From Heterohyrax brucei (taxonomy: Eukaryota; Chordata; Mammalia; Hyracoidea; Procaviidae), in assembly GCA_028571685.1 (NCBI GenBank), contig CM053148.1, positions 90,046,001-90,110,000 of the forward strand: a stretch of DNA of 64,000 bases, given 5' to 3'. Below the pieces are notes generated by a model. That model ran no database searches and was not told where the DNA came from. It was given only the letters and a program-made list of their open reading frames with translations. Every line of letters begins with the position of its first letter. The first letter of the stretch is position 1. Shown in pieces: positions 1-64,000 of the stretch. A program made the translations under genes and the position numbers.

Positions 1-58
1 AGGCCATCAACTAATCTATTTTTTTCCTCTGTAGATCTGCCTTTTTTGGTCATTTCAT

Positions 59-209
59 GGAAACCTTGGTGGTTTAATTAATAATTTGGCTGCTAACCAC
101 AACGTCAGTTGTGCGATTTCACCAGCTGCTCCCTGTAAGTACTGTGGGACACTTCTATGCTGCCCTATAGCTTCACTATGAGTTAGGATTGACTCAAAGG
201 TGTGTTTTA
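59..209 (+). mobile_element. AfroSINE, diverged copy
   Basis: The copy reads in the sense direction: a degraded head beginning GGAAACCTTGGTGG, a recognisable GGCTGCTAACC block, and a 3' tail CACTATGAGTTAGGATTGAC. This family is a Pol III type SINE with a tRNA-related head that carries A and B box remnants. Its tail resembles the 3' end of an RTE-class LINE, which presumably mobilised it. Divergence is high, so the insertion is old. Confidence 0.7.
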
Positions 210-408
210 GGGGGAGAGTATTGTTTCATTAAAGCCAGAATGAGATGGTACGCCTTGTGATTATTTCTTAGTGTGCTTTGAGGCCCAGTGCTCTTCACTG
301 GCCTGCTTCCTCTTTATCCCCATATGCTGGCTATTAGATTTCTGAGGACATCTGGGTTTTGGTTTCCTAGCAGGGAAGGGGACATGCTTTATGATTACAT
401 AAAGCTAT

Positions 409-441
409 GCCAAGCCAAGTGCCATCAAGTCGGATCCAACT
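409..441 (-). repeat. AfroSINE 3'-tail fragment (GGCACTTGGCTTGGC tail type)
   Basis: Only the reverse complement of the last 30 or so bases of a SINE is present (GCCAAGCCAAGTGCCATCAA, then GTCGGATCC). The head and body are absent. This tail variant ends in CACTTGGCTTGGC instead of the commoner CAGTGGGTTT. Confidence 0.55.
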
Positions 442-516
442 ATGCAAATACTTTAAATTCTATATTGAGACCCTAGTAGGATGTTGCTCAGGGGGACGAG
501 TCACTTAGCGTTTACT

Positions 517-592
517 ACCTCAAATGTCTTCTCTCTGAAAAAGGGATAAAACTATGTAGCTCATAGGATTGTTATAAGAATGAAATGGAAAA
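517..592 (+). repeat. Possible MIR fragment
   Basis: CTCAAATGTCTTCTCTCTG followed by AAAGGGATAAAACTATG and CTCATAGGATTGTTATAAG matches the order of the MIR core segment (CTCAGTTTCCTCATCTGTAA, then CTCATAGGGTTGTTGTGAG). Divergence is strong and the call is tentative. Confidence 0.35.
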
Positions 593-797
593 AAAAGTGC
601 TATGTAACAAACACAGTGTCAAATATCTGAAGACCTTTATAAATGTCAGCTTTCTCTCCAAATCCATTTTCACATACATGCTTTTTCAAATCTTTTTTGG
701 TTGATTTCTCACTCTTTATGTAATAAATAAAAACTGAAAGTTTCTGTGAGGACAGTATTGCTGAATTCCATTTCATTCTTACAGGGCAATTTATTTG

Positions 798-957
798 CAA
801 ACCCTGGTGGCGTGGTGCCCAAGTACTATGGCTGCTCACCAAAAGCTTGGCAGTTTGAATCCACCAGGCTCTCCTCGGAGTCTCTATGAGCGCAGTTCTA
901 CCCTGTCATAGAGGGTTGCTATGAGTCAGAATCAAATCAATGAGCAGTGAGTTTTTT
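798..957 (+). mobile_element. AfroSINE, near full length
   Basis: The copy runs from AAACCCTGGTGGCGTGGTG to ATGAGTCAGAATCAAATC and ends in a T-run. The B-box region is CAGTTTGAATCC. Both ends are present. Confidence 0.85.
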
Positions 958-1210
958 TGACTATGACAGGAAGTAATTTAGGCTGACTTTCTCTGAAAAA
1001 GGCAAAAAAATAAAAATAAAAAAGGTCTTCAATATGGAGATGTTAACCAAGGATCCTGTGACTGGCTTTGGGCTATACAAAGAGTCACTGACTTGAAAAT
1101 GTTGAATTTTGACTGTTATTCCAGAACCCTGAGCAGGAGGAGATGGGGAGGCGTATCTATGTACCCCAAGCAGTGGCTGTCACACCTCAATTCTTACTTA
1201 AACCAAATCT

Positions 1211-1361
1211 ACAGCCATCAAGTCGAGTCTGACTCATAGCGACCCTAGAGGTCAGAGTAGAACTGCCCTATAGAGTTTCCAAGGAGCCCATGCTGGATTT
1301 GAACTGCCAAACTTTTGGTTAGCAGATGTAACATTTCACCCACTACACCACCAGGGTTTCC
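1211..1361 (-). mobile_element. AfroSINE, full length
   Basis: Read on the minus strand it runs from GGAAACCCTGGTGGTGTAG through to GACTCGACTTGATGGCTG. The plus strand shows the diagnostic GACTCATAGCGACCCTAGAG and CACTACACCACCAGGGTTTC. Confidence 0.88.
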
Positions 1362-2841
1362 TGAGTTCTTACAGGTTCCTTTTATATAGTTCCTTCCCCA
1401 CATGACTAAAACCCAGTCTTCCACATACATGTACAAAATTCAGGCAGTGTCTGGGGATTGAGGAAAGAGAAAAATCCTAAGTTTATCATACTCATTTGAA
1501 GAGTGATTCAAGCGTATATTTTGAAAAGAAAGAATTAATAGTAAATAATGTTAAGGACACATTTCAAGAAAAGATTCAAACAAGAGTCAGTAAACACAGG
1601 AAAGATTATACCATAAAGATTTAGATACATATGTGAAGAGGCAGTTATACTGTACCGTTAGAAAAACAAAGGTGGCATGCAGTATATTAAAGAAAAAATA
1701 ATAGAACATTTGCTTTTATCAAGAGACTCTTTCTACACAAGACAGTATTTAATTGATCAGAGATTACACTTAGAGTCAAAGATGCTGGGACCTTCACAGT
1801 TCCTGATGTTGGCTTTCAGGGAAATGGATGTAATCCATGTAACTTTTCTTTCCCAAAATCCCTGCCTCTAGGCCCAGGTATGCCTGAGACACGAGGGCAT
1901 GTCACCACTTTTGAAGGGTAACGGGTCTCCTGGGAAACAAGTTTCAGGGACCATCAAAATGTCATATCTCTAGTTGATAAATCATCATCTTCAAAGTGTG
2001 CCCTTGAATCCACTTTAGATTCTTTTGAAGAGCTTTTACTTTTTCCATAAAAATGCATATTCAAACATTTATATTCAAGTGCAATGTTATGAGCACAGGC
2101 AATTCCAAAATATAACATGGATATCCAAACTGATAAGTATATTTGGAAAAGATCATTATGATTTTTGTTTTCCTGAAAAATGGAGTGGAGGAGGGATTTA
2201 GAATACCAATTCAAGGAATCAAAATTCTTCTCTCTGTTTAAACTGTATCACTCTAGCTAGCTTCCTGACTGGAAGCAATAAAGAAAGTTTCCAAGAGTTC
2301 TTTGTTGCTCCTTCTCTATACCCTTGTCAGTTTAACAGTGCTTGACATGGCTTCAGCACATAAAAATTATGCCTTGAGCTTATATCTTAAGATAGTCTAC
2401 AGCTCAATTTGGATGCTGAGAGATGTTTACCAATATACTAAGACTGTTCGTGATAGAATAGTTCATTGAGTTCCAATAATGGCCTTGTGTCTGAGTCATT
2501 CCTAATTCCATAAAATGAAACAGCACTATATTACACACCTAGTTCTAATCAAACAATTTTATACAACCATATATGAGGTCACAGCAATGGACTGAAAGCT
2601 GATATAATGGTATGCATCACATTTTCTGGAGAATTAAAAACTACCATAGCAACGTTTTTTTTTTTTTTTTTGCTCAACACATAACTGTGTACTGTATAAC
2701 CTGCTCTACTCTGTATTCATACATGGGGAAAGGTTCCCTGAGATTTAAAACTCTAAAACACAGATTCGATTGTAAGCTTCCAGAAAGCCTACTGTGTTTG
2801 TTTATCTTTTCTATGAAGCACCCATAGAACAGTAGGAAATT
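1362..2841. other. Unassigned AT-rich sequence
   Basis: I see no gene and no repeat family I can name in these 1.5 kb. A run of about 17 T lies at 2656-2672. Open frames are short and lack any recognisable motif. Confidence 0.5.
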
Positions 2842-2990
2842 CTAGGGGCACAGTGGTTACGTGCTACAGCTGCTAATCAAAAGGTTGACAGTTTGAATTT
2901 GTCAGGTGTGCTTGGAAACTCTGCTGGGCAGTTCTGCTCTGTCCTACAGGGTTGCTTTGAGTCAGAATGAACTTGAAAACAGTATGTCTG
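2842..2990 (+). mobile_element. AfroSINE, 5' end worn
   Basis: The recognisable part starts at GGGGCACAGTGGTTACGTG and continues to TTTGAGTCAGAATGAAC. The B-box equivalent is weak (AGTTTGAATTTG). Confidence 0.8.
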
Positions 2991-3492
2991 TTTTCTTTCC
3001 TTTTTTAAGAACAGCACAATTTTAAGTGCTATTCCCAACAAAATGTTTCTTTAGTCCTTTAGGTAAAATGTCTCAGTCCTGAATATTAATAAGCTTAAAA
3101 TGACCTCCAATTATCTAAGTGGCTTTGGCCATTATTGGTGGTTTTCAAAGTGGGTTACGTAGAGTTCCTAGTAAAAGTCATTCCTTTTGGTGAAGCAGAG
3201 GCTCAAGGAAAACCTTCAAATAGTAGAATGACACAGTAGCCACAACAACGGCCTCCAAACACTGCCAGGACTGGGCAGTGTTTCACTCCATCATCCATAA
3301 TGCTACTGTGATTGGGAGCAGACTGCGTGGCACTGAACAACACCATCAACATTATCTGGCTGCCTTCCAATAACCCTATTCACTTCTACCCCCAGGAGAA
3401 ATTAGACCTGCCTTGCACCTCAACACACACTTGAACTAGATCACCTTCACTTTTAATGGCTTCAATGGCCTCTGCATAACACAGAACTTACC
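2991..3492. other. Unassigned sequence
   Basis: This is about 500 bp between two SINEs with no recognised repeat or coding signal. Confidence 0.45.
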
Positions 3493-3670
3493 AGCGGCCG
3501 TCCAAGTGACTCTTAACTGATAGCGACCCCATATGACTCACTGTAGTACTGTGTTCCATACAGTTTTCAGTGACTGTTTTTTGGAAGAAAATCACCAGAT
3601 CTTTCTTCCAAGGTACTTCTGGGTGGACTAAAGTCTTCATGTTTATGGTTAACACCTCTTAGACCCTCCT
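3493..3670 (-). mobile_element. AfroSINE, long type
   Basis: The 3' end shows CTGATAGCGACCCCATATG on the plus strand. It is followed by the extra module seen only in longer copies (ATCACCAGATCTTTCTTCC, the reverse of GGAAGAAAGGCCTGGTGAT). The head part is degraded beyond 3640. Confidence 0.65.
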
Positions 3671-3859
3671 TAACCATTTGTACCACCTGGAGAGTTCTCA
3701 TGCTTTATTAGAAAGTAAGGAAAAATGGGGGTGGGGGTTGGGATTCAGCTGCTCAACTAGTTTGCAGTATGTGTAGTATTTAGATTGTATTACATAAACT
3801 GCTAATTCAGGGAGATAGAAATACAGAAATTTGTAGTTAACCGGTTTATATCTATCAGG

Positions 3860-4013
3860 CCTGGTGGTGCAGTGGTTAAGAGCTTGGCTGCTAACCAAAA
3901 GGTCAGCATTTTGAATCCACCAGCTATTCCTTCATAACCCTGTGGGGCAGTTTTTCTTTGTCTTACAGGGTTGCTGTGGTTCAGAATCAACTGGACAGCT
4001 TTGGGTTGGTTTT
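3860..4013 (+). mobile_element. AfroSINE, full length
   Basis: It opens with CCTGGTGGTGCAGTGGTTAA and GGCTGCTAACCAAAAGGTCA. It closes with AATCAACTGGACAGCTTTGG and a TTGG-rich tail. The B box is partly lost (CATTTTGAATCC). Confidence 0.87.
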
Positions 4014-4149
4014 ATCTATTACCTTTAGTTGCCAACATTCTTAACTAATTCTGAATGACACCATGGAACCAAAGACAGTACAATTTGAAAATGTGGAAAT
4101 ACGGACCCTTTGTTCAAAAATTATTAAGAACTCAGGACTGCGACCAAAC

Positions 4150-4248
4150 CATGGCCGTCAAGTCAATTCTGACTCATAGCAACTCTGTAGGTCAGAGTAG
4201 AACTGCCACATAGAGTTTCCAGCGAGTGCCTGATGGATTTGAACTGTT
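4150..4248 (-). mobile_element. AfroSINE, head missing
   Basis: The plus strand shows the 3' two thirds (GCCGTCAAGTCAATTCTGAC through GATGGATTTGAACTG). The match stops abruptly at about 4248, before the tRNA-like head. Confidence 0.75.
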
Positions 4249-5096
4249 ACAGCCTAGGAGAAAACTAGGTGTGGAGCCTTCCTAAGTAGAGAGCCTTGTG
4301 GTATTATGTAGGTTGCTAGTCCACGAAGCCCACCCAAACACTGGAAGAAAGCCTATTAATTGGCATTCTAAATTATAATCATTTGCGAATGTTTAAGGCA
4401 GTCTTTTCCTCCTTAGAGAGGTTATAAAAGAAGAAGTCTTTACTAACAAATAAATGCATCCGTTCAAGCATAGTTCCTTTCTGAGAGCTTTGATTCTGAA
4501 ACACATACTGAAAGGCAAGAACCACATCTTATGTCACAGAGTACCAGCACAGCACTGTGTTGGCAATAAACTTGAAGGAGAATGAATTCATTTATCAGTC
4601 AGCTTTGGCAAATTGCCTCTTTAAAATTCTTAGTTCCTTAACTGCAATAAGCACCTGTGTTTCCAATCTCTAGACCTGTAGGAGAGAATTGTAGCCACTG
4701 AAGGTGATTTCTTTGTTCAAACCAGTGCAAACCATAGGTAGCCCTACCAGGAATAAAACCCCAACCATTAAAATAATTGAGATGGCTACTGCCTTTTAAA
4801 CAAGGCTTCCTCACTCTGTTGAAAGCAATTGTGTCAATAGGGGCTTTAATTAACTGAAGGTATTTTTGCTTCAGTAGATGACCTGCTGGAGGGATGAGGG
4901 ACAAAGGAAGACTCTGAATGTGTTTAATACCAAGAAACAATAAGAATCTGTTTGATGTCAAAAAATATCAACACTCCAGACATCAAAATCATGAGAAATC
5001 TTTTCCTTTCTGCATATATCATTTTTATATGTTTATTTTTTCCATCTTAATAGTGAATGTAAGGGCAATAATAAATAAGCTATTCTAAATGCACAC
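4249..5096. other. Mostly unassigned; L2/MIR3-like tail near 4515-4590
   Basis: A stretch at about 4515-4590 (GGCAAGAACCACATCTTATG, later GCACAGCACTGTG, CAATAAA) resembles the 3' tail shared by L2 and MIR3-type repeats. The rest is unassigned. Confidence 0.3.
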
Positions 5097-5310
5097 CTAA
5101 GAGTCCTGATGGCCACCAGTTAAGCACACAGCCGCTAGCTGAGAGAATGACCATTTATATCAACTTAGCAGTGCCACAGGCGATAGACCTGTCCATCTTC
5201 CTCCATTAAGATCACAGCCTAGAAAAACCTATGGGGTTGGGGGGACAGTCCTCTTTGGTCACATCAGGTCATTATGAGTCAAAATCAATGGGAAAGCACC
5301 TAACAATATA
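5097..5310 (+). mobile_element. AfroSINE, long type, worn
   Basis: The head is degraded (AGTCCTGATGGCCACCAGTTAA). The long-type insert is recognisable (CCATTAAGATCACAGCCTAG), then CCTATGGGG and TCATTATGAGTCAAAATC. A short TG repeat lies just downstream at 5307-5333. Confidence 0.65.
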
Positions 5311-5334
5311 TGTGTATATGTGTGTGTGTGTGTT

Positions 5335-5520
5335 CATTCAGGGAAGAAATGTCTAGTGATCTACACTTGTAAAATCAGCCAACTAAAACCCTATGGGTCA
5401 CAACAAAGCAATCTTCAACCCACCATGGGTGTAGTGGGTGTGGTGCAGGACCCAGTAGTGTTTTATTCCATTGTGCAGGTACCGCTGGGAGTCGGGGGCT
5501 GACTTGACAACAAACTAACA
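5335..5520 (+). mobile_element. Short RTE-like LINE derivative (5' piece joined to 3' tail)
   Basis: GTCTAGTGATCTACAC, AAAACCCTATGGGTCACAAC and GTGCAGGACCCAGTAGTG precede a 3' end GGAGTCGGGGGCTGACTTG that finishes in ACAACAAACTAAC. As I recall the elephant RTE element, AAAACCCTATGGATCACAAC lies in its 5' region and the GACTCGACGGCAACTAACAA tail at its 3' end. No coding part lies between them, so this is an internally deleted copy. Confidence 0.5.
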
Positions 5521-5589
5521 ATGTACTTATATAATAATACGTAATTCACGGTTATAAGTGCATATTCAAGTAATATGGGTAAGTATGGA

Positions 5590-5747
5590 AATACGGGCAG
5601 CATACTGGTCAATTGCTACAGCTGCTAAACAAAAGATCAGCAATCAGATTCCACCAGGCATTCATTGGAAACTTTCTGGGGCAGTTTTACTTTGTCCTGT
5701 AACATCACAAAGAGTCAGAATCGACTAGACGGCAATAGGTTTGTGTA
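5590..5747 (+). mobile_element. AfroSINE, full length, diverged
   Basis: The order of blocks is intact (CTACAGCTGCTAAACAAAAG, ATTCCACCAGGCATTC, GAGTCAGAATCGACTAGACG). The B box has changed to CAATCAGATTCC. Confidence 0.82.
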
Positions 5748-7199
5748 ACACTCTTTTTCCTAACTGTGTTTCTTTTTATAACATTGTTGAGAACACCGCT
5801 ATCAGTTCCTATTACAGTCCTGCTATAACCAAGCTGATTTCAGATCATGAAAATTTTGGATTCTAAATTCAGCCAGCTTCTCTGAGAAGTAAATTAATAT
5901 TGTGAAATATTACATTCAATTTAGGTCAACATTTTTGGACAATTGCTGTGTTGGAGGCATTTTGCTCTTTTCAAGGAGATGTAAAACCGCTGGAATTAAG
6001 GTCTGTGAGGAGGCTCACACTGTATTGGCCTGAGGATGAGTGTATCAATATATTCATTGGGGGTTGTGCTGGTGCGTGTAACTGGCTGTAACACACTTTA
6101 ATAGTGATACACGTAAAAATATATAGAGAAAGTGTTTTAGAAGAGCACACACATAAGTGATAAACTATTAAATGGACAGGAGAATCAGGTTACAACACTG
6201 GTGACCTATGAGATAGCTATACAAAGATAAACAGAACTTAGAGAAAGAAAAAAGAAAACCAGCTCTACAGATGGAGACCAATTGAGCAAAGGCACAGACA
6301 ACAGCATTTGACATTTCTGGGAAACGTGTGCACAGCTGAAGGAGCCAGCCAGTTTTGCTACAAACATTTGTGAGTCGTTTCGATGTCCCTCCTGTCACTC
6401 CTCTCTTCACTTCTCATAGTCATTGTTTGGTTCATTCTGTATGAAAGGTCATAAATAATGTTCACCAGTTCATACAACAGATGATTTGGGATGAAAGGTG
6501 AATTTCAAATAGAATTTACATTGTTTAAAGCTGAACCTCTCTTTATCTGATGCCCAAGGAGTAAAGGTCACTTAACATCAAGTAGTTAGCTACAATGAAT
6601 TTTTTAATTATTCATTAATCAAATCATTTAAGATGATTTGAAATATGCTGTTTGACAGTTAATGTGGTTTCATAACGGCTTTTACCCCTGTGAAATCTTA
6701 TTGTGTCCATTTATTCACTCTCTAGTGCCATTTGAAAATAATATCAAGGGACCTTGGGAAGAATCACTTACAATTGCTTGTTGACGTTCAAAGGATACAT
6801 TGTTTGTGCGTAGATAGCTTTTGTTTTATTTTGTTTTTGTCGTGTGTGTTTGTGTGTGTGTCTGTTTGCAATTTATTTAGTTATTCTAAAATTTCCTATA
6901 AGAACTTCCAAATAAATGTTCTAAGACATGCAGAATGCCTAAAGAAACTCTTGGACACTAATCAACTTTTAATTACTCAAGTGAGAATTTTGAACCATCA
7001 GCATCCTTAGCAACAGTCTCACGATTCAGCTTGTTTGTGTCAAATCAAGATTAATACTTTTGAAACTAGTAAAGTCAGTTTAATGAATGTACTTTCTTAA
7101 GTGGAAAGAGGAGACACAACATCATTGGTTGGATTTAAAAAGGGAAGAAATGGAGAAGTTCAGGATTTTATGTCAAGTAACTCATTTAAAAAGCCAAAA
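5748..7199. other. Unassigned, apparently single-copy sequence
   Basis: No transposon family is recognised across 1.45 kb. The part at 6540-6760 is rich in TAAT/ATTA motifs and contains a small perfect palindrome (6620-6640). It is discussed as a possible conserved noncoding element. Confidence 0.4.
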
Positions 7200-7380
7200 C
7201 TGTTACTATGGAGTCGATTCTGACTTATAGCAATCCTAGAGGGGAAGTAGACCTGTCCCAGACGGTTTCCAGTCTGTAATCTTTACAAAAGCAGACTGTT
7301 ACTTCTTTCTCCTGCAGAGCAGCTGGTGTTAAGGCGCCAACCTTTCAGTTAGCAGCACACAGCTAACCCATGGCTTCCTG
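7200..7380 (-). mobile_element. AfroSINE, long type
   Basis: The plus strand shows GGAGTCGATTCTGACTTATA, then the long-type module ATCTTTACAAAAGCAGACTG and GCAGAGCAGCTGGTG, then the reversed head. The next SINE begins directly after it in the opposite orientation. Confidence 0.8.
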
Positions 7381-7382
7381 AG

Positions 7383-7527
7383 TTAAGCGCCATGTCTGTC
7401 AACCAAAAAGTTGGCAGTTCAAATCCCCAAGGTAATCCTCGGAAAACTCTAAGAAGCAGTTGTACTCCGACCTCCAGGGTCGCAACGAGTCCGACCTCAC
7501 CCGACGACAGAGTTTGTTTTCAGTTTC
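7383..7527 (+). mobile_element. AfroSINE, short type
   Basis: It begins TTAAGCGCCATGTCTGTCAA and contains the B-box-like GCAGTTCAAATCCCC and the tail CGCAACGAGTCCGACCTCAC. It abuts the preceding copy head to head, so the two could base-pair if co-transcribed. Confidence 0.8.
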
Positions 7528-7588
7528 GGTTGCTGAACAGTTGAGCCACGAGGGCTCCTAATTCATGATTAGAGAAACACACCTATTG

Positions 7589-7706
7589 CCATCACATCAA
7601 TCTGGATTCATAATGACCCTACAGGGCCAGGACTTTCCAAGGAGCACCAGGTGACCTTTGGGTTAAAAACTGTAGCACGTTACCCACTGTATAACCAGGG
7701 TTTCCC
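7589..7706 (-). mobile_element. AfroSINE, internally shortened
   Basis: The tail (AATCTGGATTCATAATGACC) and head (TATAACCAGGGTTTCC) are both present. The middle block AGAACTGCCCCATAGAG is missing, giving 118 bp in place of about 150. Confidence 0.75.
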
Positions 7707-8445
7707 AAGAGACAAAGAAAATCAACAGGAGAGAGGGATTGAAGGTAAAAGAACGAGATCACAACGTGGCCTAAAGACAGGCAGTTGAATATGAATCTTG
7801 CCGAAATATTTTTAGACAAAATGAATGAAGGAATAATTACAGCTTTATCTCTCAGGAACAACTTTAACACACTTCAGCATGAAGATCGTGATAGAAACTA
7901 TAGGATCTGATTATCAAGTAGATCATAAAAACAGGTGAGAGAATTAACTGAGACAGAGGCAGAGACAGAGAACATTAACAAATTCTGGTTTGCAAGAAAA
8001 GATTCTAAAACTGGTTCTGTAGATGACTGACCAGAAACAAAGAAAGAGGATAGAAGTCAAGCGCTGTTCAGAAGCCACGTGGAGTCAAACAAACAGATAA
8101 CAGGGTGAAAGCATGGAGTCGAGTTCATACAAGATTCATGATTGGCATCAGCCTTAATAAACTAGAAATTAAACCTAGGACATTTTAGGTTGAGGCTTGG
8201 ATAAGAAGAAAAAGAAGAAGAAGAAGAATTTGCTAAGTCAGTGTTGTTTAGTTGAAGTATTTCTTTATTGGGTTTGACCTAATCATCTCTTCTTCGGTGC
8301 AGCTGTGGTTCAGAGGATGAATACTTACCATCTATTAGGTCCCCAGACAGTATATGTCAACGCATAGCCACCACCTGTCACTGGTAATTCATGCTTTGCT
8401 ATGATGTCGAATAGGTTTTAGCAGAGCATCTGAACTAATATGAAT
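7707..8445. other. Unassigned sequence with an AAG microsatellite
   Basis: Purine-rich sequence with a short AGAAGAAGAAG tract at about 8201-8228. No gene or named repeat is recognised. Confidence 0.45.
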
Positions 8446-8575
8446 TAGGAAGAAAGGTTTGGCAGTTTACTTCTGAAAATTAACTAGTGAACAGGCTGTG
8501 AATCACAACTATCTGATGTGACAGCATTCATGGGGACAGCACACACCCACAGAATTTTGTTGCATTTCAAATGGG
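8446..8575 (+). repeat. Possible long-type AfroSINE or RTE-derived fragment
   Basis: GGAAGAAAGGTTTGGCAG, TTTACTTCTGAAAATTAAC and GAATCACAACTATCTGATG follow the order of the module shared by long AfroSINEs and RTE-like 5' regions. Neither head nor tail is clear. Confidence 0.35.
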
Positions 8576-8619
8576 ATTGCTATCGAGATCCCTTTTGACA
8601 GCAGGTGGCAATAATAGTA

Positions 8620-9169
8620 TGAGGACCGACAATTAAGTTGGCTAACTCATCCTAGACAGACCTCATTGCTGAGTAGCATTTAGGTCACCTTTGAAGTACT
8701 CTCCTTGGGAATCTGTGCACCAACACCAGGGTCTAGTCTACCCTCCAAAGAAATTTTGGAACTCTTTTTCTGGAATGGCTGTCAGAGCTGTTGTCCTATT
8801 CCCCTTGATGTCCTGAATGTCATCAAAATGTCTTCCTTTCAATATTTCCTTTATCTTCAGGCAAAGAAAAAATTCACTGGTGTCTAGATCAGATGAGCAG
8901 GGAGAGTGTTCCAATACAGTTATTTGTTTACTGGCTAAAAACTTCCTCACAGACATCTACAGAGTTAAGTTTGAACTTGCTACCATGGCACCATGTGCAA
9001 TGGTCGTTCCAGAAAGAGTTCCAGAATTTCTTTGAAGAGTGGGTTAAGCACTGGCATCAGCACACAGCTTCCCAAGGGGAGTCCTTTGAAGGCGACTGTA
9101 GTGACATTCAGCAAGGAGCTATGTAGCACTTAGAACAACTAAGTTTGCAGACTTAACTGTCACACCTTG
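8620..9169. mobile_element. Palindromic mariner derivative, copy A
   Basis: The left arm (about 8620-8945) is the reverse complement of a mariner 3' end. Its minus strand still reads transposase C-terminal motifs (VLEHSPCSSDLD, ILKGRHFDDIQDIK). The right arm (about 9003-9169) is the same 3' end read forwards (GTTCCAGAAAGAGTTCCAGA to AACTAAGTTTGCAGAC). Between them lies about 50 bp resembling the mariner 5' end (GTTAAGTTTGAACTTGCTAC). The outer ends match the terminal repeats of the full-length copy at 60130 (TGAGGACCGAC here). A TA precedes the left end; the right flank has CA. The two arms could fold into a stem of about 160 bp. It has no intact gene. Confidence 0.8.
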
Positions 9170-10376
9170 CATCTTGTCCACCTTTCTTTCAAGGCAAATC
9201 TAACCTCATTCCAACCACCAGAGATCCAGGTCCAGTCCAAAATGGGAGAACACACTGTTAGCTAGAATCCAGAGGGGGCTTGGGACAATTTCCAGTGCTA
9301 AACTTTGTGTGGACTGGAGGCACTCAGAACTTAAATTACCAGCCACAAATGTCCACTCTTCTTTACCTTATTAAGGGCCCAGGAAAGTCAGATGAACTGT
9401 ATAAAACTGGGTTATAGCTCTTGAACATGGCTTCTGTCTGGAGAATTGCCAGAAAAGTTAAGACTTAAATGTTTGTGCCTGTAAATTTAAATAGACAAAT
9501 CCAATTGGAGAACACAACCAGAAAATGTTCAGCAAAGCCAAGTCCCACAATATTGGCTCAAGTTTTTAGCTCACCACTTTGGGGTTTTGTAGATTATTTT
9601 TCATCTCCAAGTCTAAATTGCCTCATATGTGAGATACTGATAATAGTGCCTTCCCTACCTCCTTTATACAATTTCTAAGAAATAAAATAATAATAATAAT
9701 GATAATTTAAAAAAAAATAAGTGGTGTTATTTCAGTAATACCACTCTAGAGAACAGACAGCGTGTTAAGTTTCTACCTGTGTTCTATGTTACCGGAGTTA
9801 TCAAAAACAGTCACTAAAATATCTACACTGCAAGATAAATGATTTTTCTGTGTAATGATTTTACAAGCTTTTCATTTAATTCACCACTCCAAACAGTAGA
9901 GAAGACTCTGATTAAAAGTGTCTCTTTCAATTTGCTCTCATAATGTATTTGTGCTTCCTTACAGAATAGCAGGGGTTATTATAATACACTATTAATAACC
10001 AGAAAAAGATCAATCACTGAATCCACTGAGTAGATATTAATCATTTTTGCTGAAAGGAAGTTCAACCTTTTTCTGTGTTATGAAGGGGTTAAAAAAAGTG
10101 GAAGAGGATAAAGGTGAGTTTTATTTTGTTTTTAATGTTCTTGAGAGTATTTGGGAAATAAAAATATGTTACTCACATGGCACCCAGGTTTCTGATAATT
10201 TAAATTTCACTCATTAAATTTTTAATGACTAGGACTTAGTTTATTTCTGGGATTTAAATTTAACTCAGAGCCATCCTTCATTCCATATATAACTTTGAGT
10301 ATTTTGAAGCTTTTGCTTATTTCTAGACTTCGGATACCTATTTTTCACAATGGGAATGCAATTCTTCACATATTCA
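9170..10376. other. Unassigned sequence
   Basis: About 1.2 kb without a recognised repeat. A short AAT tract lies at about 9685-9700. Between 9960 and 10150 the sequence looks single-copy. No coding region is evident. Confidence 0.45.
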
Positions 10377-10390
10377 AAAACAAGAGCTGT
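10377..10390 (+). repeat. Target-site duplication, left copy (L1-like copy 1)
   Basis: It differs from 11443-11456 by one base in 14. The position directly outside the element's start and after its A-rich tail supports insertion by target-primed reverse transcription. Confidence 0.65.
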
Positions 10391-11442
10391 GTCGACTGCA
10401 AGACATTATGCTAAGTGAAATTAGTGAGCGGCAAAGGACAGATATTGTATGAGAATCCAGCAATAAGGATTTAAAAATAGACTTATGCACCGAAGAAAAG
10501 ACTCTGATGGCTACAAGGGGTGGGGAGGAAGAGAGAGGGTTGGTCATAGGTTAGACAGTCAATAGAAATTTGGTTAGGTGAAAGCAGTGACAGCACACAG
10601 CAGGAAGTGGACCAACTTGACTGGACTTCACCACAAACTGAAGGGTTTTCTAAACTCAGCCTAGTATTTCAGAAGATAGAATAGCAGGGACACGGTTTTG
10701 AGAACCACGTGTTTAGGGGACAGGGAAGCCAGCTGGTATAGCTGGTCTATCGCTAAGAGAGTCTTCTGCACCCTGTATTGGTGAGTGGTGTCTGGGGTCT
10801 TAAATGCTAGCAAGCTGCCCTCTGAGGTATACCAAATGATCCCAACTCTTCTGGAACAGATGATCACCTGGAACGACAAAGATATGAGGGAAAAAGAGCC
10901 CAGGAGACAGAAGGAACCATATGAATGGAAAACGGTATCCACATGAGACCAGAGGAACCAGATGGTGACTGGCTACCACCAAAGTCAGCCACGACAGGGC
11001 ACACAACGCAGAGTCCCTGGGACGACATGAGAAAAAGAGGTGTGCAGCCCAAGAACTCTACTAAAAGACCTGAATTGATGATGTGACAGCCTGGAGGATC
11101 CCCTGGGAACACGACCCTTAGACCTGCTGCTGTCCCTGACCAGAAACCAGTTATGAGGTCAGCTCTTCAGACAAGAATCAGCTGGACTCAGGAACACAGT
11201 GTGACCATATGGTGTGCATACTTTATGGTTCTATGTATTTATAGGATGCTGTCCTACTGGTCTCTTTCTGTATGGGAGAGAAGAAAGTGGAGAGGGATGG
11301 ACAGATGCTTGTTTAGAAGGTACTAGAGTGAAAAGGAGGAGTGTGCTGTCATCCAGTGGGGACACCAGAGGGCAGTGTAGACAGGTGGGCATGCAAAACC
11401 GATTTAGATTGCATACTTTCAATTAATCACAATATAAAGAAA
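10391..11442 (+). mobile_element. L1-like LINE 3'-UTR segment, 5'-truncated, copy 1
   Basis: The start (GCAAGACATTATGCTAAGTG, then GGACAGATATTGTATGAGA) resembles the familiar L1 3'-UTR start. Downstream blocks are GTCTGGGGTCTTAAATGC, GAACCAGATGGTGACTGGC and TTTATGGTTCTATGTATTTA. The 3' end ATTAATCACAATATAAAG is followed by an A-rich tail. A near-perfect direct repeat (AAAACAAGAGCTGT at 10377-10390, AAAACAAGAGTTGT at 11443-11456) brackets the element and is read as its target-site duplication. Open frames inside have no LINE protein motifs. It matches 18011-18644 and 43181-43803. Confidence 0.65.
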
Positions 11443-11456
11443 GAAAACAAGAGTTG
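11443..11456 (+). repeat. Target-site duplication, right copy (L1-like copy 1)
   Basis: Partner of 10377-10390, with one C/T difference. Confidence 0.65.
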
Positions 11457-12767
11457 TATGAAAAGGAAGCCATTATTCTAATTGAAAGAACTATTCAAAT
11501 ATTCGTAATGCAATTTTTAAGAGTAAAATCATGGCCAAATAGGAATTGTGAGCATCACATGCTGACATGAAAGGGAAAATAGTAATGATAACAATTAAGT
11601 AATAATACAAGAACATATTAGTGCTTTTAAATTTGCATTATCACAGGTTGCTGAAAATTTATTTAACAGATTTTGAAGACTAAGAGCATTCATTTAAATG
11701 AATTTGTTTGAGGAAAAATCACTTAGAGCTTAAAGCAGTATTTAAAACATTACAAAAATAAAGCCACACTATAGACATAATTGACTACAGATACAGTTTT
11801 AAAAAATTAAGTGATAAACTCAAATACATTAGAAGAACGACTTAGAACACAGATTAGAAATCAGAGTGCATGTATACCTTCCCCTAATTGCAAAATACCG
11901 TTACGGAAACTCTCATAGACTGCGAATATTCCATTTCGTCCAGTTACTTTTTTTCTCGTCAGTTTGTTTGCTGTCAAATTGCTTTCTACAAATTTAGTTT
12001 TTCCCAGTTCTCCTGCAGATACTGAATGGAGAGGGGGCTAAATATGTTAGCAGCTGCAGGGGTGACTGGAGTTGAACTGTTTCATAACTTGGAGGCTGCT
12101 CTGCTCATGAAGTAGGCTCTAAAATTATTTGCTGTGAGGGGCTGGGAGTGCAAAAATGGATTACGGAGAGTGAAAACTGTGTATGAAACCATCTTCACAG
12201 AAGTTAGAAAAGAACAGAAAGAGAAAACAAAAGATTTTTCCAACTGAGTCTGAAACCATACCCTTCTCATAGCACAGCTACAGAATGTGGTATATTTTTT
12301 TTAAAATGATATTCAGAATCTAAACCAATGACCCAAAGAGTGTTACTTCCAACGTTTTTCATTCTTTTCTCTCTTTCCACATTTACCTGAGGTTATGATA
12401 TCTTGCCTGATTTATTCAATTTTGATTCCAAGAAAACTGCTGTGGATTTTTCTGTTATGAATTTGCAGGCTTTATTTCAATACCAGATTCTCTGCCCGTC
12501 TTCCTCCTGGTCTTTCTCTTTCTTCTTCCAGAGCTTCCATGTCTTAATTCACCAAAAATGTATCAAAAAGCAAGTTAGGCCAAAACGTGTGTGCTAACTC
12601 AATGAGTACTCAGTGTATGAAACTTAAACTTTTATTGTCTTTAAATTCTAGTCCTGGTTTTGTGTAATATGATGTGATTGTTTCCTGTTAAGCTATATAG
12701 ACAATTGTGGTCCGATTTAAATAGTGAAAAAGTAGAGATTTTTAAACGTGTTTGTTTCTTTCTTAGT
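11457..12767. other. Unassigned AT-rich sequence
   Basis: No repeat family or coding region recognised over 1.3 kb. Confidence 0.45.
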
Positions 12768-14545
12768 TTATTTTTTTTTTACTATACTTTAGGTAACAGT
12801 TTACAGTAGAAATTAGTTTCTCATCCACAAATTTATTCACAAATTGTATTGTGACACTGACTACAATCCCAGAATATATCAGTGCTCTCCTCCTTTCCTT
12901 CTGGTTTCCCTGCATTCAGTCCATCCAGTTTCCCTGTCCCTTCCTGTTCTCTTGTCTTTGTTTTCCGCCACGTGTTGACCGCTTGGTCTCATTTACATGG
13001 CTGACCCAGGAAGCACTTTTCTTCATGAGTGTTACTTTTTGTTTCACAGACCTGTCTAATCTTTGGCTAAAAGGTAGGCTTCATGAGTGGTTTTAGTTCT
13101 GAGTTGCCAGGGTGTCCTGGGATCATAGTCTCAGAGGTTCCTTTTGTCTCAGTTAGACCAGTAAGTCTGATCTTTTACTTTTCTTTAAGTTTTTATTGGC
13201 TTAAGTTTTTTATTTATTTTTTTCATTGTCCATTCAGAACAATTTTACAGTCTATATCATGTTGCCGTACAATATCCAGAACCTTCACCTCTGTTCTATT
13301 CTAGCTGTCCTAAGTCTCCCCACATGACAGCGTGTTTCACCTTTTGTTGGGAACTCCCCATGACCTTTTGGCCAAGGAATGACCCTCGTCAACCAGTCAG
13401 CTGCACCCCAGCAAAGTGTCCCTCAGACAACTCTGTGTACACTTTTAAAGGTTTGTTCACCGCCAGTATCACTCTATGTTTTGTGTGGTCCAGGTCAGTC
13501 TTTGTCTGGGCAGCTGGCCCCGGTGCTAGATGCAGCTTCGGTTAGAGAGTCCAGTGTCCATATTCCCAGGGCTCTCTCCATTCAAAAGGAACATCAGCTG
13601 TGGCCTTTTGATAGAGTTCTAGCTCTGCCCTCTATTCCATCACCTGATTTGTCCGGAGCTCTGTTCTGTGTGCCCCATCTGGGCTGTCATTGGTGGTGGC
13701 TGGGCACTATCTAGTTCTTCCGGTCCCCTGCTGAAGTAGGCTATGGCTCATATGGCCCCTTCCCTCTGGAGGGCTTATATTTTTCTCCTGTCCTCAATGT
13801 CCACCATTTGCCTCATGTCTGGGAAGACTGAGACCATTTGGTGCTATTTAGATGGTAGAAAAAGCTTGGGTATGTTAGTCTGGGTGTCCCCTGAGAGCAT
13901 GGTCCCCTGATCTCAGATCTTGTTTCTCTGTTCTTCCAAAGAGAAGGTCTACCTTATAGGGATAATTTGGTTGGAATTTTGTTCTACATTTTTCTCCTAC
14001 TTTTTCTGGAACTCTCTTTTGTGTCAGAGTGGTACACAGTGGTTGTCAGCATCATCTAGTTCCTCTGGGCTCAGATTGGTGGAGGCTGTGATTCATGTGG
14101 TCCATTAGTTCTTAGGACTAACATTTGCCTTGTATCTTTAGCTTCCTTCATTGTCCTTTCTTCCAGATGGAATGGAATTGATATGTATCTTACATGGCTA
14201 CTGAAAAGTTTTTAAAACTCCAGACATTGCTCACTAGAGTAGGATGTAGAACACTTTCTTTATGAACAGTTGACCTAGATGTCCCTGTGATCATGGTTCT
14301 CGGTCCTCAGTCCCAGAAACTTGGTCCATTGAGGTATTTGGATGTAGCTAGGAAGTTTCTGCAATACTATCTTGGTCAAGTTGTGTCGACTTCCCTTATA
14401 TTGCGTGTTGTCTTTCACTTAACCAAAGTTGACAGTTGTCTGCTATCAAGTTAGCATTTTCCCAGAGCTGCCGTCCCTCATGATGATCACAGATTTTTTT
14501 TTTTTTTTTTCTGCCTGTGTGCTAAACTTTTCCTGAATTTTTAGA
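12768..14545 (-). mobile_element. L1-like LINE 3'-UTR segment, antisense
   Basis: It starts with a T-run (12768-12780), the complement of an A tail. It then runs backwards through a 3' UTR: ACTTTAGGTAACAGTTTACA, CTGTCTAATCTTTGGCTAAA, AGACCAGTAAGTCTGATC, CATCTAGTTCTTCC, ACTCCAGACATTGCTCACTA, and finally GTGGTCTTACATG. The part from about 13985 to 14430 is the reverse complement of 17335-17700. Short frames inside (up to about 110 residues) lack ORF1 or reverse-transcriptase motifs. The segment contains a diverged internal duplication (13650-13760 and 13995-14100). Confidence 0.6.
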
Positions 14546-15473
14546 ATAGTGGTCTTACATGTATAACATTTTATTTCAGTTCTGAGTTAGAGAATTTGTG
14601 GCTATATTTAGAACTACCCCTAAAAGACTTTTTCATTTCTTGAAATGAATCTTTCTTGAAATTAAACTTCCATTAAATTTAAGCCAACAGTAAAAGTATG
14701 TGTTTTCATTTGTTTATAAAGTTTGTGTTGAAATATATGCAAAATTATTCTGGACAATTGTCTTCACAACATTTTTTTCACTGGAACCTCTGGGAATACT
14801 CTTCAATAAAATATCCTTGAGTAACTTCAAAATCAGCTGAAAGCCAGGTTTGAAGAATTAAGAAGCAAGGAATTAGCTATACAGGTAACATTAGATCTTG
14901 GAAAACTTTAACTTCATCCTAGGATACAAACAGAAGACTGTCAGGAAAAGATTCTCAAGAAATACAAAAGGACAAGCAATTTTATGGGGGGTTCTTTTGC
15001 TGAAGTGCTAGAAATTCTGTACAGTACCATCAAGAGCTACATGATTTGGTGGGTATTTTTACCTTTGATTGACTCTATTTTGACTAGAATACTTTATAAT
15101 TATGCCAGAATGGGTGTTGAATTATAGAAAAATGATAATAATTTTCATAACCACAAAAATGCAAATAAATTCCATTTACTAGATATATAGTATTTCCCTA
15201 TATGAAATACGACATTTTTTTCCAACTATTACATTTTATTCCCAAAAAACCATGAACAATATTGAATTTATTATCAAATTTATTTCAGAATTATCAATTG
15301 TATATCTATTTAACATGTTCACTCTTTAAATTTTACTTTCAACTGCTTTTAATATTTTACTGGTTACCTCATTAGTGAGTTGTAATATTTGACACAATAA
15401 TTTATTTATTTTCTTTTCATGAGAATCACAATTTTAATTTTTTAATGTAATTTAGTAGCACCAAAAACAAACC
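14546..15473. other. Unassigned AT-rich sequence
   Basis: No repeat or gene recognised. The AT content is very high between 15100 and 15460. Confidence 0.45.
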
Positions 15474-15621
15474 AACCAACTCCAATTCTGACTCGTAGAG
15501 ACCCTATAGGGCAGAGTAGAACTGCTCCATAGAGTTTCCAAGGAGTGCCTGGAAGATTGGAACTGCCAACATTTTGGTTCGCAGACATAGCACGTAACTA
15601 CTACGTCACCAGAGTTTCCTT
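15474..15621 (-). mobile_element. AfroSINE, full length
   Basis: The plus strand reads ATTCTGACTCGTAGAGACCC, ACTGCTCCATAGAGTTTCC, TACGTCACCAGAGTTTCC. The body is well conserved and the B-box complement is altered (GATTGGAACTGCC). Confidence 0.87.
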
Positions 15622-15825
15622 AGTGGCACCAGTAAGTACCAAGTAAGTCTCAGGTAAGGGCTTTCTTGACCCTTCCTTCACAGGCTTTAACCCACTGAAA
15701 AGAACTGGAAAAGGAAGAATTTTGAACTCCTATTTCAAGTGAACTCTCGGGGCTTTCCGATGAGTTGTTACAGTGGACACACCATTAAGCTACTCCTACA
15801 TCAGAAGGAAGTTTCTGGGGGATAC

Positions 15826-16003
15826 AGTCGATGAAACATTGGGTTCAACCATTCAAACCCATCCAGGGGCTCCTTGGAAGGAAAGTCTGATGATGTGCTT
15901 CTGAAAAGTCATAGCCATGAAAACGCTGTGGAGCAAACCTCTACTCTGAAACATACGGGGTCGCTATGAGTTGGAATCAGCTGGACAGCAACTGATTTTA
16001 CCT
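15826..16003 (+). mobile_element. AfroSINE, long type
   Basis: The body GGGTTCAACCATTCAAACC leads to the long-type module TGATGTGCTTCTGAAAAGTC and the tail GGGTCGCTATGAGTTGGAAT. A possible degraded head extends upstream to about 15750. Confidence 0.75.
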
Positions 16004-17329
16004 CAGAGGTAGGAATGAGAAATTGGGCTTAGTTTCTAGCTTTGCCTGGTGTTCATTGGTCAGGAAGGGGCCTCAGGGTAGATCCCCTAAGGATGTGGTG
16101 TCAGTTATGGATTTTGAATGATCCTTTATGAGATTTACCTGTTGACAGTCATTTATAATAAGAAATCCTGTAGCGGTATCTCCTAGGTTATGTTTTGCTC
16201 TCAATGAAAAATTTCCTTTTTATATCTTTGAAGCAAATACAAATCTGAAGTAAAAAAATTATATTGAAATTAAAGGCTTTGTTTTCTTTTAAGGACATTT
16301 TTATTTCAAGTTTAAAAAAATATATATGATTGTCCTTAGATGTCCATAATCAATATATATTTTCTCCAGTCTTCCTGTAAGATATTTTTAAATTTTAAAC
16401 AAATAGGTACTTGTGCTTAGATGTCAACAATTAATGTTATGCATTTTACCCATAATTCCTGTTTTTTTCCTTATGCAAAACACCAGAGGTTTAATTTGCA
16501 TTTATTTTCTGTTTACAACATCTGTCCTTTCCTATTGCCTATCTATTCTGAAAAACTATCTTTGAATTTCAAAAATTAGAATTATCTTTATTCTGGACTT
16601 CGCATCTGAAATGACTTTCTTTCCGTACGATTCATTTCCTACAACCATCAAATTTTCTCTTATCCTTTTATAACACTGTAAAAAGTGTCTTTTGCCGTGT
16701 TTTGTGTTCTGAATGAGACTTATTGTTAACAGACTCCTAGAATATATTCTTCTCTCTGAAATAATGGCATTCATAATATAGTCCCAGGATAGGTAGCCAA
16801 TAAAAGTGCTTCATATTTTGAAGGAATCCCTAGAATATCCTCAAATCTTTACGAAAAGGAAACACTAGGAAAGATTTTTCATTTATTAACACCTGTAGGG
16901 AAAATATTAATATAGAAAACTAGTAAGGTCTTACAAGAGGTAATGTAAAATATTCACATTCTAATGTAAAATGTGCTTTGGGTATTTTAATACGTAATTA
17001 TTCTCCCTACTATCACATGTTATACTGAATTCTAATATGGTCAAACTCTGAATAGACAGTTTAAAAAAAAAATATTGTGTGCATAAATAGAATGTTGGGA
17101 AAAAGCCTATTTAAGCCAAACAAAAATAGAAATGTAATAGAGTTTGTGTTCATACTACCTTGATTAAAAAAAAAAAACCAAAAAACTAAATAACAAACAT
17201 TAACTATGAACTGGCATGTTTTATGTGATTCCTGGAAAATTTTACTAATTCATAAAAATTTGACAGTTCAACCAACTCATTTCAACCAAAATATAGCAAA
17301 ACTGAACTCAAAATTAAGAACTTAGAGAG
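16004..17329. other. Unassigned AT-rich sequence
   Basis: No transposon or coding motif recognised. Several A- and T-runs occur (16311-16325, 17061-17072, 17167-17177). Confidence 0.45.
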
Positions 17330-18010
17330 ACTTACATGGACATTCAAGGGAAGTTCGTGGAAGCTCCACAAACAGATGCATCAAAACTCCCTGAGGGACC
17401 AAGTTACTGGACTGAGTGCTGTAGGGACCACGGTCTGGGGGAACATGTATCTGAACTGACATAACATAGGTTACAAGGAAAATGTTCTACATTCTACTTT
17501 GGTGAGTAGCATCTGGGGTCTAGAGTCTTAAAAGCTTATGAGCCGTCATCATTCTATCTGGAGCAAGGGAAAATGGAGAAAATCAAAGACACAAGTCAAA
17601 CGTTAATCCAAAAGATTAACCAGTCATAAATTTCACAGACTACATAAAGCTGAGTCCAGTACAACTAGATGATGCCCATCTACCAACACCAACAGCCCAA
17701 CGGCTCTGACAGGGATCACAAAGAAGGTTCCAGACAGAGTGGGAAAAAAAAGCAGAAGAAAATTTAATTCTTACACACACACACACACACTGAAGTCATT
17801 CCTAACATGTACCCTTCAGCCCCAAATTGAACAGGCTCATAAAAGAAAATGAGACTAGATGGGCACACCAGGCCAGGAGCAAAGACAAGAAGGCAGAAGG
17901 AGCCAGGAAAGCTGGTGATGGGGAACCCAAGGTTAAGAAAGAGAGTGCTGATGGGTCATGAACTTGGCAAGCAATATCACAAAACAATATGAGTACTAAT
18001 TGTTTAATTA
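17330..18010 (+). mobile_element. L1-like LINE 3'-UTR, host segment (left part)
   Basis: This is the sense counterpart of 12768-14545: CTTACATGGACATTC, GAGGGACCAAGTTACTGG, ATTCTACTTTGGTGAGTAGC, GGCTCATAAAAGAAAATGAG. It breaks off at TGTTTAATTA (18001-18010), and the expected 3' end appears only after the next element. A CA microsatellite lies inside at 17773-17791. Confidence 0.62.
18001..18010 (+). repeat. Target-site duplication, left copy
   Basis: TGTTTAATTA here is identical to 18645-18654, on either side of the inserted element. Confidence 0.8.
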
Positions 18011-18644
18011 GACACCAAATAGTCCCAACTCAGCAGGAACAGATGATCACCAAGGACAAAAATGACATGACGGAAAGAGAACCCAGAAGACAGAAAGATC
18101 CACTGGAACTGGTGACTACATCAGCATATGACCAGAAGAACCAGAAGGTTCCTGGCCACCAGCAGTGACAGGATGGGGCTTACAAAGTTGAGTCTCAGTG
18201 GCAACACAAGAATAAAAAGGGGTGCACCCTGATAACTCCACTAAAAGACCACATCTGATGATCCAGGGGCCTGGGGGTTCCTTTGGGAGCATGACTCCTA
18301 GACCAGATGCGGCCCCTGTTCTTAAACCATTACTGAGGTCACCTCCTGGGACAGGAATGGATTGGACTCAGTGACACAGAGTGATCACATCATGTGTGCA
18401 CTTTATGGTTCTATGCATCTATAGGATGTTGTACTACTGGCCTCTTACTAGAAAGGAGCAGAGAGGGTGAAGAAGAGGGGACAGGAGAGTGTTAAGAGGA
18501 TATGACATGTATAGAACAGAAATGGAGAGTGTGCTGTCACCAGGCAAAGAGAGGAGTAGGAGTGGCACATAAGTAGGCATGCAAGTTTAAACTGGATTGT
18601 ACACTTTCATTCAATCACAATAAATAAATAAAAGAAATAAAAAA
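18011..18644 (+). mobile_element. L1-like LINE 3' end inserted in another LINE, copy 2
   Basis: It begins GACACCAAATAGTCCCAACT and follows copy 1 block by block (GGAACAGATGATCACC, CAGAAGAACCAGAAGGTTCC, TTTATGGTTCTATGCATCTA, ATTCAATCACAATAAATAA) to an A-rich AATAAATAAA tail. It is 5'-truncated relative to copy 1. The perfect 10-bp duplication and the tail show that it arrived by L1-type retrotransposition into a pre-existing LINE tail. Confidence 0.72.
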
Positions 18645-18654
18645 TGTTTAATTA
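18645..18654 (+). repeat. Target-site duplication, right copy
   Basis: Identical to 18001-18010. Confidence 0.8.
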
Positions 18655-18705
18655 AAAATCACTCTGTTCTGTAAACCTTCATTTACAGTACAATAAAAAA
18701 ATTAA
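18655..18705 (+). mobile_element. L1-like LINE 3'-UTR, host segment (right part)
   Basis: TCTGTTCTGTAAACC, TTCATTTACAGTACAATAAA is the 3' terminus that the left host segment lacks. It is the complement of ACTTTAGGTAACAGTTTAC at 12786. It ends in an A-rich tail. Confidence 0.62.
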
Positions 18706-18754
18706 AAAGACAAAAACTTTCATTTGAAAGATGTTCAAAACATTTTTAATTACT

Positions 18755-18956
18755 GCTGTGTGTTGCTGTCAATTCTGACTCACGGAGACCCACTTATTTC
18801 TGAATGTGACCATGCTCCATAGATACTTCACAGTTGAGACCTTTCAGAGGCAGACTGCGAGACCTTTCTTCCAAGGCTCCTGTTAATACTTAGTTGCAAA
18901 CTACCAAAACGTGGTTAGTAGCTGAACACTTAACTGTTTGTGTCACCTAGGGATTC
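18755..18956 (-). mobile_element. AfroSINE, long type
   Basis: The plus strand shows GTCAATTCTGACTCACGGAG, GGCAGACTGCGAGACC, TTTCTTCCAAGGCTCC, then a reversed head ending TGTGTCACCTAGGGATTC. Confidence 0.75.
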
Positions 18957-19008
18957 ATATTCAATATTATTAGGCATTTAAAAATCTTTTCATGGGTTAA
19001 TTTATGTA

Positions 19009-19558
19009 ACAAACATCCAATTAAGTTCAGGAACTCATCCTAGAAAAAGTGCTACATGCCTCATTGCTGAATAGCACTTGTGTTACTTTTGCAGCACTCA
19101 CCCTGGAAAACTGTTCACCAATGCCCACACAGAGGTCACCCTCCAAAGATATTCTGGAGCTCTTGTTCTGTGATGGACATCGGAGTTGTCCTTGTATTAC
19201 CCTTGATGTCCTGAATGTCATCAAAATGTCTTTCTTTCAATATTTCCTTTATCTTTGGGTAAAGAAAGCAGTCATTAGGGGCCAGATTAGATGAGGAGGG
19301 AGGGTGTCTCCACACAGTTGTCTCTTTACTGGCTAAAAACTACCTCACAGACAACTATACAATTTGCCACCATCCCACTGTGCTCAATGGCTGTTCCAGA
19401 AATAGTTCCAAAATTGCTTTGAAGGGTAAACTAGGCATCAGCATTGGTGCATGGCTTCTCAAGGGGAGTACTTCAAAGGTAACTGCAGTGATATTCAGCA
19501 ATGATGTATGTAGCACTTGGAACAATTAAGTTCACCGACTTAATTTTCAGATTACCAA
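19009..19558. mobile_element. Palindromic mariner derivative, copy B
   Basis: It has the same layout and orientation as copy A: a long arm (ACTCATCCTAGAAAAAGTGC to CTACCTCACAGACAACTATA), a centre CACTGTGCTCAATGGCTG, and a short forward arm (GTTCCAGAAATAGTTCC to ATTAAGTTCACCGAC). The left outer end has decayed (ACAAACATCC) and the right end reads TTTTCAGATTACC. Its length, 550 bp, equals that of copy A. Plus-strand frames here are antisense to transposase and not genes. Confidence 0.78.
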
Positions 19559-21214
19559 ACTAATGTATGACTAAAATTGCAAGATTCATAATTTTCCACA
19601 TACAGGTATTTACTTGAAGAGCATTTAACAGTATAGCACTTTAGCATTCCTTAGATAAAATGTTATGCAATTGAACAATATTCCAAAATAATTCTATAGA
19701 GTTCTTAAGTTTCTAATGGTGTTAGTAACAATAAAACGTATTATAACATGATGGACACTATTTTTAGAGGATTTAAGAAATATGAATTTAGAGACTATAA
19801 AATAGTAGCCTGATATTCAAATGAGAAATGTTTTTGCCATTGATATAATAATTATCAGTGAAGATGCAAATTATGCCTGTAACATGCTGTCAAATCATCA
19901 GATATTTCTAAATTGGGACAGATGAAAAGTCCATATTTTGAGCCTGCCATTTCTACAAAGCTCTATGTCGTCTGCCAGCTCTAGTTACCCTTCTGGAGGC
20001 GACAGTTTTGTCTTTTGCATACACTAGAGATGACTTCAAAACACAGGTTGAAAATCCACTCAGGGACCACAGCCACACAACTGAATTTGAGTGGAATTTT
20101 CCAGGAAGGTCCTTCACCCTGCCCTTTCTACTCAGAATTATATTCTACTGTCTGCTGGCCTATTGTATTATGTGCGGAGAATAGATAGCAAATTATCTTG
20201 TCCACTTAATTAAATAATAATAATTCTAGAAGCACGTGTCAGGCCTGCGTAAATTTTGAGGAAGAACATAATCCAATCACCTTCAGAAAAGGAAGTGTCC
20301 TTTCTTAACTCTTTCTTCTAAACCTTGGGGGTTTCACTGAAAACACCCACTTCTTAGATTTGCTTACTTATCTCAGAAAGGCCATCAAGGTATTAACCTT
20401 GACACCTACGTCAATGATTTCTTCTAAGCTTTGATGTTCCTGTAATTTTCTGTAATGTTGACACTATAGGATCTTATCAGTAGTTCTGAAACCTAGAAAC
20501 TTCTGGATACTAGAATATGTTTCATACTTCATCAAAGTATACCCTTGGCCCACACTGACGTGACTTTCATAATCTTTATTGCAATTTATGTGAATATTGA
20601 ATTATATGCTTAAGATTAACATATCTTTTATGAGACACTGCTCCAGAATCTGATTAGTACTATAAAATATACTATTCATGAATTCTACTAAGCTTATAAA
20701 CTCTGAAAAAATGTTATATTCCAAAATGCATCTAGCCCTAGGAATTTGGGATAATAGTTGATGAAAATACATTGGCCATTCTCTAAATTTTCATCATAAA
20801 TCCATGAGTTAACTCTCTGTCATCATCAATCTTTTTTTCCTCCACTGATTACTCTTCCTCTGTATCCCTCCAGGACAGCCCTTCCTGGGTCAGCTCCGCT
20901 CCTTGTGTTTGTACCCTTCCCCTGTGTTTCTTAACTACTACTTCACGAACAACACAGTAACTGGTCGTGAAGCCGAAGTAACCTATTACACACAGGCCTG
21001 TGGGCTGGCCAGGAGTGCCACGGACCCTGACTGGTCTCTGCTTCTCACAGCAGCTCTGCAGGCAGGCCGTGATGATGCGGATTCTGCCCACAGTAGATGA
21101 GGGGGTTACCCAGTTCCCAAGCCCCTCACCCCCCTTCTCCAAACAGTATATTAACCAAGCTCTGCATGTAGTCATGGTGATGCAGAAGTGTGAAAGAACA
21201 AGGAAAACCAGGTG
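19559..21214. other. Unassigned; GC-richer patch at 20840-21200
   Basis: Most of this stretch is AT-rich with nothing recognised. From about 20840 to 21200 the base composition is clearly more GC-rich, and the minus strand is open for 133 codons (20849-21250). That reading has no family motif I recognise, and its 5' end runs into a SINE, so it is not called as a gene. Confidence 0.4.
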
Positions 21215-21362
21215 AAAGGCTGTGTGATGGTTAAGTGCTGTGTCCACCAACCCAAAGGTTAGCAGTTCAAATCCACCAGTTGCTTTCTGGACATTTTATG
21301 AGGTAGTTCTCTGTCATGTAGGATTTCTGGGAGTTGGAATCTGCTCAGCAGCAATGGGTTTC
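21215..21362 (+). mobile_element. AfroSINE with pyrimidine microsatellite tail
   Basis: GGCTGTGTGATGGTTAAGTG, AGCAGTTCAAATCCACC and GCTCAGCAGCAATGGGTTTC mark head, B box and tail. The T-rich tail has expanded into the adjoining CTTT/CT tract. Confidence 0.84.
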
Positions 21363-21438
21363 CTTTTTTTCTTTTCTTTCTTTCTTTCTTTCTCTCTCTC
21401 TCTTTCTCTCTCTCTTTCTTTCTTTTTCTTTCTTTCGG
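21363..21438 (+). repeat. (CTTT)n/(CT)n microsatellite
   Basis: An uninterrupted pyrimidine tract of CTTT and CTCT units grew out of the 3' tail of the preceding SINE. The complementary strand is all purine. Confidence 0.9.
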
Positions 21439-21455
21439 TGTTTTTAAGCTCAGAA

Positions 21456-21690
21456 TCAAGTCCCAGTGACGCAGTGGCAAAGCATTCAGCTTCTAATCAA
21501 AAGGTCGGAAAGTCTGAACTTGCCAGCAGATGCAGGAAGAAAAAGATCTGGAAATCTGCTTCCATGAATAGTAAAGCCTACAAACTTCCATAAGACAGTT
21601 CTGGTCTATCCTATGGGGCAGTTTTACTCTGACCTCTAGGGTCCCTATGAGTCAGACCTGACTCGATGGCAGTGGGTTACTCTATCCTAA
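21456..21690 (+). mobile_element. AfroSINE, long type
   Basis: The head CAAGTCCCAGTGACGCAGTG and CTTCTAATCAAAAGGTCGG is followed by the long-type module TCTGGAAATCTGCTTCCATG and by the tail TATGAGTCAGACCTGACTCG. A further tail-like remnant (TCAATAAGAGTCAAAATTGA) follows to about 21735. Confidence 0.82.
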
Positions 21691-21739
21691 AGGGTCAATA
21701 AGAGTCAAAATTGACTCCTTGGCACTCTGCATTAACAGG

Positions 21740-22933
21740 CACAGAGTGCACACAGTCACTTTCGCAACGTTGTCTTTAGACAAAACGAAGCCCAAAGTCA
21801 AGGGATAGAAAAGCTCAGGGAGGGGAAAAATCATTCTTCTTCCAAACCTGTCACCTTCTTTAGGTCAATAAAGATTCGCTGTTAAACTGAGGTGATAGAG
21901 GAAAAAGAAGTAAGGGAGAGAACAGAGCAAATGAGTATATCTAATATATTCTTTAAGGTTCTGTTGTGCTGTTCCCTCCTATTTATCATTTTATTTATTT
22001 GACCATAAGGGAGATGAGAATATCTTACAGGCCAATTGTGACGGGAATTTGAAGACTATAAAATTAGGAAATAAAAGCTGAAGAATAACCTACCATAATT
22101 CAGTACTACCACCCCTCACTTTGAAAATAAATTGTGAGATATTTTTACCATCGAAATAAATGCTTCACAAAGTGGTCTTCGTATGGATTACTCCCAAATT
22201 CACACAATGGAAATTATTTTTTTATTAAAATCTATCCATGCAGGAAACAAGAATTGATCCTGCTCTGACAGTCGACTTTTATATTATACACAAATGTTCT
22301 CTAAGGAAATAGTCTGTGAACATAAGAAAAATACTCCTTGGTTTTAAAAGTCCCATTAAAAATTATTTTTACTTTAAATGTATTTAAAATATGTTCATAA
22401 CTACTACTCAACAGTAGCAGTTTTCAGCATTCCTACAAAATTATGCCTTGTATTTGGAAGTACAAAGTAATGCAAACTTTCAATTATATTTATTCTGAAA
22501 CTGCAGGTAACCAAGATCTTTGGAATGGAATAACTTGGCATTGGTTTCAGTGATAGAAGAGTTGCTACCTCAAGTTTTAAAAGATAAAGCTTACATTTAA
22601 TTCATGGAGTTTCAAGAATTATTTCTTTACATGAGATTCCCTAAAACCACAGATGGGGGCATCTGTTAAGAGGACGGTTGTCCAAGCTAGTCTCCACTCT
22701 ACTATAGCAGAAGCTCTAGAGGTGGTACCTGGAACTCTGTATCTTCATGAGTACTCTGTGCCTCACAGAAAGCTTTATCATGTGACGTGTTTTTGTTTAA
22801 TTCTAGATTTTTGCAGGCTGAAACTCACGTAACATTGGTGTTTTCAAAACAAAACAAATTCTGATTAAATCAAGAGAAGAGCACAAAAGGATTCTTATAC
22901 TTACGAAAATTATCTTTCTGTAACTATACTTGT
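21740..22933. other. Mostly unassigned; possible MER5-like remnant at 22660-22790
   Basis: GAAGCTCTAGAGGTGGTACC, GAACTCTGTATCTTCATGAG loosely follows the order of a MER5/hAT-type repeat (TCAGAATCTCTGGGGGTGGG, ATCTGCATT). The match is weak. Nothing else is recognised. Confidence 0.25.
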
Positions 22934-22986
22934 CTTAGGCTGGGTTCTCTAGAGAAGCAAAACCAGTCAAGCATATAAATATGATG

Positions 22987-23144
22987 TCGTTGTTGTGTAC
23001 CATCTAGTTGATTCTGACTGCTGGAAACCTTATAGGACAGAGTACAACTACCCCATAGAGTTTCAAAGAAGCTGCTGGTGGATTCAAACTGCCTGCCTTT
23101 TGGTTAGCAGCCAAGCTCTTGACTGCTTCACTAGAAGGACTCCA
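22987..23144 (-). mobile_element. AfroSINE inside an L1M-like segment
   Basis: The tail complement AGTTGATTCTGACTGCTGGA and reversed head GCTTCACTAGAAGGACTCC are both present. Similar ATAAAT/ATAAAA runs on the two sides may be a decayed target duplication. Confidence 0.85.
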
Positions 23145-23571
23145 TAAAAATACAGTCAGCGAGATTTATATTAAAGAAATGGCTTACCTGTTTGTAGAGG
23201 CTGGAACACAGGTCAGGCTGGAGGCTTCTGATTTGCACAGGTGTAGGGACTGGTGAACCTAAGACGGCCAAGTTAGACAGCTGGGCTCTGGCTCACAGAC
23301 TGAGAAGACCAATGTTCCAGAAGGCAAAAGGAGAGATACTAGTTCGAGTTCCAAGGATCAGAGGGCAGAGGAATAGTAGCTAGCTGCAGCTGTAAGACCC
23401 AGTTCAAGCAAAGGCCTACAAGCCCTGCCTGTGAGTCCACATGTGTTAGATGCAGGCCACACTCCCGAGGAAACTGCCTTTCAACTGACTGACTACTCAC
23501 AGCAGATTCCCATCTTGGAGGTGATCACACTCTGTCTAATGTCATCACGGAAGTGATCACATCATCACACC

Positions 23572-23733
23572 ATACCCAACCCAACCCATTGCTGTCAAGT
23601 TGATTCCAATGCATAGTGATTATAGGACAGAGTAGAATGGCCCCATAGAGTTTCCAAGGAGCTCCCGTTGGATTTGGACTGCCGACCTTTGGGTTAGCAG
23701 CAGTAACACTTAACCACTGCCAAACTACAGCCT
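23572..23733 (-). mobile_element. AfroSINE, second insertion in the same LINE segment
   Basis: It starts with the T-rich tail complement (CCCAACCCAACCC), then GTCAAGTTGATTCCAATGC, and ends CACTTAACCACTGCCAAAC. The host LINE resumes with GCCCAGCCAAGTTGATAC. Confidence 0.86.
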
Positions 23734-23785
23734 GACCACCAAGCCACTGGAAATAATTGCCCAGCCAAGTTGATACACAATCTTT

Positions 23786-24582
23786 AATAATCATAATATT
23801 TGCTATTGTTTAACAGAAATAAAACACGATGAGAGATAAGTCACTAACTTTGCTATTACAATATACCACAGGTTTGTCTATCAAAGCTACCAGGCATTTA
23901 GAAGTAGTTTTGATGTAGCAGATCCCAGCTTGTCTAGTATCAGCCACAATACAGAGATGCTTAGAACCACACAAGGAAATTAAAAATAAATAAATAAATA
24001 AATTTTGATCTGGATGTCGTTACATGCTTTAGAGAAACCATCTGTAGAGTAGGGAGATAAAAAAAGAGGAAAGAAATCCAGCTTATTTTCAGTATTGAAA
24101 GTAACACTTCTGATAGTTTTTTTTTTAATGTAAAATTACAGTATTCATTCTAAGTGATATCAGGGGCTCAACATTTTGATTCAGAAGAGTGCCAAGCCAC
24201 GTGCTGTTGAGTCAGAAGAGTGAGTGAAATTAAAAATTGTGTAGGTAATAGTGTCCATGATTCTCTTTCCACTTAGGACACATGGATTAGTCCTTTCTAC
24301 AATAATAGCAAAACGATGAAGGATGATTCTGACCTACAGAACAGTTTTGGGGGCAATGATACTGGATGACGGCTACTGTCAAGTTAATTACAGTGAATCA
24401 TGACCATCAGTTCCTTGTCTGGATCATCTTTTCAGAAGAAAATCAAGGACTAAGTCTTTTTCCTATAATTTTCCTTTTTACTTTTAAGAAAAATTACTGC
24501 GATCAAAGAAATCTGTAAGAATTTCGGATGTGATTTTAAAGTTTCACTGCAAATTATTTCATTTTTTAGCTTGGCTAATTAG
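23786..24582. other. Unassigned; AfroSINE tail scrap at 24189-24220
   Basis: AGTGCCAAGCCACGTGCTGT, TGAGTCAGAAG is a reverse-oriented SINE 3'-tail scrap. An (AAAT)n tract lies at about 23983-24003. The rest is unassigned. Confidence 0.4.
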
Positions 24583-24712
24583 GCATGTGATATCGTTAGC
24601 CAAAGCTAGCCAAGTGCCATCAACTCAGATCCTACTCACAGCCCCTAGCATCGCCATGAGTCAGATCCGACTCGACGGCACTTGGCTAGTTTTGGCTAAT
24701 GGTATCACATGC
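24583..24712. repeat. Long inverted repeat (hairpin) containing two AfroSINE tails
   Basis: The left arm 24583-24638 and right arm 24657-24712 are reverse complements at 47 of 56 positions, and three of the nine mismatches are G:T pairs. They are separated by an 18-base loop. Each arm carries a SINE 3' tail (GCCAAGTGCCATCAACTCAG on the left, GACTCGACGGCACTTGGC on the right). The pairing extends about 25 bases further into non-SINE sequence (GCATGTGATA against TATCACATGC). A transcript would form a stem about 56 bp long. Confidence 0.85.
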
Positions 24713-25337
24713 TTAAGTACAAGTGTTTGAATGCATTTCTATTAGAAATACTCACTAAATTATTTAAAATAAAACAAAATAATATCCCTATTAATCATTG
24801 ACAAATGCTGTCTATATTATTAAGGAGACTCTTCTTGGTCATAAACTGTCATCCGCTGATAGATCTGTGAGTCAGCATTTGCTCTTTTATCTCTCTTCAG
24901 TAGCTTCCCTTTTCCTTACCTTTCTCCCCAGCCTGACTTCAGTGGAATTTCTAGAACTGCATGTGATTGCCAGTGAAATGCAGAAACAAAGGCCAAGGAG
25001 CTCAGGAAAGTGTTCAAGGTTACGGCAGCCCTGGTATTTCCAAAAGGACACAGTGACCTGGAAATTTGGTTTCACTTATGTTTTTCTTATTGTAAAAAAG
25101 CTAGAAGTGGCAGACTGTGAAGAAAGAGAATTTGAGAACCTACTAAAGAAATGTATTAACTTGTGAATTGCCATTTTCATTTATCCTCTTTAATGTTTTT
25201 AAAGACACATTTGTATTCAGCTTCAGTGTTCTCTTATGCCTTTCAGGGACTAATGAAGTGAACGACACACTGGAATTCAGCATTCTGGAGGTTTTCCTGC
25301 TGTCTTGTTGTAACATAATGGCTACGCATTAGGAAAT
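24713..25337. other. Unassigned sequence with an open frame
   Basis: The plus strand is open for 122 codons at 24798-25166, with no recognisable domain. A pyrimidine tract ending in CAG lies at about 24912-24931. No repeat family is recognised. Confidence 0.35.
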
Positions 25338-25543
25338 GAGCCCTGGTGGCGTATCAGTTAAGTACTCACCAGCTAACTGACAGGTCAGTAGTTCAAAGCC
25401 ACCAGCTACTCTGCGGAAAAGATGGGCCAATCTGCTTCCATAGAGATTATAGCCTTGGAAAAACTATGGTGCCATTCTAGTCTTTTCTATAGGGTCGCCA
25501 TCAGTCGGAATTGATTTGATGACAAAGGTTGTTTTGGTTTGGG
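25338..25543 (+). mobile_element. AfroSINE, long type, complete
   Basis: It runs GAGCCCTGGTGGCGTATCAG, GTAGTTCAAAGCCACC, then the module AATCTGCTTCCATAGAGATT with ATAGCCTTGGAAAAAC, then TATAGGGTCGCCATCAGTCG. It ends in a GTTTTGGTTTGGG tail. It is a good example of the longer subfamily. Confidence 0.87.
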
Positions 25544-25804
25544 ATTATAAGTGTTAGGATGTGTGTGATAAGAGATGACAAATTTGAGATAGAGGCAACT
25601 TAGAATACACCTCTTGACAGATACACAGAGAAAAGAAAGGAAGAGATAGCTATTGTCAAGCCAATGATTCCTTCTAGTCCTGCTGGATAAACTGGAATAA
25701 AGAGGTGGAGGTTCATAAGTCTCTTCAGTGTGGGGGAAAAAAAAAGTGAGGGGGTGGGGGAGTAAAACTCTACAGAGTTTCCAAGTTATATTTTTTAGGA
25801 TATA

Positions 25805-26371
25805 CGAGGTCCAACAATTAAGTTTGTATACTTAATTATTGTGAACTTAAGTCTGGGAACTTAATTGTTCTAAGTGTTATATACCTCTTTGCTCAATATC
25901 ACAATCATCGCTTTCAAAATACTCCCCTTGGGAGGCTGTGTTCAAAAGCCAGAGCCTATTCCACCCTTCAAAGCTATTTTGGAAGTCTTTCTGAAATGGC
26001 TACTGCACACAGTGGTGTGAGGACAAGTTCCCAAATTTAATAGTATAGTTGTCTGCAAAGGAATTTTTAAGCCACTAAACAAATAACTGCACTGGAACAC
26101 CCTCCCTACTCACCTGATCTGGCCCCCAGTGACTTTTTTCCTTTATCCATACATAGAGAACATATTGAAAGGAAGACATTTGGAAGATGTTCAGGACATC
26201 GAGGGTAATACAACAACTCTGAAGGCCATTCGGGATAGTTACCCAACTGTTTTGAAGGGTGGACTAGGCACTGACATCAGTAGATAGCTTCCCAAGAGGA
26301 GAACTTCGAAGGTGACCTTAGTGATACTCAGCAATGAGGATGTGTCTACAAACTTAATTGGCAGTCCTCTC
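25805..26371. mobile_element. Palindromic mariner derivative, copy C (inverted relative to A, B, D, E)
   Basis: A TA and a well-kept terminal repeat (CGAGGTCCAACAATTAAG) open the element. The short arm is on the left (to about 25998, CTGAAATGGC), then a centre (CACAGTGGTGTGAGGAC), then the long arm. The long arm reads sense to transposase: GGAACACCCTCCCTACTCAC, GAAAGGAAGACATTTGG, TTTTGAAGGGTGGACTAGGC. The right end is GGCAGTCCTCTCATG followed by TA. The terminal ATTAAG block appears duplicated near 25816-25870. Confidence 0.76.
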
Positions 26372-26631
26372 ATGTAGAACTGTCAGTCCTCAGATCCCTA
26401 GTGTAGAGCCAAGCAATACCTCAGTGCATTTACACCACTGTGTACATATGAATTGGCAAATTTAGCTTTATGAGGTTAGAAGAATACACAAACATATTCA
26501 GAGAAAGTATTTATGTAATACCACAAGCTTTTTCTGCATTTCTTCACCATGAACAATTTCCCAGCAGTGAACATGAGAAAAATACATAAATTTCATCTTC
26601 CCTCGGTGTGTATTTATTCATTCATTCAATT

Positions 26632-26786
26632 ATTTATTAAGAGCCTATTTGTATTCCACACCATTCTAGTTACTTGGTATCACTGATGAACCAAAGAAAG
26701 AGTCTCTGTTTCAGGGATCTTACATTCTAGTGGCGGGAGACACAACGGTAAGCAATAAACCTAATAAGTACATATGATATGTTATT
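26632..26786 (+). repeat. Ancient LINE-like repeat, left part
   Basis: TTATTAAGAGCCTATTTGTA, ACCATTCTAGTTACTTGG, GATCTTACATTCTAGTGG, AGCAATAAACCTAATAAG is the widespread mammalian motif series (TGTGCCAGGCACTGTTCTAG, GCTTACATTCTAGTGGG). It is interrupted by the next element and resumes at about 27320. Confidence 0.5.
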
Positions 26787-27268
26787 TAGTTGGGTTCACT
26801 AGAGAAGCAAAACCAGTAAAGGATAGAACTATATATAGAAAGAGAGATTCATGTCAAGGAGATGGCTCACGCAGTTCTAGAGGCTACAGAGTTCCAAGTC
26901 CATGGGTCAGGATAGAGGCTTCTCTAGACTCGTGTAGCAGCAGAGACGGGCGAACCAATGATCAGCAGGGTGGAGAACAAGGCTGTTGCTAAGTCTATGA
27001 AGATCAGTCAATTCCCAGACTGATGGAAAAGACTGCAAGTAAGCTGCTAGCTCAAGAGTCAGCAAAACCCCTGAGCTCTATCAGAACATCAGCTCACACT
27101 TGATTCAGGCCACACAAAGAAATTCCCCTTCAATCAATTGGCTACTCACAGCATATCCCATTATGGGGGTGATCATACACATCACATCTTGACAGGAAAG
27201 TGATTATAACATCACACATCTGCCAAAAAACACAGAGAATCATGGTGTAGCCAAGTTGACACACAATA
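26787..27268 (-). mobile_element. L1M-like LINE 3' end
   Basis: GTTGGGTTCACTAGAGAAGC, CAGTTCTAGAGGC, CAATTGGCTACTCACAGCA, GTGTAGCCAAGTTGACACAC corresponds segment by segment to 22934-23785 without the SINEs. It separates two halves of an older repeat, so it inserted later. Confidence 0.62.
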
Positions 27269-27282
27269 TGAAGCATCACAGC

Positions 27283-27303
27283 GCCAAGCCAAATGCCGTC
27301 ACA
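27283..27303 (-). repeat. AfroSINE 3'-tail scrap
   Basis: GCGCCAAGCCAAATGCCGTC only; no body follows. Confidence 0.4.
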
Positions 27304-27319
27304 AGCATGTTAAAATTCA

Positions 27320-27830
27320 CTGGAACTGTTTCAAAAGGAAAAATGCAGAGCAGGATAGGGAGACATCTGTAGGATTGGGATGTGGTGGGGGAACAGAGTA
27401 CATCCTTAGATGAGGTAGATTGGAAAGACCCTGTTGAGAAAGTGTCATCTCAGCTGACTTGAAGGAGGTGGAGGAGTTAGGTAAGCATGAGTCTTTGGAA
27501 AAAGTGTTCCAAGCAGAACAAATTTGTCGAACAGCTGTCCTGAGGAATTCCTCTGTGTTCACAGATCAGCAGAGTAGCAGAAGATAGGTCAAATATTAAC
27601 AGGGGATCCTACGGCCATCATACAAAATGTATTCTTTACTCTGATTGAAATGGGAATTGATTGCAAGTTTTTGAGCACCCGAGTGACATGATCTGACTTA
27701 AATATTTAAAGAAGTGAAGGCAATTTTCAAAACAAATAGACTGTGTAAGGGAGAGGTAGAAGCAAGGAGACCATTTAGCTGGCAATTGCAGTAATACAGA
27801 CAAGTGATCGTGGTGGCTCAGACCAGCAGG
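27320..27830 (+). repeat. Ancient LINE-like repeat, right part
   Basis: CAGCTGACTTGAAGGAGGTG, GTGTTCCAAGCAGAAC, GAGCACCCGAGTGACATGAT, AGAAGCAAGGAGACCATTTA continues the series begun at 26632. The order matches the old mammalian repeat with motifs such as AGAGCATTCCAGGCAGAGG and GAGTGACATGATCTGA. Confidence 0.5.
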
Positions 27831-28419
27831 GAGAGAGGGAAACGGGGTTAGCACAGCTCCAAGCTACTTCATTTTCTTTCTTCAATTTCTTGGAGGAAAA
27901 AAAAAATGAAAAGACCAGAGGAAAAAATAGTAACCAGCCATATAAAATTCTTATTTTGCTTTTAATCATAAGTATATCTCTGATGTAGGAAGTTATGGGA
28001 AAAATAGAACATCTGTGAACTCGACTGGGAGAAAAGCAATTACAGCATCAAATAAAATCTTGTGTTCCCCAGCCAATAACAGAAATAACTGCCTATGCCA
28101 CTTCTAAATGTATCTATAAATCATACATGGAGTTGTTTCTTGTTGAGTATGTGCATGCATATATATATGTATATGTATATATATACATGTATAAAGTGTA
28201 TCTTTTTTCATCAGCATTTAATTTTTAATGTTTAATTATACATAATTTAGCCCACCATATGAGTGAAATTTAGCCATTCTTGATTATGGTTATCAAGGAA
28301 ATGTTACAATGTTGAGGCATATGCAAACTGAAACCTTAGTAAGAGAGTGTCATATTTTGTGAAACGTTTTAGAAACTTAGAAGATCAAACATTTAGCAGA
28401 AATTAAAATACAGCAATGT
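27831..28419. other. Unassigned; AT microsatellite
   Basis: A degenerate (TA)n/(TATG)n tract lies at about 28155-28193. The rest has no recognised content. Confidence 0.5.
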
Positions 28420-28578
28420 TACCCATACCCAGTGCCGCTGAGTTGATTCCAGCTCAGGGACTCTATAGGACAGAGTAGAACTGCCCAAAAAAGTTTCTAA
28501 GGGGTGCCTGCTGGATTCAAACTGCTGACCTTTTGATTATCAGCTGTAGCACTTAGTCACTCTACCACAAGGGTTTCC
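28420..28578 (-). mobile_element. AfroSINE, full length
   Basis: GCTGAGTTGATTCCAGCTCA to TCTACCACAAGGGTTTCC. The body block ACTGCCCAAAAAAGTTTC is altered. Confidence 0.88.
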
Positions 28579-28725
28579 ACAGCAATATTAGGAGTTGGAT
28601 ATTGATTCATGAGAGCTATCATTGTCATTATAGGGAAATATAAATCTGTACAACTTCTTAGAACTCAGTTTGATGTAATTTGTAAAACTAAGGATTTACG
28701 TAATATGTGTTAAGTATAATCTGCT

Positions 28726-28865
28726 TCCCACTGCTGCAGAGTTGATTCTGACTCACAGTGACCCTACAGGACAGAGTAGAGTTTCCAAGGAGCCCCTGGT
28801 AGATTTAAACTCCAAACCTTTTGGTTAACAGCTGCAGTGCTTGACCACTACGCCACCAGGGTTTC
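28726..28865 (-). mobile_element. AfroSINE, with a short internal deletion
   Basis: AGAGTTGATTCTGACTCACA to CTACGCCACCAGGGTTTCC, but the AACTGCCCCATA stretch is absent (ACAGAGTAGAGTTTCC). Confidence 0.87.
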
Positions 28866-29199
28866 CATATATGATACAAGTCTCAGTTATTCCATATATA
28901 TGTAGTGTGTGTGAAACTGTGCACATACATACACACAGACAAGAGAAGATTGTCCGTTTCAGCTGTTTGTTGTAACAAAGCATGCATAGTCTCCTAAATG
29001 TCTGCCAGCAAAAGTCTTTGTTCACAATGGTTTTGATGTTGAAATGGGTGGAAATACAGGCAAAGGATGTGTATCAGATGGAGGCAGAAACAGAGTAAGC
29101 AAAGGCATAAAGCTAGGAAAGTACAGGTATATCATAGAAAGAATCCACAGCAGCTAGAATGTGATTTGTAAGAGATACAGCATGTGGCCAGCCCCCATC
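28866..29199. other. Mostly unassigned; faint similarity to the ancient repeat
   Basis: GTAAGCAAAGGCATAAAGC (about 29095-29113) resembles a motif of the old LINE-like repeat (CATGTGCAAAGGC). No gene is seen. Confidence 0.3.
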
Positions 29200-29565
29200 C
29201 TTCAGTAGCTTGCATGTTGCTATCATGCTGGAAGCTATACCACTGGGGTAGCAAGAACAGGTTTCAACAGAGTTTCCAGACTAAGAAAGACTAGGAAGAA
29301 AGGCCTGGTGATCAACTTCCAAAAATTAGCTATTGAAAATCCTTCTGATCATAACAGAATATTTCCTGCTATAGTGCTAGAAGCTGAGCCCTCTAGGTTT
29401 GGAACACAGCCAAAAAACAGCAACTGAAGCAACGGACTTGAATGTGACAATGATGCAAAGATGGTGCAGGATCCAGGATCCAGGACTAGGCAAATTTCTT
29501 CCTGTTGCGCTTCGGGTTGCTACGAGTCAGCAACAACTGGACAGCAACTAACAATACAATAGTGT
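29200..29565 (+). mobile_element. RTE-like LINE with internal deletion
   Basis: The order is: AGCTTGCATGTTGCTATCAT, GCTGGAAGCTATACCACTGG, GTTTCCAGACTAAGAAAGAC, GAAGAAAGGCCTGGTGATCA, CTGATCATAACAGAATATTT, GTGCTAGAAGCTGAGCCC, then the 3' end GTTGCTACGAGTCAGCAACA with ACAGCAACTAACAATAC. These are the 5' region and the 3' terminus of the RTE-class element of afrotherians as I recall it. The endonuclease and reverse-transcriptase coding part (about 3 kb) is missing. Confidence 0.6.
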
Positions 29566-30750
29566 GCGAAGACATATTTAAAATAAAAATATGTGGCCAG
29601 TATGGCGGATGAGCACATGAGATTTCAGCCATGTAATGGTTAAAATCCTGGGGCAGATGGCCATGTGGTTTGCATACTGACATCATCATAACAGGCATGT
29701 GTCCGTAACTTGATCAATCCCTGCTTAGAAGGAAATAAAGGATTTCAAATCAAAGACATCTGCTGGGACCGTGAGTACCTTGTTTACCAAATCCAGGGAC
29801 AGGAAAAGCCTGCTGCAGCTCAGCTGTGATTGCACTGCCATAATTAGAAAATAATATCTGATTTCATGGGAAATCAAGAAAACAAGGACAGCATGAAATA
29901 CCAAAATGGAAAGCGGCCACAAAGAGTGATTTCAAGCATAATTGTTTCAGTCTTTTCTCTTTCATTCAAATCAAGAACAAAAGAGTAGTAATCAGAGAGG
30001 TGGATATAGTTTTCATATTTTTAGGAACAATGTAATTTAGATCTGAACAAAAATATTGTTCTCAAACTAAACCACAAACACTATGAAACATTGGAAAACA
30101 TCTGCTTAGACAGTCCCATTACATCTTAAAATATTTTCTTTGACATTTGGCCAAGTGTGTCTTTTTCTCCTTCTCTGGTTTTTGCAAGCTATGTCAGAGA
30201 CAATTTTCATATAATCAACACTTATATCCCCATATGATTTTCAAAGGGTTATGTTTCTTTAGCAGTGTTAATGTGAAGTCAATAATACTAAACATGACTT
30301 AAGAAGATATGAAGCATTACCATGACTGTCATTTAAAGCCTTTATCAAAGTTCCATCTGTGCAGCTGCCCTTCTGAGTACTACTGGAAGTGCCTTAGCAG
30401 ATACACTACTTTTACATCGGCTATTTAAAAATTCAAGAGCAATAAAGGTAAAAAAGAAACAAATAACAAAAAGAAAATAAAAAAGGAAATAACAGTTCTC
30501 CATGAAAAGGTGTATGAAGGCAAAGAGGCCAATCTTTAGTAAAAATTTGTACATTCATGCAATGAATTTAATCATCATCATATTCCAAGGAGTCTAGTAT
30601 CACTCTCCTTTCTTGCCAAAGTAGAAAAATTGTGGGTCGCAGAACTTTAACAACATGGACAGAATAGTTAGTGGAAAATGCTAGCCCAGATTTTGTTAGC
30701 CCAAAGCTCTGATAGTTGATATCAATTTCAAAATATATTAATCTAGAATC
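29566..30750. other. Unassigned AT-rich sequence
   Basis: Nothing recognised over 1.2 kb on either strand. Confidence 0.45.
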
Positions 30751-30901
30751 CACTGCTGTAGACTCAATCCCAACTCATTGAAACCCTGTAGACAGAGTAG
30801 AACTGCCCCACAGAGTTTTCAAGGAGCACCTGGCCGATGTGAACTGCTGACGCTTTCATTAGCAGAGGTAGCACTTAATCAGCAGGCCACTAGGCTTTCC
30901 T
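30751..30901 (-). mobile_element. AfroSINE, full length
   Basis: CACTGCTGTAGACTCAATCC, AGAACTGCCCCACAGAG, GGCCACTAGGCTTTCC. The B-box complement is mutated (GATGTGAACTGC). Confidence 0.87.
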
Positions 30902-31164
30902 GTTAAATATTGGTTTCTCTGAATCCTTTGAATTTTTGATACCAGTTATTCAAATAATCTCTTTTACTGCTGGGACTTCAAACAGGAAGCTTCCTGGATC
31001 CATTATCTTCCATCGCCAGACTCATATTCCTGGTATTTTCATTCCATAGGTAAATTCCTGGTAAATAGAAGCACCAGCAGGTGATTATAATACATTGGCT
31101 TTATTAATCACACTTTTAATAAATAAGTAATACATACATACATACTTAAATACTGTTCCCCTGG

Positions 31165-31430
31165 GAAGTTTTCTTTGATCTCTGAAGGCAGGCAAAGGCA
31201 CAGCTCTGGTATGTTCCCACAGCCCTTTCTGAGTGTTTCTTTGCAATATCACCCATTCTATTGCTATAATCACCCCTTTGCTTCTGGGGTTCCTTTAGTT
31301 CTTATTAGGGGCGGTGGCTGTTTATTAGTAGTCTTTGCTTACTCTGAAGACAACTCAGTACTTGGGACGAAGTAAAAGCTAAATAAATACTTGTCTGGAT
31401 GGATTAAATTAATGAATGCATACATTCACG
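31165..31430 (+). mobile_element. L2 LINE 3' end
   Basis: TTTCTTTGATCTCTGAAGGC resembles the L2 TTCCCTGACC region. TTGCTTACTCTGAAGAC, AAGCTAAATAAATACTTGTC and a run of GAATG units follow the L2 3' terminus order. The conserved GTAAGCTCCATGAG block is weak here. Confidence 0.5.
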
Positions 31431-31740
31431 AACAAATGGAAAATGCCGTTACTAAATGACTGGATGATTGACCGAATGACTTTGTCAATTTTGCCAGCCA
31501 GATTCTTTGTTGGAAATAATAGAATAAATTCTCACTGCTTGAAGCAGAAACCTAACTAATTAAGAATATATTAAAAAGCTTGTGGAATCCATGTAAGGTC
31601 TAGAAAAACAAGATTGCAACTCTGCTTCTGGGAAAATTATGTGTAGGAATATCCTCCCTCTCCCCCCACAACTGTTCTAAAGATAATACTCACGATGTGA
31701 TCACTGTTAAACCCATTAAAAAAAGCAAAAAAAAAAAAAA

Positions 31741-31897
31741 AACCTCGTTGCTGGCCAGTTGATTCCAACTCATAGTGACGCTATAGGCTGCAGTCGAAGT
31801 GTCCTATAGGGTTTCCAAGGAACACTGGGTGGGATTTGAACTGCTGACCTTTATATTAGCATCTGTAGCACTTAACCACTATGCCACCAGGGTTCCT
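31741..31897 (-). mobile_element. AfroSINE with long T-tail
   Basis: A run of about 16 A (31726-31741) on the plus strand is the complement of its T-rich 3' tail. GCCAGTTGATTCCAACTCAT to CTATGCCACCAGGGTTCC follows. An extra GG is present in CACTGGGTGGGATTTGAAC. Confidence 0.88.
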
Positions 31898-32258
31898 GTT
31901 GTCACTGGCACCAGCAAGCATTTAATAAGATGAATTTAAATGCAAATCAACCTCTATTTCTCCATCTGTAAGCTACTTCTGAATCCTTGTAAGCACTGCT
32001 GTGCACCAGCACCAAAATCTCTGTCATTACGTGCTCTGCCAATGCGCCAGCTTGGTGCATAGCCTGTGTCTGTGTTACTAGCTTTCAAATCAAAATTTCA
32101 CACAAGAGGATACAGTAGAAGAATCTTTAGTCAGTTGCCCACACTCTAGCTGCAAGAAAACTTGGGAATTTGAGATACTTCTCTTGAATACCGTGGGGGT
32201 TTATAAAAAGATGACAAATATATGACACGTATTGGCTTTATACGCTATATTAAAAAAA
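31898..32258. other. Unassigned sequence
   Basis: No recognised content between two minus-strand SINEs. Confidence 0.45.
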
Positions 32259-32413
32259 AGTTGCAGTTGATACCTACTCATAGCTAACCTGTAGGACACA
32301 GTAGAACAGCTCCATAGGGTTCCCAAGGGGTGCCTGATGGATTCGAACTGCTGACTTTGGGTGAACAGCCTTAGCACGCCTTAGCACTTAACCACTGTGA
32401 CAGCAGAACCTCA
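32259..32413 (-). mobile_element. AfroSINE with small internal duplication
   Basis: GCAGTTGATACCTACTCATA to CACTGTGACAGCAGAACC. The head carries a repeated CCTTAGCACG unit, probably a replication slip. Confidence 0.85.
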
Positions 32414-33165
32414 AACACTATGTTATCAGGTATATTTTTGTACCTTTTATGTGTGTGGCACTGTGCCCAGCTTGGAGCAAATAGAGGAAGGATGGGAGTT
32501 CTCTTTACTCTGAAGAAGTTCAGGTCTCGTTCCGTTCAGTAATTACAGCAATTTTATGCGGTCTTCAAGGTGTTGAAATTTTAGAACATCTATATGTTAT
32601 TGAACTGACACATTTGGATAATTGTAAGAGAAAATAATTTCTCCAAAAACTTTTTGATTAACTTTGGGAAATAAATTTGAGTGGCACGTTGGTATAGATA
32701 AGGGTAAAGCTCTTTCTTGTCTCCTGATAGTATTCATAAAAAGGTGAAAATAAAAACTTGGAAAGACTGACAATAAAATTTTATTGCTGGAATGAACTTA
32801 TTGGTATGGAAATGAAAGTCAGGTGAAAGTTATTTAAAATGAGGAAAAGTGGAATACCTGAGCTTATCAAGGACAAGAAAATGCTGAAACCTGACACATA
32901 GAGGCTGTAGAACATTCTCAGAATATTTCTGAATAAAATTCAAAATGCATGACAGCAACAATGCACAATTTCTTCTATGATAGCTTAGTTCACACACACA
33001 CCCATATATTATTCATTACATGGATAAAGACTACATTCTTGAAGACTTAGGGCAGTTTTCATGAACTGATCTAGGTAGAAAGCTTCATCACCTATTGTAA
33101 AGGTAAATTCTTACGACTTCTTTCTGAATCATTTTGCCTAGAAATTCCAAATTGAAAAAAAAAAA
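32414..33165. other. Mostly unassigned; ancient repeat trace at 32425-32530
   Basis: TATGTGTGTGGCACTGTGCC, AGCTTGGAGC, AGTTCTCTTTACTCTGAAG loosely resembles the old mammalian GTGCCAGGCACTG repeat. The remainder is unassigned. Confidence 0.3.
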
Positions 33166-33317
33166 GAAGTTCTCAAATTGGGTCTGACTCACAGTGACCT
33201 TATAGGGACAGAGTAGAAATGTCCTCTAGAAGTTTCCCAAGAGACCCTGGTGGGTTAGAATTGCTGCCCTTCTTGTTAGCAGCTGTAGCAGTTAACTACG
33301 ACACTGCCAGTGTTTCC
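33166..33317 (-). mobile_element. AfroSINE, full length, diverged
   Basis: ATTGGGTCTGACTCACAGTG, GTCCTCTAGAAGTTTCCC, CACTGCCAGTGTTTCC. An A-run just upstream is the tail complement. Confidence 0.84.
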
Positions 33318-33606
33318 ATTCTGAAACAAGATGTGCTTTATTTTCAAGACAGAGAATTGTAAGTCATGACTGACTTTTTCCCCCCCCCTTGAACTCCTAT
33401 GTGCAGTCAATCAGATTTGTGTCACTCTACTGAGAAAAAAAATTAAAATTGCTTCGACTTCATCTCACCTTTGCTGGTCTTACAGTAGCACTATCATACA
33501 ATCTTTTCCCTGCACAATTACAGTCAATTTCTGTGTTGTTTTCACATTTTTGTTGTCCCTGTCATCTCCACATAGCAGCTGTGGTAAGCAACCGGTTTAG
33601 CCATCC
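33318..33606. other. Unassigned sequence
   Basis: Contains a short C-run (about 33380-33389). No repeat family is recognised. Confidence 0.4.
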
Positions 33607-34111
33607 GGTCCTGCTCTAACAGAAATACCATTAATGGATGCCTTTAAAAACAGAAGTTTTATTTTGTCACAGCCCAGTAGGATAAAAGTCCAAATTCAGG
33701 ATGTCAGCTCCAGGGGAAGCTTTCCCCCTGTTGGATCTGGCAGAAGTTCCTCATGTTGCACCAGTCTTTGGTCGGGGAGCGTCTTGGCACAGGAACCTCG
33801 GGTCTGAAGGGCGTACTCTACTCCCAGGGCTGCTTTCTTGATGGTATGATTTTCCACACTCTCTGCTTGCTTTCCTTGCCTTTTATCCCTTGTAGGATAA
33901 AAGGTGGTGCAAGTCCCGTTCCAGAGAAGCCTCCTTTTCTGTGGAGCAGGGAGGTGACCTTAGGAAAGCATTTACAGTCCCACCTTGATCCTTTAAACAT
34001 AGGAAAATCACAAAATAGAGGACAATCATAACATAATGTGAATCACAGCCCAGCTAAATGGCTACACACATTTGGGGGTGGGGGCAGGGGACACAGTTCA
34101 ATCCATGACAG
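33607..34111 (-). mobile_element. L1M-like LINE 3' end, antisense
   Basis: The plus strand reads CTAACAGAAATACCATTAAT, AGAAGTTTTATTTTGTCACA, AGGATAAAAGTCCAAATTCA, GTCAGCTCCAGGGGAAGC and finishes with GGGACACAGTTCAATCCATG. This is the reverse of a common LINE tail (GGATTGAACTGTGTCC to TGTTATAGCAG). It is the same broad family as the plus-strand copies at 34789, 42676 and 56488. Frames open in this stretch are antisense by-products. Confidence 0.65.
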
Positions 34112-34174
34112 TAATCTTTAAAAAAAAAATCAATTAGATTGTGTATTTCTTCATTACCTGTCTAACTGACTCAG

Positions 34175-34193
34175 TTTTTTTTTTTTTTTTTTT
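34175..34193 (+). repeat. Poly(T) tract
   Basis: About 19 consecutive T just upstream of the L2 segment. Confidence 0.9.
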
Positions 34194-34195
34194 TA

Positions 34196-34585
34196 CACTA
34201 AAAGCGAGCTCCTTACTACAGTCTTCAAAGCTCTATATGATATGGCTCCTCTCTCCTTCCCCAAATTTATCTCTTGTCACTCCTGGATTTCCCTACTACC
34301 CACCTCTGACTGCCCCAAGCACTGGCCTAATTTGTACACTGTGCTTTTGAATTTGTGTCCCAACCTCATCTGCCTACTCAAAGTCCGTACTGGCTTTGTT
34401 TTCTCAGACAGCACCTGATTCTTTGGCTGTCCAGAAGTTACTGTAGTTTCATATTTTATGACTGAGCGTTTATTTGTTAAAAATCTGTCTCTCCTGCTAG
34501 AGTGTAAGCTCCATGAGACCAGGCATTATGCTGGTCTGGTTTTCCTTTAGATAGCCAGACTTACTAGCAGGGAACCTGGAATATA
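34196..34585 (+). mobile_element. L2 LINE 3' end
   Basis: CTTCAAAGCTCTATATGATA, TGGCTCCTCTCTCCTTCCCC, GACTGCCCCAAGCACTGGCC, AGAGTGTAAGCTCCATGAGA, CCAGGCATTATGCTGGTCTG follows the L2 3' region in order. The frame-like appearance is the remnant of the L2 tail and encodes nothing intact. Confidence 0.75.
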
Positions 34586-34587
34586 AA

Positions 34588-34753
34588 CCAAACAAGCCAA
34601 ATCACTGCCACTGAATTGATTCTGACTCATAGCGGCCCTATAGGTCAGAATAGAACTACTCCATAGAGTTTCCAAGGAGTGCCTGGGGGATTTGAACTGC
34701 AGACCTTTTGGTTAGCAGCCATAGCCACTTAATCACTATGGTATCAGGGTTTC
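34588..34753 (-). mobile_element. AfroSINE, full length
   Basis: CACTGAATTGATTCTGACTC, ATAGCGGCCCTATAGGTCAG, GGTATCAGGGTTTC. The tail complement CCAAACAAGCC is kept. Confidence 0.9.
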
Positions 34754-34788
34754 TTTAAATATTAATTAAACTAATGAATAGGTGGCTT

Positions 34789-35281
34789 TATGTCATGGAT
34801 TGAATTGTGTTCCACTAAAACAGTATGTAGTAATTTGGCTAGGCTATGCTTTCTGTTGTTGGGTGATGTTCCTCCACGTATTAAATCCTGCCTCTATGAT
34901 GTTAACAAGGGAGAATTGGCAACAATTGTGTTGCAGAGGCAGGACTCCAAGTTTAAGATTGTGTTGTGTCTTTAGGCAATCTCTTCAAATACAAGGGAAA
35001 GGGATGCCAGTACAGAACTGGGTACTTCATATCCCATGAAGCAGTGCCAGGAGCAGAGGATTTTCTTTGGAAAGGATCGAGGATCCTGGTGCATCAGAAG
35101 CCCCAGTGCAGGGAAAGACTGACAACAAGGTTCTCCATCCAGAGTCCACAGAGAATGCTTTCCACTGGAGCTGAGGCTCTGAATTTGGACTTGTAGCCTA
35201 CGGGACTGTGACAAAATAAATTTCTTTTTAAAGCAGTCCACTTTTGTTATTTCTGTTATAGCAGCACTGGAAGACTAAGAC
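34789..35281 (+). mobile_element. L1M-like LINE 3' end, sense
   Basis: ATGTCATGGATTGAATTGTG, AATCTCTTCAAATACAAGGG, AGGATCCTGGTGCATCAGAA, TTGGACTTGTAGCCTACGGG, CTGTGACAAAATAAATTTC, GTTATAGCAGCACTGGAAGA. The same 3' terminus (GTTATGGCAGCACTATG-AACTAA) recurs at 43087. Frames inside are not LINE proteins. Confidence 0.65.
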
Positions 35282-35595
35282 ACATGTTTTATGAAGCCGA
35301 GAAATAATTATTCTCTAACAGATATATTTGACAATCAGTAAACAAAATCTCTTACAGTTACTGAGAATTACAGAGTTCCTTCTGTCTCAAATCTCTGTAT
35401 CTTATGCAAATGAGAAACCTATATACCTCATGATCCCTATTTTAAACTTCCTTACAGACGAGGGTAATCACTTCCTTGCTGTCTTCAAAGTTGCTGTAAT
35501 TAGAGATAGCTTTAGTAGTTTCCTTGACGCTCTTTGGTTCAAAGAACTGAAATTGTGGGTCACGTATGAGTGCTAGAAGAAAAAAAGTAAAACCA
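35282..35595. other. Unassigned sequence
   Basis: A frame of 82 codons on plus (35328-35576) has no recognisable motif and no context as a gene. Confidence 0.4.
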
Positions 35596-35745
35596 AAACA
35601 AGCCCCTTGCTTTTCAAAACGATGCTAACTCATAACAGTACTACAGGGCAGAGTAGAATTGCCCCAAAGGGTTTTCAAGGTACAGTTGGTAGATTCAAAC
35701 TGCTAACCTCTGGGTTAACAGCCTCAGTTTCTTTAACCAGGGCTC
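35596..35745 (-). mobile_element. AfroSINE, cluster member 1
   Basis: CAAAACGATGCTAACTCATA, GGCAGAGTAGAATTGCCCC, TTAACCAGGGCTC. First of five SINEs in 815 bp. Confidence 0.83.
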
Positions 35746-35768
35746 TAAAAATAGAAAACAAAAGAAAA

Positions 35769-35907
35769 CAGCCCATTGCTAAGTTGAGTCAGTTCCAAGG
35801 ATCGAGTAGAACTACCCTATACAGTTTCCAAGGAGTAGTTGGTAGATTAGAACAGCCTGCCTTTCGGTTAGTAGCCATAGCTCTTAACCACTGCTCCACA
35901 GAGGCTC
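35769..35907 (-). mobile_element. AfroSINE, cluster member 2
   Basis: CCATTGCTAAGTTGAGTCAG, CGAGTAGAACTACCCTATAC, CCACTGCTCCACAGAGGCTC. A deletion removes the CATAGTGACCCTA block. Confidence 0.83.
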
Positions 35908-35918
35908 TGAAAAAACAC

Positions 35919-36063
35919 ATCCCGGCTGCCATCAGGTTGATTCCGACTCACAGTGATCCTACAGGACGAAGCAGAACTGCCTCATAGAGTTTCCAAGAAG
36001 CCCCTGGAGGATTCGAACTGCAGACCTTTTGGATAGTAGCTATAGAATTTAACCACTATGTCA
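35919..36063 (-). mobile_element. AfroSINE, cluster member 3
   Basis: GGTTGATTCCGACTCACAGT, AGAACTGCCTCATAGAG, GATTCGAACTGCAGACC, GTCACC. It keeps the perfect B-box complement GATTCGAAC. Confidence 0.87.
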
Positions 36064-36218
36064 CCATGGCATAATAGGTTAATTGCTACATCTGCTAACC
36101 AAAAGGTCGGCAGTTCAAATCTGCCTGGCACTCCTTGGAAGCTCGATGGGACAGTTCTACTCAGACCTAAGGGTCACTTTGAGTAGGGCACGACTCAGTG
36201 GCAGTGGATTGGGTTTAG
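36064..36218 (+). mobile_element. AfroSINE, cluster member 4 (only plus-strand copy between 28.4 and 49.2 kb)
   Basis: CATAATAGGTTAATTGCTAC, AAAAGGTCGGCAGTTCAAAT, CACGACTCAGTGGCAGTGG, ending in GGGTTTA. It abuts member 3 head to head. Confidence 0.87.
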
Positions 36219-36244
36219 TCCACCAGCGTAGTGATTAAGTGTTA
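36219..36244 (+). repeat. AfroSINE head fragment
   Basis: TCCACCAGCGTAGTGATTAA with GTGTTATG is an isolated 5' head, cut off by the next, opposite-strand copy. Confidence 0.5.
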
Positions 36245-36409
36245 TGCCAAGCCAAGTGCCGTCGTGTCGGATCCGACTCATGGCGACCCTAGGGCCCAGA
36301 GTTGAACTGACCCCCCGGAGTATTCAGGGAGCGCCTGGTGGATTTGAACTGCTGACCTTGTGGTTAGCAGTGGTAGCAGTTAACCCACTACACCACCAGG
36401 GTTTCCTGT
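36245..36409 (-). mobile_element. AfroSINE, cluster member 5, CACTTGGC tail type
   Basis: GCCAAGCCAAGTGCCGTCGT, GTCGGATCCGACTCATGGCG, then the full body to CACTACACCACCAGGGTTTC. This is the best full-length example of the subfamily whose tail reads GGCACTTGGCTTGGC in sense orientation. It looks less diverged than its neighbours. Confidence 0.9.
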
Positions 36410-37504
36410 TAGGTGCTACAGCAGTCTTATAAAGATTTACATTTTCATTGCATCAGTTGAAATCAAATTGCTGTGCTCAGAAAGAACAATTTCATCTTTT
36501 TGTTTTTGAAGCAAGAATATTTTCTTTTCCTTGTTAAAATTGAAGCAAGATTTTGTTTCAAATTTTGACTCTGAGCTACTTGATGAACTTTAATATGCTA
36601 TTTGTTTGTGATTCGAAGAACTCCTGCCGGAGCTACTTTCCTGTACTGTTTACCCCACTGAAAAAACACAGCATTTCATACGCTTTTATTTGCTTTATAA
36701 ATATATCATGATAATTATGTCATTGTGAATATGGTTATATTTGGAGTTCAGAGTAACATCAAATGCAAAGCAGCAATGTATTTAAATCACAATTACTTTA
36801 CGGCTAACAGCTAGGATACATAAATGAAGACTGCACATCTTTGGGGTTTTAAAAGAGTAAATTTGTATAATAATGGAATCCATGCAGGTTTGTTATAGAG
36901 ATAAATAGGTCAATTCATTGATTTTGCTGTTGAATTATTCCAGAGATAGAAGCTGAGAGCAATGGCCACATTCTGTTCGACATGCTCTATTTCACGACAT
37001 AATTCCCAGTTTTCCACTTCTACTGAGAGTTATGCAGACTGTTTTTTATTAAAACCATGGCATATTTTGATTTTACACTTCAGTTTGCTCCAGGAGAGCC
37101 TGTCTCTGAGACCAGTCATTTGTGCTGCACTCCCCTTGAGAAGCCCCGCTATTAATTGGAACAAAAACGTTTGAATAGTAAATGTCACTGAGTCTCTCAG
37201 GATGTACTAAGCCTTTGCAGCTAGGAGAAAACATAAGGCAAGTCGTCTCTGCTTTGTCTGGATGGGCTAGGGAAACAGGAGGATTCCTAAATCGCGCCTG
37301 CATGCCCAAATAGCAGGAGGTCTTGGGCCATGTGCAGTATCTAATAGCATTTGTTAAGTACTTTTCATGTGTCAAGCATTTACCTTAGTTAGAAGGTTAC
37401 AAAGATGAGGGACAATTGGTCTCTGACCCTGTGGGCTACATGGAAAATCAAGGAGAGTGATGAGCTGTTGGCACACCAGGGTGAGTACATCCGCCTTAGG
37501 GGAT
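36410..37504. other. Unassigned, apparently single-copy sequence
   Basis: Nothing recognised except a weak old-repeat trace at about 37340-37450 (GTACTTTTCATGTGTCAAGC). Confidence 0.4.
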
Positions 37505-37780
37505 AAGCAGCTGTTGACTTCTTACAGCTATTGCTGTGAAACTAATCACTCCAAAATTTAGGGGCTTCAGACAGCACTGTTTCTTTGACTCTCAAGTTTG
37601 TAAGACAGCTAGCTAGTGACCTTCGTCCTTGGATTTCCTGAACTTCACTGGGCTTACTTGTGTCTGTGACCTCAGATGAGACAACAGGGCTGATTTAATT
37701 CTGGTCCACGTGGTCACTCATCCTTCAGTAGGTTAGCCCAGGTTTGTTCAGATGGCAGGTACGGGAATACAAACAGAGAA
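37505..37780. repeat. Ancient interspersed repeat fragment
   Basis: GTGAAACTAATCACTCCAAA, ATTTAGGGGCTTCAGACAGC, CTTCACTGGGCTTACTTGTG follows a motif order common in old mammalian repeats (CAAAATTTAGTGGCTTAAAA, GGGCTCACTCATG). I cannot assign the class. Confidence 0.4.
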
Positions 37781-38091
37781 GGCAGAAATAGAAAAGAATT
37801 ATTGAGACCTGGACATGCATTTGGTATAATGTCATGTTCAAGGACTAGGAAAATAGATTATCTTTTGATACTGATATTGATATTACAAAAACATGTTGCA
37901 AAAGGACCTGGATACAAAGAAGGGAATAATTATGCTCATTTTAAAAAAAATAATGTATTGTGATTGATTTTTTTAAGTGATTTTATCAATTTGGGTCTTA
38001 AATTTCATCAAGAAATTAGGAGGGGCAAGGACATTACTTGACAACACATAAGAATAGAAATGATTCTTAGTTTTAATATATTACGTAGATG

Positions 38092-38235
38092 ACTTCATTT
38101 CATCCTCACACCAACTCTATACCCTGAATTTTATATCTAAGAAAACTGAAACTTAGAGAAAAAACAAGCTACTTGAAAAAAACTAATCAGTGGTGGAGTG
38201 GGGATTGACCCAAGTTGGTCCAACTCTGTTTTTAA
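38092..38235 (-). mobile_element. MIR SINE
   Basis: TTCATTTCATCCTCACACCA, AAGAAAACTGAAACTTAGAG, GTGGTGGAGTGGGGATTGAC, TGGTCCAACTCTG is the reverse complement of the MIR core and head in order (CTGGGTTCGAATCC, CTCAGTTTCCTCATC, GTGAGGATTAAATGAG). Confidence 0.68.
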
Positions 38236-39374
38236 TGCAGTTCTACTGCATCGTCTGTTTACAAACAATTCTTCTAATTTATTCTGAACTTTCTGAACTT
38301 GCTTTCCAGTTTCCTTCATCTTATTTTTTTAGTGGTTTACTCATTTCTTATTCATGCATTATTTGTTCATTTTATCTATTTGTTTCACATTTACACAGGT
38401 CATGTATTTATTTTATTAGAGTGTTCATTGCCTACTAGACTCATTTTTTTCATTTTCTTCTTCCCTGTAGGAAACTGTCATTTGTCCATAGATTAACCAA
38501 CAGCCTTTGTAACTTGGGACCTCCATTCTTAGCATCAGTGCTATTATTATAGGCTAAACAAGGCATGGCATCTGACGATCCTGGGTTAGGCATGTGACCT
38601 AATTTGAATCAATCAGGATGCAAGCAATAACTTCAGGAATTTGATGAGTAAGAATTGTGATTTTGACAGGAATCTATTTTGTTACATGAAATAAATCCAA
38701 ATATAGATAATGGCTACCTTATATTATGGGTAGAGAAAAACATGTTTGAAAGACATGACTCCTCCAAGCCATTAGTGTCCCAAGTTCATGTGGAGTCATT
38801 GCTTTTTGTTTTTCCTCTTCAAAGCCTTGATAATCCAGTGAAGGTTTTGAGAGAAATTCAACTTCTTACACCACTGTTACAGCCTAGAGCTTACGATATT
38901 TCAAGATACAGCACAAAATTCATGATCCTTGTAGTATTGACTCTAGTGGGTTATAAGAAAGTTAGGGCAGGAGGTTCAAAGAGACTAGATTAGTAAGATA
39001 GATTCAAGATAAATTATAAAGAACCTAGTTTAACGTTCTAAGGCATTTGGTTTCTTTGTGAGTATTAAAATAGTGCCATATATTATGCATAGAAAAGAGG
39101 AAGTTATGAACCCTGGGAATCAGATATAAAGAAATATCATGGCATTGGAGAGCCATCAATTTTGTTTTAAAAATATAATTTTAGATATTGATGGGTATTG
39201 TACAGCATAGACAATATACAGACCTGAGATTAAATGATTAGATTGTAAATTTAGCTCTGAAGGTAGAAATACAAGGAGAGACTGAAGAAGTGTTTGCAAA
39301 TAAGTCCTGTACAATGACAGAACTATGCAAAAATGAAATATCACACATACATGACTTCACTTACTTTCCACCTA
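38236..39374. other. Mostly unassigned; possible old LINE trace at 38560-38680
   Basis: GGGTTAGGCATGTGACCTAA, TTTGAATCAATCAGGATGCA resembles an old mammalian repeat motif (GGCATGTGACCCAAG, GGCCAATCAGAATG). The rest is unassigned. Confidence 0.35.
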
Positions 39375-39907
39375 CAAGGACTGACAGTTAAGTCCATGGA
39401 TGCATCCTAAAAAAGGTGCTACCTACCTTATTGCTGATTATCACTGTGGCCACCTTCAAAGTAATCCCCTTGGAAGCTATACACTGATACCAGCACCTGG
39501 ACCATCCTTAAAAGCAATTTTGGAACTCTTTCTCTGGAATGGCCATCAGAGCTGTCATCATATTATACTTGGTGTCCTAAATGTCATCAAAATGTCTTCC
39601 TTTCAATATTTCCTTTGTCTTCAGGCAAAGAAAACAGTGAATAGGGAGGGTATTCCAATATAGTTATTTGTTTGCTGACTCAAAACTCCCTCACAGAGGA
39701 CTACACAGTTAAGTTTGCAAACTTATCACTCAGCCACAGTGCACAATGGCCATTCCAGAAAGTTCCAAAATTGCTTTGAAGGGTGGACTAGGCACTGGCA
39801 TTGGTGCATAGCTTCCCAAGGGGAATCCTTCAAAGATGACGTAGTGATATCCATCAACGAGGTATGCAGTACTTAGAACAATTAAGTTTGTGGATTATCT
39901 GACCTCC
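39375..39907. mobile_element. Palindromic mariner derivative, copy D
   Basis: A TA precedes the left end CAAGGACTGACAGTTAAG. The long antisense arm ends at ACTCCCTCACAGAGGACTAC (39684-39703). The centre shows the 5'-end-like CAGTTAAGTTTGCAAACTTA and GTGCACAATGGCC. The short forward arm runs from ATTCCAGAAAGTTCC to TTATCTGACCTCC. At 533 bp it is the shortest copy. The junctions coincide with those of A, B and E. Confidence 0.8.
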
Positions 39908-42228
39908 AATCAAAAACTGCTGTTAGAATCTAATCAAAATTTTACAAATCATATTCACTATAGCAAATATAAGATGACAAAAAAATTTAGATCCATGACT
40001 CACATGCTTTAAAAGACATTTATCATGACATGCATTGCTGTTAAAATAAGATTTTCATTGCGTGACAAAATAGTCTCATTTACCAGTTATAGTTTTATGT
40101 ATTTGTTTCCTACAAATAAGTATCAAACTACATAATTTATCATCCTAATGAAGATGTAATTTGATGCTGTAATTTCTAAAAATCCCTACCAATCTGCTGA
40201 CACAATGTTGACAGTCTATAATATAGTTTAGATTTGATGACTAGATAAATCCAATTGAATCTTATACTTTAGTTCACTGTACTCAACAATATAAATGTAT
40301 AAATGTTCTTATACAAAAATCTCTGGTGTTATATTGTCTAGCCATTAACCAGAGAAAAATTTAACTTACACAAGCACCTTAACATTTATTTAACATCAAA
40401 AATGTGTATTATTGCAGTTTCCACAGTTATATTTAGTGATAATGCATGTTTGTAAAACAGAGATCGTGTAACTCTAATACCTTGCAATACATTTTCAGCT
40501 TTTCAAAATGTGTAATTGAGAGCTTCACATAACTAATGCCATGATACGCTAGATGCCAGCTACTCTGGCCTCTGCACTGGCCTCTTTCCAAAGTGGCATA
40601 GAACCCCCTCAGCTCCTGTGACCTTGGTCTCCCTCCTCTTCCCTTGCTCTCCTGAGAAATGGCCTTCAGCCTGGAAAACAGTAGTTAAGAAGGCGGCCTG
40701 GCATTTTGTGTATCCACAACTTTCTTGCTCCTTATCTCAGAGTGAACTTGTCAGGCTAATTTCACTAGCAGAGGAATTTTTGTATAAGTTTTGTCTTTAC
40801 CTATTACAAACATGCAGATTAGAGTCTAGGTGTCTGACATACACATCTGTAGTTTAACAAAGAGTTTCTTGTGACTATTTTGTGATGCATAGAGTTATCT
40901 ATGGGCTACGTGCTTGAAAACACAATGTATTTCTTGTTGGAATGATTAACATAAACTGTGATATAAAAACTGTCTTTTCAGATGCCATGGAGAACAGACT
41001 CTGTTGCTGCTAAGTCTCCATTGGTATCAGACCTTGTAAAAAACCTTCCTCTTTCTAACTTGCAGTATGTTTTGTTGGCTCAACTGCTCCAAGGCGTGGA
41101 CCCAAATCAGGTTACAATTGTTAGAATTATAATAGATAATATGATAGTCACAAATTAAATGTGTACAATTAAGCTATCATTATGGTTTTAGTTTTACGTC
41201 TATATCAATGTATTAAGTCAAGCTGAATTGCAACAAGAAACTGATTTGAAAACAAAGAAAAACTTGGTATCAAATATTAGGGTGCATATCCAGTTTCACA
41301 AGAGATTTCAATGTCCATATGTTTTACAAATTTGTTTTCACAAAATTTTATCTAAAATTCTATGTATTAATTAAACTTAAATGAATTCATAGAGCATTTT
41401 CCAGGTGGGTATGTCATTTTTACAAATAAGTCTTCTACCTTGGGACAGACAAGTAATTAAATACTAAAGTCATTGATTATAAGCAATTTAAGAAAGTAAG
41501 TTATAAGAGGAAATATTAAACAAGAAACGTGACCAGGATAAATCATAGTATGAACATATGAATGCATATCTAAAAAGAAGGCTATTAGACCCATAGACTA
41601 GAAAACTATCTTTAAAATGCACAGTCAGCTAATAGCCAATCATTTATTAAATAAACATTTCTTAACTACACAGTTGCAGCCAATGGACCTAGAAACAAGA
41701 GCCTTATTTCTAGTTGGAAAGGCAAGTATATTTTATTCTATTATATAACAATTATATTTATAAAAAAGATTTGAGGCTAATATTTTACAGGGCTAGGTCA
41801 ACATAACATAGCTGCTCTAACTGTAAATGAAGTATATCAGTGTAACCTGGGAGTCATAGCATGTGAAATTAAGAAAGTAGCTTGGTTTCCCAAAAATAGT
41901 TAATTAATAGAATCAACAAGCCTAAGGAGAAAACTAAATATTATCTCCTAATGACGGCACTTGGCTTGGCTGGCTAATAACACTACTCAACTCATACACA
42001 AACTTGGAATCACTGTTGTATACCAACCAGATAAAATATATATATTTATATCCAATGAAAATATAGCACACTATAAAAGAGACATGAGATCAAAAAGCAA
42101 TTTTCATATCTGAGTTAGATCTTCCCTAATGTTAAACTAGATTTTTACTGAGAACATGGCTTTCTTCTCAACTCTCCTTTCTTGACTAGAAAAGCTAAAA
42201 CAAAACAAAACAAGCAAAAAATGATCCT
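39908..42228. other. Unassigned AT-rich sequence
   Basis: This is the longest part of the window without a recognised repeat (2.3 kb). The exception is an AfroSINE tail scrap at 41953-41983 (GACGGCACTTGGCTTGGCTG, plus strand). A moderately GC-richer patch at 40550-40760 has no coding motif. Confidence 0.45.
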
Positions 42229-42383
42229 CATTGTCACGGAGCTAATTCCAACGCATAGTAACCCTGAAGGCCAGAGCAGAGCCGAGCAGAACTGTCTTAT
42301 TTAGTTTCCAAGGAGCACCTGGCAGATTCAAACTTCTGATCTTTTGGTTAGCAGCCACAGCACTTAACTTCTCTACCATCATC
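42229..42383 (-). mobile_element. AfroSINE, full length
   Basis: GGAGCTAATTCCAACGCATA, GTCTTATTTAGTTTCCAAGG, TTCTCTACCATCATC. A small insertion (GCAGAGCCGA) lies in the body. Confidence 0.86.
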
Positions 42384-42675
42384 TAGAAAACACAAGCTTA
42401 TACGTAGGCCTCTTTTAGCCTCTAGTAGACACTCACTTAAATATGATGTCAGAATCTAAAATAAATCTTTAGGTTGAAAATGTTTGTTGTCTAATAGTCA
42501 GTGAATGGCTTTGGATACATGAATAAAAGGACTAACTAATTCATTAATGAATGAATAGAGTATGGGCTTTCTGTACTATAAAGAAAGGAGAAGAAAGGCG
42601 TTTAATGTCACACTCCATTGGGAGGTCACTTCACTGGCCATTTTAGAAGACTACTAGCGATAGTTTAAAATCCTT

Positions 42676-43104
42676 TGTTATGGATTCAGTTATGTCCTTC
42701 CCCCGTCCCTCCCCCCAAATGTTTTGAATTGCTGGTCTTTGTCCCTAGTGATGTTGTTCTATTTGGAAATACAACTTGTCTTTTGCTGTTTTACTGAAGT
42801 CTAGTAGAGTGGATTTTAAGCCTAATTACTTCTTTGTTATAAAAACCCCAGAACAGACACAGAGATACATAAAGGGAGAAGACAGGTGCCAAAGAATGAT
42901 ACGGAAATCCAAGGATTACTGGCAGCAGCTAGAGATTGAAATAGGCAAAGAGAAACCTTCTTAGGAAGTATGCCCTGAATTCTGACTTCTAGCCTCCACA
43001 CCTGTGAGAAAATAAATTCTTTCTTTTTTTTTTTTTTATTTTTTCTTTTTTAAATACCACTTATTTGTGGTAGTTTTGTTATGGCAGCACTATGTAACTA
43101 AAAC
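42676..43104 (+). mobile_element. L1M-like LINE 3' end, sense
   Basis: TGTTATGGATTCAGTTATGT, CTAGTGATGTTGTTC, CCAAGGATTACTGGCAGCAG, CTTCTAGCCTCCACACCTGT, GAGAAAATAAATTC, TATGGCAGCACTATGTAACT. An expanded T-rich tract (43021-43050) interrupts the 3' part. Confidence 0.65.
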
Positions 43105-43180
43105 ATCCTCGAAGGAAGACAACTGCTTGATTATGTGCTGTTCATATGACTTTTGAGGATTATTAAAATTTCCTAATAGG

Positions 43181-43803
43181 CATCTGGAGTTTTAAAAGCC
43201 AGCAAGCTGCCACCTGGAACAGATAATAACTGAAAACATCAAAGTCAAGAGGAAACGTGAGTCCAGGAGACAGAAGGACCCATGTGATTGGAGGATTACA
43301 TCAGCATGAGACCAGAAGAACCCGATGGTGCCCCGCCACCACCAAAGTCAGCCCTGTCAGGGAACACAGCATAGAGTCCCTGATGGAGCATGAGAAAAAG
43401 AGGTGTGCAGGTTAAGAACTCTATTAAAAGACCAGAACTGACAGTCTGAGGGTCCCCTGAGAACGTGGTCCCTATATTTGCTGCTAGCCCAGGCCTGAAA
43501 CCAGTACTGAGATTAACATTTCAGGCAAAGAATGGACTGGACTCAGGGACACAAAGTGAGCATGTGATGTGTGTACTTTATGGCTTTATATGTATATAGG
43601 AGGCTGTCCTACTGGTTTGTTTCTAGAGGGGAGAGGAGAGGGTAGAGAGGTGGAAACAGGTGTTCATTAAGTGGACACTGTAAGCAAAGAGTAAAAAGGA
43701 GTGTGTTGTCACAGGGTGAGGAAAGTAGATAGAGTTGCAGAGAGGTGGGTTTGCAAAACTGACTTGGATTATAAACTTTCACTTCATCACAATAATTTTT
43801 TTT
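43181..43803 (+). mobile_element. L1-like LINE 3'-UTR segment, copy 3
   Basis: CATCTGGAGTTTTAAAAGCC, AGGAGACAGAAGGACCCATG, GAGCATGAGAAAAAGAGGTG, TACTTTATGGCTTTATATG, CACTTCATCACAATAAT. It matches copies 1 and 2 and is truncated to about the same length as copy 2. AATTTCCTAATAGG (43167-43180) and AATTGCCTGTAGG (43804-43816) may be its decayed target duplication. Confidence 0.65.
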
Positions 43804-43841
43804 AATTGCCTGTAGGGAGAAACAAAAACTCCAAACCAAAC

Positions 43842-43995
43842 TCGTTGCTGTCAAGTCAATTTCCAATTCATAGTGACCCTGTAGAGTAGAGCGGAATTGC
43901 CCCATATGGTTTCCAAGGAGCAATTCATCCATTCAAACTACTGACCTTTTGATTAGCAGCTGTTGCACTTAACCATTACATCACAAGGTTTTCCA
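43842..43995 (-). mobile_element. AfroSINE, full length
   Basis: GTTGCTGTCAAGTCAATTTC, TGCCCCATATGGTTTCCAAG, CATTACATCACAAGGTTTTC. Confidence 0.87.
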
Positions 43996-44765
43996 GAAAC
44001 AAACCATGTGGATCTTAAATAGCTGAATGTTGAGTGTATTTCATGCCATTTCTTCAGACACCGCTGTTACAGGTCTTTCTTTTATACGTAAATAAAGGCT
44101 AAGATACAGCCAATCACCTCCTACATTGTCAAAAATTTTGGGACCCACACAGAGGAAGACGCTTTGCTCGAAAATTTACAAAATAAAGATTAAATTTAGA
44201 TTTATATATTTAAAAAGTGATTGAAATATACAGTTTTAAAATACAAGGAAAACCAGCTTATGTATTGTAAATGATATTTCAAACATATGCACTGAAAACA
44301 ACAGTCAGTGCACAAGCTGAAATATACAATTTGAAATATATATTTAACCATGTATTTTTAAAATGAAGGAAGTTAAATAGTGTAAAACATTTGTTAAAAA
44401 GAGAATCAGAAATGCCTGAGTATAAAATACTCATTTATGCAGAATAACAGAGAGCCTGATATCGATAGAGAAAAAGAGAATTTATTAATAGAAATTTAAA
44501 ATGGTAAAGTCTAAACTTCCACTGATGTCAAGAGACTGCTAATATCACTCATCATTATTCCTCTGTGGATATGTAAGCTACATATTTAAAGCACATGTTC
44601 TTTAGACTATAATAATACTAAGAGTCAAACTGGTAATCTGTTGCTTCGTCAGTAAATACTTCAATTCTTCTGTTTTAGCTTCACTGATGTGTTTTTGTTA
44701 AGGCCAAATTATGAGCCTCCTCAAAGATGGTTTCATTTACCAAACATGCCTGCATGCATGTACGC
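43996..44765. other. Unassigned AT-rich sequence
   Basis: No recognised content. Confidence 0.45.
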
Positions 44766-45060
44766 ACCCACCCATCCATCCATCCATCCACCCATCCACC
44801 CGTCCATCCACCCACACACTCATCCACCCATCCATCCATCCACCCATCCACCCGTCCATCCACCCACCCACACATCCACCCATCCATCCGTCCACCCATC
44901 CACCCATCCATCCATCCACCCATCCACCCATCCATCCATCCACCCATTCACCCATCCACTCATCCACCCACCCACCCATCCATCCATCCACCCATCCACC
45001 TGTCCATCTGCCCATCCACGAATCAACTCATCTACCCTCCCACCCATCATCCATGCATCT
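44766..45060 (+). repeat. CATC/CACC tetranucleotide array
   Basis: About 295 bp of CATC, CACC and CGTC units with a higher-order pattern, roughly (CATC)2-4(CACC)(CATC)(CACC). All three plus-strand frames read His/Pro/Ser/Ile repeats, and the minus frames read Gly/Trp/Met/Asp repeats (up to 138 residues). These are artefacts of the repeat and not proteins. Confidence 0.93.
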
Positions 45061-45071
45061 ATCTCTATTCC

Positions 45072-45732
45072 TGGGGGGCATAAACGGTGTTTAATTACTA
45101 AGTGAAGGGTTGGCCATTTCAATACACTCAGAGACACTTCAGAAGAAAGACCTAAAGGCATACTTTCAAAATTATGGGGTTGTCATTTAGTGAAATGAAC
45201 TTGAGGGGAACTGGTTTGGTTATCTATCTATCCATCTATCAGTCTATCGGGCTGTCTGTCTATCATCTGTCTTTTATTTTATCCCTACAATTTCCTGTTG
45301 TTTTTTTTTTAATTTTTTCTCTTTTTCTTTTGAAATTACTTGAATCAAAAATAGATTATTTTAGATAGTACATGACAGCAAGTGAATTCCTCTTATCTAG
45401 TACTGTCTCTTATTGTTTCCTCGTTAGCTAGTTTATTTGCTTAGTGACCTGGCTCGACTCATCAGTGACATTTACTTTCCTCACCCTACACAGAATCAGA
45501 TACCGCATGAGAGCAGTCTCCTTGTCTAGAGAGATGACAGTGGTTTTAGCAAGGCTCTCTTTTGCTTTTTTTTTTTTTTTTTTAATTTCTTTGCTAAGTG
45601 TCCACAAAGTTAACTGGCCTAACTACCAGGATGGTAGCCTGCACTAATTTCTAGCTAAGTGTCCTTTCGTTTTTGACAAAACTCTGAAGTATAAATTGGT
45701 CTACGTTCTGCTCCAGTTAACCAAACCAAAAC
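45072..45732. other. Unassigned; short TATC/TGTC tract and T-runs
   Basis: ATCTATCTATCCATCTATCA and related units lie at 45220-45275. Poly(T) lies at about 45567-45583. Nothing else is recognised. Confidence 0.5.
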
Positions 45733-45835
45733 CATACCCACTGCCATCAAGTCAGGTCCCACTCCTAGCGACCCTAATGGTCAGAATAGAACCCCCCATA
45801 GAGTTTCCAAGGAGCGCCTAGCACATTTGAACTGT
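45733..45835 (-). mobile_element. AfroSINE, head missing
   Basis: CTGCCATCAAGTCAGGTCCC, TAGCGACCCTAATGGTCAG, AGCACATTTGAACTG; it stops at the B box. Confidence 0.8.
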
Positions 45836-47424
45836 CTATCCAATTAAAGACAGACTGCTTTACAAGCAACAGGGTACTGCTAGTCTTTGAAGATTTCACA
45901 AAGCCTGTTCTGTTCTGTTTGTTTTGTTTTGTTTGTGCTGGATCTGACACGTGCTTGGCTCCATTCCCAGAAACTTCAGGTGACTGCCCACGGTTTTTAC
46001 ACGTTAGCGGTAGTTTAGCTGGACAACACATCTTATCAAGCTCTTTACATCACCATTCCACTACTGGAAAATCCTGCCCTGAAAAAGTTTACTATTTTTC
46101 TATTATTTACGACCATGCAACTCTCAAAGCTAATTGGGATGGTATGCTGTAGTCTCAGGAGCCTTTGCTTTTCTTTTGTTTTAATGCTTCAAGATCCCAC
46201 TCTAGAAGGTCAGCACAAATCAGGAAAATGCTTTCTAATGCTTACTGATTTCCATGGTATTCCTTGGTACAGTAAGTTAGTCAGTAAAAATACAGTTAAT
46301 AAGTCTCAGCCAAAATGTATCGTATTCTGTTCATCCTGACAATACTGTTGGTTGACACATTATTTTTCATGTTTCACTATGGACTTGTAGTTTTTCATAT
46401 TCTTTGTAATCATACATGTATGTGGGTGTATGTATGTGTATATATATGTGTTATTTAAAATTCCTTGCCCTTGGCCAATATGACCTTCTGTTCATTTAGT
46501 TCCTGTGTCTTTGACATGAACCTGAGCATCTGACTTGCTATGCTATACAATAAAGCATTCTGGTATCACCTTGGCCTTTCAACTCCAGACATAAACTTAC
46601 TCGTTTCTCTAAGGAATCATAATTACTTTCTAGTGGAAAGATAAAAAAGTATTTATCAATCTTAAATACCTAATGCCAAATTTAAATAATAGTTAAGATA
46701 ATTCATGATTTGGGACATGAATGTTTTAAAAAAGTTAATGAAATTGTGGTTATTTGTCCTGAATATGCACATAAAAAATATACCTGTCTTCAGAGGAAGA
46801 TTTACAATAGTGGAGAAAATGACTGTTAAGGGGGCTGTCCTTTCTTGAACTGTTTTATTTATAATAAAAACTTGCTTTCATTGTTGTCTCTGATGGAGAC
46901 TGTACCAGATGTGCTGCTGATGGTTCTGAAACCATATGAGGTTCCTGGGGGTTAATTTCTGCTTCCATGGAAACTACCCTGGTATGCCCCAATTTTAAAT
47001 GACTTCCTGCAGGCTGACACCTGGACGCATCTGCTCAAAGAAACAGCTTTTCTAGGAGCAGAGCAACACACAAGAAGGAGAAAAGAGTTTTATGTTTACC
47101 TTCTTCTGCATTAAACATAGCAGTTAACATTCTCACTTCTAAGGAAATGATTCTATGGAAATATTCACAGCTACAATAAAAAAAGACAGTGTTCATTTAA
47201 GCGCTTAGCAGTGCTGACAGTGTAAAAATATCTCTTAGGACATACAACAAGTATGTTATGTCCACTGATAAAATAATTACCAATGGGTCATTTATTCATG
47301 GGTCAAGTTAATTGATTTGACAGACGTTGATTTGACGTGCTAACAGTAGGAGCAATGCTCAAGACTTCTTTGCAAACTCCAAGAATCTAGAGCTTTAGTT
47401 AGAACATCAAAGCTTAAAACCCAA
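45836..47424. other. Unassigned sequence
   Basis: 1.6 kb with no repeat or gene recognised. A TATG/TGTA-rich tract lies at 46410-46450. Confidence 0.45.
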
Positions 47425-47579
47425 ACTGACTGCCTTCAAGGTGGTTCTGATTCATAGTGACCCTATAGGACAGAGTAGAACTACTCCTTAGAGTTTCCAA
47501 GGAGCACCTAGTAGATCTGAACTGCTGCCTTTTGGCTTAGCAGACATAGCCCTTAACCACTACACCACCAGAGTTTCCA
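47425..47579 (-). mobile_element. AfroSINE, full length
   Basis: GTGGTTCTGATTCATAGTGA, GACAGAGTAGAACTACTCC, CTACACCACCAGAGTTTCC. Confidence 0.9.
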
Positions 47580-48249
47580 GTCAGAACCTAGAGGCACCAG
47601 AAAAAGTTTATTCTAAGGTAAATTGGCAAGTAAACGTGTGTTAAATATACAACATAACGTGTATGCGTTTAGAAGGCACACATCGCCAAGAAAGGGGAAG
47701 AATATGTCGTAGAGAGCTTTTTAAAGCAGGTTGACAACCTAAGGGACAGTGAGAAGGTCGTAGCAAGTCAGACATGAAGAGAAGCAAGTCTGTACCTGGA
47801 TACATGCAGGATATAACAAGCTATGTGGATTGATGGAAACAAAAGACAAAGAAGAATGTGAAAAAAAGGTGACAGGATATAGACGATGCCAGATAATTCT
47901 TGTATAACTTGAACTTACCCCATATATTTCTAACAGGAGGGGTTACACTGAGAGCTTTAACGCAGACCAGAAGCATGGTTGAATCTGACTTTTAGATAGT
48001 TCTCTCATCTTGTGTGTCGCAGATGGTTCTGAGACAGGGGAGATAAAAGACAAGGAACAAGGAGAAGTGGGTGCTGCTTCCCAGGTCTGGACAAAAAACA
48101 CGAAAGGCTAAACTAGCATAATAAACAAGGAAGCAGAGAGTAGAAAACGTTGACTATTTGCATGAAAAATTCAGAATTATTTGGTAAATGATTTACAGTG
48201 TGGGAGTAGTGTCCTGATTATTTGTTCTCTTAGTATGATGTTTAAGATC
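47580..48249. other. Unassigned sequence
   Basis: Nothing recognised. Confidence 0.4.
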
Positions 48250-48869
48250 GTGTGTCAGCTCAGCTGGGTAGCGATTGTCCTTGTTTAGGAAGCCGTATAA
48301 TATTGTGATCACACCCGTGGTGGAATGTGATGGTGGTACCAGTCAGGGAGGGGTCTATAGGGGTGTCACTGCCCCCTCAGCCTTTGTCTCTCTGCCTCCC
48401 ACTGCCTACTTCATTTCCACTCACCTTGCCAAAGTTTTTGGCTTGTTCTGTATCCTGCAGCAGCCACTCCTGCTGTCTAACCTCTGGTTCTCGGGACTGG
48501 AGCTAGCAGCTTGCCTGTAGCTCTTGGGATTCATCCATTGTCACAGCCTGCAATTCAGAGTTCTGTGTATGACTTGCTGACTTTGGGTTCGCAGGTCCCC
48601 GCAGCTACATGAATCAGAAGAAACCTTGAGGTCTCTCTTGTCGTCTTGGGATACAGAGACCTTCACAACCTTTGAGCACAAGCTCTGGTCTTGCACCTGT
48701 TGACCTTGGGTTCACTGGCTTCCATGGCTGCATAAATCGGGAGAAGCCTATCTTGGGATCCAGGACTTGGGAAATTTCAGCCCCTACAGTTTTTTTAATA
48801 TAAGTATCTCTCTGTACATAGTCATACTTTTTACTGGTTTTGTTTGTCTAGAGAACTCAGCCTAAGACA
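48250..48869 (+). mobile_element. L1M-like LINE 3' end, sense
   Basis: TGTGTCAGCTCAGCTGGG, TATTGTGATCACACCCG, GGGATTCATCCATTGTCACA, TTGGGATCCAGGACTTGG, ACTGGTTTTGTTTGTCTAGA, GAACTCAGCCTAAGAC. It is the sense-strand counterpart of 22934-23785, whose first bases (CTTAGGCTGGGTTCTCTAG) are the complement of this 3' end. Confidence 0.62.
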
Positions 48870-49040
48870 CTTAGGTCATGATGACTGTAACTGAGATAAT
48901 CACTGTTTGGATGTAATGATTTTGAGATGTCTGTAGGTTTACAAGGAGAAGATGACCAGCAGGAAACTCTGTATCTTAGTTTGAGCTAAGCAATGAACCA
49001 AGACTGACCATCATTTCAATAAAGCACTCACACAGAAAAG

Positions 49041-49187
49041 TCATTGGGCTAATTCTATCTCATAGCAACCCCATAGGACAGAGTACAACTGCCCCATGGA
49101 GTTTCAGAGGAGTGGCAGCTGCTGGGTTTGACTTGCTCACCTTTAGGTTATCAGATAAGTTCTTAACCACTGTCCCCCAGGGCTCCT
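49041..49187 (-). mobile_element. AfroSINE, full length
   Basis: TGGGCTAATTCTATCTCATA, GACAGAGTACAACTGCCCC, CACTGTCCCCCAGGGCTCC. Confidence 0.86.
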
Positions 49188-50745
49188 CACCATCAGATAG
49201 GTACCTATGAAATTCAAGCAATGGGTGCAGTCAGCTAGAAAAAAATGGGTAGACAAAAAGAGCAGCAGTCATCCAAGAGTAAGATTCAGGGGATGCTGAA
49301 ATATCCATCCTTTTTCCTCCTTAAAGACGGAGTCAATGGAGAGGGAAAAGTTAGGTCTCAAACCTTTTGATGAAAAAATCTAGAACAACAGAAAAATCAG
49401 TCAATACAAGAAGGGTTGGAGATTATCACGGTTTATAGAAAATATACACCACATATGTTATAATTAAGTTTTTCTTCCTCCCTTTTACCTTTAATCACAC
49501 TTCATAGATAAAATTTATGCTAATAACATTTTTTAAAATTAATTTTGGTGAGTAGATTTACCACTTTTCTTATTAAATAATGTTCAGTCAAGCTATACAC
49601 CTCACTATAAGAGATATTGGCATTGACTCCTGCATCTAGATATTTTGACATTTTTCTTTTCTTTCCCTCTTCCATTTTTTATACACTACATTGTTAAAAC
49701 TGTAACATTTGTATTTTGTCTAAAAACTGAAAAAAACAAACTTTTCGTTCTTGAAAGTAGCCTTATTCAAGTATTTAAAACACATTATCAGTGTTTGCAG
49801 TACTTTGGTTGTATAACTATTGCTTGCTTAAGAATCAAACTGTAGGACTGGACCCAGAGTAAAACAAATGAAAATGATGAGACTGTATGTCACTTAATGA
49901 AAAGCATTACAGACATCTGCATGTGGAATTGATCCCATTTCATGAGATGAGGAGTGACAGCAACCAACCACGCTCAGTTCAATTTTTAATTAATTACTTG
50001 AATTATTTCACCATTATCTCACTCTTGCTAATTCAAATGTTTTCCAAGACTACCTGGAAATAACTGTCTTTCTGGTAGTGTTTTGTAATGTAATTATTCT
50101 GCCGATTTAGTCCCTTAATTTCTATCTTCTCAATTTTCTTTTTTCTGCCCAATTCAGAGCCCTTTGACCAGTATCTAAGAGTGGTTCACCACACCAGGAA
50201 CCCAGCTCTTTTTGCTGGACCTTTCTCGACCACAGAAGCTGCAAAATTAGATGAAGAGACTGGGAAGTAAAGCAAGCAATACAACTAAGGTCTACATTTC
50301 CTTGAAGTTTATATTCTGTAGTTTATATCCTGTAGACCCAGTCTGGAGTTCAGAAAACAGCTGAAACGCTGGAGGTAGGCTGAATGCTCCAATCATCAAT
50401 TTGCTAACGAGAACTGTAGTGGGGACATTCTTGTTCTGAAGCCCATAGTCTTGGTGGTGTTCTCCTAGTGTTTGGACCCGAACAATCAGCAGTGTTCCTG
50501 TAACAACAGGTAATCCTCGTGATGCTGGATTCAATTTCTACTTGGGGAGATACCATCAGACTCCCACCCTAATGCTTGATTTCTAAAATGTCCAACATTT
50601 TGACATTTACCAAATTTCCTGTATCAAATCTTTTCTGTACTGTCCTACATGAGTTATATTACTCGCAGTTAATCTCTGTTTGAAACATATCCCTTATGCC
50701 TTCAGTACTGCTATTTTTAGTGTAATCCCTGCCCTCTCCCAGTTA
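49188..50745. other. Unassigned sequence
   Basis: No repeat family recognised. The part at 50150-50540 is less AT-rich and looks single-copy. Open frames there are short (up to 80 codons) and unremarkable. Confidence 0.4.
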
Positions 50746-50893
50746 CGCAGCGTGGTGGTTAAATGCTATGTCGGCTAACCAAAAGATCAGCCGTTCAAAT
50801 CCGCCGGGCACTCCTTGGAAACATAATGGCGCAAATCCTACTATGGCCTGTAGGGGCGCTGTGAGTCAGAATTCACTTAATGTCAATGGCTTA
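50746..50893 (+). mobile_element. AfroSINE, full length
   Basis: GCAGCGTGGTGGTTAAATGC, CGTTCAAATCCGCCGGGC, GGCGCTGTGAGTCAGAATTC. It is relatively rich in retained CpG, which suggests a younger copy. Confidence 0.88.
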
Positions 50894-51872
50894 TTTTTTT
50901 TTTTATGTGAGACTTTGAATTCTGGCATTCAACGGGAACTTGACAAAGAAGACTGGGAGATAAATTTGTGCTCAATTTGATGTCTAATCTATAAATCCTC
51001 ATTTTTCAAATAACTAAAAATCCTACTTAACAGAAATGTTTTTATGCATCCTTTGCAATGTATCAATTTAATTATTTCATTTGTATCTAAGATGTAGATA
51101 TAATCATAGTGATAGATACAAGTATGTCTTGCCCTACAATGGTGTTAAAGTTGTGCTGGCATTTGACAGGGGAGTGTTAACCTCACACACACACTGACCG
51201 GGATTAATGGTTTATGTTCAGAATTTTTTTTTTTTTTTTTCGGATATTAGATTTGACATTTCTGACTATGAAGAGTCTATGTTTCTGCTGTCACTTTATT
51301 CACTTCCTCCAGGGGCTTGTCAGTCACTAGAGGCACGTGCAAGGCCCAAGACTGTCCTGATTAAATGCTAATGGGTAATTTTACTTGAATACCGACGTCA
51401 AAGCAAACAGTTTGAAAGTCCCATTTTGCTGAAATGTTTCATTAGATGCTATAAATGTCATTATAATAGAAGCACTATCTATTCTGTTGATTATGTGCTG
51501 CTGCTTTTACCAACACGAGATTCAGGTTTAGAAAACATAGTAAAATCTGAAACATCGCCTGGAGAAGAAAAAAATTAGAGATTCCTTGGGTGTTATATAT
51601 CTTCACACTCAGCACTGATTTTGCTTTAGGCAAACACATTTCAATCAGTTTTATAAGAATATTATGTATATAACAACATGTCTTGCAAGAACTTGGAATA
51701 TAAGTAAATTCATGTCATTGATGGTCTCCCGTGCTCAGTCCTTCATATGCCAGTTTTAGTCTAACAGGGTACGTACGAAAGTATGAGCAATTAATGAAAC
51801 ACATGGATAGACACACACACGCAGCAGAGTGGCATCTAAGGAATTCATCGTTGTACCAGAAGAAGATTAAGC
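50894..51872. other. Unassigned; possible conserved noncoding sequence
   Basis: A poly(T) run lies at about 51223-51240. The part at 51290-51530 looks single-copy. No gene is seen. Confidence 0.35.
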
Positions 51873-52072
51873 AGTTACCACTGAATTGACTCCAACTCAG
51901 GGCAACCCTAAGTGTGTCATAGCAGAGAAGTGCTCCACAGGGGTTTCAATAGCTGATTTTTGGGAAGTAGATCACCAGGTCTTTCTTCCAAGGTGCCCCA
52001 GGGTGAAATAGAACTATGAACTTTTCAGTTAGCAGCCGAGCACTGAACTGTTAGTTCTAACCAGGGACTCCT
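51873..52072 (-). mobile_element. AfroSINE, long type
   Basis: GAATTGACTCCAACTCAGGG, TAGATCACCAGGTCTTTCTT, CAGTTAGCAGCCGAGCAC, CCAGGGACTCC. The reverse of AAGAAAGACCTGGTGAT is clear here. Confidence 0.8.
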
Positions 52073-52221
52073 CAATAAGATTAAGTCCTTTCTATTAAAA
52101 TTATGTTACTTACATTTTAGGAAATTTGGAGTTCCAATTATATCTTTAATATTTACATTCAAAAGTATATAGAACTTAGCAGGTGAAAATATTTTACCCC
52201 TGTCAGATTTTAGAGATGTAT

Positions 52222-52285
52222 TTAAAATTCAAATTCACCAGCTGCTCCTTGAAAACCCTGTAGAACAGTTCTCCTCTGTCCTATA
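52222..52285 (+). mobile_element. AfroSINE, left part (split by another SINE)
   Basis: AATTCAAATTCACCAGCTGC, CCTGTAGAACAGTTCTCCTC ends in CTCTGTCCTATA. The rest resumes at 52436. Confidence 0.83.
52274..52285 (+). repeat. Target-site duplication, left copy
   Basis: CTCTGTCCTATA, identical to 52436-52447. Confidence 0.9.
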
Positions 52286-52435
52286 AACCAATACTAAACT
52301 CCATGTGCTGTTGCGTCAATTCTGATTCATAACAACCCTATAGGACAGAGTTTCCAAGAAGCAACTGGTGGATTTGAATTGCTGGCCTTTTGGTTAGTAG
52401 CTATAGCCATTGACCACTATGCCACCAGGATTTCC
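52286..52435 (-). mobile_element. AfroSINE inserted into another AfroSINE
   Basis: GTTGCGTCAATTCTGATTCA, ATAGGACAGAGTTTCCAAG, TATGCCACCAGGATTTCC. Direct repeats CTCTGTCCTATA (52274-52285 and 52436-52447) bracket it exactly. Confidence 0.9.
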
Positions 52436-52490
52436 CTCTGTCCTATAGGGCTGCTGTAGGTCAGAAAAAAACTGCAAGTCAATGATTTAT
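52436..52490 (+). mobile_element. AfroSINE, right part of the split copy
   Basis: It starts with the second copy of the duplication (52436-52447). GGGCTGCTGTAGGTCAGAAA and GCAAGTCAATGA, a worn SINE tail, follow. Confidence 0.83.
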
Positions 52491-53203
52491 TTTACTGTTT
52501 TCAGTGTTGGAGATAAATGGCAGCTTACTCAAAAATGAAATCGCTGAAGATGTAATTCTTCAGGTATCAGATAATCTTTCAGCACTGAACTTGGCTTATT
52601 CATAACACAGTTTCAGTCTTCAAGCTCTTTATGAGTGAAAGAATGAGGACAGAAATCATGTAAGAACAACACAATCCTTCTGGAGAATATCTATGGCTAG
52701 AGAAGGACCTCAATTGCCTCTAACTTGAAAATCACACTCTGAGAAAAATAAATGGAAAAAAAAGTATAGAAAGGAATAGGTGTATTTATGTGTTTGTGTG
52801 TGTGTGTGTGTGTTTGTGCACACACTTGACTGTGTGCACATGCATGCATGTAAGGTAAGGGTGGATGTCAGGCAACTCAGCAGTTGGAAAAGAGACCTAA
52901 ATTAGGGTGGCTTCAAAATTGTTACTAAAGTCAAATGCTGGCCAAAAGACATTGGAACATAGGACACAATGGGACCAAAGACTTCTCAGCTTCCACGATG
53001 CCTCCGGAAGGCATGCTATTGATCAGAAGTCTTTGTTTCAAAAACTGAAATGAGCTTCTCTGTATTTGTCTTTCTAGAATAGTCATATGAAGGAATGTAA
53101 CCAGTATGTTATGGAACTGTCATTAATACAGAGATCACACAGCAAACAACCTTATGACACTGAGTATTCATTTGAAACTGAATGTAGGCTAGTAAGAAAA
53201 TAC
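52491..53203. other. Unassigned; TG microsatellite
   Basis: (TG)n occupies about 52789-52815. No gene or other repeat is recognised. Confidence 0.5.
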
Positions 53204-53366
53204 TGATCGTGCAGTGGTCAAGTGCTACGTCTGCTAACCCAAAAGTCAGCAGTTCAAATCCACCAGGTTCTCCTTGGAAACTCTATGGAGCAGTTCTACT
53301 CTGTCTTGTAGGGTCTCTATGAGTCAGAATCGATTCGACAGCAGTGGGTTTGGGTTTGGTTTTGGA
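53204..53366 (+). mobile_element. AfroSINE, well preserved
   Basis: CGTGCAGTGGTCAAGTGCTA (A-box region), AGTTCAAATCCACC (B box at 53251-53264), TATGAGTCAGAATCGATTCG and the tail GCAGTGGGTTTGGGTTTGG. It is one of the clearest copies of the short type. Confidence 0.92.
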
Positions 53367-53378
53367 ATAGGCTACTAA

Positions 53379-53541
53379 GGAAATATTGGTGGCATAGTGA
53401 TTGACTGCTATGACTGCTAATGAAAAAGTTCAGCAGTTGGAATCTGCCAGGTGCTACTTGGAAACTCTACGGAACAGTTCTACTGTTCTACTCTGTCCTA
53501 CAGGGTTGCGATGAGTAAAAACCAACTCAGTGACAGTGGGA
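53379..53541 (+). mobile_element. AfroSINE, tandem neighbour
   Basis: AAATATTGGTGGCATAGTGA, GCAGTTGGAATCTGCCAGG, TACTCTGTCCTACAGGG. A TTCTAC unit is duplicated (ACAGTTCTACTGTTCTACTC). Confidence 0.86.
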
Positions 53542-53569
53542 TATGCTACTAAATAAAAGCAACAGCATA

Positions 53570-53770
53570 GTTGGTATAGAGTTGATTCCAACTCATAGTG
53601 ACTCAGCGTGTCTGAGAGCAGAATTGAACTCCCTAGGATTTTCAGTGACTGAGTTTTCTGAAGCAGATCATCAGGTTTTAATTTTGGGCCTTTTTGCTTG
53701 GGCTTGAACTGCCAACTTTTCAGTTTGCAACCAAATGAGAGCATTAGCCATGTTTACCACTCAGCAATGC
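53570..53770 (-). mobile_element. AfroSINE, long type, diverged
   Basis: AGAGTTGATTCCAACTCATA, TTTTCAGTGACTGAGTTTTC, GCAGATCATCAGG, GCCAACTTTTCAGTTTGCAA. The end of the head is degraded. Confidence 0.72.
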
Positions 53771-54297
53771 TAAGAAAAATTAGAGCTCTAAATACATTGA
53801 GAAGTGGTCTATGACATTGGATTAAGTCATACTGCTGAGATGTTGATTACCTCTCAACTGATCCATAGATATAATTCATTAGCAATAAAACACAGATGCA
53901 TCATATTTTCTCATCAAAGTAGTGAAAAGAAGCTATTTCCAAAATAATGCAAATAAAAAGGTCACATGACCTCTAAAATAAGACTGCATAATTTAAATCT
54001 GCCTGGGAGCAGCTGGAAATTGGCCTCCAGCTATATAAACATGTTTCCTTCCTAATATTTACTTGAGTGTTCATTATACATGGCTAATCCTGGTTTAATT
54101 CATCCCCAAAATCGCCTACTCCATGCCTGAAAATACTGTGTAGGCCTGTTTTGCAAGATTTTCAGGTTTATGAAATTTTTACTACTGAGAGTGAAAATAA
54201 ATTTTTACTTAAAAAACAGATTCCTCTTTTGTATGTTTTTCAATCTTCATATATATTTCTGTATTGCTTCGGTTACCCAGTGTGTAGGCGATTCCAA
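53771..54297. other. Unassigned sequence
   Basis: Nothing recognised. Confidence 0.4.
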
Positions 54298-54445
54298 AAA
54301 CCCATCTGCCATCGAGTTGGCTCTGACTCACTGCGATACTAGAAGTCAGAGTAGAACTGCCCTATGAGTTTACAAGGAGAATTTGAACTGCTGACCCTTT
54401 GGTTAGCAGATGGAGCACTTAACTCACTATGCCAGCAGGGTTTCT
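54298..54445 (-). mobile_element. AfroSINE, with a small body deletion
   Basis: GCCATCGAGTTGGCTCTGAC, GTAGAACTGCCCTATGAGTT, CAGCAGGGTTTC. The GCACCTGGTGG part is lost. Confidence 0.86.
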
Positions 54446-54843
54446 GTGTATACAACTAGGTAGTCACAAATGATTTATGTTAACAGAGATTCATATTTTG
54501 GAATTCTTTCATAATTTTATATTGCTTTTGTGTTAGGGGAAAAAAATAAATAACGAAAGGAAGAAAATTGCACACATGCCACTAAGCAATATTCAAAATG
54601 GATACTTTTCTAGTACATGGATTTAAACAAAGCCCAAACAGAAAACAGCATCAAAAGTAAGCAGTGACCTACAGAAGAGATAGAATTAACATTTATGGAA
54701 TATTTGTTACAATCCGTATTCTGTGCTGTGTAATATACTTAAGACCATCCTATTGCATTGCTACAGGTCAATTCTTGAACTTCAATTTTAAGGAAGGAGA
54801 AACTAGAACTTGGGGAGTCTGATGACATGCTTGTGGTCATAGA
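54446..54843. other. Unassigned sequence
   Basis: Nothing recognised. Confidence 0.4.
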
Positions 54844-55379
54844 TGAGGACTCACGTTTAAGTTAGCGAACTCATTCTAGAAAAAGTGCTGAATACCTCAT
54901 TGCTCAATATCACTAAGGTCACTTTCGAAGTACTCCGCTTGAGAAGCTATGCACTAACACCAGTGACTAGGCCACCCTTCAAAGCCATTTTGGAACTCTT
55001 TTCCTGAAACAACCATCAGAGCTGTCGTTTTATTACTCTTGATGTCCTGAATGTCATCAAAATGTCTTCCTTTCGATACTTCCTTTATCTTTGGGTAAAC
55101 TAAAAAGTCATTGGCACCCAGACCAGGTGAGTAGGGAGGGGGTTCCAATACAATTAGTTGTTTAGTAGTTAAAAACTTCCTCACAGACAACTATACAATT
55201 AAGTTCTTGCACGTGTGACCACGTCACTGTGCACAATGGCTATTCCAAGATGAGTTTCAAAATGGCTTTGTGGGGTAGCTCCGAAGGGGAGCAGGTTGAA
55301 GGTGACCATAGTTATGTTCAGAAATGAGATATGTAGCACTTAGAACAATTAAGTTCACCAACTTAATTATTGGACTTCG
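54844..55379. mobile_element. Palindromic mariner derivative, copy E
   Basis: The left end TGAGGACTCACGTTTAAG and the right end ATTGGACTTCG followed by TA mark the boundaries. The long arm is antisense to the transposase C-terminus; the minus strand reads PPYSPGLGANDF and KEVSKGRHFDDIQDIK. The centre keeps CAATTAAGTTCTTGCACG and CACTGTGCACAATGGC. The short forward arm has lost about 30 bp (GGGGTAGCTCCGAAGGGGAG). Confidence 0.8.
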
Positions 55380-55439
55380 TAGCTAATAGATACAGTAGTA
55401 GTTACCGCTTGTACTCGTGATTAACAGGCTTTACTTTGC

Positions 55440-55750
55440 TTGTTGGCATTTGGGAAAGCTTCTGGCTTTCCTGAAGGTTTCCTGGGGCCATGTGACTGCC
55501 CTGGCTAACCGACTGTGAGGGCTGTGGCATGTATCACTTTTGCTAGAAGCCACTATGAGCTCTCCACATCATTCCTTTAACTACCTGTACAGGCACTGGG
55601 ACTCCAGATAACACAGTAAAGCTCTAAGGTAGAATTATCCTCTATTTCTACGTCATCACACCCTAGAATGCTGTGGAGACCCACCAGACAATGTAGGACT
55701 CAGCATGAGATTGAAACAAGCAAACAGTTTTCAAACCGCTGAAACTTTCA
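55440..55750 (+). repeat. Possible old L1-type 3' end
   Basis: GGGGCCATGTGACTGCCCTG, GGCTGTGGCATGTATCACTT, TTGCTAGAAGCC follows the order of an ancient mammalian repeat (CCATGTGACTTGCTCTGGCC, GTGATGTGTGTCACTTC). Divergence is high. Confidence 0.4.
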
Positions 55751-56487
55751 AATATACTGGCTAGTTAAATGATCTAGTCTACCTTTCCTAAACCATACAG
55801 TGAAAGGTATGATCTTTTCCTTGTGTCCATTAAGTAGCAAGAGGAAAGCACATCTTGGAGAACAGTTATGTTCTCTGTGAGACATCATGTAATGCTCTGT
55901 ATTGTATAGTAGGAACAATGTGAAAATGTAAATTTAAGTCAGTTAAAATTGTAGCATTGATATTTTAATCCCTCCTTTGCACTAGTCACATTGCAAGCAC
56001 TCAATATTTACATGTAGATAGAAGTTACCATACTACACAGCATAGAATATTTCAAATATCACTGAAAGTGCTACTGGACATTGCTGATACTCAATATTAG
56101 GAAGGGCAGATTTTTCTCTTCACTGTATGTGTTTCAGGTATTGGCAGTGATTCCAGTATTTAGAAAACAGTCAAGCGGATGATTTATGAACTCTTTCGAG
56201 CTGTGGAATTCTGTGAGAGAAGGCTATATATGGCCTTTAAAACTTAAATTGGTAAGGGAAAACAGTAAGGTACAGTAGGGGTTTTCTCTTCAATAATATA
56301 GCTGTCTTTTTGAAAAATAACTATAAATCAAAAATTTCAATGTTCCTATATGATATCTAACTATGCTTGAAAACATTAAAATTTAGAGAGCCTCCCAAGT
56401 AATGTAAAGCTACCAAAATAATTTTTTTGTTATTCTATGCACATACACAAGTGTATATACTTTGGGTGTATGTCTATATGGATCTTT
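55751..56487. other. Unassigned AT-rich sequence
   Basis: Nothing recognised. Confidence 0.4.
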
Positions 56488-56875
56488 CAGGAGCTGAATT
56501 ATTTCCCCAAAATATATGTATAAGTATTAACCCCTATACAGATGAAGGTGACTTGAGGCAAAGGATTTTTCTTTGACGTTAGTTAACTTAAAGAAGTCCC
56601 ACTGCAGTTGAGTGTACCCTAAGCTGTCCTATGTGGTATCTCATAAAAACAAAGAACAGGAGTCAGAATCACATGAGGGCAAGATGCCACCTGAAGACAC
56701 ATCTACAAGTCAAGGAACATCAAGTGATACCCGAAGCCACTAGAAACTGAAAGATACAGAGCAGAAAGCCATGCCCTGAATTCACTTCCAATCTCAAGGA
56801 CTCTGAGACAGCAAATCTGTTTAAAGCCACATGTTTGGTAGGATTTTATTATGTCAACCCTAGGAAAGTAGAAGA
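56488..56875 (+). mobile_element. L1M-like LINE 3' end, sense
   Basis: CAGGAGCTGAATTATTTCCC, AGATGAAGGTGACTTGAGGC, ACATCTACAAGTCAAGGAAC, CCGAAGCCACTAGAAACTGA, TTATTATGTCAACCCTAGGA corresponds to the mammalian L1M tail (ATCTACAAGCCAAGGAATGC, ACCAGAAGCTAGGAAGAGGC, GCAGCCCTAGGAAACTAA). Confidence 0.65.
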
Positions 56876-57109
56876 ATTGACTGCATGTAGAAAGAAGTTA
56901 TTGTAACCAGAAATGCTCTTTTAACTTAACAACAACAACAAAGTTTTCATAGATATATTTATCATTGCTCTTAAATCTAAATATTTATTCTTATCTGGAA
57001 GAAAAGGGGAAAATAAATTGAGTATGTGAAAGGGGCGAATACATATGGAAAATATGAAACTCCGCTTTAAAGCCAAAGATAGCTAAGGCAAAGATTCTAA
57101 GTCACAGAA

Positions 57110-57296
57110 TTAGAATCTATTCTACTCTATTAGACCGAGTAGAACTGTCCCGTAGACCCCGTGGAGTTTTCAAGGCTGTCCATCCTTCCAGAAGCAGACT
57201 GCCATCTCTTCCTCCTGAACAGCGGCTACTGGGTTCAAACCACCAATCTTTCGTTCAGCAGCTGAGTGCTCAACGACTGCGCCACCAACACTCCTC
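57110..57296 (-). mobile_element. AfroSINE, long type
   Basis: GAGTAGAACTGTCCCGTAGA, TCCAGAAGCAGACTGCCATC, GGGTTCAAACCACCAATC, GACTGCGCCACCAACACTCC. The tail end is missing. It keeps several CpGs. Confidence 0.78.
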
Positions 57297-58454
57297 AAGC
57301 CAGAGACAGAGATGTAAATATTGGGGATCCATGAGACACTGATCTTAGCACAGATTTGAGCTTAAAAAAAAAAGCAAGTCTCCACCTCTCCTAGTAACAA
57401 ATTAAAAATTGCATGCTTTTAACGTCTTAAATTTCCTGAAACATATTTTTTTCAAAGTCTGGTTTTGCGTGGGGTTCTGTTCCATTCATCCTTACTGAGC
57501 AAGAGTAAATTAACATGAAAGTCATTTAGGTAATACCTGGGGAAGTACCAACAGCTCTGTCCATCTCAACTCACACCCCTGAGAGTGGAAAGGAAGGCCA
57601 CTAGAGTCTACCATTTGTCGTGTGGTCTAACCGCACCACTAGCTGTGACCGTTGTAGACAGCTTCTGATCCCGATCAGAGTGACAAGCCGAGGCAGAACG
57701 GCAGCGAGAACAAACCACCCTGACTGGGCAGGGGATTTTATCACCCTGATTTTGTTTCAAATTGCTAGACTCACAAAAACAATAAAAACAAAAAATAATA
57801 TTTGGATTGTTTATTGTTTCTTAATCTCCACAGGAAATTTATCCTCTAATTTCCTGCACCATAGGAAAATAACTCTCACCAGCTGACTCCCATCTTGGTG
57901 GCAATAGAACAGCTTTGTTCTATTAATAAGCCTTTGTTTTTCTCAAGTTAGACATTTTGCAATAGCCTCTTTCCATTTTGACAGACTCTCCATTTAGTCT
58001 CAAATACTCTGTGAAATATTTTCATTTACTCTGTTTATTCAATATTTCCTTTGTCATTTGTTTTGTTACATTGAATTATTCTAATATTCTTTAGGGCACA
58101 GTTGGTCTACACCACACTAGCAAAACTAAGGATAAATTATTTTATGAGTCACTGCCAATTAACTTGAAAGGAATGGATTTTCTAACTATAAGAAAAATGG
58201 TTCACAGCAGGCTGAGGGTGAAATAAAAACAAAACTAAACTAAAACCTTTGAAACCATAAAAGTTACCCTGAAGCTATTTGAAACACTGTGTTAGACTAA
58301 CAGATGGATCCAGGAAAAATGTAGTGAGTAAAACTCCCATTCCAATGCAAGATAAACTGGAAATAAGAAAAAATGGAATTTTATTCAAAGTAATTTCTTT
58401 TCCTATGAGGAAAACTATGTTAGAGGAAAATGTCAATGAGAGAAAGAAACCAAA
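57297..58454. other. Unassigned; CpG-containing patch at 57610-57730
   Basis: The patch 57610-57730 (GTCTAACCGCACCACTAGC, GACAAGCCGAGGCAGAACGG) holds more CpG than its surroundings, but no gene, rRNA or tRNA is recognised. The rest is AT-rich and unassigned. Confidence 0.35.
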
Positions 58455-58606
58455 AAAACTCTGCCTTTGAGTTAATTCCGAATCACGGTAACCCTAATGT
58501 CAGAGTATTACTGCCTCATAGAATTTTGCAGGAGCACCTGGTAGATTTGAACTGCTGCCTTTTAGTTAGCAGATGTAGCACTTAATCACTATGCCATCAG
58601 GGTTTC
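58455..58606 (-). mobile_element. AfroSINE, full length, diverged
   Basis: TTGAGTTAATTCCGAATCAC, ATTACTGCCTCATAGAATT, CTATGCCATCAGGGTTTC. Confidence 0.86.
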
Positions 58607-58615
58607 GGACCAAAC

Positions 58616-58680
58616 CTGCTGCCAAGATGTCAATTCTAGCTCAGAGGGACACTACAGGTCAGAGTATAACTGCCCCATCC
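58616..58680 (-). mobile_element. AfroSINE 3' half
   Basis: GCTGCCAAGATGTCAATTCT, AGGTCAGAGTATAACTGCCC; truncated at CCCCATCC. Tandem to the preceding copy. Confidence 0.7.
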
Positions 58681-59315
58681 TATAAGGGAAATGTATAATA
58701 GCAGGTCACTTTGAAACGAAAAAATCAGAGACAGCAGAAGTAAGAGAATAATTGAACATGTATTCTCCTCTACAATACCAAATAGATGGTCATCAAGAGC
58801 AAGTAATACCTTACAATTTTCTTCTGCTTCCATTCTCCCTTTCCCATTGCATCTACACCATTTCCCATTTTCCACATTTGTTTCCAACCTGATGGAATAC
58901 GTAGAGAATTATAGTCAAAATACAGACATGGATAGATACTTAGATTGAGTGACTGATAAATATACTGAATGAAAGAGAACACTTCAAATACTGTCACTCT
59001 GAATTTCTTCAAAATGGAAAAGACGGATACAATTTTAAGCCACAGAGAAACCAACAGGGACAGAAAATAAACAAAAGGTACTGATAAGCAATCCTTTTCA
59101 TAGTTTGAAACTGTACCTCTTCTCTTTTTTTATTGTGTCAGAAATTTGCAATTGGTCATGATATGTCCATAAAAGGGAAACATTTCCCCGAAGATCTTTT
59201 TTTTATTTTTTTAATCTCAGGTCTTTCACTGGGTTGAAGTCAAAAGAGCTACAAACCAGAGCACTAAGTATAAAAGAGAAGCGAATTGTTGAGTTAGTAG
59301 TTAAAAGTAGTTTAT
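58681..59315. other. Unassigned AT-rich sequence
   Basis: Nothing recognised. Confidence 0.4.
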
Positions 59316-59482
59316 GGAAACTCTGGTGGTATACTGATTAAGCTTTGCAGCAGCTAATCAAAAGGTCAGCAGTTCAAATCCACTAGGAGCTCTTTGGGAA
59401 TTCCTATGAGGCAGTTCTATTCAGGCTTATAAGGTCACTATGTGTTGGAATCAACCCCACAGCAACAGGATTTTTTGGTTTA
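59316..59482 (+). mobile_element. AfroSINE, first of a direct tandem pair
   Basis: GGAAACTCTGGTGGTATACT, CAGCAGTTCAAATCCACTAG, TATGTGTTGGAATCAACCCC, tail GGATTTTTTGGTTTA. Confidence 0.89.
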
Positions 59483-59632
59483 CGGAAACTCTGGTTGCAT
59501 AGTGGTTAAGAGCTATGGCTGCAAACCTAAAGGTTGGCAGTACAAATCCACTAGTCACTCCTTGAAAATCCTATGGGATACTTCTATTCTTTCACTATGA
59601 GTCAGAATAGATTTGGCAGCAATTTGGGGGAG
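59483..59632 (+). mobile_element. AfroSINE, second of a direct tandem pair
   Basis: CGGAAACTCTGGTTGCATAG begins immediately after the T-rich tail of the first. The body (GGCAGTACAAATCCACTAG) has a shortened 3' part (ATTCTTTCACTATGAGTC). Insertion into the first copy's tail is the likely origin. Confidence 0.87.
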
Positions 59633-59952
59633 GGGGCACACGAGTAGGTGGTTACCAGGACAAGTGTGAGGAGGGAAAGAAAGACTCAATGCTTAGGGGA
59701 CTCTAACCTTTTATTTAGGTGATGGAACAATTTGTTAAGTCGTTGACTTAATGTTGCATGTGAAGACTGTTAAAATTGTTTGTTAAACATGCATTTAATA
59801 GAACTCAAAAATTGAATTATTACAAACATAAATGGCATTTCCAGGGGTTTGATCAATTTTATCTTATAAGATTAATATTTATTTACAAATGCTTGATAGT
59901 TTATACATAATGATGAGATACATTTAACAAATATTAGAATTAAAAAAGTGTT
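59633..59952. other. Unassigned AT-rich sequence
   Basis: Nothing recognised. Confidence 0.4.
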
Positions 59953-60129
59953 GCTGGGTCAGGATTCTCTAGAGAAACAGAACCAATGGTGTAGTTACAT
60001 AAATGATAGAGATAGATGGTAGACTGATGATAGATGAATAGACAAGATAGAGAAACAGGTGTTAGAAGATTGATGATTAGATAGACAGATAAATGTTAGA
60101 TTTATGATAGGTAGACAAACTGATAAATA
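59953..60129 (-). mobile_element. L1M-like LINE 3' end, left part, with GATA-type microsatellite
   Basis: GCTGGGTCAGGATTCTCTAG, AGAAACAGAACCAATGGTG opens it, followed by degenerate GATA/GATAGATT units. Read on minus this is the 3' terminus of a widespread mammalian L1M tail. The mariner at 60130 interrupts it. Confidence 0.7.
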
Positions 60130-61417
60130 TGAGATCTGACAAGTTTTCAAACTTAACACCGTGTGTTAACATTGGCAGTACCGTACAAACAACTCAGTGA
60201 TGTTTCATAACCATGGTATATCAGTGTCTCACAGCTGTGTTTGTGTCAACGCATGATGATATCTTGCTGAGTGATGCTCGTTATTGTTGTTGCGTGTGTT
60301 TGTGTGCCATTGTGAGAATCTCAAAACTGGAATTAGAGTAATGAACAAACATTAAATTTCTTGTTAAACTTTGCAAGAGAGGAAGTGAAATCAGTGACAT
60401 GTTACTCTAAGATTAGGAGGATAATGCCATGAAGAAAACAGCCGTGTACAAATGGAGTAAACATTTTTCAGAGGGCAGAGAAAGTTTCACTGGTAGACAG
60501 AGGTCACGGTGGCCAGTAACAAGCAGAACTGATGAAAACATTGCAAAAAATCATTGAGTGGTACATCAAAATCATTGACTGACTGTGAGAAGCATAACTG
60601 ACCAAGAAAACATCGTAGAGAAACAGAAAAATCCTAACTGAAAACATTGGCATGAGACAGATGTGTGCAAAAGTGGTCCCAAAGGAGCTCACTGATAACC
60701 ACAAGCATAGGAGAGTCACACTTTGCCAAGACCTTTTGGAGAGACAAGACAAGGCTTTGGTCCATGTTATTTTGGGGCATGAAACTTGGGAAAATCAACG
60801 CAACACTGAAACGAAGCATCGAAGTATACAATAGAAGTTAGCCAATTCTCCAGGACCAAAAATGTTCCATCAGTCCAAACCAAGTGTCAAAACAACATTG
60901 CTAAACTTTTTTTTGTATGGGAGGTATTGTTCATTATGAATCTGTACCAACTGTACAGTTAACCAAGTTTACTACTTGGAAATGCTGAAAATGCTGTATG
61001 AAAAAGGATGAAAACAACCTGAAATTTTCACCAACAACCCATGACTCTTGCATCACAACAATGTACCAGCTCACATGGTACTGTCTGTGAAGGAGTTTTT
61101 AGTCAGTAAACAAATAAGTGTATTGGAACACCCTCCCTACTCACCTGATCTGGGCCCCAATGACTTTTCTTTACCTCAACATAAAGGCAATATTGAAAGA
61201 AAGACGTTTTGTTGAAGTTCAGGACATCAAGGGTAATATGATGGTAGCTCTGATGGCCATTCCAGAAAAATAGTTCCAAAATTGCTTTGAAGAGTGCACT
61301 AGACACTGGCATAGCTTCCTAAGGGGTGTACTTCAACAGTGACTGTAGTGACATTCAGCAATGAAGTATGCAGCACTTCTTCTAGGATGAGTTTGCAAAG
61401 GTAACTGTCAGACCTCG
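60130..61417 (+). mobile_element. Full-length mariner DNA transposon, inactive
   Basis: The 1288-bp element is bounded by TA on both sides (60128-60129 and 61418-61419). Its terminal inverted repeats are imperfect: TGAGATCTGACAAGTTTTC on the left, CGAGGTCTGACAGTTACC when the right end is reversed. The length is normal for mariner. The flanking sequence rejoins as one LINE segment once it is removed. It carries the only near-complete transposase reading in the window, described at 60352-61300. It shares its 3' region with the five palindromic copies A-E. Confidence 0.9.
60352..61300 (+). pseudogene. Mariner transposase pseudogene (DD34D family)
   Basis: Transposase cuts and joins the element at TA sites. 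The N-terminal DNA-binding part is readable at 60352-60575 (WSKHFSEGRESFTGR, then SRTDEN) with in-frame stops. After a frame change the catalytic part runs from 60652 (CAKVVPKELTD, RRVTLCQDLLE). One frame from 60652 holds all three catalytic positions. The first Asp is replaced by His at 60778-60780 (GHETW for the usual GDETW). The second is Asn at 61057-61059 (HHNN). The third is still Asp at 61162-61164 (GPNDF). The spacings are 93 and 35 codons, as in active mariners (Mos1, from memory). A stop at 60832-60834 and both substitutions make it non-functional. The C-terminal part ends near CFEE-type motifs at about 61285. Confidence 0.85.
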
Positions 61418-61419
61418 TA

Positions 61420-61754
61420 GGTATTTATATCAAGGAATTAGCTCCTTTGATTAAGGGAGCTGACAAGTCCAAAATCAACAGGCTAGTGAAGCTGAAACTG
61501 CAACAGGATATACAATACTCAGTCATGAGGCAAAATTCTTCCCCCTTTGAGAAAACCTCAGTTTTTGCTTCAAGGCTTTTAACTGATTGAATGAGTGCCC
61601 TATACATTGTGGAGGAAAATTCACTTTACTTAAAGTCAAATAACTAACTGTTAACTACATCTAAATATATTCATAGAAACATCTAGATTGGTATTTGACC
61701 AAATAATTGGACACCATAGTCTAGCCTAGTTGACACATAAAATTCACCATCCCA
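61420..61754 (-). mobile_element. L1M-like LINE 3' end, right part
   Basis: AAGGAATTAGCTCCTTTGAT, TGACAAGTCCAAAATCAACA, AACCTCAGTTTTTGC, AACTGATTGAATGAGTGCCC, AGCCTAGTTGACACATAAAA continues 59953-60129. This is one of the best-known mammalian L1M tail series, read backwards. Confidence 0.72.
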
Positions 61755-61805
61755 CCGACACGTGGTAGATAATAGGAGAAACTGATCAGCAAATATACCT
61801 CCGTA

Positions 61806-61945
61806 GGATACAAGAGCCAAGCCAAGAGCCGTCGAGTCGGATCTGACTCATGGCGACCCTAGGGGCCAGGGTAAAAGAAGCCGAATGAAATTCATTGCCC
61901 TGAAGTGGCTTCTGACTCATAGCAGCCCTATAAGATATGCACCTT
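61806..61945 (-). mobile_element. Two AfroSINE 3' ends in tandem
   Basis: CAAGCCAAGAGCCGTCGAGT, CGGATCTGACTCATGGCG, CCCTAGGGGCCAGGGT is a CACTTGGC-type tail. At about 61869 a second tail of the other type follows (TGCCCTGAAGTGGCTTCTGA, CTCATAGCAGCCCTATAAG). Neither has a head. Confidence 0.7.
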
Positions 61946-62066
61946 GATATCAGGTAAACCTCACTTTGAATCCTAGCCTTGTGTGATGGTGTGTTATTTA
62001 AAGTTTCTGAACCCTTATCACGGTATCTATAAAGTGAGTATGAAAATGCTCATCTCATAGGTTTCT

Positions 62067-62218
62067 ATGCTCACTGCTTTTGAGTCAGTTCTGACTCATA
62101 GTAGCCCTATAAGACAGAGAAGAAGTGGTCCATAGAGTTTCCAAAGAGTGCTTGCAGACTTGAACCTCCAACATTTTGGATAGCAGTTGTAGCACTTGAC
62201 CACATTGCCAGGGTTTCC
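62067..62218 (-). mobile_element. AfroSINE, full length
   Basis: TTTTGAGTCAGTTCTGACTC, AAGTGGTCCATAGAGTTTCC, ACATTGCCAGGGTTTCC. Confidence 0.87.
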
Positions 62219-62267
62219 TATTTGTTACTGTAGAGGAATTAATCCACTGGTATACACAGTATCTCTT

Positions 62268-62478
62268 CTTGTTGTTAGAAGCCATTGAGTAGATGCCAGC
62301 TCTTGACAACCCCATGTGTGCAGAGCACGACTGTGCTTCCCATAGGGTTTTCAAGGTTGTAACCTTTTGAAAGCAGGTTAGCAGTTTTGTCTTCTGAGAG
62401 GCTCTGGGAGGGGGACATTCAAACTACCAACTTTCTGCTAGTAGTGGAGCACTTAATGATTTGTCCTACCCAAGGACT
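62268..62478 (-). mobile_element. AfroSINE, long type
   Basis: GTTAGAAGCCATTGAGTAGA, CCCATAGGGTTTTCAAGG, TTGAAAGCAGGTTAGC, CTACCCAAGGACTCC. The central module is altered. Confidence 0.72.
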
Positions 62479-62667
62479 CCTGAATACTTCTTATAGGATC
62501 TAAATCAATTCAGCACATTTGTGCTGGGGAATCTCCAACTTCTAGCAAATTAGGTAATAATCTTGAAAGAAAAATTGTGTTAGTATATTCTGCATCAACT
62601 AAATGTACACTTTATAAATAAACAGGACCATGAGATTTTTGTTTTATTTCTGGCCCTATGTATGAGA

Positions 62668-62873
62668 AGTTTCCAGGGAGGTATAGACTGTTGACATTTG
62701 ACTAGTAGCCTAAAGGCTGTAGGTTGGAACTCTAAGAGTATCATCTTGGAAGAAAGGCCTGGTGATCTGCTACTCTAAAGTTTACACCTAGAAAATCCTA
62801 TAGAGTGGTTCTACTGTTACATATGGGTTTGTCATGTGTTGGGATGTACCGTACAACAACAGATTTGGAGGGT
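62668..62873 (+). mobile_element. AfroSINE, long type
   Basis: GTAGCCTAAAGGCTGTAGGT, TGGAACTC, then the clear module CTTGGAAGAAAGGCCTGGTG with ATCTGCTACTCTAAAG, then TTTGTCATGTGTTGGGATG. A second short tail with CAACAGCACC and (CAA)n follows at 62895-62935. Confidence 0.78.
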
Positions 62874-62935
62874 AAAGGGCTACGTGTGCTCGCTAAATGT
62901 TGAAGTTGACTCAACAGCACCACCACCAACAACAA

Positions 62936-64000
62936 TGAGCTTGTGTGTAACAAGTCAAAGTAAAAATTAACTATGATGCAGTGTAAGTGGTTTCATTTAG
63001 TTGATCGTGATTGTTTATAGTGTGGCTTAAATTGAGAAAAAAAGGAGTTAGCAGACTCCAAACAAACAAACACATCTTTGCCTTTGAGCCAATTCCAGCG
63101 CAAGTGATCGTAAAGCACACATTAGTATCTGCATAATGAATGAGAGCAAAGCAAACCAACCTGAACAAAATAAAGAACATTTCAAGTAGAATATTGTTCA
63201 TGGCTGTCCTACTCGCTGACTTATAACTGCATTCTTAGAGTCATAAATCATATATAATTTTTGCCTGATGGGTGCATAATTTGGATTAATTTGTCCTTTA
63301 ATGAAAAGCTGTAAAAAATAATTTTAAAGGCATATAATCACAGTAATAGTAAAGACATGTCAAATGGAGATACAATGTTTCAAACAGCAAGCATCTAGGG
63401 TCTCCATGAGTCAGATCTGACTCGACAGCACTTGGCTGGCATAAAAGAAGTGAAATGCAAAACTTGAACTTCAATTTCAAATCCGATCTGGGCATTATCG
63501 TTTCAATGAAACAATAGCATCCATCACATAAGCCTAATGTGATGAATTTAAATGTATTGGCATAGTGATTTGACTTGTAATTAATGCATTTACTTGGTTT
63601 TATAATTGGATATGTATCTTAAATCTAAGATGCTTTTTTTGTTTGTTTTGAACCAATGTGAATAACATTGTATAGAAACTACTAAAATATTTTCAAGATT
63701 TTGGCATACAGAAAAATCACTTTTAAAATAATCCATAAGTGAAGCAACCACACAGCATCATAATTGATCTTTAGGACACTTAGAAGCTGTTGAAACACTG
63801 CATAGCTATGTAATGAAGCGTTTTAAGTGTTTATTCTTGCTAGATTTTGGTTATGTGGCTCAGACTCATCTCCCTCTTTCAGTAACATTTCCTCATCGTA
63901 TACGTATGTGGGATATAGACCATTTTAATGTCAAGGACTTCCAGACCCACAGGATAAAAAAAAGAAAAAGAAAAAAAAAAGCTAGAGTCACAAAAGCAAA
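62936..64000. other. Mostly unassigned; SINE tail scraps and A-rich end
   Basis: 63073-63112 (GCCTTTGAGCCAATTCCAGC) is a minus-strand AfroSINE scrap. 63395-63440 (CCATGAGTCAGATCTGACTC, GACAGCACTTGGCTGGC) is a plus-strand tail of the CACTTGGC type. The window ends in an A/AAAG-rich run (63954-63984). Confidence 0.5.

Follow-up and report, generated by a model that had tools for sequence, protein, structure and literature searches.

The 64-kb window, the whole stretch of Heterohyrax brucei DNA that was analysed, contains five copies (A to E) of a rearranged mariner element together with a longer mariner relative (Table 1). The earlier note had recognised a common plan in these five copies, one of them inverted, and blastn and profile comparisons verify the coordinates and layout of all five and the minus strand of copy C. 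By sequence comparison, A to E are confirmed as one non-autonomous, MITE-like palindromic derivative of a 1.3-kb Hsmar2-like mariner. Individual copies carry changes of their own: the right-end dyad of copy C has an additional extension, and the short arm of copy E has an internal deletion of ~26 bp. Five copies in a 64-kb window, against 2.3 expected, do not support special clustering (P about 0.08). A SINE-like repeat was also seen in the analysis, which we take to be AfroSINE-like and which would be compatible with an afrotherian host.

Table 1. Mariner-derived features of the window
Feature	Position	Strand	Parts	Detected by
Copy A	8620..9169	+	long arm ~8620-8955 (inverted mariner 3' end), spacer 8956-8999, short arm 9000-9169	full-length and palindrome profiles, blastn
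Copy B	19009..19558	+	long arm ~19018-19353, short spacer, short arm 19387-19550	profiles, blastn
Copy C	25805..26371	-	long arm 26050-26369, short arm 25804-26000	profiles, blastn
Copy D	39375..39907	+	long arm 39374-39698, short arm from 39746	profiles, blastn
Copy E	54844..55379	+	long arm 54844-55189, short arm 55236-55379	profiles, blastn
Full-length mariner relative (parent family)	60130..61417	+	broken reading frame; profile match 2-1305 of 1305 (one of the four sequences from which the full-length profile was built)	

The element begins with an inverted mariner 3' end (~336 bp), followed by ~5 bp of filler and by a mariner 5' fragment of ~30 bp, in which the outermost ~9 bp of the TIR are absent. 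Downstream of this fragment come an 8-bp tandem repeat and then the last ~165 bp of the mariner in direct orientation, with a right subterminal stretch of ~12 bp that is altered relative to the mariner 3' end and constitutes a third rearrangement. The whole is ~560 bp long and the middle of the mariner is absent: none of the 16 known palindromes has a full-length profile match below position 959, the ~30-bp 5' fragment being detected by alignment and not by that profile. The arms pair over 165 positions, 154 of which match in the consensus. The middle had been described before as ~45 bp resembling the mariner 5' end; its 5' origin holds, as judged from two full-length copies outside the window (L017 and L020), but the 5'-derived part is shorter and truncated, and the filler before it and the tandem repeat behind it had gone unmentioned. 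Similarly, the direct arm does correspond to the ~160 bp of mariner 3' end proposed for it, but departs from that end at the right terminus. This third common rearrangement had been overlooked.

When the 5' end of the window mariner was compared with the five single-copy spacers, it scored better than 300 shuffles for D alone, and 85 of 1000 shuffles reached its score against the consensus spacer, so that with this copy a chance match would be possible. L020, which matches the consensus spacer at 28 of 29 bases, and L017 both scored above every shuffle (0/1000 each); this rules out chance and settles the 5' origin of the spacer. A 3'-end origin was rejected, as its scores were lower than those for the 5' end in the three full-length copies tested (9.0 vs 11.0 for F, 15.5 vs 21.5 for L017 and 11.0 vs 25.0 for L020).

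The breakpoints are shared. Relative to the full-length copy of the window, the inverted long arms of all five copies stop at base 953-955, and the direct arms of four begin at 1124-1127; in copy E the local match begins at 1178, while by profile its short arm starts at the common position. Of the 16 known palindromes, 15 have a long-arm profile match, always ending at 959-961 (within 3 bp). A short-arm match is likewise present in 15, with its start at 1131 (11 copies), 1134 (three) or 1137 (one), hence within 6 bp. The copy without a long-arm match, L015b, has only ~51 bp of that arm in the sequence examined (its blastn match starts at base 955), and the one without a short-arm match, L017b, is cut by the end of the sequence examined. 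All four relatives without the rearrangement continue through both breakpoints. The right-end variant beats the parental type in 14/14 palindromes tested and loses in 4/4 full-length relatives, in a comparison whose test strings were taken from the same sequences and in which L007a was left out and L017b was cut. Genome-wide, the first junction has 38,826 sites with up to 3 mismatches in 26, against 0 for the reversed-pattern control. In 13 copies, arms of the same copy differ by 0.341 and arms of different copies by 0.337, and they share 1.9 and 1.8 non-consensus bases, respectively, with no sign of gene conversion between arms. Since the arms of one copy are no closer to each other than to those of other copies, the palindrome formed once, before amplification. 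The shared junctions noted earlier recur in copies from different contigs, and together with the third rearrangement, the arm distances and the genome-wide junction matches they bear out the view that the element was rearranged once and then multiplied. From their sequences, the examined copies can be shown to descend from one founder in which an inverted 3' end was joined to a truncated 5' end.

A 250-kb sample, although small, contains nine palindromes vs two full-length copies, from which about 126,000 copies are estimated genome-wide (95% interval 57,000-238,000); an earlier search pattern had given 46 matches, mostly to unrelated sequence, with 3 in the control. The element matters for repeat annotation because its share of the genome is apparently sizeable (about 2%, estimated from the same sample). 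The label MITE is justified: the element has TIRs and no transposase gene, coexists with a full-length family, and combines many copies (38,826 vs control 0) with the fixed structure of a single founder, seen in its common junctions. As fits the target-site duplication of Tc1/mariner elements, TA adjoins the left end in 9/13 copies and the right end in 5/13, read by eye with the ends moved by up to 2 bp. TA on both sides in only 2/13 is a weak point for transposition. The pairwise distance between palindromes (0.279) is about twice that to the consensus (0.152), as after a single burst, and the full-length relatives are about equally diverged (0.246-0.284 in the six pairs of four); at present the family looks inert. 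For a family with so many copies a database entry is likely, and Dfam/Repbase probably contain a curated consensus of it. No published account of this layout was recognised in the open-licence PMC literature, among the matches listed in searches partly aimed elsewhere.

Full-length relatives were found in the window, where TA flanks the copy on each side, and at L017 and L020, with a partial one at L007. Neither the window copy nor L020, the two copies with listed ORFs, has an intact reading frame. Two ORF fragments of L020 were searched, and each resembles Mos1 transposase significantly (E 4.5e-5 and 3.1e-4); fragments from the relatives carry the motifs DETW (L020), HHNN and SPDL; a Pfam search of five parent ORF fragments gave HTH_32 in one, under the curated cut-off, and no match in four. 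By its transposase matches, the parent belongs with the mariner-type elements of Tc1/mariner.

That every copy turned palindromic at its own site, by a separate fold-back of a full-length mariner, is scarcely conceivable. Palindromes did arise more than once in the mariner family, since L012 (8150-8696) holds a different palindromic rearrangement; but here each arm's junction is common to 15 of 16 copies, the third rearrangement is the same in all 14 tested, one junction has tens of thousands of matches (38,826), and arms within a copy show no excess similarity. A composite origin is a more serious contender, though still unlikely. According to this scenario two adjacent, opposite mariners, one full-length and one internally deleted, would have been brought together by loss of the intervening DNA; their two outermost 3' ends would then have been mobilised as a unit, giving the same product by another founding event. 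The right part indeed corresponds to a mini-mariner with an internal deletion (~30 bp of 5' and ~165 bp of 3' sequence) minus its first ~9 bp, and it adjoins an inverted 3' end; yet no free mini-mariner was found in the window, the 250-kb sample or eight pattern loci, and a simple deletion leaves the altered right end unexplained. Very probably, A to E are fossils of one non-autonomous mariner element. Its founder is best explained by template switching, and its spread by the transposase of the full-length family, acting in trans on two 3'-type ends. The switching would have occurred during repair of the gap after mariner excision, and three features may be its traces: the filler, the tandem repeat of 8 bp and a flip at the dyad that the TIR itself contains. 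Filler and short repeat fit end joining equally well. How the steps followed one another is a matter of guesswork, because no intermediate, for instance a 5'+3' mini-mariner lacking the long arm, was present in the same three sets of sequence. Once formed, the founder would have been moved through its two outer 3'-type ends by transposase from contemporary full-length copies, whereas the inner 5' TIR, having no terminus, would not be cut. Two like ends may have made a better substrate than the parent, which would help to explain the excess of palindromes in the 250-kb sample: for Mos1 with two right ends, part of PMC4505599 reports transposition 26 times as efficient as with the natural pair, and a donor with two right (3') inverted repeats is described in an excerpt of PMC2642840. 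A pair of 3' ends would not necessarily be an advantage, since the Mboumar-9 transposase favours the left end (PMC4505599, in part).

One may go further and speculate that the element was a super-substrate and transposase sink, outgrowing its parent and, through titration of transposase, contributing to the family's extinction. Such a role appears improbable, although some features are consistent with it: the two outer ends would be of the preferred type, the inner 5' TIR keeps a putative DNA-binding part without a cleavage terminus, and at the right end a mirrored copy of the binding motif forms a second putative half-site, so that each copy would have several predicted binding sites with one productive pair only. 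It is very unlikely that transcripts of the palindrome feed small-RNA genes, as those of MADE1 did for mir-548 (PMC1784062, in part). The consensus is predicted to fold at -326 kcal/mol (mean -135 and minimum -151 in 30 mononucleotide shuffles) and A to E at -172 to -201 kcal/mol, each under its own 20 shuffles; but the long stems have decayed, no Rfam family reaches the gathering threshold in the 64-kb window, and copy A, the only one searched at a relaxed threshold, gave one match, to a lncRNA model (E 0.42). The parallel with MADE1 and its miRNAs, drawn in the earlier note, thus stands as an analogy only. Slightly less probable still is a regulatory reading, in which the element owed its spread or its retention to a mariner-ORF silencer that it still largely contains, its copies acting as dispersed silencers. 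For Mos1, Himar1, Hsmar1 and Mcmar1 a functional silencer is reported, lying within the final 300-500 bp of the transposase ORF (PMC4777549, in part); judging from motif positions and the Hsmar2 layout, about 250 bp at the end of that ORF should fall within the long arm, and the consensus has 5 AAGGG/CCCTT motifs vs 0.9 in shuffles (1/500 reaches 5). However, that excess is partly due to the doubled arms, individual copies carry 1-4 motifs only (15 copies, some partial), and the minimal Hsmar2 silencer, according to the same source, is a longer segment (delta-7) that is seemingly not kept whole here.

The element offers a clean natural case of a mariner becoming a palindromic MITE: it has one founder, three rearrangement scars readable base by base, relatives of the parent still present, and a copy number large enough for statistics. 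Two questions can now be put to the test: does a mariner whose two ends are of one type out-compete its parent in a mammal, and do palindromic MITEs arise by template switching? As a transposon fossil the element is of a familiar type; what is unusual is its internal plan.

MARNA, presumably of similar length, was weighed as a name for the element. We did not adopt it; the comparison was by description and not by sequence, so this rejection is not a strict one. MARNA and HSMAR2 are listed among recently active elements in tarsier (PMC5059674, in part). Like MADE1, the MITE of Hsmar1 in human, our element is a non-autonomous, hairpin-forming palindromic mariner derivative. MADE1, however, is 80 bp long and consists of two TIRs of 37 bp separated by 6 bp (PMC1784062). 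The present element measures ~560 bp and pairs over 165 positions; it has in addition a long inverted segment that stays unpaired, and it retains an inner remnant of the 5' TIR as well as pieces of the transposase gene. In length and plan it is thus no member of that 80-bp family of Hsmar1 ends. Its parent resembles Hsmar2, of the irritans subfamily in human, in its ~1.3 kb and in motifs described in part of PMC3770610, a likeness drawn from motifs and description. Hsmar2 has about 1,000-1,240 human loci (PMC3770610 and PMC4777549, in part), in contrast to the tens of thousands of palindromes here, and was first encountered within an inverted-repeat structure named Humar1 (PMC3770610). In having both outer ends of one type, the element is comparable to the two-right-IR constructs of Mos1, which are cut and transposed more efficiently (PMC4505599); those constructs were made in the laboratory, whereas the present element is natural.

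In the palindromic family, the founder was already palindromic before it spread. When palindromes A to E are aligned to each other and to the window's full-length mariner, each shows a long stretch that matches the mariner 3' end in inverted orientation; a short segment without a match follows, and then the final part of that 3' end again, this time in direct orientation. The long arm stops at base 953-955 of that mariner in all five, and the short arm begins at base 1124-1127 in four; the local match of E starts from 1178, and a profile of four mariner relatives (the window copy, those in loci L017 and L020 elsewhere in the genome, and a partial one in locus L007) places its short arm at the shared point too. 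Sixteen palindromes are now known, five from the window, nine from a density sample and two from pattern loci. In the 15 copies whose long arm matches the profile, that arm runs down to profile position 959-961; for the sixteenth, L015b, the sampled stretch covers ~51 bp of the long arm, where the blastn match starts at base 955. The short arm, which copies the final ~165 bp of the mariner, starts at position 1131 (11 copies), 1134 (three) or 1137 (one), L017b being cut before this point and hence uncounted. One plan for A to E, with a fixed long-arm end and a common short-arm start, as the earlier note had claimed, is thus what the alignments give.

Coordinates of the palindromes, mariners and associated features
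Feature	Location	Coordinates	Strand
Palindrome A	window	8620-9169	
Palindrome B	window	19009-19558	
Palindrome C	window	25805-26371	-
Right end of C, extra dyad round	window	25805-25865	
Palindrome D	window	39375-39907	
Palindrome E	window	54844-55379	
Full-length mariner	window	60130-61417	
SINE-like core	window	24651; 36249; 61819; 63399	
Insert within a palindrome	L022	8915-8995	
Differing palindromic rearrangement	L012	8150-8696	
Full-length mariner	L017	586-1881	
Palindrome	L017	9637-10000	

The mean distance between the two arms is 0.341 within a copy and 0.337 for arms taken from different copies, and non-consensus bases common to both arms average 1.9 within copies and 1.8 between them (13 copies in each case). 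Genome-wide, a 26-base pattern spanning the first junction (the long-arm end) has, with up to 3 mismatches, 19,467 forward and 19,359 reverse matches, against 0 for the reversed control. Together with the common junctions, these results bear out the proposal that the rearrangement occurred once and its product then multiplied. The mean distance to the consensus is 0.152 (all sites, 13 copies), or 0.136 with consensus CpG sites left out (15 copies), both consensuses being derived from the copies measured; the mean pairwise distance between palindromes, 0.279, is about twice 0.152, a pattern as after one burst. Since the four mariner relatives are 0.246-0.284 apart (six pairs), the periods of activity of the parent family and its palindromic derivative roughly coincided. 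At mammalian substitution rates of around 1.3-2.2 per site and billion years, taken without calibration, the palindromes would be very roughly 60-115 million years old. By eye, TA abuts the left end in 9 of 13 copies, the right end in 5 and both ends in 2, as expected of a decayed TA target duplication. The palindrome of locus L022 is interrupted by an insert of ~81 bp, suggesting that it is older than this insertion; the SINE-like core of the insert, which we take to be AfroSINE-like, is present again at four sites of the window and at six further loci.

The middle is composite. A filler of ~5 bp (ACTAT in the consensus) directly follows the long arm, then ~30 bp from the mariner 5' end, and an ~8-bp tandem repeat (CCACCATG) precedes the short arm. 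The 5'-end part shares 28 of 29 bases with the L020 mariner and matches that of L017 well (0/1000 shuffles each); it matches the window mariner poorly (85/1000 shuffles do as well). As this match extends outward only to about base 10 of the mariner, the 5' TIR lacks its outer ~9 bp. Hence, of the ~45 bp of 5'-like sequence described in the earlier note, the 5' origin stands and the length shrinks to ~30 bp. Likewise, the short arm is a direct copy of the mariner 3' end as described, except that its terminus is altered, parental TTCTAGGATGAG being swapped for AGAACAATTAAG, which with the outer TIR forms a dyad of about 26 bp. In all 14 palindromes tested (L007a was left out and L017b is cut) this variant scores above the parental type, and the parental type outscores the variant in 4/4 mariner relatives, both test strings having been drawn from the very sequences tested. 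At left ends the parental type is favoured in 13 of 14. The one that departs, L018, carries a deletion at that end and falls clearly to neither type; the entry for L015b, which is truncated on the left, carries little weight. At the right end of copy C the AATTAAGT/ACTTAATT dyad is extended by one more round, as though the flip had been repeated there.

The product itself is observed; for its making, one may propose that template switching during repair of the gap left by an excised mariner built the founder, and such switching could have left the filler, the short tandem repeat and a flip at the dyad of the TIR itself. The main rival is the fusion of two neighbouring mariners as the founding event. 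No founder intermediate was present in the window, the 250-kb sample or the pattern loci. The element has two outer ends of 3' type and an inner 5' TIR without terminus. In Mos1, two right ends raised transposition 26-fold above the natural pair, whereas in Mboumar-9 the left end is preferred (PMC4505599); because these elements favour opposite ends, this mariner may or may not have preferred its 3' end, a preference that might have made the palindrome a better substrate. Small size would be no obstacle, since mariner MITEs of 80-120 bp are mobile in vitro (PMC2642840). As the Mos1 DNA-binding domain holds the inner part of the transposon end (PMC4505599), the inner 5' TIR remnant might also bind transposase uncut and thus act as a sink.

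The density sample covered 250 kb of the same genome in 25 stretches of 10 kb each, 20 of them hand-picked at round coordinates and five taken from a seeded random list. It contained nine palindromes, of which two run off a stretch end, together with two full-length mariners and one differing rearrangement; 15 stretches were without any family member. Extrapolation gives about 126,000 palindromes (95% interval 57,000-238,000), about 2% of the genome, and about 28,000 full-length copies (3,400-101,000). The five palindromes of the window are no significant excess over the 2.3 expected (P about 0.08). The L006 palindrome and the cut one of L007 stem from an early pattern search, in which two of eight loci hold the family, and lie outside this estimate. 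The 38,826 junction matches are a lower bound for sites with the first junction; because the filter passes 7 of the 16 known palindromes (one of the 16 is truncated within the site), the actual total is likely slightly more than double, roughly 83,000-89,000, inside the sample-based interval. Published estimates of the DNA-transposon share in the Asian elephant lie far apart, one at 1.29% of the genome (PMC10497851) and another at 22% of the masked 55% (PMC13185315); were the present genome an elephant's, one family of around 1-2% would sit uneasily with the former. In the differing rearrangement, at locus L012, the left arm ends at about parent position 1118 and two direct 3' ends follow; either a second founder or a nested insertion might explain it. 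The mariner and palindrome of L017 lie less than 10 kb apart.

Folding of the consensus, proposed earlier as a check, gave -326 kcal/mol, far below the minimum of -151 among 30 mononucleotide shuffles, and A to E each fold below their own 20 shuffles; no Rfam family reached threshold in the window. The final 300-500 bp of the mariner transposase ORF reportedly contain a silencer, with a longer segment said to be needed in Hsmar2 (PMC4777549). The long arm should retain roughly the last 250 bp of this ORF, and a complete Hsmar2-type silencer is therefore unlikely. The consensus holds 5 silencer motifs against 0.9 in shuffles (1 in 500 reaches this count), mostly lost in single copies.

As for the parent, two L020 ORF fragments match Mos1 transposase (E 4.5e-5 and 3.1e-4); among five fragments searched against Pfam, one matches HTH_32 below the curated cut-off and four have no match. 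No published description of this layout was recognised in searches of open-licence PMC papers; palindromic mariner MITEs are a known kind. The parental fragments carry DETW (L020), HHNN and SPDL motifs resembling those described for Hsmar2 (PMC3770610), with which the parent may be placed by resemblance, and Hsmar2 was itself, as stated there, first reported within an inverted-repeat structure, Humar1.
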